Shown here: positions 1 through 64,000 of the stretch, piece after piece | How positions within the stretch are numbered: position 1 is the stretch's first letter | Layout: each line of letters opens with the position of its first letter | NCBI RefSeq assembly: GCF_002937075.1 | Contig: NZ_NHSJ01000040.1 | Location: forward strand, 1-64,000 | Origin: Rhodoblastus sphagnicola | GTDB lineage: Bacteria; Pseudomonadota; Alphaproteobacteria; Rhizobiales; Beijerinckiaceae | Reading direction: 5' to 3' | DNA length: 64,000 bases | Made by a program: the position numbers and the translations under genes | The notes under the pieces: generated by a model | The model's database searches: none | Told to the model about the DNA's origin: nothing | What the model saw: the letters and a program-made list of their open reading frames with translations, nothing else

Positions 1-284
1 GGCTACCTCACCGGTCAAAACCCCTCAAAGGTTCATCTGAAGACGCGTCAGCGCCCGCCGCAAGTCCGCGGCGACGCCGTCGATGGCCGCTGTATAGGAC
101 CTCCAAACCGGAACCGTCAAGACAGTTTTTTGACTTTTCTCGCCACCCGGCCGGACGGCGACGCAAGCCAGAGGATTTAATCTCGTAAAATCATATTGTT
201 ATTCAGGATCGAAAAATCCTTGCGGGCGATGCGGACAAGGGCCTGACGTCGGCGCCTCAGCCAGACGTCACCTCTTCCCAAACA
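1..284. other. Left-edge region without a recognised gene
   Basis: No convincing gene is seen in the first 284 bases. Frame +1 is open from the edge to about base 178, but its translation is rich in Arg, Pro and Asn and resembles no protein I know. The AT-rich stretch around 175-215 could belong to a promoter or terminator of a gene beyond the edge. Confidence 0.3.
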
Positions 285-1904
285 TCAACCGGGAAACTTT
301 CTCCGGATTTCCGGCGTCATTTCGTTGAAAAGCGCTGTCCAATCGTCGCCGTCGGCGCAGCGAAACAACCGCATCGTCGGATACCAAGGCGAATCCGCGC
401 GCGCATGCATCCAGCGCCATTCCGGAATGTGCTTCAACGCGACCCAGACCGGACGGCCCAACGCGCCGGCGAGATGGGCGATGGATGTGTCGCAGGTCAC
501 GACCAGATCAAGATTGGCCATGATGGCGGCTGTATCGATAAAGGCGTCCGGACCGGAGTCGATACCGTCAAAACGAATCAAGCGTCCTTCGAGCGCTTTC
601 GGAAACGGAGACGCGACATCCTCCTTCTGCAAGCTGAAGAAGCGCGCGTTGGGCAATTCGGCGAGCGGGGCCAGATGAACCGGCGGGATCGAACGCCGGG
701 GATCGACGCGAAAATCGCTGCTGCCGCTCCAGCACAGTCCGATCTTCACGCCTTCGCCCGACATGCGCGCCCGCCAATGGGCCACGCGGTCCGGTTCGGC
801 GCGCAGATAGGGCGCCGGCGCCGGAATCGTTTCCAAGCGCGTTTCACAGGCGCGGGGCAAGCTGCTGAGGGACAATGTGGCGTCGAAATCGCCCGACTGA
901 TCCTTGTCGTCGCGCCAGGCGACCTTGGCTCCCGATGAATCGAGCAACCGCCACATCTTGGCGGGACAGGCGAACGTCACCTCGGCGCCCGCTTCGGCCA
1001 GCAGGACGATATAGCGAAAGAACTGGATGGTATCCCCGAGGCCATGGTCATTGACGACGAGAATTTTCCGACCGGCCAATGTCGCGGGCGCGCGAAGATC
1101 GAATTTCGCGGATGAAATCAACGTCAGACGTTGGCCCTTGAACCAGCGATGTTCGTAACCTTCCCATCCGGCGGCGAAATTCCCCAGCAAAAGCTGCAAG
1201 CACCCCTTGTTGGCCAGAGCCTCGTCGGAATCCGGTTCGAGGCGCAAGGCTTCATCGAAGGCTTCCAGGGCTTCAGAGAATTGCCCCAATTCCTTCAAGG
1301 CGATGCCAAGACCCGCGAAGCCGGAGGCGTAATCGGCCTTAAGCTCGATGGCGCGTCGATAGGCGTCGCGCGCCCCGGCATAGGCGCCAAGACGCATCAG
1401 CGCGTTGCCAAGATTGAGCGCGGCCTTGATGAAGTCCGGCTTGAGCGCGAGCGCGCGCTTCTGATCCTCGGCGGCTTCGGCCGCGCGCCCGACCGAGACC
1501 AGAGCGGCGCCGCGATTACAATAGAAATTGGCGTCGCCGGGCTTCAAAGCGCAGGCTTGGTCGAAACTCTCCAGCGCCGCTTCATAGTTCTTGTGCGCCA
1601 TGAGCAGGCAGCCGCGATTGAACCAGGCGACGGCGTAATCGGGCTTGAGGCTCAGGGCGCGATCATAGAAAGCGAGCGCGGCCGCCGCATGGCCCTTAGT
1701 CTGCAAGATATAGCCGCCAGAGCACAGAGCCTCCGGAAACTCCGGCCTGAGGCTCATGGCCCGGTCGAAAAGGGCGATGGCCGCGTCAAGGCGGCCTGCG
1801 GCTTGCTCGCGCAAGCCCGCCTGATAAAGATCGTCTGCTGCGTCATTGTCAGAGCGGATCGCCGCATTGCCCAAATGAAGCGTCATGCGCCGCGGTTCTC
1901 CCAT
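285..1904 (-). CDS. TPR protein with glycosyltransferase family 9-like C-terminal domain
   Basis: The protein has 539 residues. Residues about 20-240 are a run of six or so tetratricopeptide repeats, with recurring cores such as ALxxFDxALxLxP. The C-terminal half (about 270-539) looks like a GT-B glycosyltransferase of the heptosyltransferase type: a GLGDTIQFFRY motif follows the first Rossmann strand, and CDTSIAHLAGALG is the typical second nucleotide-sugar-binding motif. Such fusions are common in Alphaproteobacteria near flagellar or surface-glycan genes; the acceptor is unknown. An ATG at 1886, preceded by GGGAGAA, is an alternative start. A dispersed repeat lies directly upstream. A role in flagellin or envelope glycosylation is inference from context. 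Confidence 0.8.
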   Translation of the reverse strand: MGEPRRMTLHLGNAAIRSDNDAADDLYQAGLREQAAGRLDAAIALFDRAMSLRPEFPEALCSGGYILQTKGHAAAALAFYDRALSLKPDYAVAWFNRGCLLMAHKNYEAALESFDQACALKPGDANFYCNRGAALVSVGRAAEAAEDQKRALALKPDFIKAALNLGNALMRLGAYAGARDAYRRAIELKADYASGFAGLGIALKELGQFSEALEAFDEALRLEPDSDEALANKGCLQLLLGNFAAGWEGYEHRWFKGQRLTLISSAKFDLRAPATLAGRKILVVNDHGLGDTIQFFRYIVLLAEAGAEVTFACPAKMWRLLDSSGAKVAWRDDKDQSGDFDATLSLSSLPRACETRLETIPAPAPYLRAEPDRVAHWRARMSGEGVKIGLCWSGSSDFRVDPRRSIPPVHLAPLAELPNARFFSLQKEDVASPFPKALEGRLIRFDGIDSGPDAFIDTAAIMANLDLVVTCDTSIAHLAGALGRPVWVALKHIPEWRWMHARADSPWYPTMRLFRCADGDDWTALFNEMTPEIRRKFPG

Positions 1905-1911
1905 TGAATAG

Positions 1912-2017
1912 CTAGAGCTTTTTCACGTTTCGTGGAAACATGAAAAAGCTTTCGATTTTTGTTTTAACGCATTTTCTTAACGCGAACCGGTGTCCACTTC
2001 GCTTGAATATGCTCTAG
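1912..2017. repeat. Intergenic structured repeat, family 1, copy A
   Basis: This element of about 106 bases is bounded by CTAGAGC and GCTCTAG. It holds a hairpin (AGCTTTTTCA pairing with TGAAAAAGCT around an inner GTTTC/GAAAC stem) followed by a tail with ACCGGTGTCCACTTCGCTTG. A second copy with compensating stem changes lies at 38768-38871. It separates two minus-strand genes. Confidence 0.8.
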
Positions 2018-2808
2018 CCGCCGAGTTTCAAAGTGTTGATGCTCATCAGGAGATCGAAACCGATCCCTGAACCGCTGGAACTCGTCGAATTGAAGAGACT
2101 TGTCACCAGGTTGCTGGATGAAGACGCGTCGGCGTTTGGGTTCTGATAATCATATTGCGCCGCGAAGCGTTCGAGGAACTTCTGGACTTTCGTTGAACTC
2201 GTGAAATCCGAATATTTGAGCAGCTTGTCGAACGTTGCCGCCTGCCGGTCGATGTTGCTGGATGACGTATAGGATGAAATCCCGAGGGTGGTCTGGACAA
2301 CGGTGAGGAGCTTCTTGTCAGCGAGAATCGAATAGCCGTCCGTGATCTTGGAAGCGTTCTGTTGGAAATAGAGCGCCAGTTCAACGCCAGGATTGGTTTT
2401 CGCCTCGTTCGTTTGCAGCGTCTGCGTCACGTATTTGTCGACAACGCCCTGAGACACAGCGGTCTGCGTCGTGGTGTCGGCTCCATTGGCGGCAAAATTG
2501 AACGTATTCACCAAGGCTTTGATCTTGGGATTGTTCAGCGTATTGGCGAGGGCCTTCGAACTGCTCGTGCCCTGTTCCATCGCCTTCTGAATGAGCGTCT
2601 TGGCATAGGTCATGTCGCTCAGACCGAAAGCGGTCATCACGTAATTAAACAGCCTTGTATTCTTCACCAGAGCGGCGGCGCTCGTCACCGAGCCAATATT
2701 GGCCTGATAATATTTGGTCGCCTGCGACACGGTGGGATCGCTCGCCGTCAACTTCTGATAGCGGCTGAGATTGGTCGATATCTGCAAGTAACTAGAAAAC
2801 GTGCTCAT
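2014..2808 (-). CDS. DUF1217 family flagellum-associated protein
   Basis: The protein has 264 residues starting at MSTFSSYLQI. It is Ser/Thr/Asn-rich with repeated helical segments and no signal peptide, and resembles the DUF1217 family that sits in rhizobial flagellar clusters, where its exact function is not settled. The frame is open for 56 codons farther upstream, but the ATG at 2808 overlaps the stop of the upstream gene as ATGA, so this start and translational coupling are preferred. Its composition resembles secreted rod, hook and filament proteins, so export by the flagellar apparatus is possible but inferred. Family assignment is from recognition only. Confidence 0.75.
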   Translation of the reverse strand: MSTFSSYLQISTNLSRYQKLTASDPTVSQATKYYQANIGSVTSAAALVKNTRLFNYVMTAFGLSDMTYAKTLIQKAMEQGTSSSKALANTLNNPKIKALVNTFNFAANGADTTTQTAVSQGVVDKYVTQTLQTNEAKTNPGVELALYFQQNASKITDGYSILADKKLLTVVQTTLGISSYTSSSNIDRQAATFDKLLKYSDFTSSTKVQKFLERFAAQYDYQNPNADASSSSNLVTSLFNSTSSSGSGIGFDLLMSINTLKLGG

Positions 2809-3077
2809 GACGGCGTCTCCACGGCATGATCCTGCGTGAGCGAACGCAGGCCTTCGCGTTGGCGTGAAACTGGCGGTTCGGTCACGCCCTGGCAGTCGAT
2901 GAGCCGAAGGCTCGGCCGCCGCGCCCGTCCCGCCGCTCGCGATTGGGCGACGATGGCGTGGAGGTCGCGCAGGCATAGCGCCAGACTTTCGGCAGCCAAT
3001 TCATCGCGTTGCTCCTGCCTGGGCGCGCTGCGCAGGGCGCGGTGAATCGATTCGATTCGATTGATGATATCTTCCAT
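2805..3077 (-). CDS. Small helical hypothetical protein coupled to the DUF1217 gene
   Basis: This 90-residue protein (MEDIINRIESIHRALRS...) is mostly charged and helical, without membrane segment or signal peptide. Its TGA stop overlaps the ATG of the DUF1217 gene by four bases, so both are probably translated together. The product is not recognised. Small charged proteins encoded just upstream of exported flagellar subunits are often secretion chaperones, which makes a chaperone for the DUF1217 protein a testable guess and no more. Confidence 0.6.
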   Translation of the reverse strand: MEDIINRIESIHRALRSAPRQEQRDELAAESLALCLRDLHAIVAQSRAAGRARRPSLRLIDCQGVTEPPVSRQREGLRSLTQDHAVETPS

Positions 3078-3163
3078 TGCGGGCGTCCGTCCTGCGCATT
3101 TTGGACGGAGCTTCCGCTTTCCGGGTTAATTTATTTTCAACTCCAGCGGGAAAATTTGTCAGA

Positions 3164-3544
3164 TCACCCGCCTAGATTGCGGTGAGTCGGCGGCGCGTAG
3201 ACGGACGAGGCGCGCGCGAGGTTGCGCTGGTCGATCTTGGCGGCCAGGGTTTCGGCGAAGGCGGTGGCGATGCCGCCGGACCGGGGGTGCGCGACTTCGG
3301 CGGCCAGCGGCGCCTGCGCCGCGATGGGGGCCGGCGCGTGGACCGGCATGGGCGCGGGCGCGGCGACCTGCGGCTGATATTCGGCGCGCAAGGGCTCCTG
3401 GACCAGTTTTTCCTGCAAAATGGCGCAAAGCTCATCGATGGAGCGATCAAGCGAGACGAGCGCGCGATATTCCGGAACCTGTAGCAGGCGTTGGCGCATG
3501 TCTTCGCGCAAAGCGCGCATGGACTCGAGAATTTCGTGCGGCAT
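3164..3544 (-). CDS. Hypothetical protein, N-terminal helix and Ala/Pro-rich linker
   Basis: The protein has 126 residues. Residues 1-50 form a charged amphipathic helical region; residues 55-90 are an Ala/Pro-rich low-complexity linker; the C-terminus is again helical. No family is recognised. It is on the same strand as the two genes downstream of it (86-base gap) and divergent from the gene at 3709. Codon use matches the neighbours, and a start at MPHEIL gives a compact reading frame, so it is probably real. A flagellar role is suggested only by location. Confidence 0.6.
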   Translation of the reverse strand: MPHEILESMRALREDMRQRLLQVPEYRALVSLDRSIDELCAILQEKLVQEPLRAEYQPQVAAPAPMPVHAPAPIAAQAPLAAEVAHPRSGGIATAFAETLAAKIDQRNLARASSVYAPPTHRNLGG

Positions 3545-3708
3545 CGAATCAGTCCTCCCCGTTGGCTTTGAGGACTTTCCACGCCAAGACTGGCGCGAAG
3601 CTTTCGTTTCCGCGCGAGTCCGCGCGAAAGCCTCGCAAAAGGATTCTGACGTTCAATGGTGGGACGAGCACGGGATGAACCCGTCACAACCGCCGCAAGG
3701 ACCGCTCC

Positions 3709-4035
3709 ATGATCGCCACGAGTTTTTCCGCGCCGGACGACATTTCCGCCGTTGCGGACAGCCCCTCGATCCTGCGCCTGCGCCTGCTCGAAATGCAATT
3801 CGCCGCCGCCGGTCCGCTGCCGGACGCGCAGCGCCAGTCGGCCTACGACCTGATCGGCGCGCTCAAGCGCTCCATCGCCGAAAAGCCCGCGCTCAGCTTC
3901 GCCGACGTGGTCGCCAAGCTGAAGACCTGGGACGACCTGGCCCGCGACACGATCGGCGACAAGGCCGACGATTTGCAAATCGACATGATGCGCAGCGCCC
4001 TGGCCGATCTGCGCCGCCTGCCGTCAGCGGCCTGA
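3709..4035 (+). CDS. Hypothetical protein, first gene of a pair with the PilZ-like gene
   Basis: The protein has 108 residues and is predicted helical and soluble (MIATSFSAPDDISAVADS...). No family is recognised. It ends 13 bases before a PilZ-like gene and is probably cotranscribed with it. It is the first of two plus-strand genes divergent from the minus-strand cluster at 2.0-3.5 kb. Function unknown; neighbourhood suggests motility control. Confidence 0.6.
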   Translation: MIATSFSAPDDISAVADSPSILRLRLLEMQFAAAGPLPDAQRQSAYDLIGALKRSIAEKPALSFADVVAKLKTWDDLARDTIGDKADDLQIDMMRSALADLRRLPSAA

Positions 4036-4048
4036 CACAGGAGGCCCC

Positions 4049-4495
4049 ATGCCGCCGCGCGAATTGATCGCCGAGCAGATTCCGCTCCGCCGCCCCTCCC
4101 TCTTCGACCTGTTCCGCCGCAAGCCCCGCAGCGATGTCACTTACACCGTGCTGTCGACGGGGCCGGCGGCGTTCCCCGGAGAGCGCCGATTCGCGCCCAG
4201 ACGCCGGACGCGCCTGCGCTCCGGCAAGATTCTCGACCGCGCCAACCGCTTTCTGGTGGAGACGTCCATTCTCGATCGTTCGGCGGGCGGCTTGCGCTTG
4301 CGCCTGGCGCACAATTGCGAATTGCCGGAGATCTTCCACCTGTTCGACGACGAGAGCGAGAGCATTCACGCCTTCCGCGTGATCTGGCGGCGTCACGACA
4401 CCGTGGGCGTCCGCGCGCGGCCGGGCGGCCCCGTGCCCGCGACACGGCGGCTGATCATCGAGCTGCGCGGAAAATTCTACGCCATCAAGGATTAG
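4049..4495 (+). CDS. PilZ-like domain protein (possible c-di-GMP effector)
   Basis: The protein has 148 residues. Residues about 47-57 carry an Arg-rich stretch with an RxxxR pattern (PRRRTRLRSGK), followed about 20 residues later by DRSAGGLRLRL, which fits the (D/N)xSxxG motif of PilZ domains, and then beta-rich sequence. The two motifs together are the c-di-GMP-binding signature of PilZ. It may couple c-di-GMP to motility, as PilZ proteins of other bacteria do. It follows the hypothetical gene at 3709 by 13 bases and ends before a bidirectional terminator. The match is partial, so the assignment is moderate. Confidence 0.6.
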   Translation: MPPRELIAEQIPLRRPSLFDLFRRKPRSDVTYTVLSTGPAAFPGERRFAPRRRTRLRSGKILDRANRFLVETSILDRSAGGLRLRLAHNCELPEIFHLFDDESESIHAFRVIWRRHDTVGVRARPGGPVPATRRLIIELRGKFYAIKD

Positions 4496-4544
4496 AATTT
4501 TCGCCCGCGCGAGCCTTCGTTGGGAAGGAACGCCGCGCAAAAGA

Positions 4545-4575
4545 AAAAGGCCGCGCGGGGGAGACGCGGCCTTTT
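4545..4575. terminator. Bidirectional terminator between the PilZ-like gene and ftcR
   Basis: AAAAGGCCGCG and CGCGGCCTTTT form a perfect 11-base stem with a nine-base loop, A-rich on the left and T-ending on the right. It lies between two convergent genes and can end transcripts from both. Confidence 0.9.
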
Positions 4576-4596
4576 GATGGATCGGGGGAGTCCCGG

Positions 4597-5268
4597 TCAG
4601 TTCAGTGTCAGGCAATACCCGAGATAGCGCTTGGAATCGATGGGATCGTAACCCAGGCGGTGACGCAGCTTCTTGCGCAGCTTGCTGATGTGGCTTTCCA
4701 CCACGTCCTCTTCGACCTCGTCGTCGAACAGCCCGTAGATGGCGTTGAAAATCTGGGTCTTGGTGACGCGCTTGGACTGGTTCTGCACCAAATATTCCAG
4801 GATGCGGCGCTCGCGGCGCGGCAGCGGCAACGCGCTTCCGCCGACTTCGGGATCGCGTCCATCGAAATAGACGCGCATTTCGCCGACGACCTTGTATTCG
4901 GGAGACGTTTCCTTGCGGCGACGGATCGCGCCGACGCGCGCCATGATTTCGCGCACATGAATCGGCTTGCGCACCACATCGTCCATGCCGGCGGCGAACA
5001 GCTCCAGCGTCTGTTCCAGCGACGGCGAATCGTTGAGCGCGATCACCGGCGCGACGCAACGCTCGCGGATCAGGCGCGGAAAGGCCTCGCGATTGGTGCA
5101 ATCTCCGATGAGAAACGCCTCGACCGCCTGGAGATCCGGCTTGCCCGCGCCCGACACCCACTCCTCGAATTCGTCCGGGCGCAGGCCTGTCGAGGCCACG
5201 CCTTCGCGATTGAAGCTGGTGGCGTAACCCGTCTTCACGATATCGCGCTCATCAACAATGACGAACAT
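4597..5268 (-). CDS. ftcR: FtcR/Rem-type flagellar transcriptional regulator
   Basis: The protein has 223 residues: an atypical receiver domain (1-115) and an OmpR-type winged-helix DNA-binding domain (about 130-220, with [10 protein letters not shown] and [10 protein letters not shown]). It matches FtcR of Brucella and Rem of Sinorhizobium, which activate flagellar genes. The receiver keeps an acidic pair early (VDERD) and a Lys near residue 97, but the segment where a phospho-acceptor Asp would sit ([10 protein letters not shown]) is not canonical, so regulation by phosphorylation is doubtful. It is a single gene with its own terminator and a CtrA-type box upstream. It is the most likely regulator of the shared upstream motif found across this window. 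Confidence 0.9.
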
Positions 5269-5316
5269 GCCATCCCCCGTTTCCGAAAATCATTTCCGTT
5301 CGTGCGCCCTTGCGAG

Positions 5317-5334
5317 CACACGTATAAGTTGTGT
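5317..5334 (-). promoter_or_regulatory. 18-nt element shared with the cheA operon
   Basis: On the minus strand this reads ACACAACTTATACGTGTG. The sequence at 37415-37432, upstream of the cheA operon, reads ACACAACTTATGCGGGTG, with only two differences and the same orientation to its gene. Its role is unknown; both lie within about 70 bases of a start codon. Confidence 0.5.
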
Positions 5335-5342
5335 TAATATGG

Positions 5343-5357
5343 TTAATGAAGCATTAA
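5343..5357. promoter_or_regulatory. CtrA-type box TTAA-N7-TTAA upstream of ftcR
   Basis: TTAATGAAGCATTAA fits the CtrA consensus TTAA-N7-TTAA exactly. A further TTAA lies five bases upstream on the plus strand. The box is about 75-89 bases from the ftcR start. CtrA control of flagellar regulators is known in several Alphaproteobacteria, so cell-cycle control of ftcR is a reasonable inference. Confidence 0.65.
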
Positions 5358-5482
5358 GAACAGCCGAGGCTGTGCCATAATTGACCAAGCTATGATCGTT
5401 CCATTATGTTTTCGTTGATATTTTCAAACGCATTCTCGCCAGGCTTCATTCGGCGCTCGGGGGCGCGCCGCCTCACCTTAGG

Positions 5483-5938
5483 TTGCATCCCATGCGTTCA
5501 CGTTCCGCCTTTTCGCGCCCGGACGGCGATTTCGCCTCAATCCTCGCTTCGCTGGACGAGGACGCGAAAAGCGATTTCTTTCGCCCCATCGTGGGCGTGG
5601 CGCGGCTGTGGCCCGATGCGGCGGAGCGGCGTTGCCCCGCCACGGGGATCGCAAGCGCCTATGCCGAGCAGCAACCGGAACCCGGCGCGCCCGCGCGCGA
5701 AATTCCCGATCGCCACATTCCCGGCTTCCAAATTCCCGGATTCACGGAGATATCCCAACGCATTTCGGCCGCGCGCGGCGCCGCAGAGCTTCACCGGCTG
5801 CGCCGCGCGCTCGCGCTCGCCGCCCACCCCGACCGGGTTCCGCCCGAGGACCGCGCCGAGGCGGAACGGCTGATGGCGCGGGTCAACGCCGCCATCGATC
5901 GCGCCCTGTCCGAAGCGTCGAGCCTTCCTGGAGCCTAA
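5483..5938 (+). CDS. J-domain-like hypothetical protein
   Basis: The protein has 151 residues from a TTG start, or 148 from the ATG at 5492, which is preferred. The C-terminal 50 residues resemble a short J domain: a helix (LHRLRRALALAA), the invariant HPD tripeptide followed by RVP, then a second helix. Such fragments can stimulate Hsp70 ATPase activity. The first 90 residues are poorly conserved and Pro-rich. It is convergent with the transglycosylase gene, with stop codons overlapping by four bases. Its substrate is unknown; involvement in flagellar assembly is inferred from position only. Confidence 0.6.
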   Translation: MHPMRSRSAFSRPDGDFASILASLDEDAKSDFFRPIVGVARLWPDAAERRCPATGIASAYAEQQPEPGAPAREIPDRHIPGFQIPGFTEISQRISAARGAAELHRLRRALALAAHPDRVPPEDRAEAERLMARVNAAIDRALSEASSLPGA

Positions 5939-6546
5939 GCGCCGCCCGGCGCGCAGAAGCGCCGCGCATTGTCGGTCCAGCCGCCAAAACCGCTGCGCAC
6001 CATGCTGGAAATCACGGCGCAGACATATTTCTTCTGTGCGTAATTATTGTCCGGGCCGGCGTTGTAGCGCGCCACCGCCAGGGTCCAACTCGGCTCTCTC
6101 GCGCGGAGCTCCTTCAGGAAGCGGGCGGCATAGGCGACATTGAGCCGTTCGTCGAACATGGCCGCGAGCGAGGCGAAGTTCTTGCCGTGGAAGCGATGGT
6201 TGATCTGCATGCAGCCGATGTCGATGAATTTCGCGCCGCGCGCCTTGGCCGCGTCGAACTTCGCCATGGCCTCCGGCAGGCTGGCGGAGAAGACCGCCAC
6301 GCCGTCGACGTTCATCGCATAGGGTTGCAACTGCCCGCGCGCGCCGGTTTCGGTCAGGCCGACCGAATAGAGCACGGCGAGCGGGACGTCTTCCGCTTGC
6401 GCGGCGCGCGCCATCTCCCGCTCGCATGACCCGAGTTTCGGCTCCGCCCAGGCTGCGCTGGCGCAGGACACGCCAAGGAGCGCGCTACAAATAAAGACCG
6501 CGATCGCCGGCAGGGCGCGGATCGCGCAAGTGGTCGACTGGGTCAC
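5935..6546 (-). CDS. sltF: Flagellum-associated lytic transglycosylase (SltF-like)
   Basis: The protein has 203 residues from a GTG start (VTQSTTCAIR). Residues about 8-34 are a signal peptide ending near ASAAWA. The rest is a Slt-type transglycosylase domain: catalytic Glu66 in GLTETGARG, the motif CMQINHRFHG and ARYNAGPDN. SltF-type enzymes open peptidoglycan so that the rod can pass, and in Alphaproteobacteria the gene lies next to flagellar genes because FlgJ lacks a muramidase domain. That is also so here (short FlgJ at 49920). The GTG lies inside the 3' end of fliK (62-base overlap), so translation is probably coupled. The frame is open farther upstream, but only this start gives a signal peptide. 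Confidence 0.85.
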   Translation of the reverse strand: MTQSTTCAIRALPAIAVFICSALLGVSCASAAWAEPKLGSCEREMARAAQAEDVPLAVLYSVGLTETGARGQLQPYAMNVDGVAVFSASLPEAMAKFDAAKARGAKFIDIGCMQINHRFHGKNFASLAAMFDERLNVAYAARFLKELRAREPSWTLAVARYNAGPDNNYAQKKYVCAVISSMVRSGFGGWTDNARRFCAPGGA

Positions 6547-8359
6547 TGCTGTTGTCCTGTCCTTGGCGCTCGGAGGAATTCTGCCTCTGCCGCGTCGATT
6601 CGGAATTGCCGTCGGTCTGGCCGCTGGCATTGCCCTGGGAAGCGCCCGACGCCTGCGAAGAGTTCTGCCCGGCCCCCTGCCCGCCCTGCCCGCCGCCGGC
6701 AAGGGCGCCAGACATGTCGCCCGCGGCGCTCGAACTGATCGCAACGCCCCCGAGTCCGAGGCCGGCGTTGTTCAACTGGTTCTCCAGAGCGGTGCTCTTG
6801 TCCGAAATCATGCGGGCGGTTTCGCCACGGTCCGAAACAAAAGCCAGCTCCAGACGGTCGCCGGAGCTTTTCAGCTTGACCGAAAGGCCGCCGAGATCCT
6901 GAGGCGTCAGGGTGATTTCGAGGTCGCGGCGCAGCGTGGGCGTCGGCGTGGACGACGGGTCCGGACGCGCCGAGGCGGCGGCCGAAGCCGTGGTCGACGC
7001 GGGCGCCGCCGCGTCCGAGCCGTTTATCGCCCTGGACACGCCGAAGCTGGACGCCATCGCGGCGAAATTCGCCGTCGAGGATGGCTGCGCGATGGCGCCG
7101 GCGGCCTGCGTTTCGGCGGGCTTTCCCGTTTCGCTTTCCTTGCCGGGCTGCTGATGCGATTGCGAGCCGCCGCTCAGGTTGGCGTCGACCGGCGGCAGCC
7201 AACTCTGCTGCGACACCACATGAACCGACACGGTGTCGGCGTCCCGCTCCGGAAGCGCGGCGGCGGCGCGCGCCGGCGTCTTGTCGGGGGTGGCGCTGGC
7301 GGGTGTGGAGAGCGCCGCGCCAATGCGCGCCACGGGATCCTCTTGCAGCGCCGACGGGGTCCTGGACGGCGACGCTGCGGAAGCGCCGGCGACGGGCGTG
7401 GCGGCGACGGGCGGCGAAGCAACCAGCGTCTGGGCGACTTGCGCCGCGACGTCCGGCGGCGTGACGACCGGCTGAACCGCGACGGAAAGCAGGTCTGTCG
7501 GCGCCGTTTGCGTGGCGGCGGGCTGCGAGGCTTCGGCGACGCTGGCGTCATCCGTCGTGGACGGTCGGCGCGTGGGCGCGTCGGCCTGCGCCGTCGTGGA
7601 GGACGGCTTGGAAGATGCGGCGTCCGCCGTCGTGGAGGTCAAGGCGGGGCGCGGCCATCGGGCGCCGATCGACGCCGCCAAATTGGCCGAAGCCGCAAGG
7701 TCCGAGGAGGCGAGCGCGCCGGACGTCGCATCGGAGGCGACGGGCGCCTTCGCGTCCTGTGTCGCGCCTCCGGTCGAGGGCGCGGTTTGCGGCGCGGCGA
7801 CCGCCCCGCCCTGTCCGGCGGCGTCGGACGTCTGAGGCGGAGCGCTGGGGGCGGAGACAGTCTGGCCCAACGAGACGGTCGTCGTCCCTGGCGATTCGGT
7901 CGCCCCGCTCTGTCCGACGTCGGCGGCCAGCAACGCGGCCAGAGGGTCGCGCGTGAAGGATGTCTGGCTCGTCGTCGAGGCCGGAGCGTCGCTGGCGACC
8001 GAGGATTGGGCGACCGAGGATTGGGACGATGTCGTTGCGGAAGAGTCGAGCCAGGCGGCGGCCATGCGGCTGGCGAGGCGGTCGCCCGCCCCCAGCGCTG
8101 AAAATTTTTCCGGTGAGTCCTGTGGCGTCGCGCCGTTTGTCGTCGCGCCGGTCGAAGCGGCCGAGTTCCCCCCCGCGGTCGCAAGCGCCGACGCATCGGC
8201 GCTGGAGTCGCCCCGCGGTTGCGCGTCGTCGGAGCTTCGCGCCATCGTTGCGTCGAAAGCGGCCAAATCGGAGGTCGCGTTGCGCGACCCCTTGCGCGAC
8301 ATCGCCAGAGCGCCGCCCGCGTCTTGCGTCAGTCCCGCCGCCGTCAGACTGGTCGTCAT
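6485..8359 (-). CDS. fliK: Flagellar hook-length control protein FliK (MotD position)
   Basis: The protein has 624 residues starting at MTTSLTAAGL. Residues 1-480 are an Ala/Ser/Thr/Pro-rich, poorly conserved region typical of the FliK ruler. Residues about 500-590 form the conserved C-terminal switch domain, with LEITLTPQDLGGLSVKLKSS and a following RLELAFVSDRGETARMI segment. The end is Gly/Ser/Gln-rich. FliK measures hook length and switches export specificity through FlhB. Its ATG overlaps the motC stop as ATGA. In rhizobia this gene was first called motD. The long opposite-strand reading frames over this gene arise from GC bias. Confidence 0.9.
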   Translation of the reverse strand: MTTSLTAAGLTQDAGGALAMSRKGSRNATSDLAAFDATMARSSDDAQPRGDSSADASALATAGGNSAASTGATTNGATPQDSPEKFSALGAGDRLASRMAAAWLDSSATTSSQSSVAQSSVASDAPASTTSQTSFTRDPLAALLAADVGQSGATESPGTTTVSLGQTVSAPSAPPQTSDAAGQGGAVAAPQTAPSTGGATQDAKAPVASDATSGALASSDLAASANLAASIGARWPRPALTSTTADAASSKPSSTTAQADAPTRRPSTTDDASVAEASQPAATQTAPTDLLSVAVQPVVTPPDVAAQVAQTLVASPPVAATPVAGASAASPSRTPSALQEDPVARIGAALSTPASATPDKTPARAAAALPERDADTVSVHVVSQQSWLPPVDANLSGGSQSHQQPGKESETGKPAETQAAGAIAQPSSTANFAAMASSFGVSRAINGSDAAAPASTTASAAASARPDPSSTPTPTLRRDLEITLTPQDLGGLSVKLKSSGDRLELAFVSDRGETARMISDKSTALENQLNNAGLGLGGVAISSSAAGDMSGALAGGGQGGQGAGQNSSQASGASQGNASGQTDGNSESTRQRQNSSERQGQDNSSDPVDHLRDPRPAGDRGLYL

Positions 8360-10023
8360 TTCTCCCTCGCCATGGTTTTCCTTGCGCTGGCGATCACCGC
8401 ATCGCCGTCCTTCAAGAGTTTCTCCGCCCGCTCCAGATCGGCGTCCGTCGTATTGGCGTCGCCGGCGGGCTTGTCCTTGAACCCTCTCGCCGGCGGCCGG
8501 AACACCCGACCGGACACGTAGGCCGCCGCGTCGTAGAGCGGCTGGTCGCCCGGCGGCAATTGGGCGCGATCGACGCCGTCGAGCAGATGCCCGCTGCGCG
8601 CGGAGTCCGCGGCGCCCACAGCCGCCAGCGCGCCATAGACCGTCGCGCGCTGCCGCTCCGCCGAATCCACCGCGCTCAGCTCGCGCGCGCGGCCGGCGGC
8701 CATCGTCGCGAGATCGACATTGCCGACCACGGACGCGTTCTGCGCCACCGTCAGATAGATGTTGCGCTTGGTTTCTGGCGTGAGGCTTTCGACGAAGCCG
8801 TCGAGTTGGCTCCATTCCTCCAATTTGATCGACAAAGCGACGCGCGCCACGCCGAGCATGAACTGGCGCAGGAAATTCTCGGCATAGGGCGAAGCCCGGA
8901 ACCGCGCCCAATATTGCCGTCCCAGCGCGGCGAAGCGCTCATATTGGCGGTCTTCCGCCAGCAGCCCGACCTCGCGGCGCAACGCCGCTTCCTCCACCAG
9001 CCCGCCGGGCGCGAGCAGGCGCGCGACGTCGAGCTTGGCGATGGCGGCGGCGCGGTCGCGGCTCAACAGGATCGACTGGACGAAGGCCACCGACGGGCCG
9101 AGCGTGGGATCGAGCGCGAGCGGATCGAGCGTGAGCATGAAATCGCGGTCGGGCCCTTCGACATTTTCAAGATAGGCGATCGCCGCCTTCGCGATGGGCG
9201 CGTCGCGGCCAAAGAATTTTGGCCCCGCGAGCGCCTTGCGCCCGGCCTCCGGATTGCCGCCCCGGAGCAGATAGGAAATCAGCGCCTGGGTGTTTTCCTT
9301 CTTCTCCCAGGTTTCGGGCGGCGCATCGAAAATGGCGCGGCCGAGCTTGCGCAGGTGCTTGGGCATTTCCTTGAAAGCCGCGCTGTCGCCGGCCGAGACC
9401 TGCTCTTGAAGGTCCTGGAGATGGCGCACCATGATCTCGATTTCGCTCGGCGGCGGCAGCGGCGGCAGCGGCACGATGGCGACCTTCTCGCCGCCGCCGC
9501 CGCCGCCTTCATGACCGCCTTCCGCGGCTTTCTCGCCATGCGCTTCGACGCTCTGCGGCTGTCCTTCCGGCTTCGCGCCCTCGGCTTCCGCCTTCCGGCC
9601 TGCCTCCGGCGCGGCGGGGCGCCCCGCTTCGCTCTGCGCCACGACTTCGGGCGCTCCCTTGACCATGCGCCAGGCGAAATAGCCGCCGCCCCCAAGGCCG
9701 GCGAGGAGAACAACGCCCGCGACCGGAACGAGCACGCGGGCCTTGCCCTTGAGCTTTGGGAGGACTCCCTTGCCCTTGGGCTTGTCTTCGCCGGGTTCGT
9801 CGTCCTCCAGCGGCGGCGGTTCGACCGCGACAGCGGCGAGTTCGACCTCGGCCTCGAGCTCGGCCTCGTCCTCGACCTTCGCCTTCTTCTTCAGAAATTT
9901 CGGCAGCGGCAATTTCGGCAGCGGAAGCTTGGGCAGCGAGATCTTGGGAAGCGAAATTTTGGGCAGCGAAATTTTGGGCAGCGCGAGTTTCGGCAGCGAG
10001 AACTTCAGCTTCGGGATTTTCAT
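8356..10023 (-). CDS. motC: Motility protein MotC with an N-terminal LPK-repeat tail
   Basis: The protein has 555 residues. Residues 1-48 consist of a Lys/Pro repeat (SLPKI units), 49-90 are acidic and Pro/Lys-rich, and about 95-118 form one membrane helix (VLVPVAGVVLLAG). The rest is the periplasmic MotC domain, which in Sinorhizobium meliloti binds MotB and controls flagellar speed. S. meliloti MotC is exported with a cleaved signal, whereas this version looks membrane-anchored with a cytoplasmic tail. Both ends overlap neighbours by four bases (motB and fliK). Residues 130-170 form an Ala/Gly/Glu-rich linker. Confidence 0.85.
   Translation of the reverse strand: MKIPKLKFSLPKLALPKISLPKISLPKISLPKLPLPKLPLPKFLKKKAKVEDEAELEAEVELAAVAVEPPPLEDDEPGEDKPKGKGVLPKLKGKARVLVPVAGVVLLAGLGGGGYFAWRMVKGAPEVVAQSEAGRPAAPEAGRKAEAEGAKPEGQPQSVEAHGEKAAEGGHEGGGGGGEKVAIVPLPPLPPPSEIEIMVRHLQDLQEQVSAGDSAAFKEMPKHLRKLGRAIFDAPPETWEKKENTQALISYLLRGGNPEAGRKALAGPKFFGRDAPIAKAAIAYLENVEGPDRDFMLTLDPLALDPTLGPSVAFVQSILLSRDRAAAIAKLDVARLLAPGGLVEEAALRREVGLLAEDRQYERFAALGRQYWARFRASPYAENFLRQFMLGVARVALSIKLEEWSQLDGFVESLTPETKRNIYLTVAQNASVVGNVDLATMAAGRARELSAVDSAERQRATVYGALAAVGAADSARSGHLLDGVDRAQLPPGDQPLYDAAAYVSGRVFRPPARGFKDKPAGDANTTDADLERAEKLLKDGDAVIASARKTMAREK
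9898..9999 (-). repeat. Tandem 15-nt repeat encoding ISLPK units in motC
   Basis: About seven tandem units of 12-15 bases encode SLPKLA/LPKIS/LPKLP. Three adjacent units are nearly identical in DNA (CTGCCCAAAATTTCG on the minus strand), which suggests recent slippage or recombination. The repeat keeps the frame. Confidence 0.8.
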
Positions 10024-11207
10024 GACGGCGCCTTGCGCAACAGGATTTCAATGCGGCGGTTTTCAGCCGACTCCGGCTGGGCGGGATTCGCGGGCTTGCG
10101 GTCGGCGTAACCTTCAATGCGTTCGAGGCGCCCGGCGTCGAGACCGCCACGCATGAGCATGAACTGCGCCATTTCCGCGCGTGACGCCGACAGCCGCCAA
10201 TTGTCCGTGGCGGCGCCGTTGCGGAACGGCCGCGAATCGGTATAGCCGCGCAGCACGATGTCGCCCGGCCGCTTCGAAAGCATCCGCGCGATGCGCTCCA
10301 TCAGATGCACCATCTTCGGATTGGGCGCCGAGGATCCCGATTCGAACATGCCGAACTTGTCGTTGTCGGTCAGGCTGATCAGCAAGCCTTCCGAAGTCGC
10401 CTTCACGTCGAGTTTCGGCTGATTGTCGCCAACCTCGTATTTGGCGGCGGCGGCGATCTGCTTTTGCAGCGCGTCCACGTCAGCCTTGACCGCCGCTTCC
10501 TGCGCGGCTTGCGCTGTCTGAGCCGCCTGGGCCGCCTGCTCGGCCGGCGTGGGCGGGGCTTTCCCCTTCTGCCCGGATTTGGCGGCTTCGCCATCCTTGG
10601 GCGGCGTCTCGGCCTTGGCGGGCGCGGGCGGCGTCATCGGCCCCTCCTCGTCCGCCGCCTCTTCGGCGTCGTCGGCGGCGCCCTCGGCGGCGCGGAACGG
10701 ATCGCGATAGGCGTCGGCCGAGCCGGTCTCGGCGGCTGAACCCGATTTGCCGTTCTTCTTTTCCACCGGGGCCTTGCCGGCGATCTGCTCCAGCGCGGCA
10801 TAGGGATTCTGGAACAGGGTTTCGTCGTTCATCAGCGCCTTGGCGTTGATGTCCTTGACGGGGTCCTTGCCCTTCTGCTCCATCTTGCCTTCCTTCTGTC
10901 CCTGCGGCGGCGCCTTGTCGGGCTCGCCCTCATTGACCGGAGGCTTGTCGTCGGCGGGTTTTTCGTCGCGGATGCCGCGCTTGTTCTTGGCGAAATCCTC
11001 CATCTTCACCGGATTGAAATAGCGGGCGATGATGGTCTGGCTGTCCTTGTTGGTGGAATTGAGAATCCACAGCACAAGAAAGAACGCCATCATCGCCGTG
11101 ACGAAGTCGGCGTAGGCGATCTTCCAGGCGCCGCCGTGATGGCCCTCTTCGTGTCCGCCATGGCGGCGGACAATGATGATTTCCTGTTGTTCGGCCTCTT
11201 CGCTCAC
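10020..11207 (-). CDS. motB: Flagellar stator protein MotB
   Basis: The protein has 395 residues. The N-terminus is His-rich; residues about 31-50 are the single membrane helix YADFVTAMMAFFLVLW, with Asp34 at the position of the proton-binding Asp of MotB. A plug-like segment (RYFNPVKMEDF) follows, then a long Pro/Ala/Lys-rich linker (80-225), longer than in E. coli MotB, and an OmpA-like peptidoglycan-binding domain (about 270-395, with LRGYTDSRPFRNG and RAEMAQFMLMRGG). It anchors MotA to the wall. It overlaps both neighbours by four bases. MotA is encoded 30 kb away on the other strand. Confidence 0.93.
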   Translation of the reverse strand: MSEEAEQQEIIIVRRHGGHEEGHHGGAWKIAYADFVTAMMAFFLVLWILNSTNKDSQTIIARYFNPVKMEDFAKNKRGIRDEKPADDKPPVNEGEPDKAPPQGQKEGKMEQKGKDPVKDINAKALMNDETLFQNPYAALEQIAGKAPVEKKNGKSGSAAETGSADAYRDPFRAAEGAADDAEEAADEEGPMTPPAPAKAETPPKDGEAAKSGQKGKAPPTPAEQAAQAAQTAQAAQEAAVKADVDALQKQIAAAAKYEVGDNQPKLDVKATSEGLLISLTDNDKFGMFESGSSAPNPKMVHLMERIARMLSKRPGDIVLRGYTDSRPFRNGAATDNWRLSASRAEMAQFMLMRGGLDAGRLERIEGYADRKPANPAQPESAENRRIEILLRKAPS

Positions 11208-11956
11208 GAACCGCCCTCCTGCTCACCGTCAGGCGGCAGCGCGCCCAGAGCCTGCATCCAGGCCGCAAGTTGGGTTTCGATGATCGTGTCCTCGGCGCGC
11301 ACGCGCACGTCGATGCTGTCGCTCATCGCATAGGAGATCGACGCGGACCTTCCCTCGAACTTGCTCTTCAAGGCGTCGAGCAGATCGGGGGGGCCGCTGA
11401 TTTCGAACAAGACGTTGGCGCGCGAGGCGAACAGGACTTCGAGATTTTCCACCAGGGAATCGGTGACGCGGGTGATCACCGCCTGGTTGAGGAACGGCCT
11501 GAGAATGTTGGCGACGATTTGCGCGCAGCGCGTTTCGAAATCGGCGAGCGCGGCGCGATGCGCCTCGAACAACCGCTCGCCCTCGGTTTCCACCCATTTC
11601 CGGCGCTCGCGCGCCGCGTGCGCCTCGACCTCCTCGCGCAGATCGGCGCGCGTCTCGGCCAATTCCCGGCGCGCCGCCTCCCGTCCCTCTTCGAAAGCCG
11701 TCAGCAGGCTTTGCTCGAGTCGTTGCGACGGGGTCGGGCGCGGATCGGCAAGACGCGGCTCCACGCGGCCGTCCTGGCGCGCGTCCGGCGTTTCGCTCCT
11801 GCGCAGCAGAGGCGACATCCGCGCCGCCTTTTCATCCGCTGTGCGCTTTCGCGGCGGCGGCCAGGATGGCGACGGCGCGGGGGGAGCGGCCTCCGGCTCC
11901 GGTGCGGCCGCCGCCTGGTGGCGCGCCAGATACTCGGCGAACGGAACCGGCTTCAT
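11204..11956 (-). CDS. fliH: FliH-like flagellar export ATPase regulator
   Basis: The protein has 250 residues from MKPVPFAEYL; the ATG overlaps the fliF stop as ATGA. Residues 1-75 are Pro-rich; 80-150 are a charged helix (LLTAFEEGREAARRELAETR), as in FliH and SctL stalk proteins; the C-terminal 90 residues match the globular end. FliH binds FliI and docks it to the export gate and C ring. The gene sits directly after fliF, a usual place for fliH. Sequence similarity to classic FliH is weak, so the name rests on architecture and position. Confidence 0.7.
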   Translation of the reverse strand: MKPVPFAEYLARHQAAAAPEPEAAPPAPSPSWPPPRKRTADEKAARMSPLLRRSETPDARQDGRVEPRLADPRPTPSQRLEQSLLTAFEEGREAARRELAETRADLREEVEAHAARERRKWVETEGERLFEAHRAALADFETRCAQIVANILRPFLNQAVITRVTDSLVENLEVLFASRANVLFEISGPPDLLDALKSKFEGRSASISYAMSDSIDVRVRAEDTIIETQLAAWMQALGALPPDGEQEGGS

Positions 11957-13590
11957 GCGCGCTCTCCGTGACGAATCCATTGTTTCAGGATCGCGGCCGC
12001 CTGGACCTCATCCAGGTCCACCATCTGCTCCATCCTCTTCTGCGGGCTGCGGTTGCGTTTCGCATTGAGGTCTTCGAGCAGAGCCTGTTCCTCGGCGCTG
12101 TCGCCGATCAGATTGGGCTCGATTCTGCCATCGGGCCTGCCAGCGCCGCCGGCGAGCGCGAGCGCGCCTTCGCCGCCGAGAGTCTCGCGCATGTCGATCA
12201 GCGCGCGCGTCGCCGGACGCAGGCCGACGAAGACGACGAGGGCGGCGACGCCGAGCAGGGCCAGGGCGCTGATGATGCTGCCAAACTGGCGCAGCAGCAC
12301 GTCCACGACCGGCAGCGGCGGCGCCGGCTCAAGCTCCTTGCCGCTGTCGACGAAATCCACCGCCGAGATCTTGATTACGTCGCCGCGATCCTTGCGCAGC
12401 CCGGCGGCGGAGGACACCAGTTGCTCGATCTCCGCCACCTGCTTGTCGATGGCCTCCGGCGTCGCCTTGTCGCCGAGCGTCGAGACGATGCCCTGCTTGT
12501 TGATCAGCACGGCGACGGAAAGGTTTTCTACGGCGTAGCCGTTCGAGACGGTGTTGGTGATCTTGGAGGAGAGCTCGAAATTGGTCAGATCCTCCTTCTT
12601 GTTGCTTTCCTCGTTGGCCTGCTTGCCGTCGCCCGAGGAGGCGCTGGGCTGCGGCACGTTGCGGCCGACCGACGTCGGCGACTGCGTGGACGTGTTCTGA
12701 GAATTCTGCGTTTCCTTGATGGTGCGCACCGAGCGCTCGACGCGCGACTCCGGATCGTAGGTGGTCTGCGTCGTCTCCTTGCGATCGGTGTTGAGCCGCG
12801 CGGCGACGCTGATCTGGAAATTGCGCAAGGAGAGATAGGGCGCGAGCGTGCGGCGGATGTTGTTCTGGATCTCCGTCGATACGTTTTTCTCCAGCGTCAG
12901 CATCTTGGTCGGGCCGCCGTCGACGCCGTCCGAACCCGAGGCCAGCAACGTGCCATCGACGTTGAGAACCGTCACCTGGTCCACCGTCATGGAGGGAACG
13001 GCGGAGGCGACGAGGTGGCGAACCGCCTGCGCGATCAGCGCATTGTCCTGTCCCTCGGTGCGCAGCACGATGGAGGCGGACGGCGGCTGCTTGGCGCGGC
13101 GGAACGAGCCTTCGTCGGGCATCACCAGATGCACCCGCGCCGCCTTGACGCCGCGCATGGTCTGGATGGTGCGCGCCAGCTCGCCTTCCATCGCCCGAAG
13201 GCGCGTCACCTCCTGCATGAAGGAGGTGAGGCCGAGCGATCCGAGCTTGTCGAACAATTCATAGCCCGTGCCGCCGGAGCGGGGCAGCCCCTGCTCCGCC
13301 AGCAGCATCCGGGCGCGGGCGGTGTCGCCGTAAGCGACATAGACCGTCGCGCCATCGGCGGAGACGTCGAAAGCGACGCCCGACTCTTTTAGCGCGGCGC
13401 CTATGCGGGAGACGTCCTGTTTGTCGAGGCCCGCATAGAGAATATCGTTGGTGGGCCGGCTAAGATAATAGCCGGCGCCGCCGATCATGCCAAACACGAT
13501 GAGGCCGATCGCAGCCAGCAGCGACAGGCGGCGCGGCCCGAGCGCAAGCAGATTTGACAACAGACGGTCGACTTGTTCTCGGGCGCTCAT
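11953..13590 (-). CDS. fliF: Flagellar MS-ring protein FliF
   Basis: The protein has 545 residues. There is an N-terminal membrane helix (about 20-42), then a YscJ/FliF ring-building domain (LYAGLDKQDVSRIGAALKES and GYELFDKLGSLGLTSFMQEV), a long periplasmic part with a Ser/Asn/Gln-rich loop, a second membrane helix near 445-465 and a cytoplasmic FliG-binding tail ending in DEVQAAAILKQWIRHGERA. FliF forms the MS ring that nucleates the basal body. It is the first gene of fliF-fliH-motB-motC-fliK-sltF. The recurrent GCAAG motif lies 34-56 bases upstream. Confidence 0.95.
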   Translation of the reverse strand: MSAREQVDRLLSNLLALGPRRLSLLAAIGLIVFGMIGGAGYYLSRPTNDILYAGLDKQDVSRIGAALKESGVAFDVSADGATVYVAYGDTARARMLLAEQGLPRSGGTGYELFDKLGSLGLTSFMQEVTRLRAMEGELARTIQTMRGVKAARVHLVMPDEGSFRRAKQPPSASIVLRTEGQDNALIAQAVRHLVASAVPSMTVDQVTVLNVDGTLLASGSDGVDGGPTKMLTLEKNVSTEIQNNIRRTLAPYLSLRNFQISVAARLNTDRKETTQTTYDPESRVERSVRTIKETQNSQNTSTQSPTSVGRNVPQPSASSGDGKQANEESNKKEDLTNFELSSKITNTVSNGYAVENLSVAVLINKQGIVSTLGDKATPEAIDKQVAEIEQLVSSAAGLRKDRGDVIKISAVDFVDSGKELEPAPPLPVVDVLLRQFGSIISALALLGVAALVVFVGLRPATRALIDMRETLGGEGALALAGGAGRPDGRIEPNLIGDSAEEQALLEDLNAKRNRSPQKRMEQMVDLDEVQAAAILKQWIRHGERA

Positions 13591-13623
13591 TCCTGATTCC
13601 GGTGCGGGGTCATATTTGCACTG

Positions 13624-13646
13624 GCATCATCGCGGCCCAAACTTGC
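13624..13646 (-). promoter_or_regulatory. GCAAG-type flagellar upstream motif before fliF
   Basis: On the minus strand this contains GCAAGTTTGGGCCGCGATG. It is nearly identical to the element before the sugar C-methyltransferase gene (19519-19541; 22 of 23 bases) and related to elements before flgB, flhA, flgJ and a flagellin. The binding factor is not known; FtcR or a promoter are candidates. Confidence 0.6.
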
Positions 13647-13781
13647 GCGGAGGTTTTGAAGCAACTTTTCCGAAAGGTCGCACCCGAGCCGGATGCGCAG
13701 GATTGGCGCAAGCTCGGCGCCATTCAATCATGGCCACGCTGGGCCACGTCCCGGCGGATTCGGACAGACCAAGGGGATGCA

Positions 13782-14462
13782 ATGTTGCCGGTGACGATCG
13801 TCAGCGCCACGCGCTACAATCAGGCGAGCTTTTTCCAGAATTCCGCCCTGGGCCGCTGCCTGCAAACCTATGCGGCCTTTGGCGTCAAATCGCGACTCTT
13901 CTTCGAGAACAAGCGCGGGCTCGGCGTCTGCTACAATGAAGCGATCGCGGAAACGATCGACGAGGAAGAAATCCTGGTTTTCGTCCACGACGACGTGATG
14001 ATCGCGGACTTCTTCTGGGTCGACAAGCTGATGCTGGGCTTGAGCAAGTTCGACGTGATCGGTCTCGCCGGCAACAAGCGCCGGGTCGCGCGCCAGCCCG
14101 CCTGGGCTTTCGTGGATGAAAACTGGACCTGGGACGATCGCGCCAACCTGAGCGGCATCGTCGGTCACGGCGAAGGCTTTCCCTGCAATCTCGACGTCTA
14201 CGGCGACGTGTTCCAACCCCTGAAGCTGCTCGACGGCGTGCTGCTCGCCGCGAAAAAGAAGACCTTCTCCAGAAATGGCGTGCGGTTCGACGAACAGTTC
14301 AAGTTCCATTTCTACGACATGGATATCTGCCGCCAGTTCGAGGAGAGAAACCTCAGCATGGCCGCCGCGCCGATGGGCGTGATTCACCGCAGCGGCGGCG
14401 GCTTCGGCGGAGAGGAATGGCGCGCGGGCTATCAGAGCTATCTGGAGAAGTGGCGCGACTGA
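13782..14462 (+). CDS. Glycosyltransferase, GT-A (GT2-like) family
   Basis: The protein has 226 residues from MLPVTIVSAT. It has the pattern of a small GT-A enzyme: a Rossmann-like start, VFVHDDVMIADFFW with the Asp pair expected for metal and nucleotide-sugar binding, LLDGVLLAAKK, then FHFYDMDICRQFEER, which fits the conserved (E/D)D region near the catalytic base. No membrane helix is seen. It is divergent from fliF and convergent with the deoxysugar operon. Its donor is unknown; the adjacent GDP-sugar enzymes suggest a GDP-deoxyhexose. A start farther upstream in the same frame is possible but would cover the fliF promoter. Confidence 0.75.
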   Translation: MLPVTIVSATRYNQASFFQNSALGRCLQTYAAFGVKSRLFFENKRGLGVCYNEAIAETIDEEEILVFVHDDVMIADFFWVDKLMLGLSKFDVIGLAGNKRRVARQPAWAFVDENWTWDDRANLSGIVGHGEGFPCNLDVYGDVFQPLKLLDGVLLAAKKKTFSRNGVRFDEQFKFHFYDMDICRQFEERNLSMAAAPMGVIHRSGGGFGGEEWRAGYQSYLEKWRD

Positions 14463-14463
14463 T

Positions 14464-14562
14464 ACGAAATCAAGAATGATTCATTGTTGATTTCGTATTC
14501 CGCTCGCGCGGAATTCCGCGCGAGCTGTTTTCGCGGGTTGCGAAGCGATCTCGCGGAAACCG
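14464..14562. repeat. Intergenic structured repeat, family 2, copy A
   Basis: This element contains CGAAATC...GATTTCG, a perfect palindrome CTCGCGCGGAATTCCGCGCG (plus AG), then GTTGCGAAGCGATCTCGCGG ending in AAACCG. Related copies lie at 45021-45140 (inverted) and 46733-46847. It separates two convergent genes. Confidence 0.8.
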
Positions 14563-14593
14563 TATGTTTCGAGCGGGCCAGCTTCGAATCATT

Positions 14594-15541
14594 TCACCCG
14601 GCGCCGGTCGTCGCCGCGAGTTCGGCCTCGACCATTTCGCGAATCAGATCCTGAAAGGATGTCGTCGCGGACCAGCCCAACAGGCGGCGCGCCTTGGCGG
14701 GATCGCCGCGAAGCTCGCGCGTCTCCGCGCGACGTTCGGGCAGGTCCGCAAACACCACGTGACGTCTGAAATCCAGGCCGACCACCGCGAAGGCGGCTTC
14801 GCAAAGCTCGGCCACACTGTGCGTCACCCCTGTCGCCACGATGAAATCCTCGGCGTTCTCGGTTTGCAGCATCAGATGCAGCGCGCGCACGTGATCCCTG
14901 GCGTGACCCCAGTCGCGCCGATGGTCCGCCGGACCGAGGTGCAGGATTTCGCCCGAGCCGCGCGCGATTCGCGCAACGGCTTGCGCGACTTTCCGGGTGA
15001 CGAAATGCGCCGGCCGCAACGGGCTTTCATGATTGTAGAGAATGGCGCTACAGGCGAACAGGTTCTTCTGGTCGCGATAGGCGCGAACCATGTGCATGGC
15101 GTAAACCTTGGCCGCGCCATAGGCGTTGCAGGGGGAGACGGGCGTGGTTTCGGTCTGCGGCGTTTCCGAGGCGGCGGCGAAGATCTCGCTGCTCGACGCC
15201 TGACAGAACCGCGACCGTGGCGAAACCTGATGGATCGCCTCCAGCATGCGCGCAACCGCCAGACCGTTGATGTCGCCGCTCTGGATCGCATCGTCGAACA
15301 GTTGCGCGCTCGAAGCGCGCGCGGCGAGATTATAGACCTCGTCGGGCTGTAATTGCGCAAGCACGGCTCGGATGGCGTCGAAGCTGGTCAGGTCCAGATG
15401 CAGCAACCGGCCGCGATAGTCCGCGTCGGACACGGTTGTCCGATGGGTCGCGCCGAACACCTCATAGCGCTCGCCCAGCAGCAAATCCGTCAGATAGGCG
15501 CCGTCCTGGCCCAACGCACCGATCACCAGCGCCCGCTTCAT
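14594..15541 (-). CDS. GDP-mannose 4,6-dehydratase-like SDR (second paralogue)
   Basis: The protein has 315 residues and is an extended short-chain dehydrogenase. It has GALGQDGAYL for NAD(P) binding, PDEVYNLAARASS, a YGAAK motif with catalytic Tyr and Lys, SSSEIF, and [18 protein letters not shown], which is typical of the GDP-mannose dehydratase group. It is shorter than and divergent from the gmd next to it. It may act on the same GDP-sugar, for example as a 4-reductase or epimerase, but its motifs are nearer to Gmd than to RMD or GMER. It is the last gene of the minus-strand operon starting at 19497, 48 bases after gmd. Confidence 0.75.
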   Translation of the reverse strand: MKRALVIGALGQDGAYLTDLLLGERYEVFGATHRTTVSDADYRGRLLHLDLTSFDAIRAVLAQLQPDEVYNLAARASSAQLFDDAIQSGDINGLAVARMLEAIHQVSPRSRFCQASSSEIFAAASETPQTETTPVSPCNAYGAAKVYAMHMVRAYRDQKNLFACSAILYNHESPLRPAHFVTRKVAQAVARIARGSGEILHLGPADHRRDWGHARDHVRALHLMLQTENAEDFIVATGVTHSVAELCEAAFAVVGLDFRRHVVFADLPERRAETRELRGDPAKARRLLGWSATTSFQDLIREMVEAELAATTGAG

Positions 15542-15589
15542 TGTCGCTCCCCGGCGCCGGCGGCTCCGCCCTCATGCGGATTCCGCGTA

Positions 15590-16681
15590 TCACTCGAAAT
15601 GTTCAGCGTATTTGAAGCCGTTGTTCCTCACAAGCTGATCGCGCTTGGCCTCGGCGAGATCCGCCTGAACCATTTCGCTGACCAGCTCCTCGAAACTCGT
15701 CTCGGGGCTCCAGCCCAGCTCGCGGCGCGCCTTGGTGGCGTCGCCGAGCAAGGTTTCCACTTCCGCCGGGCGGAAGTAGCGCGGATCGACCTCGACGACG
15801 CAGGCGCCGGTTTGCCAGCAATAGGCTTTCTCATCCAGCCCCGACCCCTCCCAGCGCAGCGGCATGCCAAGCTCGCGCGCGGCGAGATCGACGAAATCCT
15901 TCACGGAATGCTGCGCGCCCGAGGCGATGACGAAATCGTCGGGCGTGTCATGCTGCAACATCATCCACATCGCGCGAACGTAGTCGCGCGCGTGTCCCCA
16001 ATCGCGCCGGGCGTGTACGTTGCCGAGGAAAAGGCGCTCCTGGATGCCGAGTTTTATGCGCGCCAGCGCGCGCGTGATCTTGCGCGTCACGAAGATCTCG
16101 CCGCGCACGGGCGATTCGTGATTGAACAATATGCCGTTGCAGGCGAACATCTGGTAGGATTCGCGATAGTTCACCGTCATCCAGTAAGCATAAAGCTTGG
16201 AGGCCGCATAGGGCGAACGCGGGTAGAACGGCGTCTTCTCGTTTTGAAGCGGCTCCTGCACCAGGCCGTAAAGTTCCGATGTCGAAGCCTGGTAGAATCG
16301 CGTCTTGCGTTCCAGGCCGACGATGCGGATGGCCTCAAGCAGGCGCATGGTCCCGAGACCATCGGCGTTGGCGGTATATTCCGGCTGCTCGAACGACACG
16401 GCCACATGGCTCTGCGCCGCAAGATTGTAAATCTCGTCGGCCTGGGTGCGTTCGACGATCCGGATCAGGCTCGACGAATCCGTCATGTCGCCATAGTGCA
16501 GCGTCAGGTCATTGCCCTGCGTGTGCACGTCGTGCAGCAGATGGTCGATGCGATCCGTGTTGAAGAGCGAGGCGCGGCGGCGCACGCCATGCACCGCATA
16601 ACCCTTGGCGAGCAGGAACTCCAGCAGATAGGCGCCGTCCTGGCCGGTGACGCCCGTAATCAATGCGGTCTTCTTCGCCAT
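15590..16681 (-). CDS. gmd: GDP-mannose 4,6-dehydratase
   Basis: The protein has 363 residues from [10 protein letters not shown]; the TTG at 16696 is less likely. It has the full Gmd signature: [59 protein letters not shown] with catalytic Tyr and Lys, [10 protein letters not shown] and [19 protein letters not shown]. It converts GDP-D-mannose to GDP-4-dehydro-6-deoxy-D-mannose, the precursor of fucose, rhamnose, perosamine and branched 6-deoxy sugars. In this operon it probably feeds the C-methyltransferase at 18253. Confidence 0.95.
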
Positions 16682-16692
16682 GGTTGCGCCGA

Positions 16693-17484
16693 TCAATGGG
16701 TTGCGGAAACGTTCACGTCATCCGACAAGACGACGTTGTGACCGAAGCGCGCGGGGCTTGCGCCCAGCTCGATACGCTTGAAGATCAGGAAACTGTGCAG
16801 GCGCTCCAGCAGGAAGCCGGCCGAGCGCCGCTGAGAACCCGATCGCGGAATGAAATGGCGCGAATGGAGAAACTGCGCGGCGGCTTTCAGAATCTGGAAG
16901 GTCCAGTTATAGCTGTCCTTGCTGAAGACCCCGATGTTGCACGAGGGAATGTGGTTCTGCACGCTCAGAAAGCTCGCCGCCTCCGTCGCATTCAGGATCC
17001 GGCTCTCCACCAGGAAGTTCACGAAGTTCAGGAGATCCTCGAGGACGTGGTCCAATGCGTACTGGCCGAGCATTTTCCCCGCGAAGCCGATCGGCGTGTT
17101 GAACAATTCCTGTTGCGTCGTTCGATCGAAGGCCGCGTCGAAAGCGCCGAGTTCATCGGCCCTGATGGTGGTCGCGTAGGGCAGATTGACCGAACGCCGG
17201 CCGACGGTGGGCGCGTCCGCCGCGACAAGGCGGCGATAGTGAAAAATCCGGATGAAGGCGCAATCGGGCGTCAGCTCGCCGAGATGATCGAGGATCCAGA
17301 TCAACTGGCCGTATTCCGACAAGGCGCCGCCGTTCGGACCGAAAAGGTTGTCGTCGACGATCGCCAGACGTTGCGCGCTCGCGATCAACTTCGGCGCCAC
17401 CATCAAGTCGATGTGGCGCGCGTAATCCGCCGGGAATGGCACATGCCCGAGGCAGACATTCAGCGTGTTCGTTGTCATGGTCAT
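16693..17484 (-). CDS. Unrecognised protein of the sugar operon
   Basis: The protein has 263 residues from [10 protein letters not shown]. It is soluble with no signal peptide. It starts with a beta strand and loop ([13 protein letters not shown]), has an early pattern [20 protein letters not shown], then [11 protein letters not shown] and a later hydrophobic helix. The pattern vaguely resembles capsule-type glycosyltransferases of the DUF4422 kind, but I do not recognise it with confidence. It lies 11 bases upstream of gmd and 34 bases downstream of the FkbM-like gene, so it is part of the operon. A transferase or modifying enzyme is likely. Confidence 0.6.
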
Positions 17485-17518
17485 GATGGCGCCGATGTTT
17501 GGATGGCCTCGCGGCCGT

Positions 17519-18235
17519 TCACTGGGCGAAGAGCAGATCCTGTGGCCAGGTGCTTTGCGCATTGATCGCTTGCAACTGCTCGATGATTTCCGGACGAACC
17601 GTTTGCGGATCGACCCACCAGTCCTCGAAGGGAATGGGCAGCGGCGACACCGGCGGGAACAGCACGCCGACATCCTTGGCCACCGCTTGATAGCCGTGGG
17701 CCGAAAGGATCGCGCGGCTCTCGTCGCGGGCGCGCGTGTCGCCGGCGTAAACGTCTGTCTCGAAGGTGATGACCGAAAAACGCCATTGCGCGAGCGGCAG
17801 CAGCTTTAACACGCCGAGCGTGTTGATCGAGGGATCGATGTCGAGCTGAAGATAGTCGAGTTGGCGATCCTCGCCGAACCATTGCGGCAGCGCCTGCGCG
17901 TAGTCGATCGACAAGGCGTCCGCGATCACCAGCTTGCTGTCCGGACGGCAGCGCTTCCAGTGCGGAAAATGGCTGGCGTCGAGTTCCAGGGTTACGCCGG
18001 TCCAGCCGAACTCGCGATGGAGCAGGCAGGTGTTGTTGTTGTCGATCGGCACATGGCCGCCGACTTCGAGATAGCGTCCCTCGCGCAAACCGCCGAGCGC
18101 CATCAGGACGAAAATGTCCTGCCAGGCTTGGGAATGATTTCGCGACAGTTTTTCGGCACCGAGGAAGGGGCTGCGCAGATGCGGCCCCATTTCGGCGGTC
18201 CATTGCCAATCGCGTCTGAAGATGGAAGGTGTCAT
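17519..18235 (-). CDS. FkbM-like SAM-dependent methyltransferase
   Basis: The protein has 238 residues. Residues about 34-80 show SQAWQDIFVLMALGG, GRYLEVGGHVPIDNNNT and GWTGVTLELD, the usual start of FkbM-family methyltransferases. Next come a short acidic SAM-binding strand and LDYLQLDIDPSINT. These enzymes mostly O-methylate sugars and are frequent in O-antigen, capsule and flagellar glycan clusters. It lies 17 bases downstream of the C-methyltransferase gene and is cotranscribed with it. Substrate unknown; the deoxysugar of this operon or the glycan built from it is the likely target. Confidence 0.8.
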   Translation of the reverse strand: MTPSIFRRDWQWTAEMGPHLRSPFLGAEKLSRNHSQAWQDIFVLMALGGLREGRYLEVGGHVPIDNNNTCLLHREFGWTGVTLELDASHFPHWKRCRPDSKLVIADALSIDYAQALPQWFGEDRQLDYLQLDIDPSINTLGVLKLLPLAQWRFSVITFETDVYAGDTRARDESRAILSAHGYQAVAKDVGVLFPPVSPLPIPFEDWWVDPQTVRPEIIEQLQAINAQSTWPQDLLFAQ

Positions 18236-18252
18236 CGCACAAGTCTCCGACG

Positions 18253-19497
18253 CTAGACGATTTCAATGTCTGGAAAGGGGAAGATGAAGCGGCCGCCGCG
18301 ATTGCGGAATTCCTGCTCGCGACTCAGGATGTTTTCGCGGAAATGCCAGGGCAGGACGAGGAAGTAATCCGGCGCCATGGCCTGCGCTTCCACCTCGGAA
18401 ACGATGGGAATATGCGAACCCGGCGTCACGCAGCCGAACTTGTCGGGATTGACGTCCGCGATCGCCGGAATCTCGGCCGCGGTAAATCCACAATATTGCA
18501 AGGTGACATTGCCCTTGGTCGATGCGCCGTAGCCCAGCACTTTCCGACCCTGGCCGTTCAAGGCGAGAATCAGGCTGCGCAGGTCCTCGCGATGTTGGCG
18601 CGCGCGCGCGGCGAAGGCCTCATAGGGCTTCGGCGTGTTCAGCCCCATCCGCTCCTCTTGCCCGAGCATCCAGTCAATGACGGCGCGATTGACCCGGCAG
18701 GCTCCATTGGTCTTTTTCGCCACGGTGAGCGCGAAACTGCCGCCGTTGATGTCGTTCTGGGTGACGTCGACGACTTTCAGATCCGCCGCGTCCATGATCC
18801 TGACCATGGCGGCGAGGCTGTAATATTCGAGATGCTCGTGGCAGATCGTGTCGTAGGACGTCGCGCGCAGCATGGCCGGCAGATAGCTCTGCTCGAGATG
18901 CCAGACGCCGTCGTCGTGGAGGATCGACGCCACCTGGCGCGCGAAATCGACCGGGTCGGGCAAATCGTAGAACATGGCGATCGACGTCACGATGCGCGCC
19001 TGCCGGTCCGGCTCCACGGAGCGATAGGCTTGCGCCGAGAAGAAGTCGGGGACCAGCGCGATGTCGTCGGTGTAGAAGGCGCGAAACTTGGCTCCCGTCG
19101 GATCGATGCCGATCTTCCTCAAACCGGCGCGCGAATAGGATTTCAGGGTCGTGGCGTCGTTGCTGCCAATATCGACAACGACGTCGCCGGCATTGAGCGA
19201 GACCAGGGATTCGAGCGCGGCGACCTTGCGCTGAAGATGCCGGACCATCGACGCATTGAGGCCGGAGCGGTAGCCGTAATTGTCCCCGAACATCGCCTGA
19301 TCGTTGAAGTCGTGCGCGAGCTGGACCAAGCCGCTGTCGGCGCACCACACCAGTTGCAGGGGCGCGACTCCGACCGGGATTTCCGCTGATTTGGGAAACA
19401 CGCCGGTCAGAGCCTGCTCACCAAGATCGAGGACCGGAACCAGGTTGGCGCCGCCGCCAATGCGACACCGGCTGATCCTCTGGTAGAGCGCGTTCAT
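18253..19497 (-). CDS. Sugar C-methyltransferase (TylCIII/NovU-like)
   Basis: The protein has 414 residues with the three-part layout of NDP-sugar C-methyltransferases. The N-terminal part (1-65) has lost most Cys residues of the usual zinc-binding motif (CRIGGGANL replaces CRxCG). The central part has the SAM site VVVDIGSNDATTLKSY and the family signature CHEHLEYYS. The C-terminal domain has VLGYGASTKGNVTLQYCG. Enzymes of this family add a methyl group to C-3 of 4-keto-6-deoxy NDP-sugars; the gmd product is such a sugar. First gene of a five-gene minus-strand operon; the GCAAG motif lies 22-44 bases upstream. Confidence 0.85.
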   Translation of the reverse strand: MNALYQRISRCRIGGGANLVPVLDLGEQALTGVFPKSAEIPVGVAPLQLVWCADSGLVQLAHDFNDQAMFGDNYGYRSGLNASMVRHLQRKVAALESLVSLNAGDVVVDIGSNDATTLKSYSRAGLRKIGIDPTGAKFRAFYTDDIALVPDFFSAQAYRSVEPDRQARIVTSIAMFYDLPDPVDFARQVASILHDDGVWHLEQSYLPAMLRATSYDTICHEHLEYYSLAAMVRIMDAADLKVVDVTQNDINGGSFALTVAKKTNGACRVNRAVIDWMLGQEERMGLNTPKPYEAFAARARQHREDLRSLILALNGQGRKVLGYGASTKGNVTLQYCGFTAAEIPAIADVNPDKFGCVTPGSHIPIVSEVEAQAMAPDYFLVLPWHFRENILSREQEFRNRGGRFIFPFPDIEIV

Positions 19498-19518
19498 TCC
19501 TTATCCTTTGCTTTGCCT

Positions 19519-19541
19519 GCATCATCGCGGCGCAAACTTGC
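19519..19541 (-). promoter_or_regulatory. GCAAG-type flagellar upstream motif before the sugar operon
   Basis: On the minus strand this contains GCAAGTTTGCGCCGCGATG. It differs by one base in 23 from the element before fliF, and the flanks are also alike. It suggests that the sugar operon is controlled with flagellar genes. Confidence 0.65.
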
Positions 19542-19583
19542 GCGAGGGTATCGCGCGTCGACAACGCCGGCGCCGCCGCGCGT

Positions 19584-22028
19584 TCAAACCAACGCGGGTT
19601 CGACCTCGACGCAAAACGCCTGTGGCTGTTCGCCCGCGACGAACCGCCGCCACATCTGGCGATAGGCGGATTCCAGCGTCGCCGTGAATTTCGGGCCGTC
19701 GCTGAACGGCGCGGCCTCGAAAGCCGGCCTCAAGGCATGGCGCATCTCGCGCAGCTTTTCCGGGTCCGCGACCAGTTCGAGCGCGCGCGCGACATATTCG
19801 TCCTTCGAGCGCACCGCGAGATGGTCGAAGCCCATGGAGCCGAGGAAGCCCAAGGTCTGGCGCGAGGCGAGCTTTTCGCCGGGCAAGGTCACGACCGGAA
19901 CGCCCATCCACATCGCCTCGCAACTCGTCGTCGCCCCGCCGAACGGGAAGGGATCGAGCGCGACGTCAAGATCGTTGTATTCGTCCATCATGTCCGGATA
20001 GGGCGACGGCCCGCGCAGGTCGACGCGTTCCGGCGCGACGCCAAAGCGACGGAAAGACTCATGGACACGCTCGCGAACGCTCTCCACCGCCATGCTCTTC
20101 CACTTGAGCACCAGCCGCGCGTCGGGACGGGCTTCCAGGATTTTCGCCCACAGTTCGATGACGCCCGGACGCAATTTGGAAATATTGTTGAAACTGCCGA
20201 AGGTCGGATATCCGTTCTTGAGCATCGGCGGATCGACCACGACTTTTTCCACGGCGAGCGGCCGGTAGCAGAAACGTCCGTAAGGCAGGCGCACCACCGA
20301 TTCGGTGTACCAATGGTCGGTTCCCGGCGGCGCCGAAATTGAATCGAGGATGATGTAGTCGATCGTTTTCACGCCGGTCGTGCCGAGATAGCCGATCCAG
20401 CTCGCCTGGATCGGCGCGGGCTTGTAGGCGAACAGCGGCAGGCGCGTGTAATTGGTGTGGCCGGCAAGATCCACGAGAATGTCGATTTCGTCGGCCCGGA
20501 TCATTTCCGCCGCCTCTTCTTCGGTCGCGCCGAAGATTTCGCGCCAGTGATCGGAGTGCTTTATGATCTCCTCGGTGTAGAAATCCACCAGCGGGCGATT
20601 GCTGTAACAATAGATTTCAACCTTGTCGCGGTCATGCGCCTCGAGGCTGTTCAAGACGAAATAGCCGACCGGATGGGCGCTGAAATCGCCCGAGACATAG
20701 CCGATGCGCAGCCGCCGCTCCGGCGAAAGGTCGCGCGGCGGCAGAGGCGCCGGCTGCACCCGATCCATCACCACGCCGAAAGCCCGCGCGGTGGCGAGGA
20801 GATCGTCGTTGCCATAGACATCGCTGTACTGCATCGCCAGAAGCTTGTTGCAGTGGGCGGCGTAATATTGCGGGTCGATGTCGAGCGCGCGGCCATACGA
20901 AGCGATGGCGTCTTCGGTCAACCCTTCGTCGAGAAGCGCGACGCCCAGATTGTTATGCGTGCCGACGTGATTGGGATTGATCTCGAGCGCCCTGGCGAAG
21001 CTGCGAATGGCCTGATCGAGTCGCGTGGCCGTGGTGAGCGTGGTGCCGAGATTGAAATGGCCATCGGCTTGCGTGGAGCTCTCGGAAAGATCGATGGCGC
21101 GGTCGAACGCCTCGATCGACTCATCGAGCCGGTCGAGTTGCATCAGCGTCGCGCCGAGATTGTTTTGCGCTTCCAGGCAGTCCGGCTGGAGCGCGACGGC
21201 GCGCTCAAGGTGAACCAACGCTTTATCATGTTGGCTTAACGCCGCGAGACCCGCGGCGAGGTTCACGAGCGCCTGGGGGAAGTCGGGCTGGCAAGCCAGG
21301 GCCTGCGAGGCCGCCGCGATCGCCTCCTCGATGTGCCGTGACATCAGCAGGGCGATGCTCCGGCTGTTATGGGCCTCGGCATATTGCGGCCGCGCCGCCA
21401 GGGCGCGGTCAAGGACGCTCACGGATTCGTCGTACTTGCCGCGCAGACGCAAAATATTGCCGAACGTATTGCAGGCTTCGGGACAATCCGGCGCGATCTC
21501 CAGCGCGCGCCGGCAACTCGCTTCGGACGCATCGAAATCGCATTTGTCATAGAAGGCTTTGGCGAGATTGGCGTGGGCGTCGGCGTAACTCGGCCGCAAG
21601 TCGGTCGCGCGTTGATAGGAGGCGATCGCCTCATCGCGGCATCCGAGTTTCAGTTGGATGTTGCCCAAGGCGTTGTAGGCCTCGGGATAATCGGAGCGCA
21701 ACGCCAGGGCGCGATAGACCGCCGCCAGGGCTTCATGCGGCCGGTCGCGGGCGAGCAGGACCAGCCCATGATTGTTGTGAAAGGTCGGATCGTCACGCTG
21801 GCCGATGGCTTCGGTCAGGAAGACTTCGGCGAGGTCGGGACGCCCCACGATATAACAAAGCACGCCCATGCCATGAAGCGCGTCGGCGTGTGTCGGGTTG
21901 ACTCCGAGGATGCCGCGATAGAGCTGTTCCGCGGTGTCGAGGTCACCCTCCTGATGAGCCTTGGCGGCGAGAAAGAAGCTTTGCCGCACCACTTCATCAG
22001 GCGACATCGGCGGGAGTGCAAAACTCAT
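19584..22028 (-). CDS. SPINDLY/OGT-type TPR glycosyltransferase (GT41-like)
   Basis: The protein has 814 residues from MSFALPPMSP. Residues about 15-420 are eleven or so TPRs, with recurring patterns such as YRGILGVNPTHADALHGMG. Residues about 440-790 form an O-GlcNAc-transferase catalytic region: RLRIGYVSGDFSAHPVGYF, AGHTNYTRLPLFAYKPAPIQ, and PFPFGGATTSCEAMWMG near the C-terminus. Family members attach a sugar to Ser/Thr of proteins. It lies 106 bases after a flagellin gene on the same strand, so flagellin is the likely acceptor. The frame opens 31 codons earlier, but the Met chosen lies close to a TTTC-rich leader and gives a normal start. Confidence 0.88.
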   Translation of the reverse strand: MSFALPPMSPDEVVRQSFFLAAKAHQEGDLDTAEQLYRGILGVNPTHADALHGMGVLCYIVGRPDLAEVFLTEAIGQRDDPTFHNNHGLVLLARDRPHEALAAVYRALALRSDYPEAYNALGNIQLKLGCRDEAIASYQRATDLRPSYADAHANLAKAFYDKCDFDASEASCRRALEIAPDCPEACNTFGNILRLRGKYDESVSVLDRALAARPQYAEAHNSRSIALLMSRHIEEAIAAASQALACQPDFPQALVNLAAGLAALSQHDKALVHLERAVALQPDCLEAQNNLGATLMQLDRLDESIEAFDRAIDLSESSTQADGHFNLGTTLTTATRLDQAIRSFARALEINPNHVGTHNNLGVALLDEGLTEDAIASYGRALDIDPQYYAAHCNKLLAMQYSDVYGNDDLLATARAFGVVMDRVQPAPLPPRDLSPERRLRIGYVSGDFSAHPVGYFVLNSLEAHDRDKVEIYCYSNRPLVDFYTEEIIKHSDHWREIFGATEEEAAEMIRADEIDILVDLAGHTNYTRLPLFAYKPAPIQASWIGYLGTTGVKTIDYIILDSISAPPGTDHWYTESVVRLPYGRFCYRPLAVEKVVVDPPMLKNGYPTFGSFNNISKLRPGVIELWAKILEARPDARLVLKWKSMAVESVRERVHESFRRFGVAPERVDLRGPSPYPDMMDEYNDLDVALDPFPFGGATTSCEAMWMGVPVVTLPGEKLASRQTLGFLGSMGFDHLAVRSKDEYVARALELVADPEKLREMRHALRPAFEAAPFSDGPKFTATLESAYRQMWRRFVAGEQPQAFCVEVEPALV

Positions 22029-22082
22029 TTCAATTTCCTTCACCAAACCGCTTGTCTTGACCAAATCCACGACTCCCCTTAC

Positions 22083-22098
22083 GTGCGGCCGGCCGCAC
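22083..22098. terminator. GC-rich hairpin between a flagellin and the OGT-like gene
   Basis: GTGCGGCCGGCCGCAC is a perfect 16-base palindrome 36 bases after the flagellin stop. It has no T-run and may act as a transcript 3'-end stabiliser or partial terminator. Confidence 0.45.
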
Positions 22099-22134
22099 CG
22101 AAAGGATTGGCCGCGCCGCAACGAGAAGAAAACC

Positions 22135-23091
22135 TTACTGGAACAGTTTGAGGATCATCTGGCTCGACTGATTCGCGATCGAGAGCGACTGCACGCCGAG
22201 TTGTTGCTGGGTCTGCAGCGCTTGCAGACGGGTCGAGACCTGATTCATGTCGGCGTCGACCAGGGCCGCGACGCCGTTGCTCAGGCTGATCGTCATGGCC
22301 GAAATGAACGTTTGCTGAGTTGTGATCTGATCCTGCGCCGAACCGATCGTCGAAGCGGCGTTTTCGAGCTGGGTGATGGTGTTGTTCACCGACGCCAGCA
22401 TGTTGGCGAGATTGGTTACGGCGGAGCCAGTGGCGCCCGTGACGTTGATGAGGCCGACGGTTTGGCCTGCGCCCGTCGCGCCGAGGACGGAATAGGAGTA
22501 GCCGGCGCCGGTCGAACCCAGGATGCCGCCGGTCGCGGTCTGCACGGAGGTCGCGGCGCTGCCGTTGGTGTAGAAGCTCACGCCGCTTAAGTTCATTGTG
22601 ATGAAGCCGACGCCGCCGTTATTGGTGTAGGCGCCGACAAGATTGACGGTGGTCTGGAAACCGGCCGTTGAATTGTTCACCGTGCCGTTCAGCCAGTTCT
22701 GACCGTTATACGCCGAACCTGAGGCGATCTGGAGCAGAGAGTTCTGCTGGGCCGTGATGTCGGACTGAATCTGCGTCAGGTTGGCGCCAGGATTCTGGGC
22801 TGCGACCAGGTCGTTCTTGATGGTGTTGACGACCGAAATCGCCTGGTTGATCGCGCTGTTGAAGGTGCTGAGCATGGAGGCGCTCCCCTTCAACGCCGCA
22901 GTCACGGCGCCCAGCGCGCCATTGTCCGAGCTCATCGTTTGCGCGATCGACCAGTAGGACGCATTGTCGGATGCGTTCTGGATGGTCAGACCCGTCGACA
23001 ATTGTGTTTGGGTCTGCGCCAGAGACTGCTGCGTCATGGTGAGATTCTGCAGCGCAGTGAGCGCGGAGGCGTTATTTAGCAAATATGACAT
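22135..23091 (-). CDS. Flagellin, paralogue 1
   Basis: The protein has 318 residues. The conserved N-terminal coiled D0/D1 region (about 1-135, with ALTALQNL, LSTGLTIQNASDNASYWSIA and NLTQIQSDI) and the C-terminal D0/D1 region (about 235-318, ending in SLSIANQSSQMILKLFQ) flank a short central variable part (145-235) rich in Thr, Ser, Gly and Asn. That part has many Ser/Thr that could be glycosylated. About 319 residues is short for flagellins but usual in rhizobia. It is a tandem paralogue of the gene at 23402 and has a 310-base upstream gap. FlaF and FlbT encoded at 55 kb probably control its synthesis. Confidence 0.95.
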   Translation of the reverse strand: MSYLLNNASALTALQNLTMTQQSLAQTQTQLSTGLTIQNASDNASYWSIAQTMSSDNGALGAVTAALKGSASMLSTFNSAINQAISVVNTIKNDLVAAQNPGANLTQIQSDITAQQNSLLQIASGSAYNGQNWLNGTVNNSTAGFQTTVNLVGAYTNNGGVGFITMNLSGVSFYTNGSAATSVQTATGGILGSTGAGYSYSVLGATGAGQTVGLINVTGATGSAVTNLANMLASVNNTITQLENAASTIGSAQDQITTQQTFISAMTISLSNGVAALVDADMNQVSTRLQALQTQQQLGVQSLSIANQSSQMILKLFQ

Positions 23092-23401
23092 GGCGGTTCG
23101 ATCCCAAGGCTATGCGGATTTGCACTGGGAACGTTCCGGGGCCTTCGAGCGCGCAGAAAGCCGGCGCGACTTCGTCTGACCTGACGCCGCTTGCCTCGAT
23201 GCCTTTCTTTCGAAATGCGATGCGATGCAAGGTTGGCGACATCCGGAGTCTCCCACTGGCGCGATTCCCGAAAACAGACGCGAATCGCGTCGGACGCTGA
23301 GGCCCGTGAGAATCGTTTAACCATGCCAAGCTGGATCGAGGCTGAAATGCCAACGGCCGCGCTCTTTCGAGCGCGGCCGCCAAAGTTTGTTTTTGGACCG
23401 A
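23092..23401. other. 310-base intergenic region between the two flagellin genes
   Basis: The region should hold the promoter and leader of the downstream flagellin. No gene is supported. It contains the hairpin at 23355-23378 after the upstream flagellin. A sequence GCAAGCGGCGTCAGGTCAGA (minus strand, around 23180) resembles the GCAAG motif only weakly. Confidence 0.4.
23355..23378 (-). terminator. Hairpin after flagellin 2
   Basis: GGCCGCGCTC and GAGCGCGGCC pair with a four-base loop, 23 bases after the stop codon. It ends the flagellin transcript or stabilises its 3' end; the following T content is low. Confidence 0.6.
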
Positions 23402-24361
23402 TTACTGGAACAGCTTGAGGATCATCGAGCTGGACTGGTTCGCGATCGACAGCGACTGCACGCCGAGCTGCTGCTGGGTCTGCAGCGCCTGGAGGCGGGT
23501 CGAGACCTGGTTCATGTCGGCGTCGACGAGCGAGGCGACGCCGTTCGACAGGTTGGTCGACATGGTCGAAACGAAGGTCTGCTGCGTGGCGATCTGCTCC
23601 TGGGCGGCGCCGACCGTCGAAGCTGCGTTTTCGAGCTGGTTGATGGTGTTGTTCACCGACGCCAGCATGTTGGTGAGATTGGTTACCGACGTGCCGGTTG
23701 CGCCCTGGACGTTGATGAGGCCGACGGTTTGGCCCGTGCCCGTCGCGCCGAGGACGGAATAGGAGTAGCCGGTGCTGGTGGCGCCCAGGATGCCGCCGGT
23801 TGCGGTCTGCACGGAGGTCGCCGCGGAACCCGTGGTGAACAGCGAGACCTTGGTCGCGTCGATCGAAATGGTCGAAACGCCGCCATTGTTGGTGTAGGCG
23901 CCCACGAGGCTCGAAGCGGAGCCCATGAAGCCGGCCGTCGAACCGTTGACGGTGCCGTTAAGCCAGTTTTGGCCGTTGAAGGTGCCGCCGGTGGCGATCT
24001 GCAACAGCGAGTTCTGCTGGGCGAGAATGTCTCCCTGGATCTGGGTGAGGTTGGCGCCGGGGTTCTGGGCCGCAACGAGATCGTTCTTGATCAGGTTGAC
24101 GACCGAGATCGCCTGGTTAATCGCCGAGTTGAAGGTCGACAGCATCGAGCTGCTGACCTTCAGCGCCGAAGAAACAGCGCCCAGCGCGCCATTGTCCGAG
24201 TTCATGGTCTGAGCGATCGACCAGTAGGAGGCGTTGTCGGAGGCGTTGGCGACCGACAGGCCGGTCGAAAGTGTTTGCTGCGTGGCGGCGAGGGCATTCT
24301 GAGTCTGGGTCAGGCTCTGGAGCGCGGTCAGAGCGGTGGCGTTAGTAAGAAGGTACGTCAT
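23402..24361 (-). CDS. Flagellin, paralogue 2
   Basis: The protein has 319 residues from MTYLLTNATA. Both ends are almost the same as in the flagellin at 22135 (LSTGLSVANASDNASYWSIA; ending SLSIANQSSSMILKLFQ), while residues 145-205 differ most, so the pair arose by duplication. The central domain is short and Ser/Thr/Gly-rich. An upstream in-frame extension of 26 codons is rejected, since flagellins start at this Met. The GCAAG motif lies about 120 bases upstream and the leader is long, which would suit post-transcriptional control by FlbT. Confidence 0.95.
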   Translation of the reverse strand: MTYLLTNATALTALQSLTQTQNALAATQQTLSTGLSVANASDNASYWSIAQTMNSDNGALGAVSSALKVSSSMLSTFNSAINQAISVVNLIKNDLVAAQNPGANLTQIQGDILAQQNSLLQIATGGTFNGQNWLNGTVNGSTAGFMGSASSLVGAYTNNGGVSTISIDATKVSLFTTGSAATSVQTATGGILGATSTGYSYSVLGATGTGQTVGLINVQGATGTSVTNLTNMLASVNNTINQLENAASTVGAAQEQIATQQTFVSTMSTNLSNGVASLVDADMNQVSTRLQALQTQQQLGVQSLSIANQSSSMILKLFQ

Positions 24362-24481
24362 TTTGGACTGTTCCTGTCGGATGTTGAAATCGTGTTGAGG
24401 AACATCCCGGGCTGACCGGAACAACGGAGGCGGCTTCATGCCTTCGAGTTCGTCGCGAACTCAACCCGTTGTGCATGAGTT

Positions 24482-24505
24482 GCAACCTAGCCGCGAAAAC
24501 TTGCC
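24482..24505 (-). promoter_or_regulatory. GCAAG-type flagellar upstream motif before flagellin 2
   Basis: On the minus strand this contains GCAAGTTTTCGCGGCTAG followed by GTTGC. It is nearly the same as the element before flgJ (GTAAGTTTACGCGGCTAGAT) and related to that before flgB. Confidence 0.6.
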
Positions 24506-24581
24506 AACGGGTTAACCCGGCGCAGGTTTGCCGCTCACAGCGAGCCGCTCTTGGCAATGGACCTGGAGAAAATGATTTGCA

Positions 24582-24656
24582 TCAAATCGGCGCCAATCGA
24601 CGCCTGGTGGATTGGCGTCAAATCGGCGCCGGCGGGACTTGTATCAAATCGGCGCC
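24582..24656. repeat. Three direct copies of TCAAATCGGCGCC
   Basis: Perfect 13-base copies are at 24582-24594, 24618-24630 and 24644-24656, with start spacings of 36 and 26 bases. The part GGCGCC is palindromic. The cluster lies about 220-295 bases upstream of flagellin 2 and just after fliP. It may bind a regulator. Confidence 0.7.
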
Positions 24657-24691
24657 TCGCGCCGGTCAACAACGTCCGCTTGGCGCGCGAA

Positions 24692-25465
24692 TCAATTCAC
24701 GGAGCGCACGAGGCTGCCAATCAGCATGTTCCAGCCGTCGATCAGCACGAAGAACAGCAGTTTCATCGGCAGGGAAATCATCGAGGGCGGCAGCATCATC
24801 ATGCCCATGGACATGGTCAGCGTCGCCACGATCATGTCGATGATCAGGAACGGCAGGATGATCAGGAAACCCATTTCGAAACCGCGCCGCAGCTCCGAGA
24901 TCATGAAGGCGGGAATCAGCACGCGCAGGTCGGCCTTGCCGCGATCCGCGATCTCGAACGAGCCTTTCGAGAGATCCTCGAACATGCGCAGATCCTTCTC
25001 GCGCGTCTGGTTCGCCATGAACTGACGAAACGGCTCGACGATTTTCGGAAGGGCCTGCTCCTCCGTGATCTGATTGTCCATCATCGGCTTCACGCCGTCC
25101 TTCCAGGCCTTGTCGAAGGTCGGCGCCATCACGAAGAAGGTCATGAACAGCGCAAGGCTGATCAGCACCAGATTGGCGGGCGCGCTCTGCAAGCCGAGCC
25201 CTGAGCGCAGGAAGGACAGAGCGACGGCGAAGCGGGTGAAGCTCGTCACCATCATCAAAAGGCCCGGCGCCAGCGACAGCACCGTGAGCAGGGCGATCAT
25301 CTGGATGATTCGCCCGCTGGCCATGCCCCCGACGGAATTCAGCGCGGAAGCGAGGTCGCTCGACGGCGGCGCGGCGGTGGCCGGCGCCGCGCCCGTCGCG
25401 GCGAGAGCGGCGGGAGCGAGCAAAACCAGAAGGATGACGACAAGCGGCAGGATACGGCGAATCAT
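24692..25465 (-). CDS. fliP: Flagellar export gate protein FliP
   Basis: The protein has 257 residues. There is a cleavable signal peptide (1-23, ending AALAA), as is usual for FliP, then four membrane helices. Family motifs include ILLTVLSLAPGLLMMVTSFTRF (shown in part: LSLAPGLLMMVTSFTRF), the conserved segment FLIILPFLIIDMIVA and SMGMMMLPP. It forms the export gate with FliQ and FliR, encoded near 51-54 kb. Last gene of flgB-to-fliP; its ATG overlaps the fliL stop by four bases. No fliO was found next to it. Confidence 0.96.
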   Translation of the reverse strand: MIRRILPLVVILLVLLAPAALAATGAAPATAAPPSSDLASALNSVGGMASGRIIQMIALLTVLSLAPGLLMMVTSFTRFAVALSFLRSGLGLQSAPANLVLISLALFMTFFVMAPTFDKAWKDGVKPMMDNQITEEQALPKIVEPFRQFMANQTREKDLRMFEDLSKGSFEIADRGKADLRVLIPAFMISELRRGFEMGFLIILPFLIIDMIVATLTMSMGMMMLPPSMISLPMKLLFFVLIDGWNMLIGSLVRSVN

Positions 25466-25977
25466 TGCACCACCAGCGCCTTGATAATGAATCTCGAGAC
25501 GAGTCCCCCCGAGCGCGTCCGCACGCGTTCGCTGATGTCGGAGCGCAAATGCTCGAGACCGGAGACGCCCTGGATCTGTTCGAGCGTCAGCGTGCGAAGG
25601 AGAGCGAGAATGTCGGCGGAGATTTCCGCCACCAGCACGTCGCCGCGCGGCAGAGTCTTGCCCTCGAACAGGATCGCGCCTTCGATGCGCACCCAGACCT
25701 CGTGCGGCGAGGCGAGATTGGTCACCGCGGCCGGGATGTCCATCGACCCCATCTGCGCGACGGACACATCCTTCCCGTCGTCCTTCTTCTTTTCGCCTTG
25801 CGCGCTGTCCTTGGCGGCCGACGTGGTGTCGACCGGCTTGTTCATCGTGGCGAAGCCGCCGCCGACGCCGGCGGCGATCGCGCCGGCCACGACGAAGCCG
25901 ATGGCGTTCTGCGCCATGGACATGCCGCCCTTGCCCGTATCCTTCTCCGCCGGCTTGGCGGGTTTCTTCTCGGCCAT
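25462..25977 (-). CDS. fliL: Flagellar basal-body protein FliL
   Basis: The protein has 171 residues: a Lys/Pro-rich cytoplasmic start, one membrane helix (about 23-45), an Asp/Lys-rich linker and a periplasmic FliL domain ending in RSGGLVSRFIIKALVVQ, which fits the family (ending with F.L..). FliL surrounds the stator and supports torque. It overlaps fliP by four bases and follows flgH by 23 bases, the rhizobial order. Confidence 0.9.
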   Translation of the reverse strand: MAEKKPAKPAEKDTGKGGMSMAQNAIGFVVAGAIAAGVGGGFATMNKPVDTTSAAKDSAQGEKKKDDGKDVSVAQMGSMDIPAAVTNLASPHEVWVRIEGAILFEGKTLPRGDVLVAEISADILALLRTLTLEQIQGVSGLEHLRSDISERVRTRSGGLVSRFIIKALVVQ

Positions 25978-26000
25978 ACGCCTCTCCCGCTAAAGCTTGT

Positions 26001-26726
26001 CTAGAATGGTTTCGCCGCGTCGAAGATCTGCTGCCCCCAGGAGGGTTGCTGGACTTCGGTGATGCGTCCCTTGCCGCCGTAGGAAATGCGCGCCTCGGCG
26101 ATTTTCTCGTAGGAGATCATGTTGTTGCTGCTGATGTCGCGCGGCCGGACGATGCCGGCGATCTGCAACTGCCGCATCTCGAAATTGACCCGCACTTCCT
26201 GCGAGCCGTTGATCACCAGATTGCCATTGGGCAGCACGCGCGTGACCACCGCCGCCACCGACATCTGGATCTTCTCCGAACGGTCGATGGTGCCCTGTCC
26301 GTTCGAGGACGAGGATGCGTTGATGTCGGCGGCGGAGTTGACCTTGTGGGTGTTCGATCCCAGGCCGAAGGACCAGTCGAAGCTTCCGGTTTCCTGCGCC
26401 GTCTGCGAACGTCCGGAGGTGTTGCCGAAACTCGCCTTGTCATTGATGAAGATGCTGACGGTGATGACATCGCCGATCTTGGACGCGCGCGGGTCGGTGA
26501 ACAGGTTGGCGGCGCCGTCCTGGAACAGGGAGCTGCCGGTGTTGGCGCGGGGCATGTCGATGTTCAGCATGGCCGGATCGGTGCGCGCGGCGAAACCGCT
26601 GCCCACAGGAGACATGGACGGCTCCTGGAACAGGTCGGGTTTTCGCGCGCAACCGCTCGCCAGCGGCGCCAGCAGCGCAAGGACCAGGACGTGGGGGATG
26701 ACGCGGGGGATCATGGGATGAATCAC
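26001..26726 (-). CDS. flgH: Flagellar L-ring lipoprotein FlgH
   Basis: The protein has 241 residues. The signal peptide ends in a lipobox (LASGC, Cys26). The mature part has the FlgH features SLFQDGAANLFTDPRASKIGD, GDVITVSIFINDKASF and the C-terminal GIVRPRDISSNNMISYEKIA (motifs given in part). FlgH forms the outer-membrane L ring. Its start overlaps the motE stop by four bases. Confidence 0.95.
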   Translation of the reverse strand: MIHPMIPRVIPHVLVLALLAPLASGCARKPDLFQEPSMSPVGSGFAARTDPAMLNIDMPRANTGSSLFQDGAANLFTDPRASKIGDVITVSIFINDKASFGNTSGRSQTAQETGSFDWSFGLGSNTHKVNSAADINASSSSNGQGTIDRSEKIQMSVAAVVTRVLPNGNLVINGSQEVRVNFEMRQLQIAGIVRPRDISSNNMISYEKIAEARISYGGKGRITEVQQPSWGQQIFDAAKPF

Positions 26727-27349
26727 GATTTTTTCTCGTCGGATTTGGCGGCGGCGCCGGACAACAGATCGCTCAGCCGCGCGGCGCGCTCTGCGTTCAT
26801 TTGACCCATCACGGCGCTGGCGACCGCCGGCTTGAGTTTGAGCAGGATGGCCGTCGCGGAATCGTCGTCCATGGCGGAAATCTGGGCCGAGGCGGCTTCC
26901 GGATTCATCTTCGAATAGATCGCGATCAGGCTCCCGTTGGCGCGCGCCAGCAATTCCTCGCGCTTGTTCACCCAGTCGCGCACCTCGACCTCCTTGGCTT
27001 CGAGCTCCGCGATCTTGATCACCATCTGCGCCTGGAGCGTCTTGACCCGCTCCTCCTGCCAGGAAAGGCGCGTCGCGGCGGCGGAATTCGCGACCGCCGC
27101 GCAGAAGGTCTCGACGCCCTTCATGCCCTCGACCGCCGGCGGTTTCGCCATAGCGACCCCGGCCTTCTTGAGTTGCACTTTTCGCAGGCCGGGCATGTCC
27201 GGGTCGGTCTTTGGCGGATCTTTTTTTTGCTTTTCCTCGCCTTCGCCGCCGCCGCCGCCATGCTCGGCGGCGACCGCCGGCGGGCTCGCGCCCGCGAGGT
27301 AGCAGAACGCCAGGGAGAGCGGCAAAAAGATGTGAATCGCACGGTTCAT
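26723..27349 (-). CDS. motE: MotE-like periplasmic MotC chaperone
   Basis: The protein has 208 residues from MNRAIHIFLP. A signal peptide (1-28) is followed by a Gly/Glu/Lys-rich stretch, a coiled coil (about 90-150, with EVEVRDWVNKREELLAR) and a C-terminal MgtE-N-like segment (AQISAMDDDSATAILLKL). In Sinorhizobium meliloti, MotE is a periplasmic chaperone that MotC needs; the gene has the same place there, between flgI and flgH. The frame opens 12 codons earlier, but only this Met gives a proper signal. Confidence 0.85.
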   Translation of the reverse strand: MNRAIHIFLPLSLAFCYLAGASPPAVAAEHGGGGGEGEEKQKKDPPKTDPDMPGLRKVQLKKAGVAMAKPPAVEGMKGVETFCAAVANSAAATRLSWQEERVKTLQAQMVIKIAELEAKEVEVRDWVNKREELLARANGSLIAIYSKMNPEAASAQISAMDDDSATAILLKLKPAVASAVMGQMNAERAARLSDLLSGAAAKSDEKKS

Positions 27350-27371
27350 CGCGGGCCTTCCTTCGCCCGCA

Positions 27372-27391
27372 CTGTCGCCCGGCAAGCTTGC
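27372..27391 (-). promoter_or_regulatory. GCAAG-type motif before motE
   Basis: On the minus strand this reads GCAAGCTTGCCGGGCGACAG, similar to the element before flhA. It lies between flgI and motE, so there may be an internal promoter. The match is weaker than others. Confidence 0.35.
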
Positions 27392-27420
27392 GCCGCGCTG
27401 GCGCGGCGCGGCGGCGTTAA

Positions 27421-28533
27421 CTATTGGATAACGATGTCGGCCTGCAAGGCTCCGGCCGTCTTGATGGCCTGGAGAATCGCAATGATGCCCTGCGGCTTGA
27501 CGCCGATTTCGTTGAGGCCTTTGACCAGGCCGCGCAGACTGCGTCCGCCCACCATGGCCACGGAACCGCCGGCCTGGCTGGCGTCGATCTGCGTTTGCGG
27601 CGTCACCACGGTCTTGCCCCTCGACATGGGGCCGGGTTGCGACACCTTCGGCGTCTCGGTGACGCGCACGGTGAGCGCGCCCTGCGTGACCGCCACGGGC
27701 AGGATTTGCACGTCCTGGCCGATCACCACCGTGCCGGTGCGCGCATCGACGACGACGCGGGCCGGCGTGTCCGGCTCGACCATCAACTCACCGATCTCGG
27801 CGATGAAATGGGTGGCGCCGACGCCGGGCGGCTTCTCCAGAGTCACGGAATTGGGGCTGTCCTCGCGCGCCGCGCGGCGATGATAGGTCGCCCAACTGTA
27901 GGCGTTGATGGCGTCGGCGACGCGCACGGCGGTAGTGAAATCCGGATTGCGCAGCTCCAGGTTCATCGGCCCGTCCTGGCCCAGGCGGTTGAGGAGTTCG
28001 CGCTCGACACTGGCGCCATTGGGCACGCGGCCGGTGGTCGGCACGCCCTGCGTCAGGGTTTCCGCCTGGCCCTGCGCCGCGAAACCGGTCACCGCCACCG
28101 CGCCCTGCGCCACCGCGTAGACCTGTCCGTCGGCGCCGGTCAATGTGGTGAGAAGCAGCGTGCCGCCCATCAGAGAGGCGGCGTCGCCCAGCGACGAAAC
28201 CGTGACGTCCACGCGCGTTCCCTTCGCGGAGAACGGCGGCAGGTCCGAAGTCACCATCACCGCCGCGACATTGCGCGTGCGCAGGTTGGCGCCGCGCACA
28301 TTGACGCCCATGCGGTCCATCATCGCCTGCAAGGATTGGCCGGTGAACGGCGCGTTCTGCAAGGTGTCGCCGGTGCCCTGCAGGCCCACCACCAGGCCAT
28401 AGCCGACCAGCTGGTTGTCGCGAACCCCCTTGACCGACGCAACATCCTTGATGCGGACGGCGCCCTGCGCCGCGCAAAGCGAGACGCCGAGAAAAACCCC
28501 GATCGCCAGAAGAGCCGCGCCGAGAATTTTCAT
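27421..28533 (-). CDS. flgI: Flagellar P-ring protein FlgI
   Basis: The protein has 370 residues from MKILGAALLA, preceded by GGGTG. A signal peptide (1-23) is followed by the family pattern IKDVASVKGVRDNQLVGYGL, VGLQGTGDTLQNAPFT and a long conserved domain ending in GIIAILQAIKTAGALQADIV (in part). FlgI forms the periplasmic P ring. The alternative start at 28545 would overlap flgA by 11 bases; here one base separates the flgA stop from the ATG. Confidence 0.96.
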   Translation of the reverse strand: MKILGAALLAIGVFLGVSLCAAQGAVRIKDVASVKGVRDNQLVGYGLVVGLQGTGDTLQNAPFTGQSLQAMMDRMGVNVRGANLRTRNVAAVMVTSDLPPFSAKGTRVDVTVSSLGDAASLMGGTLLLTTLTGADGQVYAVAQGAVAVTGFAAQGQAETLTQGVPTTGRVPNGASVERELLNRLGQDGPMNLELRNPDFTTAVRVADAINAYSWATYHRRAAREDSPNSVTLEKPPGVGATHFIAEIGELMVEPDTPARVVVDARTGTVVIGQDVQILPVAVTQGALTVRVTETPKVSQPGPMSRGKTVVTPQTQIDASQAGGSVAMVGGRSLRGLVKGLNEIGVKPQGIIAILQAIKTAGALQADIVIQ

Positions 28534-28534
28534 G

Positions 28535-29014
28535 TCACCCGCCATTCACCAGCACCGTTCCGTCCGCCTGGATGGCGCCGGTCACGATGACTCCACTTTC
28601 GATATTGCGCACCTGCACGACCTGGCCGACATAGCCGTTCTGCAAAGCCTGCGCGTTGGTGACGATGTTGAGGCCGTCCTTCTGGTACACGAGCTGAACC
28701 AGACCCCCCATCGACACCGCGCGCGGCTCCTCGACGGCGATGGCGGGAATCGCCCGCCCCGGAAGCAGCGTGCGCCGCGCCGCCTTGCCGACGATATCGG
28801 CGCGTTCCCGCAGCACGCCGGAGAGATCGCCGTCCGGCTCCGGCGCATCGTTCAGCATGGCGTCGGTGATTCGGTCGCCGGGATAGATCACCTGCGCCGG
28901 GACGACGATCTCGCGCGAACCGGCGCGCGCCGGCCCCGCAACGATAAGCGCCGCCGCAAGGGTCGCGACAACAACCGCGACACAAGCCGGCCACATCCGC
29001 GCCAATCTTTGCAT
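28535..29014 (-). CDS. flgA: P-ring assembly chaperone FlgA
   Basis: The protein has 159 residues from MQRLARMWPA; an in-frame TTG at 29023 overlaps the flgG stop, but the ATG has the better AGGA spacing. A signal peptide (1-31) precedes a SAF/ChapFlgA domain (VVPAQVIYPGDRITDAML; GRAIPAIAVEEPRAV; NALQNGYVGQVVQVRN-like). FlgA helps FlgI polymerise around the rod. It lies between flgG and flgI, as in other rhizobia. Confidence 0.92.
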   Translation of the reverse strand: MQRLARMWPACVAVVVATLAAALIVAGPARAGSREIVVPAQVIYPGDRITDAMLNDAPEPDGDLSGVLRERADIVGKAARRTLLPGRAIPAIAVEEPRAVSMGGLVQLVYQKDGLNIVTNAQALQNGYVGQVVQVRNIESGVIVTGAIQADGTVLVNGG

Positions 29015-29019
29015 AACGC

Positions 29020-29808
29020 TCAAGTCCTCATATTGGAGAGGGTTCCGGCCATCGAGCTGGCGGCTTCCATCACCTTCGAATTCATCTCGTAGGCGCGCTG
29101 CGCCTGGATCATGGTGGCGATTTCCGACACGGGATCGACGTTGGACGCTTCGAGATAGCCTTGCTTGATCTTGCCGATGCCGGGATCGCCGGGCACGCCG
29201 GTCACCGCCTGGCCCGACGCCGCCGTGGGCTCGAACAGGTTGCTGCCCAGCGCCATCAGGCCGGCCTCGTTGACGAAGGTCGCCAGCGTCAACTGGCCGA
29301 TCTGCTGCGGCGTGGTCGTGCCGCCGATCGTCGCGGAGACGACGCCGGTTTCGCTGACCGTGATCGCTGTCGTATTGTTCGGCACCACCATGGCCGGCAT
29401 GACCGGATAGCCGTCGGTGTTGACGATCTGGCTGGTGGCGTTGGTCGAGAACGAGCCCGCCCGGGTGTAAAGCGTTTCGCCGCTCGGCGACTGCACCTGG
29501 AACCAGCCCCGGCCGGAAATGGCGATATCGAGCTGGTTGTTGGTGCTGGTCATCGAGCCCTGGATCTCCAGCGGCCGGATCGCCGCCGTGCGCACGCCCA
29601 GACCGATCTGCGCGCCTTCCGGCACCACCGAACTGGCGCCGCGATTGGCGACGCCCTGGATGCGCTCGGCCTGGTAGATCAGATCGGTGAATTCAGCGCG
29701 CGACCTCTTGAACGCGGTCGTGTTGATGTTGGCGATGTTGTTGGCGATAACTTCCAGATTCTGGTTCTGGGCGTTCATGCCGGTGGCGGAGATGACAAGC
29801 GCGCGCAT
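29020..29808 (-). CDS. flgG: Flagellar distal rod protein FlgG
   Basis: The protein has 262 residues, the usual FlgG length. It starts with [20 protein letters not shown], typical for distal rod proteins, contains [18 protein letters not shown] and the core [15 protein letters not shown], and ends with the [18 protein letters not shown] motif. It is exported through the flagellar gate and builds the distal rod. It follows fliE by ten bases. Confidence 0.97.
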
Positions 29809-29818
29809 GAGTTAACCC

Positions 29819-30130
29819 TTAAATCTGCATCTGGCTGATCTGCTGATAGGCGGAGATCGCCTTGTCGCGGATGGCGAGGCTGGTCTGCAACGTGCGTTCG
29901 GCGCTCATCACGCTTTCGGTCACCTGCTGGACGCTGGCCTTGCCTTCCAGGCCCGCCATCGAGGTGGTCTCGGCGGTCTTCAGCGTCTTGATCGCGTCGC
30001 TGGCCGCGCTCGCGAGCGCCTGGCCGAAATCGGCGCCCGCGGTCGCGGTCGCGGTCGAGGCCGCGGCGGGGGAAGCGCCGGTGACGCCGCGCGCGACGTC
30101 GAGGGCGAGGGGAAGTATGGCTGCGATCAT
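29819..30130 (-). CDS. fliE: Flagellar hook-basal-body protein FliE
   Basis: The protein has 103 residues, the normal FliE size. It has an Ala/Thr-rich start and a C-terminal helical domain with VQQVTESVMSAERTLQTSLA and ISAYQQISQMQI. FliE joins the MS ring to the rod. It starts just after the flgC stop (one-base gap). Confidence 0.95.
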   Translation of the reverse strand: MIAAILPLALDVARGVTGASPAAASTATATAGADFGQALASAASDAIKTLKTAETTSMAGLEGKASVQQVTESVMSAERTLQTSLAIRDKAISAYQQISQMQI

Positions 30131-30131
30131 G

Positions 30132-30551
30132 TCAGGTCCTCATGAGATCGATGGTTTCGCTCAGCATCTGGCGCGACTGCTTCACGACTTGCAGATTGGC
30201 TTCGTAGGAGCGGTTGGCCTCGCGCATGTCGGCAAGCTCGAACAGCATGTCGACATTGGGCATTTTCACGTCGCCATTGGCGTCGGCGGCGGGATTGCCG
30301 GGCAGGTGGTCGACGCGGAACGGCGTTTTGTCCACGCCGATGGATTTCACCTGCACGAGATTTTCTCCGCTGGCGCGGTCGAATTCGGTCTCGAAGGTGA
30401 TCGTCTTGCGCGCATAGGGATCGGCGCCGCCGGTCGCCCCGGTGGACTGCGCATTGGCGATGTTTTCGGAGACGACGCGCAGGCGCGTCGATTGGCTTTG
30501 CATGCCGGAGCCGGCGATGCGCAACGAGGAAACGAGAGGATCAATCGCCAT
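30132..30551 (-). CDS. flgC: Flagellar proximal rod protein FlgC
   Basis: The protein has 139 residues from [10 protein letters not shown]; the frame is open for 215 codons upstream over flgB, but this is the family start. Motifs: [30 protein letters not shown] and the C-terminal [20 protein letters not shown]-like segment ([20 protein letters not shown]). It forms the rod with FlgB and FlgF. Two bases separate it from flgB. Confidence 0.95.
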
Positions 30552-30553
30552 GG

Positions 30554-30934
30554 TCAGGCCTTCACCGAATTCATCAGCATCTGGTGGAACGAGCGGACTA
30601 CGGCCACGTCCAGCGCATGGGCGCTTCCGACCTCGCCGGCCTTGAGCATTTCCTGTTCGAGATTGACGGAATTGCCCGAATAGACCACGTCCCAGGACTC
30701 GCTGGGTTTGACGCGGGATTTCGATCCCGCCAGGGCGTCCGGCTGGATGTGGCCGGGCGCCGTCCTGGCCATCGGCAACTGAAGATGCGACAGCACCGAG
30801 GAAAACGGCGTCACGTCCTGGGCGTTGTAGCCCGGCGTGTTCGCGTTTGCGACATTCGACGCGATGGTCGTCTCCCGCGCCGAGAGCCAGCTCGCCCTTT
30901 GCGAAGCCAGCGAAAACACCGCCAGGGTCTCCAC
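30554..30934 (-). CDS. flgB: Flagellar proximal rod protein FlgB
   Basis: The protein has 126 residues with the FlgB/FlgC-type start ([34 protein letters not shown]) and a helical end. It is the first gene of the flgB-flgC-fliE-flgG-flgA-flgI-motE-flgH-fliL-fliP operon. The GCAAG motif lies 37-60 bases upstream. Confidence 0.95.
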
Positions 30935-30970
30935 GGGTCCAACTCCTGTGTTTGTTTGTGAGGCTTAACA

Positions 30971-30994
30971 GAAGATTAGACGCGCAATCTTGCC
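30971..30994 (-). promoter_or_regulatory. GCAAG-type flagellar upstream motif before flgB
   Basis: On the minus strand this contains GGCAAGATTGCGCGTCTAAT followed by CTTC. It shares GGCAAG, TT, CGCG and CTA with the flagellin copy and CGTC with the flhA copy. Confidence 0.6.
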
Positions 30995-32242
30995 TCAGGC
31001 TGGCCCAGTAGCCTGATCGCCAAGATGCTGATCGCGCGGCTGCTCCCGCGCCCCGACCATGCGGCTGAAGGCGTCGAACAGCCGACGCATGTGCGCCGAT
31101 TTGTAGGGAAAGGTGATGGGGCAATCGAGATCGTGCGCGATCATCGCCGTCCCGATCTCGAAGATCAGCAGGCGACCGTCGTCGGTCTCCGCGCAATCGA
31201 TCTGAAAGTAGTCGAGGCCGAGGCGCCGCTTGAGGCCGTCGAGCGCGCCGGCGTGACGCCGCGCGAATGTGGCGAACTCGCGCATGAAAGCCTCTTCCTC
31301 CGCGCGATTTTCGGCGCTGTAGAGCATGTCGGCGTTGAGATAATGCACCATCCAGCGCGACGAGACCGCATAGTGGATGGGCAAGGCTTCCCCGGCGATG
31401 AAGGCGATACGGATCTTGCGGTACCTGCCGTCTGCGCCCACGTAATCGACGAAGGGCGCGACATAGAATTCATCGACCTGATGCGCGCGCAGATAGGCCT
31501 TGAGTTCAACCGCGTTGGCGATCTGTTCGAGTTCCTCGCCCGCATGGGAATCGACGGGCCGGACGATGATCGGAAACGAATCGGTCTCCGCGGCGAGCCC
31601 CTCGCGGGTCACGCGGCGATTCTCGGGGAACGACACGCCATCGAGATCGCGCAGCAGGCGCCAGGCGCCATCGCGGGTCAGACGCGCGATCGCCGCGGGA
31701 TTGTTCAGGATGGGGCGCGGCCAACGCGGGGCCGCCTCGTCGATCAGAGCGAGGATTTTTTGATTGGCGCGGGATTCCGCGACGGCGACGAAGGCGATGT
31801 CGTGCGGGGGCGGCGCAATGAGGTCCGCCTCGCTCTGGACATAGAGGAAATCGAGATTGACGCCTGAGCCTTCGAGCAGGAATTCCACCGGCGCGTTCGC
31901 CATGAAATCGCCGGGCGCCAGCAGCGCCAGCAGGCGCGGCGCGCCGGGGATCGTCTCGTTCTGCGCGAACAGGTTGCGCCGTTCAAGCGCCGCCCGCTGC
32001 AAGCGCATCCGCGCAGCCGGCGAGCCGCGCAATTGCTCCACCGTCGACAAATCCATCAGCGCATTGGCGTCGTCTGGATTCGCCGCGATGCGCGCCTGAA
32101 GCGCTTGCGCGAAGGGCGCGAGCGATTCGCCGCGCATGGCGCGACGCGTCAGCCCGGCGAGACCGATCAGCGGTGGTTCGGTCAGGCCGACCGCCCCGGG
32201 AAGAGAGTCTTGGCGGGGAAGGGCGGACAGCATTTTCGACAT
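30995..32242 (-). CDS. ATP-grasp-like protein between cheR and flgB
   Basis: The protein has 415 residues from [10 protein letters not shown]. Residues 1-110 are helical and TPR-like ([18 protein letters not shown]). Residues about 120-400 resemble an ATP-grasp enzyme: [40 protein letters not shown], and [20 protein letters not shown] with FEIGTAM as a metal-binding end. ATP-grasp enzymes form amide or ester bonds with an acyl phosphate intermediate, so this could modify a protein or make a small peptide. Neighbours: cheR 47 bases upstream, flgB 60 bases downstream. Its substrate is unknown. Confidence 0.7.
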
Positions 32243-32289
32243 GACGAGGCTCCAGGGACGGGCCTCCGACCGGCGCGGCGCCCAAAACC

Positions 32290-33159
32290 CTATTTTGCCG
32301 CGCGGGCTTGCTCCAGGCTGGCGCCGCCGCGCGCAGCCTCGTGATTCGATGTCGCGGCGCGCCGCGTGAGGATGACGCGATTGTCCGAATGCGGCTTGAA
32401 TTCGGAGGAATAGCCGATCACGCTCTCCGCAGCGCCCAGCACCAGGAAGCCGTCCGGCGCCAGCCTTTGCGCCATGCGATTGAGCACGTCGCGTTTCTGA
32501 TCCGGAGCGAAATAGATCAGCACATTGCGACAAAAGATCACGTCGAACTGGCCGAGTTGGGAAAAGTCGGACATCAGATTCTGCTGGCGGAAATCCACGC
32601 GCGCGCGGATGTTCTGGTTGATCACCCAATTGTCCTTGCGCTTGGCGAAATAGCGCACGAGATGCTGCGCGGGCAGGCCGCGCTGCGCCTCGAAATGGGT
32701 GTAGACGCCGTCCTTGGCTTTCTTCAGCACGGATTCGGCGATGTCGGTGGCGATGATGTCCACCGTCCATCCGGCCATCGTGCGCGCCTCCTCGTCAATG
32801 ATCATGGCGAGGGAATAGGGCTCCTGACCTGTCGAGCAGGCCGCCGACCAGATCCGCAGCTTGCGCTGCCGCGCCCGGATTTTTACCAGTTCCGGCAGGA
32901 TGGCGCTGCGGAAGCCTTCAAACGGCTGACGATCGCGGAAAAAGAAGGTCTCGTTGACCGTCATGGCCTCGATGACCTTCTTGGCGAGCGCCTTGTCGGT
33001 CTCGATCATGATGACGAGTTCGCCGAGATCGCTCAGGCCCGCCTGCTCGATCACCGGCGTCAGCCGCGCCTCGACAAGATATTTTTTCTCCTTGTCGAGC
33101 GACAGGCCGGAGGATTTCAACAGAAAGGCTTGCAGGGCCGAAAACGCTTGTTGGGACAT
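32290..33159 (-). CDS. cheR: Chemotaxis protein methyltransferase CheR
   Basis: The protein has 289 residues from MSQQAFSALQ; the in-frame TTG six bases upstream is less likely. It has the helical N-terminal domain and the SAM-binding domain: NETFFFRDRQPFEGFR, RIWSAACSTGQEPYSLAMII, FDVIFCRNVLIYF and GFLVLGAAESV. It methylates glutamates of chemoreceptors. It follows cheY and belongs to the cheA operon. Confidence 0.96.
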   Translation of the reverse strand: MSQQAFSALQAFLLKSSGLSLDKEKKYLVEARLTPVIEQAGLSDLGELVIMIETDKALAKKVIEAMTVNETFFFRDRQPFEGFRSAILPELVKIRARQRKLRIWSAACSTGQEPYSLAMIIDEEARTMAGWTVDIIATDIAESVLKKAKDGVYTHFEAQRGLPAQHLVRYFAKRKDNWVINQNIRARVDFRQQNLMSDFSQLGQFDVIFCRNVLIYFAPDQKRDVLNRMAQRLAPDGFLVLGAAESVIGYSSEFKPHSDNRVILTRRAATSNHEAARGGASLEQARAAK

Positions 33160-33193
33160 GGACAAAACTCAAACTCGAGACGCACCAACTTAA

Positions 33194-33230
33194 GCGAACC
33201 CATCATCAAGAACGCGACCGATGGGTTCGC
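33194..33230 (-). terminator. Hairpin between cheY and cheR
   Basis: GCGAACCCATC and GATGGGTTCGC form an 11-base stem with a 15-base loop in the 84-base gap. No T-run follows on the minus strand, so it may attenuate or stabilise the messenger rather than end it. Confidence 0.5.
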
Positions 33231-33243
33231 CCACTTTTCGACT

Positions 33244-33609
<366 letters not shown>

Positions 33610-33648
33610 CGTTCACTCCATTGCGCTTTTCGGATTTTCGTCTTGCCT

Positions 33649-34137
33649 TCAGATTTTCTCCTCGGAGAAGTCGAACACCGCGTCGACGTTGAGCAGGGGC
33701 AGGATCTGCCCGCCGACACGATTGTAGCCAGAGGCGAATCGCGCCCGTCGCCTGCCGATATGCGGCGGCGGCGCGATGGAATTGTCCGCCGTCAGCGTCA
33801 GCACGTCGCCCACCTCATCCACGAGAAGCGCGAAGGATTCCTTGTGATGTTCGATGCCGATGGCGAGGCTGCCCGACCCCCCCGCCTCCGGCTCCAGGCC
33901 GAGGCGGCGGCGCAGGCTGACCGCCGTGACGATCTTGCCGCGCAGGTTGACCAGCCCGACAATGTCGGGCGGCCCTCCCGGCGCGGGCGTCACCGAGCCG
34001 ATGCGGAAGATAGTCTGGACCTTGGTCACCGGCAGCCCGAATGTGTCGCCGGCAACCTTGATGGAGAAGTATCCGTCCAGCGCGTTGCCCGCGGTCTGAA
34101 GGGTTTCGCGGATCACTTTCGAGGGTTCGTAGCTCAT
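33649..34137 (-). CDS. cheW: Chemotaxis adaptor CheW
   Basis: The protein has 162 residues with one CheW domain: FSIKVAGDTFGLPVTKVQTI, PDIVGLVNLRGKIVTAVSLR and SFALLVDEVGDVLTLTAD. It joins receptors to CheA. It overlaps cheA by four bases. The order cheA-cheW-cheY-cheR is conserved in Rhizobiales. Confidence 0.95.
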   Translation of the reverse strand: MSYEPSKVIRETLQTAGNALDGYFSIKVAGDTFGLPVTKVQTIFRIGSVTPAPGGPPDIVGLVNLRGKIVTAVSLRRRLGLEPEAGGSGSLAIGIEHHKESFALLVDEVGDVLTLTADNSIAPPPHIGRRRARFASGYNRVGGQILPLLNVDAVFDFSEEKI

Positions 34138-36884
34138 GCGGCCGCTCCGGCGAAATAGGCGTCGTCCCGCGTCGCCTCGGTCTGCTGCTCGATGCAGTCG
34201 CGGATCAGATCGAGCATCTGGTTACGCTGGAACTTGCCAACGGCGCCGACCATCCCGGCCTCCTCCGCCGCGCGGAGAATTTCCCGCGTGGCGTAAGGCG
34301 CGATGGCGATCATCGGGAATTGCGCGCCGGCCTCGCGCAGCCGGTCGGCCAGCTCGTAGCCCGCAAGATCGGGCAGCGAGACATCGATCAAAGCCGCGTC
34401 AAAGGCGCCGCTGTGGGTCAGCGTGGCCAGGGCTTGCGCGCCCGTGCCGCACTTGACCACCTCGAAGCCGTGCGCTTGCAGCGTCGCGGCCAGCATGTCG
34501 CGGAAGAAGGCCGCGTCGTCGACCAGCAGCAGCCGACTCTTGCGATCCTTCGGGCGCTCCGCCTGGGGACGCGCGATGTCGATGAAGTGCACGACGTCCA
34601 GCAGTTCGACCACCTTGCCGTTGATCTCGGCGGCGCCGACAATGCCCGGCTGGTCGCCGGCGATCTCGACGTCGAGCTTCTCCTCGATGATATCGACGAT
34701 GGCGTCGATCAGCAGGCCGAAGGGCTCGCCGTCCGGGCTGATGACGAAGACCGTGTTGTCGCCTTCCTTGACCATGACGTCGGGCGCCGCGGTGACGATG
34801 GGCATGAGACGGCCCTGGTGTTGCATCAGCATCATGCCGTTCGACATTTCGATCTTGTCGGAATGCACCGTCTCGATGCGCGCGATGTTGGAGAGCGGCA
34901 GCACCTTGTCCACGCCCGAACCGGCGCGGAAGTAGACAAGACGCGTGCAATCGCCGCGCAGCGCGCCGCTCTCGACCGCGGAGGCCGAACTCTCCCGCGA
35001 CTGTTCGAGACCCAGCGACTGACAGACGCCATTGGGGTCGAGGATCAGCACCACCGAACCGTCGCCGAGAATGGTGTGGCCGGAGAAGGACGACAGATGC
35101 GACAGCGAGCCGCCCATCGGCTTGACCACGATTTCCTGAACATCCACCACCGCATCGACCGTGATGCCGAAGGAATGCGCGCCGACCCGCATGATCACGG
35201 CGAGCTGTTCGGCTTCCGCGATGGGGGTCTTCGGCGCCGCCAGGTGCAGCAGTTCGGCGAGACTGCCGATCGGCAGCACCGCTTCGCGCAATTGCAGGAT
35301 TTTCGAGCCTTGCACGAATTCGATCTTGTGTTCGCCGGCGTTGAGGCCGACGGCCTCGACCACGGAATGCTGCGGCAGCGCGAAACGCTGGCCGCTCGCC
35401 TCGACGATCAGCGCCGGCGCGATGGCGAGCGTGAGCGGAATCTTCAGCGCGAATTTCGCGCCCTTGCCCGGCGTCGACGACAGGGCGACCGATCCGCCGA
35501 TGGTCTGGATGTTCTCCCGCACCACGTCCATGCCGACGCCGCGTCCGGAAACATTGGTGACCTTGTCGGCGGTGGAGAAACCCGCCGCGAAGATGAAGCG
35601 ATAGATCTCGTCGTCGCCCATCCGCTCCAGTTGCTGCGGCGTCGCGATGCCGACCTGGATCGCCTTGGCCTTGATCTTGGTGATGTCCAGGCCGCGGCCG
35701 TCATCGGCGATTTCGATGGTGATCTGGCCGGCCTCGTGGGCGGCGGACACGCGCACCGTACCGGCGGCGGGCTTGCCGGCGCGCAGACGCTCCTCGGGCA
35801 TTTCAATGCCGTGATCGGCGCAGTTGCGCACGAGATGGGTGAGCGGATCGCGGATGAGGTCGATCAACTGGCGGTCGAGTTCGGTGTCGGCGCCCTCGGT
35901 GACCAGATTGATCTTCTTGCCGAGATCGTTGGCGAGATCGCGAATCATGCGCGGCAGGTTGGAGAACACGCGCTCCACCGGCTGCATGCGGGCGCGCATC
36001 ACCGCGTCCTGCAAGTCCGTGGTCATGGTCGAGAGCCGCTGCAGCGGCGACTTGAGCGTCTCGTCTTCCTTGTGGCGCGTCAGCTCGATCAACTGATTGC
36101 GGGTCAGCACCAGCTCGGAGACCAGATTCATGATCCGCTCGAGCGTATTGAGATTGATGCGGATCGTGTCGGCGCCCTTGGCGCGCCGGTCGTCGGCGGC
36201 GGACTCGCTGGACTTGGAGGCGGGCGTCGGCGGAGGGGTCGGAGTGGCCGGGGCCGCGCCGGTCTGGGGGGCTTGACGGCGCACGTCCAGCTTGGCGGCC
36301 CGAAGCGAGGCCACCAGAGCGTCCAGGGATTCCTGCGTTTGCGGATTGGCGAGCTTTTCCTCGAGCGAAGGCTCCGGCGCTTTTGGGGATGGCGCGGCGA
36401 CCGGTTCGACCGCCGCCTCGATCTCCCGAGTCTCGGGAGCCGGCTGAGCGATCTCGGCGACGGGTTCGACAACTTGGGTCGCTTCGGTCGCTTCGACTTC
36501 GGCCCCCTGGCAGATCGCCACCTGGTGTTCGAGCAGCGCGATCAGGGCGCTGTCGTCGCCCTCCGGCTCATGGCCCGCTTCTTCCAGATCGCCGAGCAGC
36601 ACCTTGACCTGATCCACCGCCGTCAGAATGGCGGAGACGACTGTCGGCGTCGCGGTCGCGCCCTCCCGCAGGCAGCCGATCAGGCTTTCCGCGTGGTGCG
36701 TCAGGCGTTGCAGGCGCTCCAGGCCCAGGAAGCCGCAGGTTCCCTTGATCGTGTGGACCAACCGGAAGATGCTGGAGATCAAGGCCGCGTCGTCGGGATT
36801 GCGCTCGAAGTCGACGATCTGCGCCGAGGCCGATTCAATCTGCTCCGACGATTCGGAGAGGAATTCCATCAACATTTCATCCAT
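34134..36884 (-). CDS. cheA: Hybrid chemotaxis kinase CheA with C-terminal receiver
   Basis: The protein has 916 residues. Domains in order: HPt with phosphorylated His44 in HTIKGTCGFLGL; a Pro/Ala/Glu-rich linker (about 105-235) with no clear P2 domain; dimerisation helices (RIMNLVSELVLTRNQLIELT); HATPase (VRNCADHGIEMPEERL, ADDGRGLDITKI, GRGVGMDVV); a CheW-like domain (about 490-620); a second CheW-like segment (about 640-780); and a receiver (about 790-905) with Asp pair LLVDD and acceptor ALIDVSLPDLAG. E. coli CheA has about 654 residues and no receiver. The receiver may be a phosphate sink. Confidence 0.95.
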   Translation of the reverse strand: MDEMLMEFLSESSEQIESASAQIVDFERNPDDAALISSIFRLVHTIKGTCGFLGLERLQRLTHHAESLIGCLREGATATPTVVSAILTAVDQVKVLLGDLEEAGHEPEGDDSALIALLEHQVAICQGAEVEATEATQVVEPVAEIAQPAPETREIEAAVEPVAAPSPKAPEPSLEEKLANPQTQESLDALVASLRAAKLDVRRQAPQTGAAPATPTPPPTPASKSSESAADDRRAKGADTIRINLNTLERIMNLVSELVLTRNQLIELTRHKEDETLKSPLQRLSTMTTDLQDAVMRARMQPVERVFSNLPRMIRDLANDLGKKINLVTEGADTELDRQLIDLIRDPLTHLVRNCADHGIEMPEERLRAGKPAAGTVRVSAAHEAGQITIEIADDGRGLDITKIKAKAIQVGIATPQQLERMGDDEIYRFIFAAGFSTADKVTNVSGRGVGMDVVRENIQTIGGSVALSSTPGKGAKFALKIPLTLAIAPALIVEASGQRFALPQHSVVEAVGLNAGEHKIEFVQGSKILQLREAVLPIGSLAELLHLAAPKTPIAEAEQLAVIMRVGAHSFGITVDAVVDVQEIVVKPMGGSLSHLSSFSGHTILGDGSVVLILDPNGVCQSLGLEQSRESSASAVESGALRGDCTRLVYFRAGSGVDKVLPLSNIARIETVHSDKIEMSNGMMLMQHQGRLMPIVTAAPDVMVKEGDNTVFVISPDGEPFGLLIDAIVDIIEEKLDVEIAGDQPGIVGAAEINGKVVELLDVVHFIDIARPQAERPKDRKSRLLLVDDAAFFRDMLAATLQAHGFEVVKCGTGAQALATLTHSGAFDAALIDVSLPDLAGYELADRLREAGAQFPMIAIAPYATREILRAAEEAGMVGAVGKFQRNQMLDLIRDCIEQQTEATRDDAYFAGAAA

Positions 36885-36897
36885 GGCGCGACTTCCA

Positions 36898-37401
36898 TCA
36901 GCTCTTGGTTTTGCGGGAGCGGGACGCGCCCGCGGATGAGGGAGCGCCCTCGTTGATCAGCCGGTTCACATAGGCCAGTCCGATCCGTATCTGCTCGGCC
37001 GTCGCCTCGCAGGAGCCGACGATCGAATCGGGATAATCCGGACCGGTCGACTCCTGGGCGATCGTGCTCTGGGCGTCGGTGACGATCTGGTTCAGACGCG
37101 ACAGCACCGATTCGAACTTGCGACGCAGCAAGGGATCGACGTCGGCGTAGGCCCTGAGGGCGTGCTTGGCGTCGGGCAGCGTCGATTGCTCGAAATAGGC
37201 GCAATAGCTCCGGGGTTGCCAGGCCAGCGCCTCCTCGGTCATCTCCGGCATGGTCGGCAGGAATTCCAGGAGAAGTAGAACTTCATTGAAAACATTGAGA
37301 TAGTCATTGGCAAGGCCACTAATTGGGTTGACGAGCCCGAGCGCGGCCTCTTGGGCTCCGGCCTCCGGCGGTGAAAAGTCATTGTCCTTTGCGTGAAGCA
37401 T
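36898..37401 (-). CDS. Unknown protein leading the cheA operon
   Basis: The protein has 167 residues from ATG 37401 (a GTG six bases upstream is possible; GGGGTGG precedes the ATG). It is helical and soluble, with LLLLEFLPTMPEMTEEALAW and a basic Ser/Arg/Lys-rich tail. No family is recognised. It lies 13 bases upstream of cheA and shares its operon, so a chemotaxis role is probable. It may be a CheA or CheB partner; it has no CheZ or CheX motif that I can see. Confidence 0.65.
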   Translation of the reverse strand: MLHAKDNDFSPPEAGAQEAALGLVNPISGLANDYLNVFNEVLLLLEFLPTMPEMTEEALAWQPRSYCAYFEQSTLPDAKHALRAYADVDPLLRRKFESVLSRLNQIVTDAQSTIAQESTGPDYPDSIVGSCEATAEQIRIGLAYVNRLINEGAPSSAGASRSRKTKS

Positions 37402-37702
37402 AGCCACCCCAGAACACCCGCATAAGTTGTGTCATTGATGATTTGCTCGCAAAACGATAAAAAACGGTTACCATACATCCCGCCAGCGCATCCATTCGGT
37501 TGCAATCGCCGATTTTTCATCGACGACGCTTTAGCGGCCACAACCCTGCGTTGAATGTTTTATTAATGAAGTCGCGTCAATATGAAGTTGGGGGACGGCC
37601 TTCCACACACCGATTCCGCCGTCGCCGCCGACACGCGCCGGCGGAAAACACCCGGCATTTCAGGAAGCGCGACATGACATCCACAGGAGCGAAGCCGACA
37701 CC
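37402..37702. other. 301-base divergent region between the cheA operon and cheB
   Basis: The region holds the divergent promoters. It has an AT-rich segment (GATAAAAAACGG) and the 18-nt element shared with ftcR. No gene or GCAAG motif is seen. Confidence 0.5.
37415..37432 (-). promoter_or_regulatory. 18-nt element shared with ftcR
   Basis: On the minus strand this reads ACACAACTTATGCGGGTG. It matches the element upstream of ftcR (5317-5334) at 16 of 18 bases and in the same orientation. It ends 14 bases before the ATG of the cheA-operon leader gene. Confidence 0.5.
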
Positions 37703-38743
37703 ATGCTGAAACAACAGCCGGCCTCTGCGCCCATTCGCGTGCTCGTCGTCGACGATTCCAGCTTCATGCGCAACGCGATAACGCGGCACATACAACGCGA
37801 CACCCATTTTCGCGTGATCGACACCGCCACCAACGGCCGCGAAGCCGTCGCCAAGGCGGAACAACTCAAGCCGGACGTCATCACGATGGACGTCGAAATG
37901 CCGGAAATGAACGGCATTGACGCGCTGCGGCAGATTCTCGCAAAATCCAACATTCCCGTGATCATGGTCTCCTCCCAGACCGAGGCCGGCGCCAAGACCA
38001 CCATCCAGGCGCTGCAACTCGGCGCGATGGATTTCATTCCCAAGGCCGGCGGCTTTGAACAGTTGCACGAAAAACTGCACGCCGTGGTGGGCGCCACCCG
38101 CGCCCGTCTGCGTCCGCAGGTGGTCAAGCCGTCGCTCTCGGCGCCGCGCCGCGCGATGCCGATGCGCGCGCGCATCGCCAAGCCGCAACTCGTGGTGATC
38201 GGCTCCTCCACCGGCGGTCCGCGCGCTTTGTGCCAGGTGCTGGAAGTCCTGCCGAAAAACTTTCCCGCCCCCATCGTGATCGCGCAGCACATGCCGCCGC
38301 AGTTCACGGCGGCCATGGCCAAATGGCTGAGCGACGTCTGCGCGATCAAGGTGGTGGAGGCAGCCGACGACATGGCGCTTCAGCCTGGCGTCGCCTATGT
38401 CGGGCCGGGCGGCATGCAGTTCCGCCTTGTCAATGGCAAGGCCAAGATCGCCGCCGCGCAGGGCGAGAGCCTCTACAAGCCGAGCGTCGACGTTCTCGCC
38501 GACAGCGCGGCGGCGGCCTATGGCGGCAATGTCCTCGCCATCATGCTCACGGGCATGGGCAATGACGGCGCCAAGGGGTTCAACAAGCTGAAGGAAGGCG
38601 GCGCCCATGTCATGGCGCAGGACCAGGCCACCTCGTCGGTCTGGGGCATGCCGCGCGCCGTGGCCGAGAGCGGCTGCGCCGACGAAGTTCTCCCAGTGGG
38701 CGAGATCGGCAAGCGCATCAAGGCGATGTTCGGGCTGGCGTAA
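37703..38743 (+). CDS. cheB: Chemotaxis methylesterase CheB
   Basis: The protein has 346 residues: receiver (about 11-125, with Asp17/Asp18, acceptor Asp63 in TMDVEMPEMNG and FIPKAGG) and C-terminal methylesterase with Ser169 in GSSTGGP, His196 in AQHMPP and Asp288 in GMGNDGAKG. It removes methyl groups from receptors and deamidates Gln. It is transcribed away from the cheA operon. Confidence 0.96.
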   Translation: MLKQQPASAPIRVLVVDDSSFMRNAITRHIQRDTHFRVIDTATNGREAVAKAEQLKPDVITMDVEMPEMNGIDALRQILAKSNIPVIMVSSQTEAGAKTTIQALQLGAMDFIPKAGGFEQLHEKLHAVVGATRARLRPQVVKPSLSAPRRAMPMRARIAKPQLVVIGSSTGGPRALCQVLEVLPKNFPAPIVIAQHMPPQFTAAMAKWLSDVCAIKVVEAADDMALQPGVAYVGPGGMQFRLVNGKAKIAAAQGESLYKPSVDVLADSAAAAYGGNVLAIMLTGMGNDGAKGFNKLKEGGAHVMAQDQATSSVWGMPRAVAESGCADEVLPVGEIGKRIKAMFGLA

Positions 38744-38767
38744 GACGCGGGGATCCTTCATCCGGTC

Positions 38768-38871
38768 AGAGTATTTTCAAGTTTCGTGGAAACATGAAAA
38801 TACTCTGGATTTTTATTCTAGCGCATTTTCCTCACGCGAACCCGTGTCCACTTCGCTTGAAAATACTCTAG
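38768..38871. repeat. Intergenic structured repeat, family 1, copy B
   Basis: The hairpin AGAGTATTTTCA with TGAAAATACTCT, with GTTTC/GAAAC inside, is followed by a tail nearly the same as in copy A (GTGTCCACTTCGCTTGAAAA) and a closing inverted copy of AGAGTATTTTC. Stem bases differ from copy A but still pair. Confidence 0.8.
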
Positions 38872-38960
38872 AGCGCGATGCGTTTCCACGGAAACGCATC
38901 GCGCTCTAGACTCGTTGTTTTCGCATGAGCTTTTCCAAAAACCGGTGTCCAATTTTGGGA
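38869..38960. repeat. Family 1-related repeat, copy C with 19-bp stem
   Basis: TAGAGCGCGATGCGTTTCC and GGAAACGCATCGCGCTCTA pair perfectly over 19 bases with a two-base centre, followed by TTGTTTTCGCATGAGCTTTT and AACCGGTGTCC, a related tail. It directly abuts copy B. Confidence 0.75.
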
Positions 38961-38973
38961 TCTTGCTCTGGCG

Positions 38974-38998
38974 CCCCTTCCCCGCGCGGGAAAAGGGG
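38974..38998 (-). terminator. Terminator-like hairpin for the flgF-fliI operon
   Basis: CCCCTT-CCCGCGCGGG-AAGGGG forms a strong stem six bases after the minus-strand stop. There is no long T-run. Confidence 0.55.
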
Positions 38999-39003
38999 CA
39001 TCG

Positions 39004-39492
39004 TCATTTCTCGGCGCCGTTTGGCGGCGCCGCCTGGGCAAGCGATCGCAGGCTCGCGACCACGATCCAATATTCCGCCATGCGCCGGATCGCGATGATC
39101 CTGCCGATCTCCGGAAGTTCGTCGCCGACCTTGATGCGGCGATAGCCTTCCGTCGTCTCCAGCAATGCGCTGTCGGCATTCAGATCGACGATGCGCAGGT
39201 CGCGCCGCGCGGCGTTTTCGCTCTTCACGGGCTGACGGACTTGCGTCGCGCCGATCGGCGTCATGTCGATTTCGAGAACGCGGCCCGTGCGCCGCGGATC
39301 GTTTTGCATCGGCACGCTGCGCACCGCCGCCTCGACCGCGCGCACGCGATTTGGCTGCGTGAACAGGCTGAATTCCTCCATCGCCCAGACGCGCGGCGCC
39401 TCGCCCTGATGGTTGACCATATGGGCGGCGAACCACACGGACCCGGCGGCGCACATCAATCCCACACCCTTGAGCGCCCAATCGCTCATCAT
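39004..39492 (-). CDS. Membrane-anchored unknown protein of the fliI operon
   Basis: The protein has 162 residues from MMSDWALKGV, preceded by GAGGAG. Residues 5-24 are one membrane helix. The C-terminal part (about 95-150: LRIVDLNADSALLETTEGYR, VGDELPEIGRIIAIRR) resembles the small beta-domain seen in GspC/PilP-type proteins, but I do not recognise the family. It lies 40 bases after fliI and may help export or rod assembly. Found in similar places in Rhizobiales as a hypothetical protein, as far as I recall. Confidence 0.6.
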   Translation of the reverse strand: MMSDWALKGVGLMCAAGSVWFAAHMVNHQGEAPRVWAMEEFSLFTQPNRVRAVEAAVRSVPMQNDPRRTGRVLEIDMTPIGATQVRQPVKSENAARRDLRIVDLNADSALLETTEGYRRIKVGDELPEIGRIIAIRRMAEYWIVVASLRSLAQAAPPNGAEK

Positions 39493-39532
39493 CTTCGCTC
39501 CTCTCTCGCGCCGGCCGGACCGGCCTGCTGGA

Positions 39533-40870
39533 TCACGCTGCCGGCTTGTCCGACTGCAACGCATTGGCAAGTTCGCGGAAGGCGTCCTGGCTCGGCGGAT
39601 CGTCGCGCGCCTGGTTCATCGCCTCGTGGATTTTCGGCGTGAAGCCGACCGCCTGATCCATCAGCGGATCCGAACCCGCCTGATAGCCGCCCATCAGCCG
39701 GAGATCGCGCGAGGACTCGAAGCGCGCGATCATGGCGCGCAGTTTCATCACCAGCGCGCGCTGCTCCTTGGTCCAGACATGGTGGGCGAGACGCGACACG
39801 GAGGTCAGCACGTTGACGGCGGGATAGCGGCCCTGGTCGGCTATGGCGCGGTCCAGCACGATATGCCCGTCGAGCGTGCCGCGAATGTTGTCGGCGACGG
39901 GATCGTTGTGATCGTCGCCATCGACCAGAACGGAGAACACGCCCGTGATGGCGCCGCCGCCAATCACGCCGGGACCGGCGCGCTCCAGCAGTTTTGGCAA
40001 TTCGCTGAACACGCTCGGCGCATAGCCGCGCGCCACCGCCGGTTCGCCCGCCGCCAGCGCGACATCGCGCGCGGCATGGGCGAAGCGCGTGATGGAATCG
40101 ACGATCAACAACACCGACTCGCCCTGATCGCGTAAAAATTCGGCGATGGTCATGGCGGTCTTCGGCGCGAGGCGGCGCATCATCGCGCTCTCGTCCCCGG
40201 TCGAGACCACGGTGATCGCCAGCTTGCGATTCTCGCCGAGCGCTTCGTCGAGAAATTCGCGCACCTCGCGGCCGCGCTCGCCGACCAGCGCGATCACCAC
40301 GCTGTCGAAGCCGGGCGAACCCGCGAGCATGGCCAGCAGCGTCGATTTGCCGACGCCCGAGCCCGCGAATATGCCGACGCGCTGTCCCGCGCAAAGCGGC
40401 GTGAAGAAGTCAATCACGCGGACGCCGGTGCGGATCGGCTTCTGCACGCGCTGCCGGCGCATGGCCGGCGGCGGCTCCGCGTCGATCGGCTGCGAATGCG
40501 ACCCCTCGATCAGCGGTCCCAGACCGTCGACCGGCGCGCCCAGGGCGTTGACGACCCGTCCCTTCCAGGAGTGATGCGGCTTCAGGAGCAACGGCCGCGC
40601 GCGAAAGGCGAGATTGCCCACGCCGCCCTCGACGCGCGCGTTGAACGATTTGACGGTGACCCCGGAGATGTCGATCTTCACGACCTCGCCCGGCGCCGAC
40701 CGGCCGTCCAGATCGAGCGCGACGACATCGCCGAGTTTCAAATAACGCGACAGTCCCGCGACGCGATAGGCCGAAGGTCCGACCTCCGTCACCACGCCGC
40801 CCACCCGCACCGGATCCAGGTGGAGATCGGCTTCGAGAACTTCGCGCTGCAAGCGCTCCAGGGCGTCCAT
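39533..40870 (-). CDS. fliI: Flagellar export ATPase FliI
   Basis: The protein has 445 residues from ATG 40870; a GTG directly upstream adds one codon. It has the F1-beta-like fold with Walker A GIFAGSGVGKSTLL, catalytic GERGREVREFL, Walker B VLLIVDSITRFAHAARD and GGAITGVFSVLVDGDDHNDP. It powers unfolding and delivery of export substrates. The N-terminal domain for FliH binding is present. It is between flgF (37-base gap) and the unknown gene. Confidence 0.96.
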   Translation of the reverse strand: MDALERLQREVLEADLHLDPVRVGGVVTEVGPSAYRVAGLSRYLKLGDVVALDLDGRSAPGEVVKIDISGVTVKSFNARVEGGVGNLAFRARPLLLKPHHSWKGRVVNALGAPVDGLGPLIEGSHSQPIDAEPPPAMRRQRVQKPIRTGVRVIDFFTPLCAGQRVGIFAGSGVGKSTLLAMLAGSPGFDSVVIALVGERGREVREFLDEALGENRKLAITVVSTGDESAMMRRLAPKTAMTIAEFLRDQGESVLLIVDSITRFAHAARDVALAAGEPAVARGYAPSVFSELPKLLERAGPGVIGGGAITGVFSVLVDGDDHNDPVADNIRGTLDGHIVLDRAIADQGRYPAVNVLTSVSRLAHHVWTKEQRALVMKLRAMIARFESSRDLRLMGGYQAGSDPLMDQAVGFTPKIHEAMNQARDDPPSQDAFRELANALQSDKPAA

Positions 40871-40907
40871 CACAAGACCTTCCTCATTCGCTCCGACTCA
40901 TCGCGTC

Positions 40908-41633
40908 TCAACTGGGCGAACCCAATGTCTTGATGGCGTCGTTGAAATTGCTCTCGGTGCTCTGAATGGCGTTGTTGGCGCTCTCGAAATTGCGCTGGAT
41001 CGTGATCATGTGCGTCAGTTCGAGGATCGGATTGACGTTCGAACCCTCGACCATGCCCTGCAGCACGCCATTGCTGTTGAAGTCGAGCACGGGCGAGGCC
41101 GGCCGGTCGGATTTCACCGCCGAATTGTCGGCGCGGCTGAGCCTGGCGTTGGGATCGAGCTGGAACAGGCCGATGGCGCCGACCTGACGGCCGCCCTGGC
41201 TGATCATGCCGTCGGAGGCGATGATCGGCGGACCGGCGCTCCCGTCGAGCAAGACGGCCGAGCCGCCGGCGTCGAGAATGGGATAATTGTTGACCGTCAA
41301 CAGCGAGCCGTTGGCGTCCATGTGCAGCCGCCCGTCGCGGGTATAGGCGACGCCATCGGGCGTCTTGATGGCGAAATAGCCGTCTCCGCGCACGGCGAGG
41401 TCGAGCGGGTCGCCGGTGCGCGAAATATCGCCCGTCTTGCGCGAAATGTAGCTGTCGCCGGGGACGGCGAAGGCCACCGACGTCGAGCCCGCGCGCGAGA
41501 GCAGCGTCGAGAAGCTGATTTCCTCGGAGCGATAGCCGGCCGTGTTCACGTTCGCGATGTTCTGGGCGACCGTGTCCAGGCGCTTCAGCAGCGCGGCCTG
41601 TCCGGAGAGAGCGACATAGAGACCAGATTGCAT
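40908..41633 (-). CDS. flgF: Flagellar rod protein FlgF
   Basis: The protein has 241 residues from MQSGLYVALS. Family motifs: GLYVALSGQAALLKRLDTVA, QNIANVNTAGYRSEEISF, LDLAVRGDGYFAIKTPDGVA and ELTHMITIQRNFESANNAIQ near the end. It is part of the rod. The start 16 codons upstream is rejected. It is the first gene of flgF-fliI-39004 and divergent from motA. Confidence 0.95.
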   Translation of the reverse strand: MQSGLYVALSGQAALLKRLDTVAQNIANVNTAGYRSEEISFSTLLSRAGSTSVAFAVPGDSYISRKTGDISRTGDPLDLAVRGDGYFAIKTPDGVAYTRDGRLHMDANGSLLTVNNYPILDAGGSAVLLDGSAGPPIIASDGMISQGGRQVGAIGLFQLDPNARLSRADNSAVKSDRPASPVLDFNSNGVLQGMVEGSNVNPILELTHMITIQRNFESANNAIQSTESNFNDAIKTLGSPS

Positions 41634-41647
41634 CGGAAACCCGCTAC

Positions 41648-41670
41648 ACAAGTGAATGCGAAATCTTGAA
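41648..41670 (-). promoter_or_regulatory. GCAAG-related motif before flgF
   Basis: On the minus strand this reads TTCAAGATTTCGCATTCACT and then TGT. It keeps CAAG, TT and CGC of the motif but is more divergent. Confidence 0.4.
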
Positions 41671-41735
41671 GAGACAACCAATCCTTAACCATCGGCGCTG
41701 GCGCGAGGCTGACGCGCGGGGGGCGCCAGCCTCAC

Positions 41736-41758
41736 GCAAGCCCGACCACGCACTAATG
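41736..41758 (+). promoter_or_regulatory. GCAAG-type motif before motA
   Basis: On the plus strand this reads GCAAGCCCGACCACGCACTA and then ATG, 32 bases before the motA start. It is most like the flgE element (GCAAGCCTGAACGGGCACAA). Confidence 0.5.
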
Positions 41759-41789
41759 GGCCTCAAGCTTCGGCAAGCGGAGAGCGCTC

Positions 41790-42662
41790 GTGAATTTTGT
41801 CATCGGCTTAGCCATATCTTTCGGCTGCATGCTTGGCGGCTATGTCGCCATCGGGGGCCATCTACACGCTCTCATGCAGCCCTATGAGTTTCTGATCCTC
41901 GGCGGCGCGGCGCTCGGCATCTTCGTGGTGCAGAATCCCATGCCGGTCATCAAGGACACGGGCGGCGCCATGATGGAGGCCATCCTTGGCAAGGGGCCAA
42001 AACAGAAGGACTTTCTCGACCTGCTGACGCTGTTGCACAGCATCATGCGCGAAATGCGCGGGAAGTCGCGCGGCGAGGTCGAAGCGCACATCGACAATCC
42101 GCAGGAATCGGAAATCTTCAAGCTGCATCCGAAAATCCTCGGCAACAAGTTGCTCTGCAATTTCATCTGCGACTATTGCCGCCTGATCATCATCGGCACC
42201 GCGCGCTCCTTCGAGATCGAGGCGCTAATGGACGAGGAAATCCAGACGATGACCTATGACAAGATGAAACCCTACAACGCGCTGACGAGCGTCGGCGACG
42301 GCTTTCCGGCGCTCGGCATTGTCGCGGCGGTGCTCGGCATCATTCACGCCATGGGCTCGCTGGACCAGGGACCGGAAGTGCTCGGCGGCCTGATCGGCGC
42401 CGCGCTGGTCGGCACCTTCTCCGGCATTTTCGCCTCTTACGGCATCATCTCTCCGCTGGCCATGCTGATCAAGTCCACGCGCACCAAGGCCCTGCGCCAG
42501 TTCGTCCTGGTGAAGCAGACCCTGCTCGCCTACATGAACGGCGCCATGCCGCAGATCGCCGTCGAATTCGGCCGCAAGACCATCCCCGCCAAGGAGCGCC
42601 CCACCATCGACGAGGTGGAGAGTGAAACCACCGGCGGCGGCGGCGACAAAGCGGCGGCCTGA
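41790..42662 (+). CDS. motA: Flagellar stator protein MotA
   Basis: The protein has 290 residues from a GTG. There are four membrane helices: two near the N-terminus (1-50) and two at about 165-215 ([20 protein letters not shown] and [20 protein letters not shown]), with a cytoplasmic loop between. The conserved Pro of the third helix region is present (VGDGFPALG). With MotB it forms the proton channel. It is the first gene of motA-fliM-fliN-fliG. Confidence 0.95.
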
Positions 42663-42665
42663 TCG

Positions 42666-43613
42666 ATGAACACGGCGACTGAACCGCGCGGAGCGGCGGA
42701 CAAGCTCCTCGACAATCCCGGCTTGACGGTCGAGCGTCTGCCGATGCTCACCATGATCTTCGACCGGCTGGCGCAATCCTGCGCCGAGGGCATCCGCCCC
42801 TATGCGCCGGCCGTGGTCTCCTGCTTCGTCAATTCGATCTCGACCGATCACGTCTGGGACGCGCTCGACGCCTATGACGGCTCCATAGCGGCGATCTTTT
42901 ATTCGTCCGAACTCGACGCCCGCATTCTGGTCGGGCTCGACCGCCGCTGCGTCTATTCCCTGATGGAAGTGATGCTCGGCGGCGATGCGCAGGAAGCCCC
43001 CTATGACGAGGACCGGACATTTTCCACCCTTGAGGTGCGCGTCGCCCAGACCGTGCTGGAAATCGCCTCCGAGGCTTTGAAGTCCGCCTTCGGCCCGGTG
43101 ATCGAGACCACGTTCCGGCTGGAGCGCGTGGAAACGCGCATGGACTTCACCATCATGGGCCGCCGCAACGTGCTTGCGGTGATCGCCAAGATCCTGATCC
43201 AGGCCATGGATATCGGCGGACAGATGTTCGTCGTGATCCCCCAGCCCGCGCTCACGCCCATCCGCCAGAAACTGGCGCGCGACCTGTCGAGCGACGGTTC
43301 CGCCAGCGATCCGCGCTGGCTCAAGATGATGCGCGACGGCGTGCAGAAGGCCGAAGTGAGAATCACCGGCGTGCTCGACGAATATGAAGAGACGCTCGGG
43401 GCGATCTCCGAATGGAAGATCGGCGACGTGCTGCCGCTGAAACCCAGCGCCCTGACCCGGGTGCGCTTCGACTGCAAGAGCCAGGCGCTGTTCTGGTGCG
43501 AACTGGGGCAGTCCAAGGGGGTCTATACCCTGAAAGTCGCCGAGCGCGTCAATGTGGAGGAGATGCCCTTGGCCCAGTTCCTGAAATCCGCCGCCGTGAC
43601 CGAACAAGCCTGA
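42666..43613 (+). CDS. fliM: Flagellar switch protein FliM
   Basis: The protein has 315 residues. The CheC-like middle domain (about 45-225) and the C-terminal SpoA domain (about 240-305, WKIGDVLPLKPSALTRVRFD) are present. The N-terminal CheY-binding motif of E. coli FliM (LSQAEIDALL) is not seen in the first 30 residues, which read MNTATEPRGAADKLLDNPGL. It builds the C ring. It follows motA by three bases. Confidence 0.9.
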   Translation: MNTATEPRGAADKLLDNPGLTVERLPMLTMIFDRLAQSCAEGIRPYAPAVVSCFVNSISTDHVWDALDAYDGSIAAIFYSSELDARILVGLDRRCVYSLMEVMLGGDAQEAPYDEDRTFSTLEVRVAQTVLEIASEALKSAFGPVIETTFRLERVETRMDFTIMGRRNVLAVIAKILIQAMDIGGQMFVVIPQPALTPIRQKLARDLSSDGSASDPRWLKMMRDGVQKAEVRITGVLDEYEETLGAISEWKIGDVLPLKPSALTRVRFDCKSQALFWCELGQSKGVYTLKVAERVNVEEMPLAQFLKSAAVTEQA

Positions 43614-43641
43614 AATCCCGATTGAACCGCCGAGCAGCCTC

Positions 43642-43977
43642 ATGACCGAAACAGAAGATTTTCCTCAAAGCCCGCAGGTCGAGCCGCAGCCGAGCGCGGC
43701 GGACCCCGATCTGACCCGGCATGACGCCATCCTGCGCATTCCCGTCACCGTGCAAGTGGTGCTCGGGTCCGCGAAAATGCCGGTCGCCCACCTGATGAAG
43801 CTCGGGCGCGGCGCGGTGGTCGCGCTCGACCAGCGCGTCGGCGAACCCGTCAATGTCGTCGTCAATGGCCGCATCGTCGCGCGCGGCGAAGTGGTGGTGG
43901 TTGACGAAGACAATTCGCGCTTCGGCGTATCCCTGACGGAAATCGTGGGCTCATCGGATGCAGACGCCTTCAACTGA
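43642..43977 (+). CDS. fliN: Flagellar switch protein FliN
   Basis: The protein has 111 residues: an acidic Pro-rich start and one SpoA domain (LRIPVTVQVVLGSAKMPVAH; LGRGAVVALDQRVGEPVNVV; VNGRIVARGEVVVVDEDNSR). It overlaps the fliG start by 20 bases, suggesting coupled translation. Confidence 0.96.
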   Translation: MTETEDFPQSPQVEPQPSAADPDLTRHDAILRIPVTVQVVLGSAKMPVAHLMKLGRGAVVALDQRVGEPVNVVVNGRIVARGEVVVVDEDNSRFGVSLTEIVGSSDADAFN

Positions 43978-45019
43978 GGACGGCGGCCGCTACGGCGCGC
44001 CGAATCGCGCAAACGGCGTCGCACGGCCGCTGTTCGGCGCCGAAAAGGTCGCGGCCTTGCTGCTCGCTATGGACAAGCAGGTGGCGGGGCGCCTGCTCAA
44101 GCTCCTCGATCCGCTCGAATTGCGCCAGGTCACCCGTGCCGCCGCGGACCTTGGCTCGGTCAATCCCGCGACGATCGAACATCTGATCTCCGATTTCACC
44201 GAGATGTTCACCGCCGGCGCCGATCTGTTGGGATCGGCGGGCTCGGCTGAAAATTTGCTGGCCGGCGCCCTGCCCGAGGACGAGGCGGCCGAAATTCTTT
44301 CCGACGTGCTCGGCAATTCCAACAAGGCGATGTGGGACCGCCTGTCGGCGGCGCCAGAGGCCGCGCTCGCCAGCTATCTGCAAAAGGAACATCCGCAGAC
44401 CTTCGCTTTCGTGCTGTCGAAACTTTCCTCGACCGCGGCGGCGAAGGTGATGGCGCTGACGCCGCCCCAACTGCGCAACAGCCTGATGAAGCGCATGCTG
44501 TCGCCCCGTCCGGTGATGGACCCGATGATGCGTCTGCTGGAGCGCACCATGCACGAGGATCTGCTGCTCAATGTCGCGCGCAACACTGGCGGCGACACCC
44601 ACAGCAAGATCGCCGAAATCATCAACAAGATGGAGCGCGACCAGATCGAGGAAGTGCTGAACGCCCTGGCCGAGGATCGCCCCAAGGACGCCGAGACGCT
44701 GCGCGGCCTGATGTTCACCTTCGAGGACATCGCCAAACTCTCGCAGAAAGCGCGCACCACCGTGTTCGACAAGGTGCCCGCCGATCGCGTCGTCATGGCG
44801 CTCAAGGGCACCGACCCGACCTTCCGCGAATTGATTCTCTCCTCCATGGCCGCACGCGCGCGGCGCATGGTGGAAAGCGAGCTCAATTCGGGCGGCCCGG
44901 CGCAGCAACGCGACGTGCTCAAGGCGCGCCGCGCCATCGCCGACACGGTGCTGGAAATGGCCGAACGCAACGAGATCGAGATCCATTCGAGCGGAGATGG
45001 CGACGCGGTTTTTGAATAG
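43958..45019 (+). CDS. fliG: Flagellar switch protein FliG
   Basis: The protein has 353 residues. It has the three FliG domains: N-terminal (FliF binding; GAEKVAALLLAMDKQVAGRL), middle (EHPQTFAFVLSKLSSTAAAK) and C-terminal torque domain (LSQKARTTVFDKVPADRVVM; GTDPTFRELILSSMAARARR). It couples the stator to rotation. Its start lies within fliN. The gene is followed by a repeat and flhB. Confidence 0.96.
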   Translation: MQTPSTEDGGRYGAPNRANGVARPLFGAEKVAALLLAMDKQVAGRLLKLLDPLELRQVTRAAADLGSVNPATIEHLISDFTEMFTAGADLLGSAGSAENLLAGALPEDEAAEILSDVLGNSNKAMWDRLSAAPEAALASYLQKEHPQTFAFVLSKLSSTAAAKVMALTPPQLRNSLMKRMLSPRPVMDPMMRLLERTMHEDLLLNVARNTGGDTHSKIAEIINKMERDQIEEVLNALAEDRPKDAETLRGLMFTFEDIAKLSQKARTTVFDKVPADRVVMALKGTDPTFRELILSSMAARARRMVESELNSGGPAQQRDVLKARRAIADTVLEMAERNEIEIHSSGDGDAVFE

Positions 45020-45020
45020 T

Positions 45021-45140
45021 GCGGTTTCCGCGAGATTGCTTCGCAATCCGAGAAAACCACTCACGCGGAATTTCCTAGATCGCGAACGTGGAATTCCGCG
45101 TGAGCGAGATACGAAATTCGAATGGAACATTCGGATTTCG
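45021..45140. repeat. Intergenic structured repeat, family 2, copy B (inverted)
   Basis: Read on the minus strand it has CGAAATCCGAATGTTCCATT, CTCACGCGGAATTCCACG and GATTGCGAAGCAATCTCGCG with GAAACCGC, matching copy A. It fills most of the fliG-flhB gap. Confidence 0.8.
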
Positions 45141-45169
45141 AATAAAAGCTCTGGATTTCGCAGGAGACC

Positions 45170-46258
45170 ATGTCAGACAAACCCGACAAGGAAAGCCAGA
45201 CCGAGGAACCGACCGAGAAGCGACTTTCCGATTCGGTCGAGCGGGGCGATACGCCCAATTCGCGCGAGGTCACGACTTTCGCGGGTCTGTTCGCCGCCGT
45301 GCTGTTCTTCTATTTCTTCCTGCGCTCCGGCGCCCGTCCCATGGTCGCGGCGATGCAGAACATGCTCGACCAGAGCGGCCAATATCAGATCGGCGCCGGG
45401 CGCAACGCCCTCCACCTGATCGACGCGACCATGCGCGCCGTCGGGCAGTTTCTGCTGCCCGCGATCGTTCTCATCATCGTCATGGCGCTGGTCGCGACTT
45501 TTGGACAGAACGCGCCACAGATCGCGCCGGAGCGACTGATGCCCAAATTGGAGCGCATCGCGCCCGACTGGTCGCGCGTCATCTCCATGCGCGGCGTCAC
45601 GGAGCTGTTCAAGAGCCTCGCCAAGCTGCTGATCGTCGGCCTTGTGGCCTTCTTCGTGATCAAGGGCGAGATCGGCGCGGCGATCGCGACCATCCAGTCC
45701 GACCCCGCCGGGCTCGCCGAGCACATTCTCGACGTCTCGACCCGGCTGCTCAGCGGCATCACGCTCGCGGTCTTCGTCCTCGCCGCCTTCGATTTCGCGT
45801 GGACCCGCATCCATTGGAAGCGCGACCTGCGCATGAGCCGCCAGGACGTGAAGGACGAAATGAAGCAGATGCAGGGCGACCCCATGGTCAAGGCGCGGCA
45901 GCGCTCCGTCGCGCTCGAACGCGCGCGCAAGCGCATGATGGCGGCCGTCCCCACCGCGACCATGGTGATCGCCAATCCGACCCATTACGCCATCGCGCTG
46001 CGCTACGTGCGCGAAGAGGGCGGCGCGCCGAAGGTCGTCGCCAAGGGCCAGGATCTGATCGCGCTCAAGATCCGCGAGATCGCCGAACAGAACGACATTC
46101 CCGTGATCGAGGACAAGGCTCTGGCAAGGTCCATGTACGATCGTGTCGAGGTTGACATGATGATCCCGGCGGAATTCTACCGCGTCATCGCGGAACTGAT
46201 CCACTTCCTCAACCGGACTGGCGCATCGGGCCAGCAGCAACAAGGGCGGAGCTCATGA
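45170..46258 (+). CDS. flhB: Flagellar export switch protein FlhB
   Basis: The protein has 362 residues. A charged N-terminus (with TEEPTEKRLSDSVERGDTPN) is followed by four membrane helices (about 35-215) and a cytoplasmic domain with the autocleavage motif NPTH in VIANPTHYAIALRYV near residue 267. FlhB and FliK change export from hook to filament proteins. Its stop overlaps the next gene as ATGA. Confidence 0.96.
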   Translation: MSDKPDKESQTEEPTEKRLSDSVERGDTPNSREVTTFAGLFAAVLFFYFFLRSGARPMVAAMQNMLDQSGQYQIGAGRNALHLIDATMRAVGQFLLPAIVLIIVMALVATFGQNAPQIAPERLMPKLERIAPDWSRVISMRGVTELFKSLAKLLIVGLVAFFVIKGEIGAAIATIQSDPAGLAEHILDVSTRLLSGITLAVFVLAAFDFAWTRIHWKRDLRMSRQDVKDEMKQMQGDPMVKARQRSVALERARKRMMAAVPTATMVIANPTHYAIALRYVREEGGAPKVVAKGQDLIALKIREIAEQNDIPVIEDKALARSMYDRVEVDMMIPAEFYRVIAELIHFLNRTGASGQQQQGRSS

Positions 46259-46695
46259 TGCCGACACCCATTTCGCCCGCCGTGCCGCGCGCGTGTGAGC
46301 AGGCGCTCGCGGAAGCTCTCGCCGATGTCGCGACGGAATTGCGCCTCGTCAACGTCATCGACCTGATCGGCTACGTGCATGGCCAGCGCTACGCCAATAT
46401 CGAGGATCTGATCCACTCCTCGGCCGAACTCTATTTCAAGCAGGGCGCGTTGCGCTATGCCTGCGCCGCCGACGCCGACGTGCGATGGAACGCGCCACCG
46501 AGCGTTTCCCTGAGCATGGAGTTCCGCTGGCGCGGCGCGACCGCGCTGTTTCGTCTGCAACTCGACGCGGCCAGCGCTTCGATCGACATTCATCATCTCG
46601 CGCTGGACACGCCCGGCGCGCCGGAAGACGTGCCGACGCGATTCGCCTCGGCGCTGGCGGACGCCCGGCTGCGCCCCCCCAGAAGGGCGGCGTAG
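46255..46695 (+). CDS. Unknown protein coupled to flhB
   Basis: The protein has 146 residues (MMPTPISPAVPRACEQALAE...). It is soluble with an alpha/beta look: helices (1-60) followed by a beta-rich C-terminal half (VSLSMEFRWRGATALFRLQL). No family is recognised. The four-base overlap with flhB argues for a linked function in export. Rhizobial clusters often have an unannotated gene here. Confidence 0.6.
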   Translation: MMPTPISPAVPRACEQALAEALADVATELRLVNVIDLIGYVHGQRYANIEDLIHSSAELYFKQGALRYACAADADVRWNAPPSVSLSMEFRWRGATALFRLQLDAASASIDIHHLALDTPGAPEDVPTRFASALADARLRPPRRAA

Positions 46696-46732
46696 GCAAG
46701 GCCGGCGCAAGCCCTTCGATCCGGCTTGTCAC

Positions 46733-46847
46733 CCGAAATCCGAATGATCCATTCCTGATTTCGTCTTCCGCACGCGCGGATTTTCGCCCTCACTTCAGGG
46801 AAATCCGCGCGCTGTTGTCGCGGATCGCGAGTCTCGCGGAAACCGGA
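46733..46847. repeat. Intergenic structured repeat, family 2, copy C
   Basis: CGAAATCCGAATGATCCATT, CGCGCGGATTTTCGCCC and GCGGATCGCGAGTCTCGCGG with AAACCGGA match copies A and B in order and spacing. It lies between convergent genes. Confidence 0.75.
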
Positions 46848-48917
46848 TCAGGCGATCTTGGAGCCCATGCGCAGCCCGCCCCAGTGCTTGCCGCGCACGA
46901 AAATCGGCGCGGAAATGTCCTTGATCAATTCCACGCGCCCGCCGCCGAGATCGCGCGGATAGGTCTGGCTGAGATAGGCGCTGGTGTTGCGTCCCGCGAG
47001 CAGGCCGGTCATATCGTCAAAAATCCGCCGGTTGCGGCAATTGGCGTTGTTCCAGACGGGATCGCCGCCCTGAGGCGCCGAATATTTCTTGTTGTGAACG
47101 GGAAGATAGCCGTTGCGATCGACCGCCGCCGAAAAGACGACAGCCGAATCCAGCGTGGGAATCGGCTCCTGGATCGCCGGCAGGGTCGCCTCAAGGAAGT
47201 CCAGCGCCCGATTGCGGTACTGCCTCGGATCGGTCCCGGGGATCTCCGCGTAATTGACGTCGAACAGATCGACCTCCGAAATCGCTCCCGATCCCAGCGC
47301 GTTTTCGAACAGCGACGAGATCATCGCGGCCCGCGCGATGACGATCTCGCGCAACGTCTCCTCTTTCGCCTGGAGACGCTGCATGAGAGCTTTGAGCGCC
47401 GCGGCCGTCGGTTGCGGCGTCTCGATGAAATGCAGCCGGTAGCCGAAATCCGCCGGCGCCGCCCGGGCGCGCAGGGGCCCGATGTCCTTGAGGTCGATCT
47501 CGACAGCCGCGCCCATCTCCAAGCTGACCTCGGAGCCGTTCACAAGAGCCGAGCCTTCCGAAATCTCCAGGACTTCGGTGGCGAAGGAACGATCGCGATG
47601 GACCAGCGTCGCGGGAATCTTGGCCGGCGAGCGCGGGAACTTGCGCTGGTCCGCGTCGGCGAAATTCTTCAGCGTCACCGAAAGCCGCTTGGTCAGGCGA
47701 TCGAACAGGGTGCTGACCTGCCGCGATTGGGTCGCGACCTTTTCCGTCGCCTGATTGGCCTCGGCGACCACGCCATTGAAGAGCTCGACGCTGCCGCCGA
47801 GTCGCGTCGCGCCTTGGGCGGCGGAATTGGCGCTCTCTCCAATCTCCTGGACGGCGCCGATCTGCTGGTCGGAACTCTGCGCCACCGAAGCGGCGATGTC
47901 GCTGATGCGCCCGATAATGTCGCGCACGTCCCGCATCGCCGCGACGGACGATTTTACGGCGGTTTCGATGTCCGCGATCTGCGCCGCGATATCGCGGGTC
48001 GCGCTGCTGGTGCGCTGCGCCAGGGATTTGACTTCGTTGGCGACCACGGCGAAGCCGCGTCCGCTTTCGCCGGCGCGCGCGGCCTCGATGGAGGCGTTGA
48101 GCGCCAGCAGGCTGGTCTGGCTGGAAATGCCGGTGATCAGCGTCACGATCTCCGTGACCCGCGCGGCGCATGAGGCCAGTTCGGAACAACGCCGCTCCGC
48201 GTCATCGGCCCGATCGACCGCGTCATTCACCAGAGCGTGCGCGTCATTGGCCTGGCGTCCGACCTCCTGGCTCGACGCATGAAGTTCGGAAACGGCCGCC
48301 GCGACGGCGCCGATCGATTGCGTGGCGGTCGCCGCGCCATCGCCCACCAGCGTGACGCCGCCGCGCAATTCGGCGATGATCTTTTCGAGATCGCCGACGA
48401 TCGCGCGCATCGCGCCGGACTGGGTCGCCGCGACCGCGTTGGAGGCGTCCATTTCCACATCGACCACGCGCAGCAGGTCGCTCGCCTCGCTTTCGCGCGA
48501 CGCCGTTTCGGCGCCGGAGACATAGGCGCCGACGCTCTCGGCCATATCGGCGAAAAGCGCCTCGAGCAGCGCGCCCACGAGGACGGATTCGCGGGAAGTC
48601 CTTCCAAGAATCGCCTGAACGCAAGCCCCGGTGAAAAAGCCATGAGCGGCGATATAGGCGTCCAGGGGAAGCCCCGCGCGCGCCTGCGCCTCGCCGAAAC
48701 GGCGGGCGCGCGTCGCCCGCTCCGGGCCGGACGGCCCCGACAGGAGATCGCGCCAGTGCGCGCCCAGCGCGCCCTCAAGACGGGAGAAATCGCCTTTCGC
48801 GAAGGCGGCGGCCGTCGCCGGGTCGGAAGCCACCCGCGCGCGAAACGCCTCGAACAGGCTTTTCAGGCGGGGCGACAGGAGCGTGGACAGAGCGGTCTGC
48901 GCGTCAGCAGGTTGCAT
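46848..48917 (-). CDS. Soluble chemoreceptor with protoglobin-like, PilZ-like and Cache-like domains
   Basis: The protein has 689 residues from [10 protein letters not shown] (GGAG six bases upstream); ATG 48956 would add 13. No membrane helix is seen. Residues 1-155 resemble a protoglobin sensor ([20 protein letters not shown]), but the position of the heme-binding His seems to be Gln78. Residues about 180-440 are the MCP signalling coiled coil, with the hairpin [20 protein letters not shown] and [12 protein letters not shown]. About 450-530 is PilZ-like (RxxxR in RKFPR; the second motif is degenerate). The last 140 residues look like a Cache-type ligand domain ([36 protein letters not shown]). 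It may sense redox or c-di-GMP in the cytoplasm. Confidence 0.8.
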
Positions 48918-49048
48918 AACGGCTCCACGCATTTTTGCGAGCGGATAAAACTCCATCTCCCCCCCGGACCCTTCCGAACGACGGTTGAACCGAATTTCCG
49001 AGATTGACGCCGTCGGCTTGCCCGGAACTTCTCATGGTCGCGTCGGCG

Positions 49049-49501
49049 TCAGCGCGGCGCCTCGTTCTTCGGCATGTAAGAGAAATCCTGGAGCAGGACG
49101 TCCTTGACCGCCCCTTCGCCAAGACGCGCGTTCAACGACACCGCGAGCTTCTTGGTGAGCGCGTCCATGTCGAATTTTTCCAGGTGATGGAAATCGAGGC
49201 GCGGGTCGCCGTAAAGCGCGCGGAACGCTTCGTCCATGATCAGGGCGTCGGGACTCACCGCGGACTTCTCCGCCACCTTGGCGTCGAACCCGTAGAGGAA
49301 TTGCACCAGCACGTAGCCGAGCAGCGCGCCGTCGGCGACGATCGGCACATTGATCACCTTGGTCTTGCGATATTCGTAGACATGCTCCGCCGCTTCGGCC
49401 TTTTGCGGCGACGCCTTCGCCGCCTGCCATTGCGAGACGGCGTTGCCGGCGAGCACGGCGATTGCGCTCGCCCAGATCGCCAAGGCCAGCATCTTGATCA
49501 T
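49049..49501 (-). CDS. Anchored periplasmic hypothetical protein at the end of the flgE operon
   Basis: The protein has 150 residues from MIKMLALAIW. It has one N-terminal membrane helix or uncleaved signal (1-22). The rest has a beta-strand pattern (YEYRKTKVINVPIVADGALL, GYVLVQFLYGFDAKV) that recalls FliL-like proteins. I do not recognise it with certainty. It follows flgN by 22 bases and is conserved here in Rhizobiales to my recollection. The frame opens 56 codons upstream inside flgN; that start is rejected. Confidence 0.65.
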   Translation of the reverse strand: MIKMLALAIWASAIAVLAGNAVSQWQAAKASPQKAEAAEHVYEYRKTKVINVPIVADGALLGYVLVQFLYGFDAKVAEKSAVSPDALIMDEAFRALYGDPRLDFHHLEKFDMDALTKKLAVSLNARLGEGAVKDVLLQDFSYMPKNEAPR

Positions 49502-49523
49502 CTCAAGCCTCCAACCGGCCGGG

Positions 49524-49910
49524 TCATACCCCGCCGCGTCCGTAGGTTCCGTCGGACTCGGCTTCCTGGAGCGCGCGCGACACCAGGCCTGAAATTTCGT
49601 CAATCGCCCGCAGGTGATGCGCGAGCACCTGTCGATTCGCTTCGAGCTTGCCCACCAGCCTCGCCACATTGTCGTGATCGACGCGCTTCAGGTCGAGCTG
49701 GCTGAAATTGCGCAGGATGCGATTGAGCTCCAGCAAACCCTGCTGCTTGCGCGTGTTGAATTCGGCGAGCTCCACCGCGCGATTTTCGCGCAGCAGCGCC
49801 GTCTCCTGGTCGATCACGGTTTCCACGCGCGCGATGACGTCGGAAAAGGCCGCGTGAACGTTGATATGGCCGAAGGTCGCCGCGCCATGATGAGACATCG
49901 AATGATCCAT
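49524..49910 (-). CDS. flgN: FlgN-like export chaperone
   Basis: The protein has 128 residues, largely one long helical hairpin (about 22-110: VETVIDQETALLRENRAVEL, EFNTRKQQGLLELNRILR). Size and pattern fit FlgN-type chaperones of the hook-junction proteins FlgK and FlgL, which are encoded in the same operon. It follows flgJ by nine bases. Sequence similarity to FlgN of enteric bacteria is low, so this is a moderate assignment. Confidence 0.7.
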   Translation of the reverse strand: MDHSMSHHGAATFGHINVHAAFSDVIARVETVIDQETALLRENRAVELAEFNTRKQQGLLELNRILRNFSQLDLKRVDHDNVARLVGKLEANRQVLAHHLRAIDEISGLVSRALQEAESDGTYGRGGV

Positions 49911-49919
49911 GAAGCCCCG

Positions 49920-50456
49920 CTAGATTTTGATTCTGGCGTCAACGAGCGGCGGCAGCGCCGGTTGCATCTTGTTGACGGTCGAGCTCTGCAACAGGTCCTG
50001 ATGCGTGGCGAACAGGCGATCGGCAATTTTCAGCGCGCCGGACTTCGCCACTTCATTGGCGATTTTTTCGGACATCATGGAACGCCAGACATCGCCCGCC
50101 ACGCCGGAGCCGTAGACATCGGCGGCGTCCTTCGGCAACATCTCGTCGATCATGCTTTTGAGCAGCACGCTCTCCAGACTCATGGCCGCCTTGCGCGCGG
50201 GGCTCAGGTCGGGCGTCAGCGTCTGGCCCGGATTGTGATAGGCGTATGGCCCGGTGTCGACCGGCGCCGCCGTTCGCGTCAGCGTGGTCGAGAAGTCCGT
50301 CGAGGACGCGCTCGCCTGGGCGCTCGCCGGGGCGCCGTCGGTCAGGGCGCGCGACGCCGCCGAGGCCTTTTGCGGGTCCGCCGCGCGGGCGACATCGAGG
50401 ATGAGATCGGATACGGGTGAAATCGCCATGCGCGCCGGAGTCTCGTTGTTGCGCAT
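49920..50456 (-). CDS. flgJ: FlgJ-type rod-binding protein without muramidase domain
   Basis: The protein has 178 residues from ATG 50456; ATG 50429 (MAISPVSDLI) is equally possible and seems more like homologues. The C-terminal part has the rod-binding pattern LESVLLKSMIDEMLPKDAAD and VWRSMMSEKIANEVAKSGAL. It is only the N-terminal half of enteric FlgJ; the muramidase function is provided by the separate sltF. The GCAAG-type motif lies 25-47 bases upstream. Confidence 0.85.
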   Translation of the reverse strand: MRNNETPARMAISPVSDLILDVARAADPQKASAASRALTDGAPASAQASASSTDFSTTLTRTAAPVDTGPYAYHNPGQTLTPDLSPARKAAMSLESVLLKSMIDEMLPKDAADVYGSGVAGDVWRSMMSEKIANEVAKSGALKIADRLFATHQDLLQSSTVNKMQPALPPLVDARIKI

Positions 50457-50480
50457 AGCCCTGTATGCGCGAGTGTTTGA

Positions 50481-50503
50481 GCAATCTAGCCGCGTAAACT
50501 TAC
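50481..50503 (-). promoter_or_regulatory. GCAAG-type flagellar upstream motif before flgJ
   Basis: On the minus strand this contains GTAAGTTTACGCGGCTAGAT and then TGC. It overlaps the fliJ stop and is nearly the same as the flagellin copy. It may give an internal promoter for flgJ-flgN. Confidence 0.6.
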
Positions 50504-50898
50504 GGGAGGCTTGAGGACGCGCGCGCCGCCAGACTTTCGCCGATGTCCAGCAATTGCAGTTTCTCGTCTTCCCGCGCGATGGACACCGCGGTCTCCTTGA
50601 CGATTTTTTCCAGCGTCTTCTTTTGCGCCGAGCGTTGCAGCAATTGCGCCTTCTGCGCCGACTCCTCCGCCGCCAAGTCGATCTCGCGCCGTTCCGACTG
50701 GATCAGGTGACGGCAGGCGAGCCCAAGGATGAACGAATCGTTCTTCTCGACATCGCCAAGCATTCTCAGCAAGGCGCGTTTCTCCTCCTCCACCAGGATC
50801 CTTCTCCGCTGGATTTCCCCGAGCTTGGCCTCGTCGATCTGGTGGAGTTGGGCTTTCACGCGCAGCAGGCGCTGGAGTGAACGATGTCTTTCACGCAT
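50500..50898 (-). CDS. fliJ: FliJ-like export chaperone
   Basis: The protein has 132 residues from [10 protein letters not shown]. It is one long charged coiled coil (LLRVKAQLHQIDEAKLGEIQ; LVEEEKRALLRMLGDVEKND), which fits FliJ, the stalk of the FliI ATPase. It lies after fliR with stop and start overlapping by one base (TGATG). The place and shape support the call; sequence identity with known FliJ is low. Confidence 0.7.
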   Translation of the reverse strand: MRERHRSLQRLLRVKAQLHQIDEAKLGEIQRRRILVEEEKRALLRMLGDVEKNDSFILGLACRHLIQSERREIDLAAEESAQKAQLLQRSAQKKTLEKIVKETAVSIAREDEKLQLLDIGESLAARASSSLP

Positions 50899-51680
50899 CA
50901 GTTTCCCCTGACGGCCCAGTCGGCGAAGTCCGCCATGAAGGCGGTGACCATGGTGTTGGAAATCAAATAGAGCAGGAACAGGCCGCCCGTGATCAGGAAC
51001 GGGCCAGAGATGAAGTAGACTTGAATCTGCGGGGTCAGGCGGTTGAGCAAGCCCACCGCGAAATTGGCGACGACGCCGAACACGATGAAGGGACTGGTGA
51101 TGCGCATGGCGGAGACGAAGGTCCGCGCCAGCGTGTCGGAAAAGGTGATGAGCGCGGTCTGCGGCCGCAACACCGTTCCGACCGGCATCACGGCATAGGA
51201 CGCGACCACGCCTCGGATCAGCTCCCAATGCAATCCCATGATGAAAATGAGGCAGGTGGCCCCCGCGCTCACCAGGACGCCGATCGCCGGCAAGCTTTCC
51301 GACTCGTCGATCGGCGCGCCGAGCGGGTTGGTCATGCCGATGTTCATCGACGCGGCCATCATCATGGTTTCCAGCGCGAGGAAGAACAGCCGCCCCAACA
51401 GGCCGATGAAGCCGCCGATCAGCGTTTCCGAAAAGATCGCGCCGCCCAGCGCGCCGAGGCTGTCCGTCAAAGGATGGCCATCGAACGCGAAAGGCTTTCC
51501 GCCGGTCAGCGTGGGCGCGAGCGCGAGCGTCAGCGTCAGTGCGACGAACAGCTTGATGCGCGTCGGAATGCGCTGGCTGGAAAACCCCGCCGTGGTCATC
51601 AGGCAGGCGCCGATCCGGCAGAACAGCACGAAGATCGAAGCGATCATCTCCGGCGCCGTCGTGATGACCGTCGAAATCAC
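50898..51680 (-). CDS. fliR: Flagellar export gate protein FliR
   Basis: The protein has 260 residues from a GTG that overlaps the flhA stop as GTGA. It has about six membrane helices. Family pattern: [60 protein letters not shown] and a hydrophobic end ([20 protein letters not shown]). It joins FliP and FliQ in the export gate. Confidence 0.96.
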
Positions 51681-53767
51681 GACACCGTTCCCAGCGACTT
51701 GATCTCCACGCCGCGCGCCAGTTCGAGATGCGACAGCACCGGCAAGGTCGCGAACAGGCGCTCGATGATCATGCGCACATAAGGACGCGCCTCCGGCGTG
51801 GCCACGATCGCGAACTGCTCGCCGGCGTCCATGAGCTTGCGGATCACCTTGGCCGCTTCCTCGCCAAACTCCTCGACCAACCGGGGGTCGATGTCGAACT
51901 CGGTCACGTCGCCCTTGGCGTCGCGCTTCAGGCTCTGGTGGAACACCAGATCCCAGCGATTGCCAAGCCGCAGGATTTTCAGCACGCCGCCCTGCGCGAG
52001 ATCGCCGCAGATCTGTTGCGCCATGCGGATGCGCACATGTTCGGTGATCTGCTCCGCCCGGCGCGCATGCGGCGCGATCTCGGCGATGGCTTCCAGGATG
52101 AGATGCAGATTGCGAATCGAGATGCGCTCCTGGAGCAGCAGCTTGAGCACCGCCTGCAAGCCCGAATAGGAGATTTGCGAGGGGCTGATTTCGTCGAGCA
52201 GGCGCTTGTATTCCGGGCCGAGGCGATCGAACAGCGCGCGCATGTCCTTGTAGGACAGCAGTTGCGCGAGATTGTTGCGGATGACCTCGGACAGATGGGT
52301 GAGCAGCACCGACATGTTGTCGATCGGATTGAATCCAAGACGCCTGGCTTCGGGAACGAAAGCCTCCGCGATGGACCAGGCCTTCATGCCGAAGGCCGGC
52401 TCGCGAATTTCCTCTCCGGGCGTGTCCGGGCGCTTGCCGTCGCCGCTGATCACCACGAATTCGCCGATGCGCACTTCCTGTGTGGCGACCACGGCGCCGT
52501 GAATCTTGATCTGATAGCATTTTGGCGGCGCGGTGAGCGAATCCGAGACCTTGATCTCCGGCACCACAAATCCGTACTGGGTCGCGAACTTGCGCCGCAT
52601 CCGCGCCACGCGGGTCGAAAGTTCGTTTTGCGAAAGCAGGAGGCGCGCCGAAAGCTGCTTGCCGAGAACCAGTTCGATCTCGTGGGTGCGCAGGGATTCC
52701 TTGACCGAATTCTTCTGCTCCACCTTGGCCGACTCTTCGCGGGCGCGCTCGGCGGCCACTTGCGCATCGCGCTCCTTGGCGAGCTTTTGCGGAATGGTCT
52801 GGCCGAGGAAGGCGAGCGCGCCAGCCAGAATCGCGAAAGGAAAGAACGGCAGCACCGGCATCAGGCCGAGCATCAAGAGAAGCGCGCTGGCGACGAGCAT
52901 GGCGCGCGGATAATTGCCGAGCTGGCTGAGCACGGCCTTTTCCGTGGAGCCGCGCGTGCCGCCCTTGGAGACCAGCAGGCCCGCCGCCAGCGAAATGATC
53001 AGAGCCGGAATTTGCGAGACCAGGCCGTCGCCAACCGACAGCTTGGTGTAGACGTCGGCGGCGGTGGCGATGTCCAGGGAATGCCGGGTGACGCCGATGA
53101 CAATGCCGCCGAACACGTTGACCGCGAGAATGATCAGGCCGGCGATGGCGTCGCCGCGCACGAATTTCGACGCGCCGTCCATCGCGCCGAAGAACGAGCT
53201 TTCCTCCTCCAGTTCGCGGCGACGCTGCTGCGCCTCCTTCTCGTTGATCAGGCCGGCGGAAAGGTCGGCGTCGATCGCCATTTGCTTGCCGGGGATGGCG
53301 TCGAGGGTGAAGCGCGCGCCAACTTCGGCGATGCGCGACGCGCCCTTGGTGATGACCATGAAATTGACGGTGATCAGAATGGCGAAGACGACGAGGCCGA
53401 TGACGAAGTCGCCGCCCATCATCAGCTTGGCGAAGCCGCCGATGATATAGCCGGCCGCCGTGACGCCATGGGAGCCGTCGGTGAGAATGAGCCTTGTGGT
53501 CGCGATGTTCAGCGCCAGCCGGAGCATGGTCGAGACCAGGAGAATGGTCGGAAAGGCCGAGAACTCCAGCGGCTTCTCGATCCACAGCGACACCATCAGA
53601 ATCAACACGGAGAGCGCGACGGAGAACGCCAGGCCCATGTCGATCAGGAAGGCGGGGATCGGCAGGAAGAAAATGCAGAGAATGCAGACGATGACCCCGG
53701 CGAAGGCGATATCTCGCCCACCCTTGGCGGCGGGATTGACCGGTGCGATCGCGGCTGCTTGCGTCAT
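51677..53767 (-). CDS. flhA: Flagellar export gate protein FlhA
   Basis: The protein has 696 residues. Residues about 20-330 hold eight membrane helices, with the family motif [13 protein letters not shown] and the charged FHIPEP-type loop ([20 protein letters not shown]). The rest is the cytoplasmic ring that receives FliI, FliH and chaperones. The long open frame on the plus strand (715 codons) is antisense shadow. It overlaps fliR by four bases and the GCAAG motif lies 27-49 bases upstream. Confidence 0.97.
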
Positions 53768-53793
53768 GTCTCATCCTCGTTGAAGCGCGGACC

Positions 53794-53816
53794 GAAGATG
53801 GACGGGCAAGCTTGCC
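53794..53816 (-). promoter_or_regulatory. GCAAG-type flagellar upstream motif before flhA
   Basis: On the minus strand this reads GGCAAGCTTGCCCGTCCATC and then TTC. It shares GGCAAG-N-TTGC-N-CGTC-N-A-N-CTTC with the flgB copy. Confidence 0.55.
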
Positions 53817-53904
53817 TCAAACTGCCGCGCGTGGTTAACGCATGGTCCCGAAATGCGGGGCGTGTTTTCGGATGAGACCAGGCGCAGGAAAGCGAGCGCG
53901 GTCT

Positions 53905-54171
53905 TCAATATCCTCGTTCAACGCGGCCGTAGACCTGCTCGGTGAACGAATGGATCTGGGCGCCGATCAGCGAACCGGTGAACGCCAGCATCACCAGCAC
54001 CACGACGATTTTCGGCACGAATGTGAGGGTCGATTCCTGAATTTGCGTCAGGGCCTGAAACAGCGCGATCACAACGCCGACCACCATGGCCGCCGCGACG
54101 GCGGGGCCGGTCGCGACAAGCACGGTCCAGATGGAGGCGCGCAGCAGATCTAGGGCGTCGGCTTCGTTCAT
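53905..54171 (-). CDS. fliQ: Flagellar export gate protein FliQ
   Basis: The protein has 88 residues with two membrane helices (about 15-40 and 55-78), and the family motif VATGPAVAAAMVVGVVIALF, QALTQIQESTLTFVPK. It is part of the FliPQR complex. It follows flgD by eight bases. Confidence 0.96.
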   Translation of the reverse strand: MNEADALDLLRASIWTVLVATGPAVAAAMVVGVVIALFQALTQIQESTLTFVPKIVVVLVMLAFTGSLIGAQIHSFTEQVYGRVERGY

Positions 54172-54179
54172 CGTCTCTC

Positions 54180-54593
54180 TCAGGAGATGGTGACGCCCGT
54201 CGCCAGCGTTACGGTCTTGCCATTCGTCAGCGTGGCGGTCGAGCCGCTGGAGCTGACCGTGACCGAGGCAATCGTGCCGCTTACCGTGCCGTCCGATGAG
54301 GTCACCGTCTTGCCGATCGCGGACTCGGCCTGGTTGATCATGGTGTTGTTCAGCAGCGAGGTCAGCGTGGTGTTGGTCTGGACCTGCTGCTCCACGGCGG
54401 AGAAGCTCGCGAGCTGCGACAATTGCGAGGTCGGATCCATCGGAGAGGTCGGATCCTGATATTTCAGTTCGGTCATCAGCAATTGCAGGAACTGGTTATA
54501 GTTCATGGTGGAGGACGCCGCCGCGGTCGTGGCGGCGCTCGCCGTGTTGCTTGTGCTGGTCGCGCTGGTCGCGCCGGAGACTGCTGCCGTCAT
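54180..54593 (-). CDS. flgD: Hook-capping protein FlgD
   Basis: The protein has 137 residues. The N-terminal part has the FlgD pattern MNYNQFLQLLMTELKYQDPT, SPMDPTSQLSQLASFSAVEQ and QTNTTLTSLLNNTMINQAES; the C-terminal part is Ser/Thr/Val-rich. It is shorter than enteric FlgD (about 231), as usual in rhizobia. It is a scaffold for FlgE. Confidence 0.95.
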   Translation of the reverse strand: MTAAVSGATSATSTSNTASAATTAAASSTMNYNQFLQLLMTELKYQDPTSPMDPTSQLSQLASFSAVEQQVQTNTTLTSLLNNTMINQAESAIGKTVTSSDGTVSGTIASVTVSSSGSTATLTNGKTVTLATGVTIS

Positions 54594-54620
54594 GGTTCGG
54601 ATCCTTCGTTTCTGCGGCCG

Positions 54621-55022
54621 TCAGGCCGCGTTGGCGGACGCCTTGTCCTTCATCAGTTCGGCTTCGAGCGGGAACAGTCCGCGCAAGGTTTTCATCGCTT
54701 CGAAGATTCTCCCGGACTCCACAAGGTCGTCGGCGCCGCGCAGACCATCGGAGACGGGGCCGCCTCCGAACGCCGCGCGGCTCGCCGCCGACATGTCGAT
54801 GAACATGCGCAGAGCCAGCGGCGAGGCCTCCCGCTCCATCAACTGTGTTTGCAAGACGAAGTACAATTGCCGCAGCGGCGTGTTGGCTTCCTCCGGCTGG
54901 ATCACATGCGCCTCGAGCAGGAAGGTCGCGTCGTTGAGCAGTTCGAGCGTTGACTTGCGCTCGACCTTGATGACGGCGCCGTTGAGATAGAGCTTTTCAC
55001 CCGCGCGCAATTTCAGCAGCAT
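54621..55022 (-). CDS. flbT: Flagellin mRNA regulator FlbT
   Basis: The protein has 133 residues matching the FlbT family (LRAGEKLYLNGAVIKVERKS, LQTQLMEREASPLALRMFID). In Caulobacter FlbT binds the flagellin mRNA leader and limits translation; in some rhizobia it activates. It partners FlaF, whose gene ends seven bases upstream. Confidence 0.95.
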   Translation of the reverse strand: MLLKLRAGEKLYLNGAVIKVERKSTLELLNDATFLLEAHVIQPEEANTPLRQLYFVLQTQLMEREASPLALRMFIDMSAASRAAFGGGPVSDGLRGADDLVESGRIFEAMKTLRGLFPLEAELMKDKASANAA

Positions 55023-55029
55023 AAGCGCC

Positions 55030-55377
55030 TCACACCAGTCCGTCGCGGATGATCACGTTGATTTCGATGAGATCGGAGAAACTGTCGGCCGCGCCGGTGC
55101 GCAGGCGTTCGATTTCCTTGATGATCCAGATGCCGATGGAGATGAGCTGCGCCCGCACGGCTTCCGGAAGTTCGTTGCCGTTGCTGCCGAGATCGTCGAT
55201 GAAGATCGACCACAGCCGGCGGGTATAAATCAGGGCGTCGTTCGCCTCCGGCGAGGCGACGCCCGCTTCGTGGGCGCGCTGTAGCAACTCGACGGCGCGG
55301 CCGAGCGCATCGCGCTCGCGCGCGCGCATTTCCTGGGGGGAGTCTTCGACGACTTCTGCATAAGTAAACTGGTACAT
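55030..55377 (-). CDS. flaF: Flagellin-associated regulator FlaF
   Basis: The protein has 115 residues of the FlaF family (ALGRAVELLQRAHEAGVASP; LIYTRRLWSIFIDDLGSNGN; ISIGIWIIKEIERLRTG). In Caulobacter FlaF acts opposite to FlbT and is needed for flagellin secretion. It lies between flgL and flbT, as in other Rhizobiales. Confidence 0.95.
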   Translation of the reverse strand: MYQFTYAEVVEDSPQEMRARERDALGRAVELLQRAHEAGVASPEANDALIYTRRLWSIFIDDLGSNGNELPEAVRAQLISIGIWIIKEIERLRTGAADSFSDLIEINVIIRDGLV

Positions 55378-55400
55378 GGGTCAGTCCCGCGCATTTCAGG

Positions 55401-56456
55401 CTAAAGAAAATTGACCAGGCTCAGCTTGTGAATCTGCGACGTAAGCGAATAAGCGACCTGCAACTGGGTGGAGAGAGCGCTCACCTGCGAGGCGACGTCG
55501 TAGTCGTTGATCGCCTCGTTGGCGTTGAGCTGCGTGTTCAGCACATTCTGCTGGAGCGTGATGCCGGAATTGGCCTGTTTGACGGCGCTCTGCATCGTGC
55601 CGATCGTCGCGGCGGTCTCGGTGAACTGGTTGTTCGCGTCGGTCATCACCTTTTGCGCCTGTGTCAGCATCGCGGAATAAGCGCCCGAGTTCAGGTTCTG
55701 GTTGGCGAAGACGCTGACCATCGTCAGGCCTTGCGCCATCGTCTGAAACGACTGGTCGTTGGCTGTGACCGAGGTCGTCTCGGTGAGGTTGAGGCTGATG
55801 CGGTTGGTCAGCGGCGTGCTGTTGGCATCCGACCAGTTGCTTGTCCAACTGCTGCCGGAGAACAGCGAGGTGAAGGACGTTCCAGTGAGGAACGTTGTCA
55901 TCTGCGTGTCGCTGATCGTGTTGACGCTCAGACTATTCGCCGAGAGATAAGCGTTGAAAGCGGTCTGCACGGCCGTCTGCGCCGGGCCTGTCGAAGACGC
56001 GGCGGTGGACTTGATGGCGGCGTTTCCCGTGTTGATTCCGCCGAAGACATAGACCCCGGCGACTTCGGAATTGGCCGAGGCCACGAAGCTCGACAGAGCG
56101 CCCGCGGCGACCTTCTGTAGCGCCGCCGACCCCGAACTGCTGGGGGTGGACGACAGGCCGGTGATGACCTGCTTCAGCACGCTGGAGGCGCTTTGCTGGA
56201 GCGTGGTGGCGGCTGTGTAGGCGGTGTCGAGCTGGGTGGTGACGACCGAGTTGGAGCTCGTCAGACTGGTCAAGTCGGCATATTGCTGATGCAGGGAGAT
56301 GTCCCGTCCAGACCCGGCGCCGAGGCTCAAGCCGATGTCCGCGAGCAAGCCGGTGGATTCCTCCTTCGAGACCGTGCTCATTTGCGATTGCAGGCGCGAC
56401 ACCGTGTTCTGCAGAACGGTCGCAAGAGTCGAAGAGGAAACGGAATTCACGGCCAT
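55401..56456 (-). CDS. flgL: Hook-filament junction protein FlgL
   Basis: The protein has 351 residues. It shows flagellin-like coiled ends (TVLQNTVSRLQSQMSTVSKE and LSTQLQVAYSLTSQIHKLSL) and a central domain with GVYVFGGINTGNAAIKSTAA. It starts one base after the flgK stop. It joins FlgK to the filament. Confidence 0.92.
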   Translation of the reverse strand: MAVNSVSSSTLATVLQNTVSRLQSQMSTVSKEESTGLLADIGLSLGAGSGRDISLHQQYADLTSLTSSNSVVTTQLDTAYTAATTLQQSASSVLKQVITGLSSTPSSSGSAALQKVAAGALSSFVASANSEVAGVYVFGGINTGNAAIKSTAASSTGPAQTAVQTAFNAYLSANSLSVNTISDTQMTTFLTGTSFTSLFSGSSWTSNWSDANSTPLTNRISLNLTETTSVTANDQSFQTMAQGLTMVSVFANQNLNSGAYSAMLTQAQKVMTDANNQFTETAATIGTMQSAVKQANSGITLQQNVLNTQLNANEAINDYDVASQVSALSTQLQVAYSLTSQIHKLSLVNFL

Positions 56457-56457
56457 G

Positions 56458-57936
56458 TCACGCCACCGCCTGAAGGAGGGATCCGAACATCGCGTTGATC
56501 GTCGAAATCAGCTTGGCCGAAGCCTGGTAGGCATTTTCGAATTCGAGCATTTTCGACATCTGCTGGTCGATGTTGACGCCGGTGGCGTTGGACAGCGCCT
56601 GCGACGTCTGCGACAGCAGCGTGGTGTGGTAGGTCGCGTCGTTGCTCGCCCCCTGATATTTGCTGTTGAGCCAACTCGCCGAATCCGACGCGTAGGAGGT
56701 GAGGCTGCTGGAGGTCGAGAGCGCGGTTCCCGACGGATAGGTCGTCGCGGAGCTGAGGTTCGAGATGTAGCCGCGCAGCAACGTGTTGAAGCTCGCTGCG
56801 GGGGGGGTGCTGTTCTGGCTGACGCCGTTGATCGAGCCGTCGCGAATGTTGGTGTAGCTGCCGCCCCGGGAGGGATCGGCGCCGGCGCTGACCTGGATCG
56901 AGCCCGCGAGGCCCGCATCCACCGTCGCTGTCGGAATCGTGGCCGTGTTGGCCGAGGCTCTGAACAGACCCGCCACCGGGCCCAAGCCGCCGGTTTCGGC
57001 GAAGGCGTTGATCAACCCGCCCGCGATCGAATCGAGCTGGTTCTGATAGGTGACCGCGACACTGTCGCGCACGTCGGCGTAGCCTTTGAGCGCGCCGGAC
57101 TGGATCGGCATGACGGCGCTGGAGCCCGTCACGGGAACGCCATCGACATAGACCGCATTGCCGGCGACCGAGGCGGTATAAGAGGTCTGCGGCGTCATGG
57201 TGACCGTGCGCGGACTGGTCTCGAACAGGGTGACGCCGCTGTCGGTGTAGATCGACATCGAGCCGTTGGAATTGGTGAGCGTCGAGATCCCGATTTCCTT
57301 CGACAGGCTCTGCAGGAGCGTCGAGCGCTGGTCGAGCGCGTCGGTGATGTCGGAGCCGCTCGCCGTGCCCTGGACGATCGTGGTGTTGACCCCCTGGAAC
57401 TGCTTGAGCAGATTGGTGATGGTCGCCACCGAAGTGACCATGTCCTGATCGGCGGTCTCACGCGCGTTCTGCGTGGTCGTCGTGGCGTCGTTCAGGCCGT
57501 TGGCGAGATTGGTCGCCGCCGTGACCACGGCGGCGGCGGCGGAGGTATTGCTCGGTGACGAGGAATAAGTCTGCAAGGCCGAGGACATGGCCTGCAGCAG
57601 GGTCGAGGGCGACTGCGCGGCCGTGGTCGAATCCGTCGTCGTGGTGGAATCGGCGACGGTCTTCTGCAACAGCGTCACGCCATCGGAAAGGGCCTGGGCC
57701 GCCGCATTGCTCGCTGTTCCCGCCAGCATGGTGTTGAACAGCGAAGTGTTGGTCAGGTTGGCGATCGACTCGATGATCCCGGCGCCGTTGGCGCCGGTGA
57801 TGACATTGGCGACTTTCGCCGAGACATAGCCCGTTGTGTTCTGCGCATTGGAAACATTGCGCGAGACGATCGCCTGGAGCCCCGCGTTGGTCGCAAGCGA
57901 GCTCGAGGCGATGTCCATGGCATTGGTGAGACCCAT
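56458..57936 (-). CDS. flgK: Hook-filament junction protein FlgK
   Basis: The protein has 492 residues. It begins with SSLATNAGLQAIVSRNVSNA, carries ITDALDQRSTLLQSLSKEIG and ends with MSKMLEFENAYQASAKLIST and a short hydrophobic tail. It is Thr/Ser/Ala-rich, as usual. It connects the hook to FlgL. It is 24 bases after flgE. Confidence 0.94.
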   Translation of the reverse strand: MGLTNAMDIASSSLATNAGLQAIVSRNVSNAQNTTGYVSAKVANVITGANGAGIIESIANLTNTSLFNTMLAGTASNAAAQALSDGVTLLQKTVADSTTTTDSTTAAQSPSTLLQAMSSALQTYSSSPSNTSAAAAVVTAATNLANGLNDATTTTQNARETADQDMVTSVATITNLLKQFQGVNTTIVQGTASGSDITDALDQRSTLLQSLSKEIGISTLTNSNGSMSIYTDSGVTLFETSPRTVTMTPQTSYTASVAGNAVYVDGVPVTGSSAVMPIQSGALKGYADVRDSVAVTYQNQLDSIAGGLINAFAETGGLGPVAGLFRASANTATIPTATVDAGLAGSIQVSAGADPSRGGSYTNIRDGSINGVSQNSTPPAASFNTLLRGYISNLSSATTYPSGTALSTSSSLTSYASDSASWLNSKYQGASNDATYHTTLLSQTSQALSNATGVNIDQQMSKMLEFENAYQASAKLISTINAMFGSLLQAVA

Positions 57937-57960
57937 GGCTGTTCATCCGCTCCGTGATTG

Positions 57961-59199
57961 TTAGACCTGCATGTTGATCAGCGTGTCCAGACATTGGGCG
58001 CCGGTCGAGAACATCTTGGAATTGGCCTGATAGTTGCGTTGAGCCACGATCATGTTGGTGAGTTCGGTCGCGATATCGACGGTGGATTGTTCGAGATTGC
58101 TGGACTTGATCGTGCCGAGCTGTCCGGTTCCAGCCACGCCCACGTTCGCCTGGCCCGACTCGAGGGTGGGCGAGAAGACGTTGCCAGTCCCAGACAGCAT
58201 GTTGATCGGGCTCGCCACCGAGGCGAGTGGAATCTTGTACGCCGCCACCGACGTGCCATCGGCGAGCTGGTAGGACAGGGTTCCGTCGGTGCTGATGCTC
58301 ACGGAACTGATGCTTGAGGCGGCGTGACCGGTCATGTCCGATTTCGACACCGCAAAGGCGGTCGAGTACTGGGTCATGCCCGACAGATCGAGCGTCACGG
58401 GGTTGGTGGGGAGGGCGCCGTTTGCGTTGGGCAAGTTGAAGCTCATTGAGGTCGCGCCCAAGGTGCTGCCGGTGAAGTTGAGGGCCGTCGTCGAGCCGGT
58501 GAGCGCCGTCGCCCCGAGATAGGCCGCCGCGCTCCAGGTGTTCGCGCCCGTCTTGAGGAAGTAGAGGTTGACGATCTCCGCGGCGCCCTGACTGTCGTAC
58601 ATCGTGATCGACGTCTGCGAGGTGAAACTGGTGTTGCTGACCGGGCCGGCCCCGCTCGTTGCCGTCGAATCCAGGTTGGCGCTGAATGTCCCGGTGGAGG
58701 TCGCCACCGCCGGAAGAATGCCTGTCGCCACTTTGACGTTGGTCATACCGGTCAGCGAGTTGGACGACATGGCCGGCAAGGTGCCGCTCGCCGAATAGGC
58801 GTAGCCCATCAGATAATAGCCGGCGGAGTTGTAGAGATTGCCGCTATTGTCGGTCACGAAGGAGCCGGAGCGGGTGAGAAAGTTTTCGCCGGAGCCGCTG
58901 GAGCTGTTGGCGCTGTTGGAGACGACGAAGAAGCCGTTGCCGTTGACGGCGAGATCGGTCGTGGAGGTGGTGCTCTGGAGCGTACCCCGTTTGGCGGCTT
59001 CAACGCGCGTGGTGGTATAGACGCCGCCCGCCGAAGTCTGACCGACGGCCGACTGGTCGACGAGGGTGGAGAACTCCGTGTCCGCCTGCTTGTAGCCAGG
59101 CGTGCTCGCATTCGAGATATTCTGGCCAATATTGCTCAGATAATTAGATTGCGCGTTCATGCCAGTTACGCTGGCGTTCATGGCGTCATAGATGCCCAT
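57961..59199 (-). CDS. flgE: Flagellar hook protein FlgE
   Basis: The protein has 412 residues. The start MGIYDAMNASVTGMNAQSNY, then NISNASTPGYKQADTEFSTL, the core TDLAVNGNGFFVVSN and the end ELTNMIVAQRNYQANSKMFS are typical of hook proteins. It is the first gene of the large minus-strand operon flgE-flgK-flgL-flaF-flbT-flgD-fliQ-flhA-fliR-fliJ-flgJ-flgN-49049. Confidence 0.96.
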   Translation of the reverse strand: MGIYDAMNASVTGMNAQSNYLSNIGQNISNASTPGYKQADTEFSTLVDQSAVGQTSAGGVYTTTRVEAAKRGTLQSTTSTTDLAVNGNGFFVVSNSANSSSGSGENFLTRSGSFVTDNSGNLYNSAGYYLMGYAYSASGTLPAMSSNSLTGMTNVKVATGILPAVATSTGTFSANLDSTATSGAGPVSNTSFTSQTSITMYDSQGAAEIVNLYFLKTGANTWSAAAYLGATALTGSTTALNFTGSTLGATSMSFNLPNANGALPTNPVTLDLSGMTQYSTAFAVSKSDMTGHAASSISSVSISTDGTLSYQLADGTSVAAYKIPLASVASPINMLSGTGNVFSPTLESGQANVGVAGTGQLGTIKSSNLEQSTVDIATELTNMIVAQRNYQANSKMFSTGAQCLDTLINMQV

Positions 59200-59230
59200 C
59201 GCGATGCTCCTGCCCTCATGGCTCCTCCCT

Positions 59231-59251
59231 GTTGTGCCCGTTCAGGCTTGC
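59231..59251 (-). promoter_or_regulatory. GCAAG-type motif before flgE
   Basis: On the minus strand this reads GCAAGCCTGAACGGGCACAA followed by C. It matches the motA element best and lies 32-52 bases before the flgE start. Confidence 0.5.
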
Positions 59252-59425
59252 GCGAAGCTGGCAAGACGCAACGCGCGGACGCTGACAATACGGCGATGGT
59301 TCAGCAATTCCGGCACATGCGGCGGATCGAATTAACGGCCCGCTCATCATTTCCAATTAGCTTTGGACTTGAAAGGTGATCGCTCGGATCGCCCAGTCCG
59401 TTTTGCCGCGCGGGTTCTGCTCCAC

Positions 59426-60367
59426 ATGCATGTCATTGTCGTCGCGGCCGATCAGGCGTTGCAGGCCTCGATCTCCTCCATTCTCGAGACGCGCGGCCAT
59501 GACGTGATCGCCTTCGCCGATGCGAACGAAGGGTTGGACCGGCTCGGACGCGACCGCGAACTGAACGCCTTCATCGTCGCCAACGACAAGGACGCCGGCG
59601 CCGAGATCTGCTGGGAGGCCCGGCTGTTGTCGAGCTTCGAGCGCCCGATCTACGTGTGCCTGGTGTCGCCGCCCCTGCCCTCGGCCGCCTTCATCGAGGC
59701 GCTGGACTGCGGCGCCGACGACGTGCTGCAACTTCCCATTTCCCCCGACGAGCTTTACGCGCGCCTGCGCGCCGCCGAACGCCTGAACCAGATGCAGCAC
59801 AAACTGCTGGAAATGGCGACGCGGGACGGCTTGACCGGCCTCTACAACCGCGCGGCCTTCTTCCATCGCGCCGCCTCGCTTTGCGGCGCGCGGCCTGTCG
59901 TCGCGATCATGACCGACATCGATCATTTCAAGGCGATCAACGACAACTACGGCCATGCCGTTGGCGACAGGGCGATCCGCGCCGTCGCCGACTGCCTCAA
60001 AAGCCAGGGCGACATTGTCGGGCGGCTCGGCGGCGAGGAATTCGCGCTTCTGCTCGATATCGCCGACGCCACCGACGCCTGGCGCGCGGCGGAAGGCCTG
60101 CGCCGCATGATCGCCATGCAGGAAATCGATCTCGACCGGGAGAGCGTGCGCCTGTCCTGCTCGTTCGGCGTCGCCATGGGCCAGGCCGGCGAGGACATCG
60201 ACGAGCTGCTGCGCATGGCCGACGCCGCGCTTTACGCGGCCAAGCGCGCCGGGCGCAACATGGTCGCGCTCTACGATCCCGAAAAGATGGCGGCGGCGCC
60301 GCGACCCAACAGCATCATTCGCGGAACCTCGGCTTCGTCGACCGGCGCGCGCCGCGCCGCCAGCTGA
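59426..60367 (+). CDS. Diguanylate cyclase with degenerate receiver
   Basis: The protein has 313 residues from MHVIVVAADQ; the frame is open 21 codons upstream. Residues 1-115 are a receiver-like domain without a standard phospho-acceptor (AFIVANDKDAG replaces the LLDxxMPxxDG pattern). Residues about 125-290 are a GGDEF domain: DGLTGLYNR, MTDIDHFKAINDNYGHAVGD and active-site GGEEF (202-206). It should make c-di-GMP. The inhibitory RxxD site expected at 193-196 reads SQGD and is absent. It may set c-di-GMP levels that the PilZ-like proteins at 4.0 and 47 kb sense. Confidence 0.88.
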   Translation: MHVIVVAADQALQASISSILETRGHDVIAFADANEGLDRLGRDRELNAFIVANDKDAGAEICWEARLLSSFERPIYVCLVSPPLPSAAFIEALDCGADDVLQLPISPDELYARLRAAERLNQMQHKLLEMATRDGLTGLYNRAAFFHRAASLCGARPVVAIMTDIDHFKAINDNYGHAVGDRAIRAVADCLKSQGDIVGRLGGEEFALLLDIADATDAWRAAEGLRRMIAMQEIDLDRESVRLSCSFGVAMGQAGEDIDELLRMADAALYAAKRAGRNMVALYDPEKMAAAPRPNSIIRGTSASSTGARRAAS

Positions 60368-60373
60368 TCTTAG

Positions 60374-60455
60374 AGTAAGTTCGGTGAGATCCCGTTCACC
60401 GAACTTACTATAACTCTTTGGTTTTAATCATATTTTTCCCGAAAACCGCGCACAC
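60374..60455. repeat. Family 1-related repeat, copy D
   Basis: AGTAAGTTCGGTGA and TCACCGAACTTACT form a 14-base stem with an eight-base loop, followed by GGTTTTAATCATATTTTTCC and GAAAACCGCGCACACTTTTC, like the tail of copies A-C. It can also end the upstream diguanylate cyclase transcript. Confidence 0.65.
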
Positions 60456-60471
60456 TTTTCGGAAATCCCGC

Positions 60472-61110
60472 TTAGCGCGGACGCAGCCGGATCATCTTCA
60501 GCACGTCGCTGCGCAGGAATTTCTCCTCGATGATTTCGAGGCCCGCCTCTTCAAAATAGGTCTCGGTCGTCGGCGTGTAGGAGGCCGCGAAGGCTCCGCT
60601 CAGCCATTTCGACATCAACTGCTGCCGCTTGCGCACCAGGGGGCGCGGCGACAGGCGATAATCGACGATGCGGATTTCGCCGTTGGGCTTGCAGACGCGG
60701 CGCAATTCCTTCAAAGCGGCGAGTTGTTCGTTGTCCTCGATGCAGGCGAACACGAAAGTGGCGACGACGCCGTCAAAGGTCGCGTCGGCCCAGTCGAGCC
60801 GGGTGAGATCGGAGCGGCGCAGATCGACCATCACGCCGAGGCGTTCGGCGCGGGCGCGGGCGCGCTCCAGCATGGCGGCGCTGGCGTCGCAGCCGGAGGC
60901 CTTGACGCCCAAGGGATAGGCGACGAAATTGCAGCCCGTGCCGACGCCCGCGTCGAGAATGGCGCCGTTCAGGCCCTCGAACATGCGGCGGCGCAGGGCG
61001 CGCTTCCAACCGATTTCGTAGGGCGCATCCAGCAAGTCATAAAGAAAGGCGATGCGTTCGTAGGTCTTGCGGGCGTTAAGACTTTCCATGGGGGCCAGCG
61101 TTTGCGACAT
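60472..61110 (-). CDS. Class I SAM-dependent methyltransferase
   Basis: The protein has 212 residues. SAM-binding motif ILDAGVGTGCNFVAYP at about 51, a later acidic strand GVMVDLRRSDLTRLDWADAT and FVFACIEDNEQ. The pattern resembles bacterial UbiE or phosphatidylethanolamine N-methyltransferase (PmtA-like) proteins. Substrate unknown. It is divergent from the acyl-CoA synthetase-like gene and apparently unrelated to motility. Confidence 0.8.
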   Translation of the reverse strand: MSQTLAPMESLNARKTYERIAFLYDLLDAPYEIGWKRALRRRMFEGLNGAILDAGVGTGCNFVAYPLGVKASGCDASAAMLERARARAERLGVMVDLRRSDLTRLDWADATFDGVVATFVFACIEDNEQLAALKELRRVCKPNGEIRIVDYRLSPRPLVRKRQQLMSKWLSGAFAASYTPTTETYFEEAGLEIIEEKFLRSDVLKMIRLRPR

Positions 61111-61194
61111 GTCGATTACCCTTATCGAAGCGGCAATCTCGCTTGCCTATGAAAATCAGATGACAATCGCATGAAGCTTTGATCCATTCCCGTC

Positions 61195-62670
61195 ATGACC
61201 CCCTTCAATCTGGCCGCCTGCTGCCTGCGGCACAATGCAGCGTTGCGCCCGCAAAAGACGGCGCTGATCCTGACCGGCGCCGGTTTGGCGCAATCCCTGA
61301 CCTATGGTGAGCTTGACCTTGCCGTGCGCCGGCTGGCGGCGGGGTTTTCCTCGCTCGGCCTTGCGCCGGGCGCGCGGATCGTCATCCGGCGCGGCAACGA
61401 CCTGCTGTACGTGCTGAGCTTTTTCGCCGCGCTCGCCGCCGGCCATGTCGCCCTGCCCTCCTCGGCGCAACTCACCGTCGAGGAGGTCGGGCGCCTGGTG
61501 GCGGATTCGCGGGCCGAAGCCCTGATCTGTTCGGAAAGCCTTCAGGCCGCGGGCGGCGTCCGCGTGATCGGCGAGGCCGAACTTTTGCGCCTCGCCGCCT
61601 TCCCGCCACGCGACTATGCCGCCACCGGCCCGGACGATCCGGCCTATCTGATCTACACTTCGGGCACATCGAGCCGCCCCAAGGGCGTGTTGCACGCCCA
61701 GCGCGTCGCGCTCGGGCGCGAGCCCATGCTCGACGCCTGGGAGGGCGTGGGCGAAACCGACATCGTGCTGCACGCCGGGGCGATGAACTGGACCTACACG
61801 CTCGGGGTCGGGCTGATGGACCCGTTCCGCCGGGGCGCCACCGCCGTGCTTTACAACGGCCCCGCCGACGCGGGCGTCTGGCCCCGGTTGATCGCCCGCC
61901 ATGGCGCGACCATTTTCGCCGCCGTGCCCGGCGTCTACCGCCAGATGTTGCGCCACGAGGCCTGCACGCGCGAAAATTTCGCCAGCCTGCGCCATGGGCT
62001 GACCGCCGGGGAGGCCTTGCCGCCCACGCTCGCCGCCGCCTTCACGGCGAAAACCGGCAAGCCGCTTTACGAGGCTTTGGGGATGAGCGAAATCTCGACC
62101 TATATCTCCACCGGGCCGGACGTTGCCTGGCGGCCGGGATCGCCGGGCAAGCCGCAGCCGGGGCGCCGCGTCGCAATCCTGCCGATTGCCGGCGGCGACG
62201 CGCCTTTGCCGGCCGGCGAGAGCGGTCTGATCGCGGTGCATCGCTCCGATCCCGGCCTGATGCTGGGCTATTGGCGCAACCCCGAAGCCGAGGCGGAAGT
62301 TTTTCGCGGCGAATGGTTCGTCGGCGGCGATGTCGCCCATTTCGACGCCGACGGCTACATCTGGCTGCACGGCCGCGCCGACGATCTGATGAACGCCGGG
62401 GGCTATCGTGTGTCGCCGGCCGAGGTCGAGGCCGTGCTGTGCGCGGCGCCGGGCGTCGCCGACGCGGCGGCGGCCGAGCGCGAGGTGCGGGAGGATGTGC
62501 GGGTGATCTGCGCCTTCATTGTGCTGTCGCCGGGGGCGCAGGCCGACGAGGCCGCGCTGAAAACCCATTGCGCGGCGCATCTCGCCGGCTACAAGACGCC
62601 GAAGAAATTCGTTTTCGTCGATCGCCTGCCGCGCACCCGCAACGGCAAGATCGCCCGCCGCCTGCTTTGA
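61195..62670 (+). CDS. AMP-binding acyl/aryl-CoA synthetase-like enzyme
   Basis: The protein has 491 residues. ANL-superfamily motifs: P-loop YTSGTSSRPKGVLHA, EALGMSEIS, GWWxTGD replaced by GEWFVGGDVAHFDADGYIWL, and the C-terminal RTRNGKIARRLL with the catalytic Lys. It adenylates a carboxylic acid and transfers it to CoA; fold order resembles benzoate or acetate-type ligases. It ends eight bases before aroE, so both may be cotranscribed. The substrate is unclear. Confidence 0.85.
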   Translation: MTPFNLAACCLRHNAALRPQKTALILTGAGLAQSLTYGELDLAVRRLAAGFSSLGLAPGARIVIRRGNDLLYVLSFFAALAAGHVALPSSAQLTVEEVGRLVADSRAEALICSESLQAAGGVRVIGEAELLRLAAFPPRDYAATGPDDPAYLIYTSGTSSRPKGVLHAQRVALGREPMLDAWEGVGETDIVLHAGAMNWTYTLGVGLMDPFRRGATAVLYNGPADAGVWPRLIARHGATIFAAVPGVYRQMLRHEACTRENFASLRHGLTAGEALPPTLAAAFTAKTGKPLYEALGMSEISTYISTGPDVAWRPGSPGKPQPGRRVAILPIAGGDAPLPAGESGLIAVHRSDPGLMLGYWRNPEAEAEVFRGEWFVGGDVAHFDADGYIWLHGRADDLMNAGGYRVSPAEVEAVLCAAPGVADAAAAEREVREDVRVICAFIVLSPGAQADEAALKTHCAAHLAGYKTPKKFVFVDRLPRTRNGKIARRLL

Positions 62671-62677
62671 GGTTTTC

Positions 62678-63499
62678 ATGACCGACCTTTACGCCGTGAT
62701 CGGCAACCCCATTTCGCACAGCAAATCGCCTTTGATTCACAAGGGTTTTGCTGAAGCCACCGGACAGGATCTCGACTACATCGCCATCGAGGGGCCGTTC
62801 GGCCGCTTCGCCGAAACCGTGGACGCCTGGCGCGACAAGGGCTTGCGCGGGCTGAACATCACCGTGCCGTTCAAGATGGACGCTTATCGCTACGCCACGC
62901 GGCGCGACGCGGCGGCGCGCGAGGCCGGCGCGGTGAACTGCCTGACTTTTGACGGCGCGGAGGCCGAGGGCGCCAATTATGACGGCATCGGCCTCGCCCG
63001 CGACATCGAGGCCAATCTGGCGACGCCCGTCGCGGGCCGGACTGTGCTGGTGCTCGGCACGGGCGGGGCGACGCGCGGCGCGCTCGGGCCGTTGCTGGCG
63101 CGCGGCCCGGCGCGGCTGACCGTGGCGTTTCGCACACCCGGCAAGGAGGCGGAGTTGCGCGCGCTGTTCCCGGAAGCCAGGGCGCTCGACTTCCTCGCCT
63201 ATGCCGATCTCGGCGGCGAGGCCTATGATCTCGTGCTCAACGCCACCTCCGCGACGCTCTCCGGCGAGGCGCCGCCTGTGCCGCTCAAGGCGTTCGCACG
63301 CGGCGCGCTGGCCTACGATCTCGCCTATGGCAAGGGGCTAACGCCCTTCCTGCGCCTCGCCCGCGCGGCCGGCGTGACACGATGCGTCGACGGCGTGGGC
63401 ATGCTGGTCGAGCAGGCGGCGGAGGCTTTTGCGCGCTGGCGCGGCGTGCGGCCGGAGACGAAGACGATGATTGAGAAGATCACCGTGCCGTTGGTGTAG
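62678..63499 (+). CDS. aroE: Shikimate dehydrogenase
   Basis: The protein has 273 residues. Substrate motif GNPISHSKSPLIHKGF, catalytic Lys in LNITVPFKMDA, NADP site VLGTGGATRGAL and end DGVGMLVEQAAEAFARWRG. The usual NTDGxG motif reads NYDGIG. It reduces 3-dehydroshikimate in aromatic amino-acid synthesis. It is eight bases after the acyl-CoA ligase-like gene. A house-keeping gene that marks the end of the motility locus. Confidence 0.93.
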   Translation: MTDLYAVIGNPISHSKSPLIHKGFAEATGQDLDYIAIEGPFGRFAETVDAWRDKGLRGLNITVPFKMDAYRYATRRDAAAREAGAVNCLTFDGAEAEGANYDGIGLARDIEANLATPVAGRTVLVLGTGGATRGALGPLLARGPARLTVAFRTPGKEAELRALFPEARALDFLAYADLGGEAYDLVLNATSATLSGEAPPVPLKAFARGALAYDLAYGKGLTPFLRLARAAGVTRCVDGVGMLVEQAAEAFARWRGVRPETKTMIEKITVPLV

Positions 63500-63504
63500 G
63501 GGCT

Positions 63505-63520
63505 CTCCCCGCGCGGGGAG
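63505..63520 (+). terminator. Hairpin after aroE
   Basis: CTCCCCGCGCGGGGAG is a perfect palindrome five bases after the aroE stop, with AAGGAG following rather than a T-run. Confidence 0.5.
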
Positions 63521-63538
63521 AAGGAGTCAAATCACCAC

Positions 63539-63752
63539 ATGCGCTAGGTTAAGCGCTGGCAGGCTGCGGCAAAAGCGGTGGACCGCCCTCGTGCTTCGAG
63601 ACGGCTCCTTCGGAGCCTCCTCAGCATGAGGGCTACAAGATTGATTCCATTGATCCCCTCATGCTGAGGAGGCGAGCAAAGCTCGCCGTCTCGAAGCACG
63701 AGGGGATCAACCCACGAAATTCTCGGCAGGCGCCAAGCTTAACCTAGCGCAT
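63539..63752. repeat. Long palindromic intergenic repeat, family 3
   Basis: Outer 16-base inverted ends ATGCGCTAGGTTAAGC and GCTTAACCTAGCGCAT enclose two inverted arms: CCCTCGTGCTTCGAGACGG...CCTCCTCAGCATGAGGG (63586-63632) and its complement (63656-63704). Each arm has its own hairpin (GGCTCCTTCGGAGCC; GGCGAGCAAAGCTCGCC). Similar sequences are common in Rhizobiales and other Alphaproteobacteria as I recall. No gene is inside. Confidence 0.85.
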
Positions 63753-63757
63753 ATGAA

Positions 63758-64000
63758 TCAAATCCCCCTGCCCTCGACCTCGCGGGACAATTCCTCGACC
63801 TCCCGCGCCAGAGCGGGGTCTTGCGGGTCAAGCTCGGCGGCGCGGCGCAGCAGATCGAGCGCCTGCGGCTTGTTCGCGGCGTCGCGCAACAGCTCCGACA
63901 ATTGCCGCATCGCCAGGAAATCGCGCGGCTCGACGCTGAGCGCCTTGCCGAGATCGAGCACGGCCCCGTCGCGGTCGCCCGCCTGGATGGCCGACTGGGC
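63758..64000 (-). CDS. TPR protein, 3' part only (runs off the window)
   Basis: The open frame enters from the right edge (AQSAIQAGDRDGAVLDLGKA) and ends at 63758, leaving 80 residues. It shows two TPR-type helical pairs (ALDLLRRAAELDPQDPALAR). The start lies outside the window. The GTG at 63961 is internal. Function cannot be told. Confidence 0.65.
   Translation of the reverse strand, partial: AQSAIQAGDRDGAVLDLGKALSVEPRDFLAMRQLSELLRDAANKPQALDLLRRAAELDPQDPALAREVEELSREVEGRGI

What the first reader, a model, noticed from the sequence alone, without database searches (positions are those of the whole stretch)
13624..59251. A recurrent GCAAG-containing motif precedes most flagellar transcription units in this window
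By eye, related sequences lie 15-56 bases before the start codons of fliF (13624-13646), the sugar operon (19519-19541), motE (27372-27391, weak), flgB (30971-30994), flgF (41648-41670, weak), motA (41736-41758, plus strand), flgJ (50481-50503), flhA (53794-53816) and flgE (59231-59251), and about 120 bases before flagellin 2 (24482-24505). Best pairs: flagellin GCAAGTTTTCGCGGCTAG and flgJ GTAAGTTTACGCGGCTAG; flgB GGCAAGATTGCGCGTC and flhA GGCAAGCTTGCCCGTC; motA GCAAGCCCGA and flgE GCAAGCCTGA. Orientation always matches the gene. No sigma-28 or sigma-54 consensus fits and no fliA is in the window, so this may be a promoter or operator of a non-canonical regulon, perhaps bound by FtcR.
Basis: seen in the sequence. 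Interest (0 to 1): 0.85.

Follow-up and report, generated by a model that had tools for sequence, protein, structure and literature searches.

The report
Order-wide flagellar promoter box, likely FtcR's
A short DNA signal in front of most flagellum operons of this purple bacterium is real, recurs before flagellum operons in many related bacteria, and looks like the landing site of the flagellar master switch protein FtcR, which would make that switch's targets predictable from sequence.

Summary
The genome is Rhodoblastus-like. De novo search of 30 operon-head upstreams finds the motif above all 60 shuffles. The element is an 11-bp direct repeat, cAGCYTC-N4-AAGCYTG, six bases, then a sigma-70-type -10 (TAnnnT), without a -35. 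It precedes flhA, flgE, flgJ, motA and fliF in most relatives, not operon-internal genes, nor the second fliF of eight of those genomes. FtcR orthologues occur in 26 of 27 genomes of this flagellar type and 3 of 23 others; those three also carry a system of this type. Best explanation: an FtcR/Rem/LafR activator box replacing the -35. Binding is untested; the one published FtcR motif I saw (TGTGGGCA) differs; the original Rem paper was not available.

The parts
13624..13657 (-). Box plus -10 before fliF (start codon 13590)
   Evidence: 26.8 bits with the 19-species matrix, rank 1 in the window; site at fliF in 26 of 30 relatives
59229..59262 (-). Box plus -10 before flgE (start 59199)
   Evidence: rank 2; 20 of 22 relatives' flgE have the site
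19519..19552 (-). Box plus -10 before the C-methyltransferase/sugar genes (start 19497)
   Evidence: rank 3; downstream genes include a C-methyltransferase and GDP-mannose-dehydratase-like proteins; that they form one operon is inferred
50481..50514 (-). Box plus -10 before a flgJ-like gene (start 50456)
   Evidence: rank 4; Rod-binding domain 24.4 bits, just under the cut-off of 25.1; 16 of 24 relatives
30971..31004 (-). Box plus -10 before flgB-flgC-fliE-flgG-flgA-flgI (start 30934)
   Evidence: rank 5; 28.4 bits with the 57-site independent matrix; families
41725..41758 (+). Box plus -10 before motA-fliM-small ORF-fliG (start 41790)
   Evidence: rank 6; 5 of 6 relatives' motA; families
53793..53826 (-). 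Box plus -10 before flhA-fliR (start 53767)
   Evidence: rank 7; 22 of 27 relatives' flhA, 19 of these in the matrix used
3572..3605 (-). New site, not in the finding, before ORF 3164-3544 (126 aa, no family over a cut-off)
   Evidence: rank 8; 18.6 bits with the independent matrix; ORF conserved in L124 (R. acidophilus) and L125
27369..27402 (-). Box plus -10 before motE-like gene-flgH-fliL-fliP (start 27349)
   Evidence: rank 9; 19.8 bits
41680..41713 (-).
32289..32322 (-). Weaker site before ORF 30995-32242 (415 aa, no family), in the che region
   Evidence: 14.9 bits; 2.7 bits with the 19-species matrix
3626..3659 (+). Weaker site before ORF 3709-4035(+), divergent from ORF 3544
   Evidence: 13.7 bits
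24482..24515 (-). Half match (downstream half-site and -10 only) 121 bp before flagellin 2
   Evidence: 6.1 bits
4597..5268 (-). ftcR, OmpR/PhoB-type regulator, the proposed binder
   Evidence: Trans_reg_C domain; 97% identical protein in R. acidophilus and 50% or more in 26 of 27 genomes of this flagellar type

Best explanation
The motif is the core of an activator-dependent promoter of the flagellar class II operons. Two FtcR protomers bind head-to-tail to the direct repeat cAGCYTC-N4-AAGCYTG (11 bp, one helical turn). The box takes the place of the -35 element and ends about six bases before a sigma-70-type -10 hexamer (TAnnnT), so that bound FtcR recruits the housekeeping RNA polymerase. 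Boxes stand before the fliF, flgB, motE-flgH, motA, flgF, flgJ, flhA and flgE units, the sugar genes and probably some chemoreceptor genes; the two flagellins have only poor matches and the che region one weaker site. Shown by computation: the motif, its repeat anatomy, its fixed spacing to the -10, its place at operon heads, its conservation and its co-occurrence with FtcR. Inferred: that FtcR is the binder, that it activates, and where transcription starts.
For: De novo signal above 60 of 60 shuffles in the window and in relatives' flhA upstreams (358.9 against 114-146 in 10 shuffles). Cross-species prediction of the window sites; in reverse, a matrix of nine window sites ranks the flhA-upstream site first or second in its locus in 21 of 27 loci of this flagellar type and in 2 of 53 others. 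Operon heads: flhA 22 of 27, flgE 20 of 22, flgJ 16 of 24, motA 5 of 6; internal genes: fliR 0 of 27, fliQ, flgD, flbT and flaF 0 of 25 each, flgL 0 of 24, flgK 0 of 22. fliF, no fliF site in the matrix: 26 of 30. Second fliF in eight of the same genomes: 0 of 8. 11-bp direct repeat: 3 of 20,000 column permutations at spacing 11, 90 of 20,000 over all spacings of 5 or more. FtcR in 26 of 27 against 3 of 23 genomes. Sites of 14 bits or more in 25 of 25 FtcR-type loci against 4 of 20 FtcR-less loci, Fisher p 7.5e-9. FtcR is of the OmpR/PhoB family, and the stretch that I take for its recognition helix reads E[SG]H[IV]SKLRKKL in 30 of 30 aligned proteins.
Against: No binding or transcript-start data were available. 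The published Brucella ChIP-seq motif for FtcR is TGTGGGCA, confirmed there by gel shift (PMC9456535, passages), and occurs in 0 of 30 operon-head upstreams here. FtcR and this flagellar system are inherited together, so co-occurrence cannot exclude another regulator of the same clade. An inverted-repeat reading is not excluded (21 of 1,000 permutations over columns 1-26, 58 of 1,000 over columns 3-21). The genome of L023 has the box at flhA, but no FtcR orthologue was found in that MAG. Five of 27 loci lack a good box at flhA, two MAGs lack it at an FtcR-type fliF (L227, L228), and the one fliF inside the flhA loci also lacks it. flgF reaches 12 bits in 1 of 5 and the DUF1217 gene in 1 of 7 relatives. 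No good box precedes ftcR itself here, and 1 of 13 relatives scores within 250 bp of ftcR. Most off-cluster genome hits have no motility link.
Confidence: 0.82

Rival explanations
1. The box is bound by another regulator of the same clade (for example VisNR, a LuxR-type pair, or an unknown protein), with FtcR acting elsewhere.
For: Co-inheritance cannot separate regulators of one clade; the published FtcR motif differs; the anatomy alone does not name a protein.
Against: B. diazoefficiens has no visNR (review passage), and the box is at the FtcR-type fliF in 4 of 4 Bradyrhizobium genomes that have one. The 11-bp direct repeat suits an OmpR/PhoB-type protein. FtcR is said to bind upstream of fliF in Brucella (passage), where relatives carry the box.
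Confidence: 0.12
2. It is the promoter of an alternative sigma factor (sigma-28, sigma-54 or an ECF sigma), so the conserved left part is a -35 or -24 element.
For: Two conserved blocks at a fixed distance are promoter-like.
Against: No FliA over the curated cut-off in the genome; sigma-28 and sigma-54 consensus fits no better than shuffles at the ten sites; the right block is the ordinary TAnnnT; the left block spans about 17 bp as a repeat, longer than a -35. ECF factors were not tested.
Confidence: 0.04
3. CtrA or another cell-cycle regulator sets these promoters and the GCAAG block is incidental.
For: TTAA-N7-TTAA within one mismatch lies near the flgB and motE sites (as good in 0.02 and 0.00 of 50 shuffles).
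Against: The other eight sites show no such match and the box does not resemble it; loci of FtcR-less genomes lack the box beyond chance.
Confidence: 0.02

Closest known systems
Pho box and other OmpR/PhoB-family activator sites overlapping or replacing the -35 (PhoB; BasR/PmrA, solved as 4s04, 4s05 and 8jo2, listed)
   Same: Two head-to-tail half-sites one helical turn apart, no clear -35, intact -10. [quoted passage not shown] the 11-bp repeat of PhoB sites is recalled.
   Different: Different half-site sequence (AGCYT). LafR is reported not to need phosphorylation (passage). The box is tied to one flagellar system across many genera.
FtcR / Rem / LafR flagellar master regulators (Brucella, Sinorhizobium, Bradyrhizobium)
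   Same: Same protein family and target class: FtcR is said to bind upstream of fliF (passage); Rem activates class II genes (review passage).
   Different: The published Brucella ChIP-seq motif TGTGGGCA does not match this box and is absent from the 30 window upstreams. Rotter et al. 2006 on Rem is not held, so whether it names a similar sequence is unknown to me.
Motif 2 of the Sinorhizobium meliloti start-site map (TTTGTTAACCAT, PMC3616915)
   Same: De novo motif upstream of mapped starts in a relative.
   Different: Unrelated sequence; no motif like this box is named in the passages I saw; its tables were not open to me.

Membership tests
OmpR/PhoB-type class II activator site | Direct repeat of half-sites one helical turn (10-11 bp) apart | tested here: met
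   Spacing 11 scores 2.49, next best 1.31 at spacing 4; 3 of 20,000 permutations at spacing 11, 90 of 20,000 over spacings of 5 or more
OmpR/PhoB-type class II activator site | Box in place of the -35 with a sigma-70 -10 at fixed distance | tested here: met
   75 ungapped sites: A28 91%, T32 77%; sigma-70 -35/-10 fits no better than shuffles at the ten window sites. Transcription starts were not available
FtcR/Rem/LafR regulon | Regulator gene present where the motif-bearing system is | tested here: met
   26 of 27 against 3 of 23 genomes; the one miss is a MAG, and one of the 26 is a partial match
FtcR/Rem/LafR regulon | Motif at fliF, the reported FtcR target | tested here: met
   26 of 30 relatives, no fliF site in the matrix; Brucella itself was not examined
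FtcR/Rem/LafR regulon | Direct binding of FtcR to the box | not testable with these tools
   Needs a gel shift or footprint
FtcR/Rem/LafR regulon | Match to the published FtcR motif TGTGGGCA | tested here: not met
   0 of 30 operon-head upstreams; one occurrence in the 64 kb, both strands
Sigma-28 (FliA) promoter | FliA in the genome; TAAA-N15-GCCGATAA | tested here: not met
   3 hits, none over the cut-off; 4-5 mismatches, as in shuffles (consensus recalled)
Sigma-54 promoter | TGGCACG-N4-TTGCW | tested here: not met
   3-5 mismatches, as in shuffles (consensus recalled)
CtrA site | TTAA-N7-TTAA | tested here: not met
   Not in the box; near-matches beside flgB and motE, 2 of 10 sites (pattern recalled, a similar one is in a passage)

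The most novel reading that the evidence does not exclude
This is the true, order-wide DNA code of the FtcR/Rem/LafR flagellar master regulators: a phosphorylation-independent orphan response regulator whose 11-bp direct-repeat box replaces the -35 of nearly every class II flagellar operon, marking only this flagellar system even in cells with two, and the published Brucella motif is not the flagellar one.
Probability: 0.6. Interest if true: 0.72.

Novelty: new member of a known kind. Interest (0 to 1): 0.62.

Why it matters
Rhizobia and their relatives run flagella through the regulator FtcR/Rem/LafR, and in the literature I could reach the only stated binding motif for it does not occur at these promoters. 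A box that predicts the regulon, perhaps including off-cluster chemoreceptors, lets the hierarchy be read from genome sequence and gives a direct, cheap binding test.

Tried and rejected
Inverted-repeat reading (GCAAG-CTTGC palindrome): attractive at flhA and motE, but across 75 sites the direct repeat at 11 bp is better supported. Sigma-28, sigma-54 and CtrA: not supported. Published TGTGGGCA motif: absent. Autoregulation of ftcR by the box: not supported. Off-window hits without an evident motility gene: C87:92093 (23.3 bits with the independent matrix, no clear gene downstream) and most others. Genome ranks are partly circular, since the models hold the window sites; one search is the fair test, though its 400 kb come from three contigs and are not a random sample.

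Choices made. The 19-species matrix left out 8 of the 27 loci (L009 and L010 as close relatives, L015 as a duplicate of L014, L016 and L024 as weak, L017, L034 and L038 as lacking a site); its site positions came from a joint run that included L009 and L010. In one search, 19 of the 22 flhA sites were in the matrix used; relatives' flgE, flgJ and motA sites were not. In one search, 23 of the 53 other-type loci were searched for FtcR. Of 21 off-window loci translated, five were chosen by eye for Pfam. Structure prediction and fold search were not run.
Full report
Setting. The window is contig C40:1-64000 of a 5.09-Mb genome of 99.3% completeness. Its FlhA is 90% identical to that of Rhodoblastus acidophilus DSM 142, then 84% to a MAG, then near 70% to Methylobacterium, Phyllobacterium and others. 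It holds a flagellar cluster; the genome has one FlhA. Families were checked by Pfam and NCBIfam for most, not all, genes named here. An OmpR/PhoB-type regulator, taken as FtcR from its orthologues' reported role, lies at 4597-5268.

Is the motif there and more than chance? All ten quoted sequences are present. I predicted genes from codon usage, took 150 bp before 30 operon heads regardless of function, and ran a ZOOPS expectation-maximisation search. It returned a GCAAG motif with an upstream extension (CAGCCTCGCGCAAGC), assigned to 22 of 30 heads, 13 of them with 10 or more units of log-odds at width 24. Its score, 135-138, exceeds all 60 dinucleotide shuffles (mean 99.3, s.d. 4.3, maximum 112.2).

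Independent tests. The same search on 220 bp before flhA in 27 related loci scored 358.9, against 114-146 in ten shuffles; 22 of the 27 carry the box, 18 with GCAAG and 4 with GTAAG or ACAAG, in Methylobacterium, Phyllobacterium, Microvirga, Mesorhizobium, Bradyrhizobium, Bartonella and others. A 57-site matrix without Rhodoblastus relatives gives 9 positions of 16 bits or more in the 64-kb window against 2 in 400 kb of three other contigs. In reverse, a matrix from nine window sites ranks the flhA-upstream site first or second in its locus in 21 of 27 loci of this flagellar type (FlhA 60-90% identical) and in 2 of 53 loci with the other FlhA type (41-47%).

Corrections. The flgF site is 41680-41713, not 41648-41670. 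The flagellin-2 site lacks the first half-site. A new strong site stands before ORF 3164-3544. Weaker ones of 12 to 15 bits stand before ORF 3709-4035, before ORF 30995-32242 in the che region, and 222 bp before flagellin 1 (23313-23346), and one lies inside a gene (8757-8790).

Anatomy. Seventy-five distinct sites align without gaps over 34 bases: positions 3-9 cAGCYTC, 14-20 AAGCYTG, 27-32 TAnnnT, with A4 96%, A15 and G16 100%, A28 91%, T32 77%. Correlating columns gives one clear direct repeat, at 11 bp (3 of 20,000 permutations at that spacing, 90 of 20,000 over spacings of 5 or more; with columns 3-21 only, 5 and 196 of 20,000); the best inverted repeat is weaker (21 and 58 of 1,000). There is no sigma-70 -35 beyond chance. 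This is the layout of an OmpR/PhoB-type activator site that stands in for the -35; the PhoB case is described in a passage of PMC3616915.

Where it occurs. Within 250 bp of the start, sites of 12 bits or more precede flhA in 22 of 27 loci, flgE in 20 of 22, flgJ in 16 of 24, motA in 5 of 6, flgB in 1 of 1, flgF in 1 of 5 and fliF in 0 of 1; but fliR in 0 of 27, fliQ, flgD, flbT and flaF in 0 of 25 each, flgL in 0 of 24 and flgK in 0 of 22. The flhA count is largely training data; relatives' other sites are not. A wider test of fliF, with no fliF site in the matrix, finds it in 26 of 30 relatives at rank 1 or 2 of the locus; the misses are one truncated hit, one FliF of the other type and two MAGs. 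Eight of these genomes have a second, 29-32% identical fliF: 0 of 8 carry the site, whereas the FtcR-type fliF of the same eight all do. In the own genome, of 21 off-window hits examined, four lie before chemoreceptor-type or PilZ genes (C82, C73, C126, C78; the last two are weaker, partial matches), the others before unknown or unrelated genes or none. The C73 chemoreceptor has a 71% identical relative in R. acidophilus that also carries a site.

Which protein? FtcR orthologues (50% identity or more; the next best matches have 38% or less) were found in 26 of 27 genomes of this flagellar type, one of them partial, and in 3 of 23 others; those three have an FtcR-type fliF with the site elsewhere in the genome. 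With a ten-site window matrix, 25 of 25 FtcR-type loci (Rhodoblastus relatives left out) have a site of 14 bits or more against 4 of 20 loci of FtcR-less genomes, where the rate (0.91 per 100 kb) is not above the shuffled rate (1.44). The stretch that I take for FtcR's recognition helix is E[SG]H[IV]SKLRKKL in 30 of 30 aligned proteins. A review passage says that LafR controls the lateral but not the polar flagella of B. diazoefficiens, and that this species lacks visNR (PMC8429497). The site is at the FtcR-type fliF in 4 of 4 Bradyrhizobium genomes that have one, and at their second fliF in 0 of 4; that the second is the polar one is my inference, and a fifth genome labelled Bradyrhizobium gave only the other FliF type. 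A passage of PMC9456535 says that FtcR binds upstream of fliF in Brucella. Against this, the same paper's ChIP-seq motif is TGTGGGCA (118 of 363 peaks, with gel shifts on ftcR and betI), found in 0 of 30 upstreams here. The paper's RNA-seq was from 20-day biofilms; I did not see the culture conditions of its ChIP. That its motif may reflect other targets is my inference.

Sigma factors. The genome has no FliA match over the cut-off; the best, 107.9 bits in a 711-aa frame, is probably the housekeeping sigma factor (my reading). Sigma-28 and sigma-54 consensus fits are no better than shuffles. ECF factors were not examined.

Literature. I made eight searches for FtcR, Rem, LafR and the motif and saw passages of eight papers (PMC9456535, PMC8639532, PMC8429497, PMC4018554, PMC5596199, PMC10469942, PMC7003649, PMC3616915); none was read whole. 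None of those passages names this box. Rotter et al. 2006, the Rem paper, is not held; it may describe a binding sequence, so I do not claim first description.

Verdict.

Noticed in passing
window 4049-4495 (+): A 148-aa ORF next to ftcR looks PilZ-like by eye (no family search was run on it) and has relatives within the flagellar loci L012 and L013. It may be a c-di-GMP receptor linked to the flagellum.
   Followed up: partly
own genome G000:C125:22831-22862 (L099/L156): A strong site (25.2 bits) stands before an unknown small protein with no Pfam match.
   Followed up: partly
own genome G000:C17:4242-4273 (L166): A 24.3-bit site 25 bp before a 204-aa Ser/Asn-rich protein with no Pfam match.
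   Followed up: partly
window 19584-22064 and R. acidophilus L193, L184: A TPR/glycosyltransferase-type gene beside the flagellins; in R. acidophilus two TPR genes with glycosyltransferase-family matches carry sites of 22-23 bits. This may mean flagellin glycosylation under the same control.
   Followed up: partly
L016, L024, L034 (Aureimonas): The flhA upstream has no standard box but TTAAC-containing sequence, while flgE (L016, L034) and fliF (L214, L215, L216) keep the standard box.
   Followed up: no
window, near 30971-31004 and 27369-27402: CtrA-like TTAA-N7-TTAA near-matches beside the flgB and motE promoters: possible cell-cycle input.
   Followed up: no
window 4315-5337 (+): A 340-aa open frame antisense to ftcR gives matches in many relatives, probably because it shadows the conserved gene.
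   Followed up: no
own genome G000:C23:7659-8048 (L122): A flagellin-domain gene lies outside the cluster, besides the three in the window.
   Followed up: no
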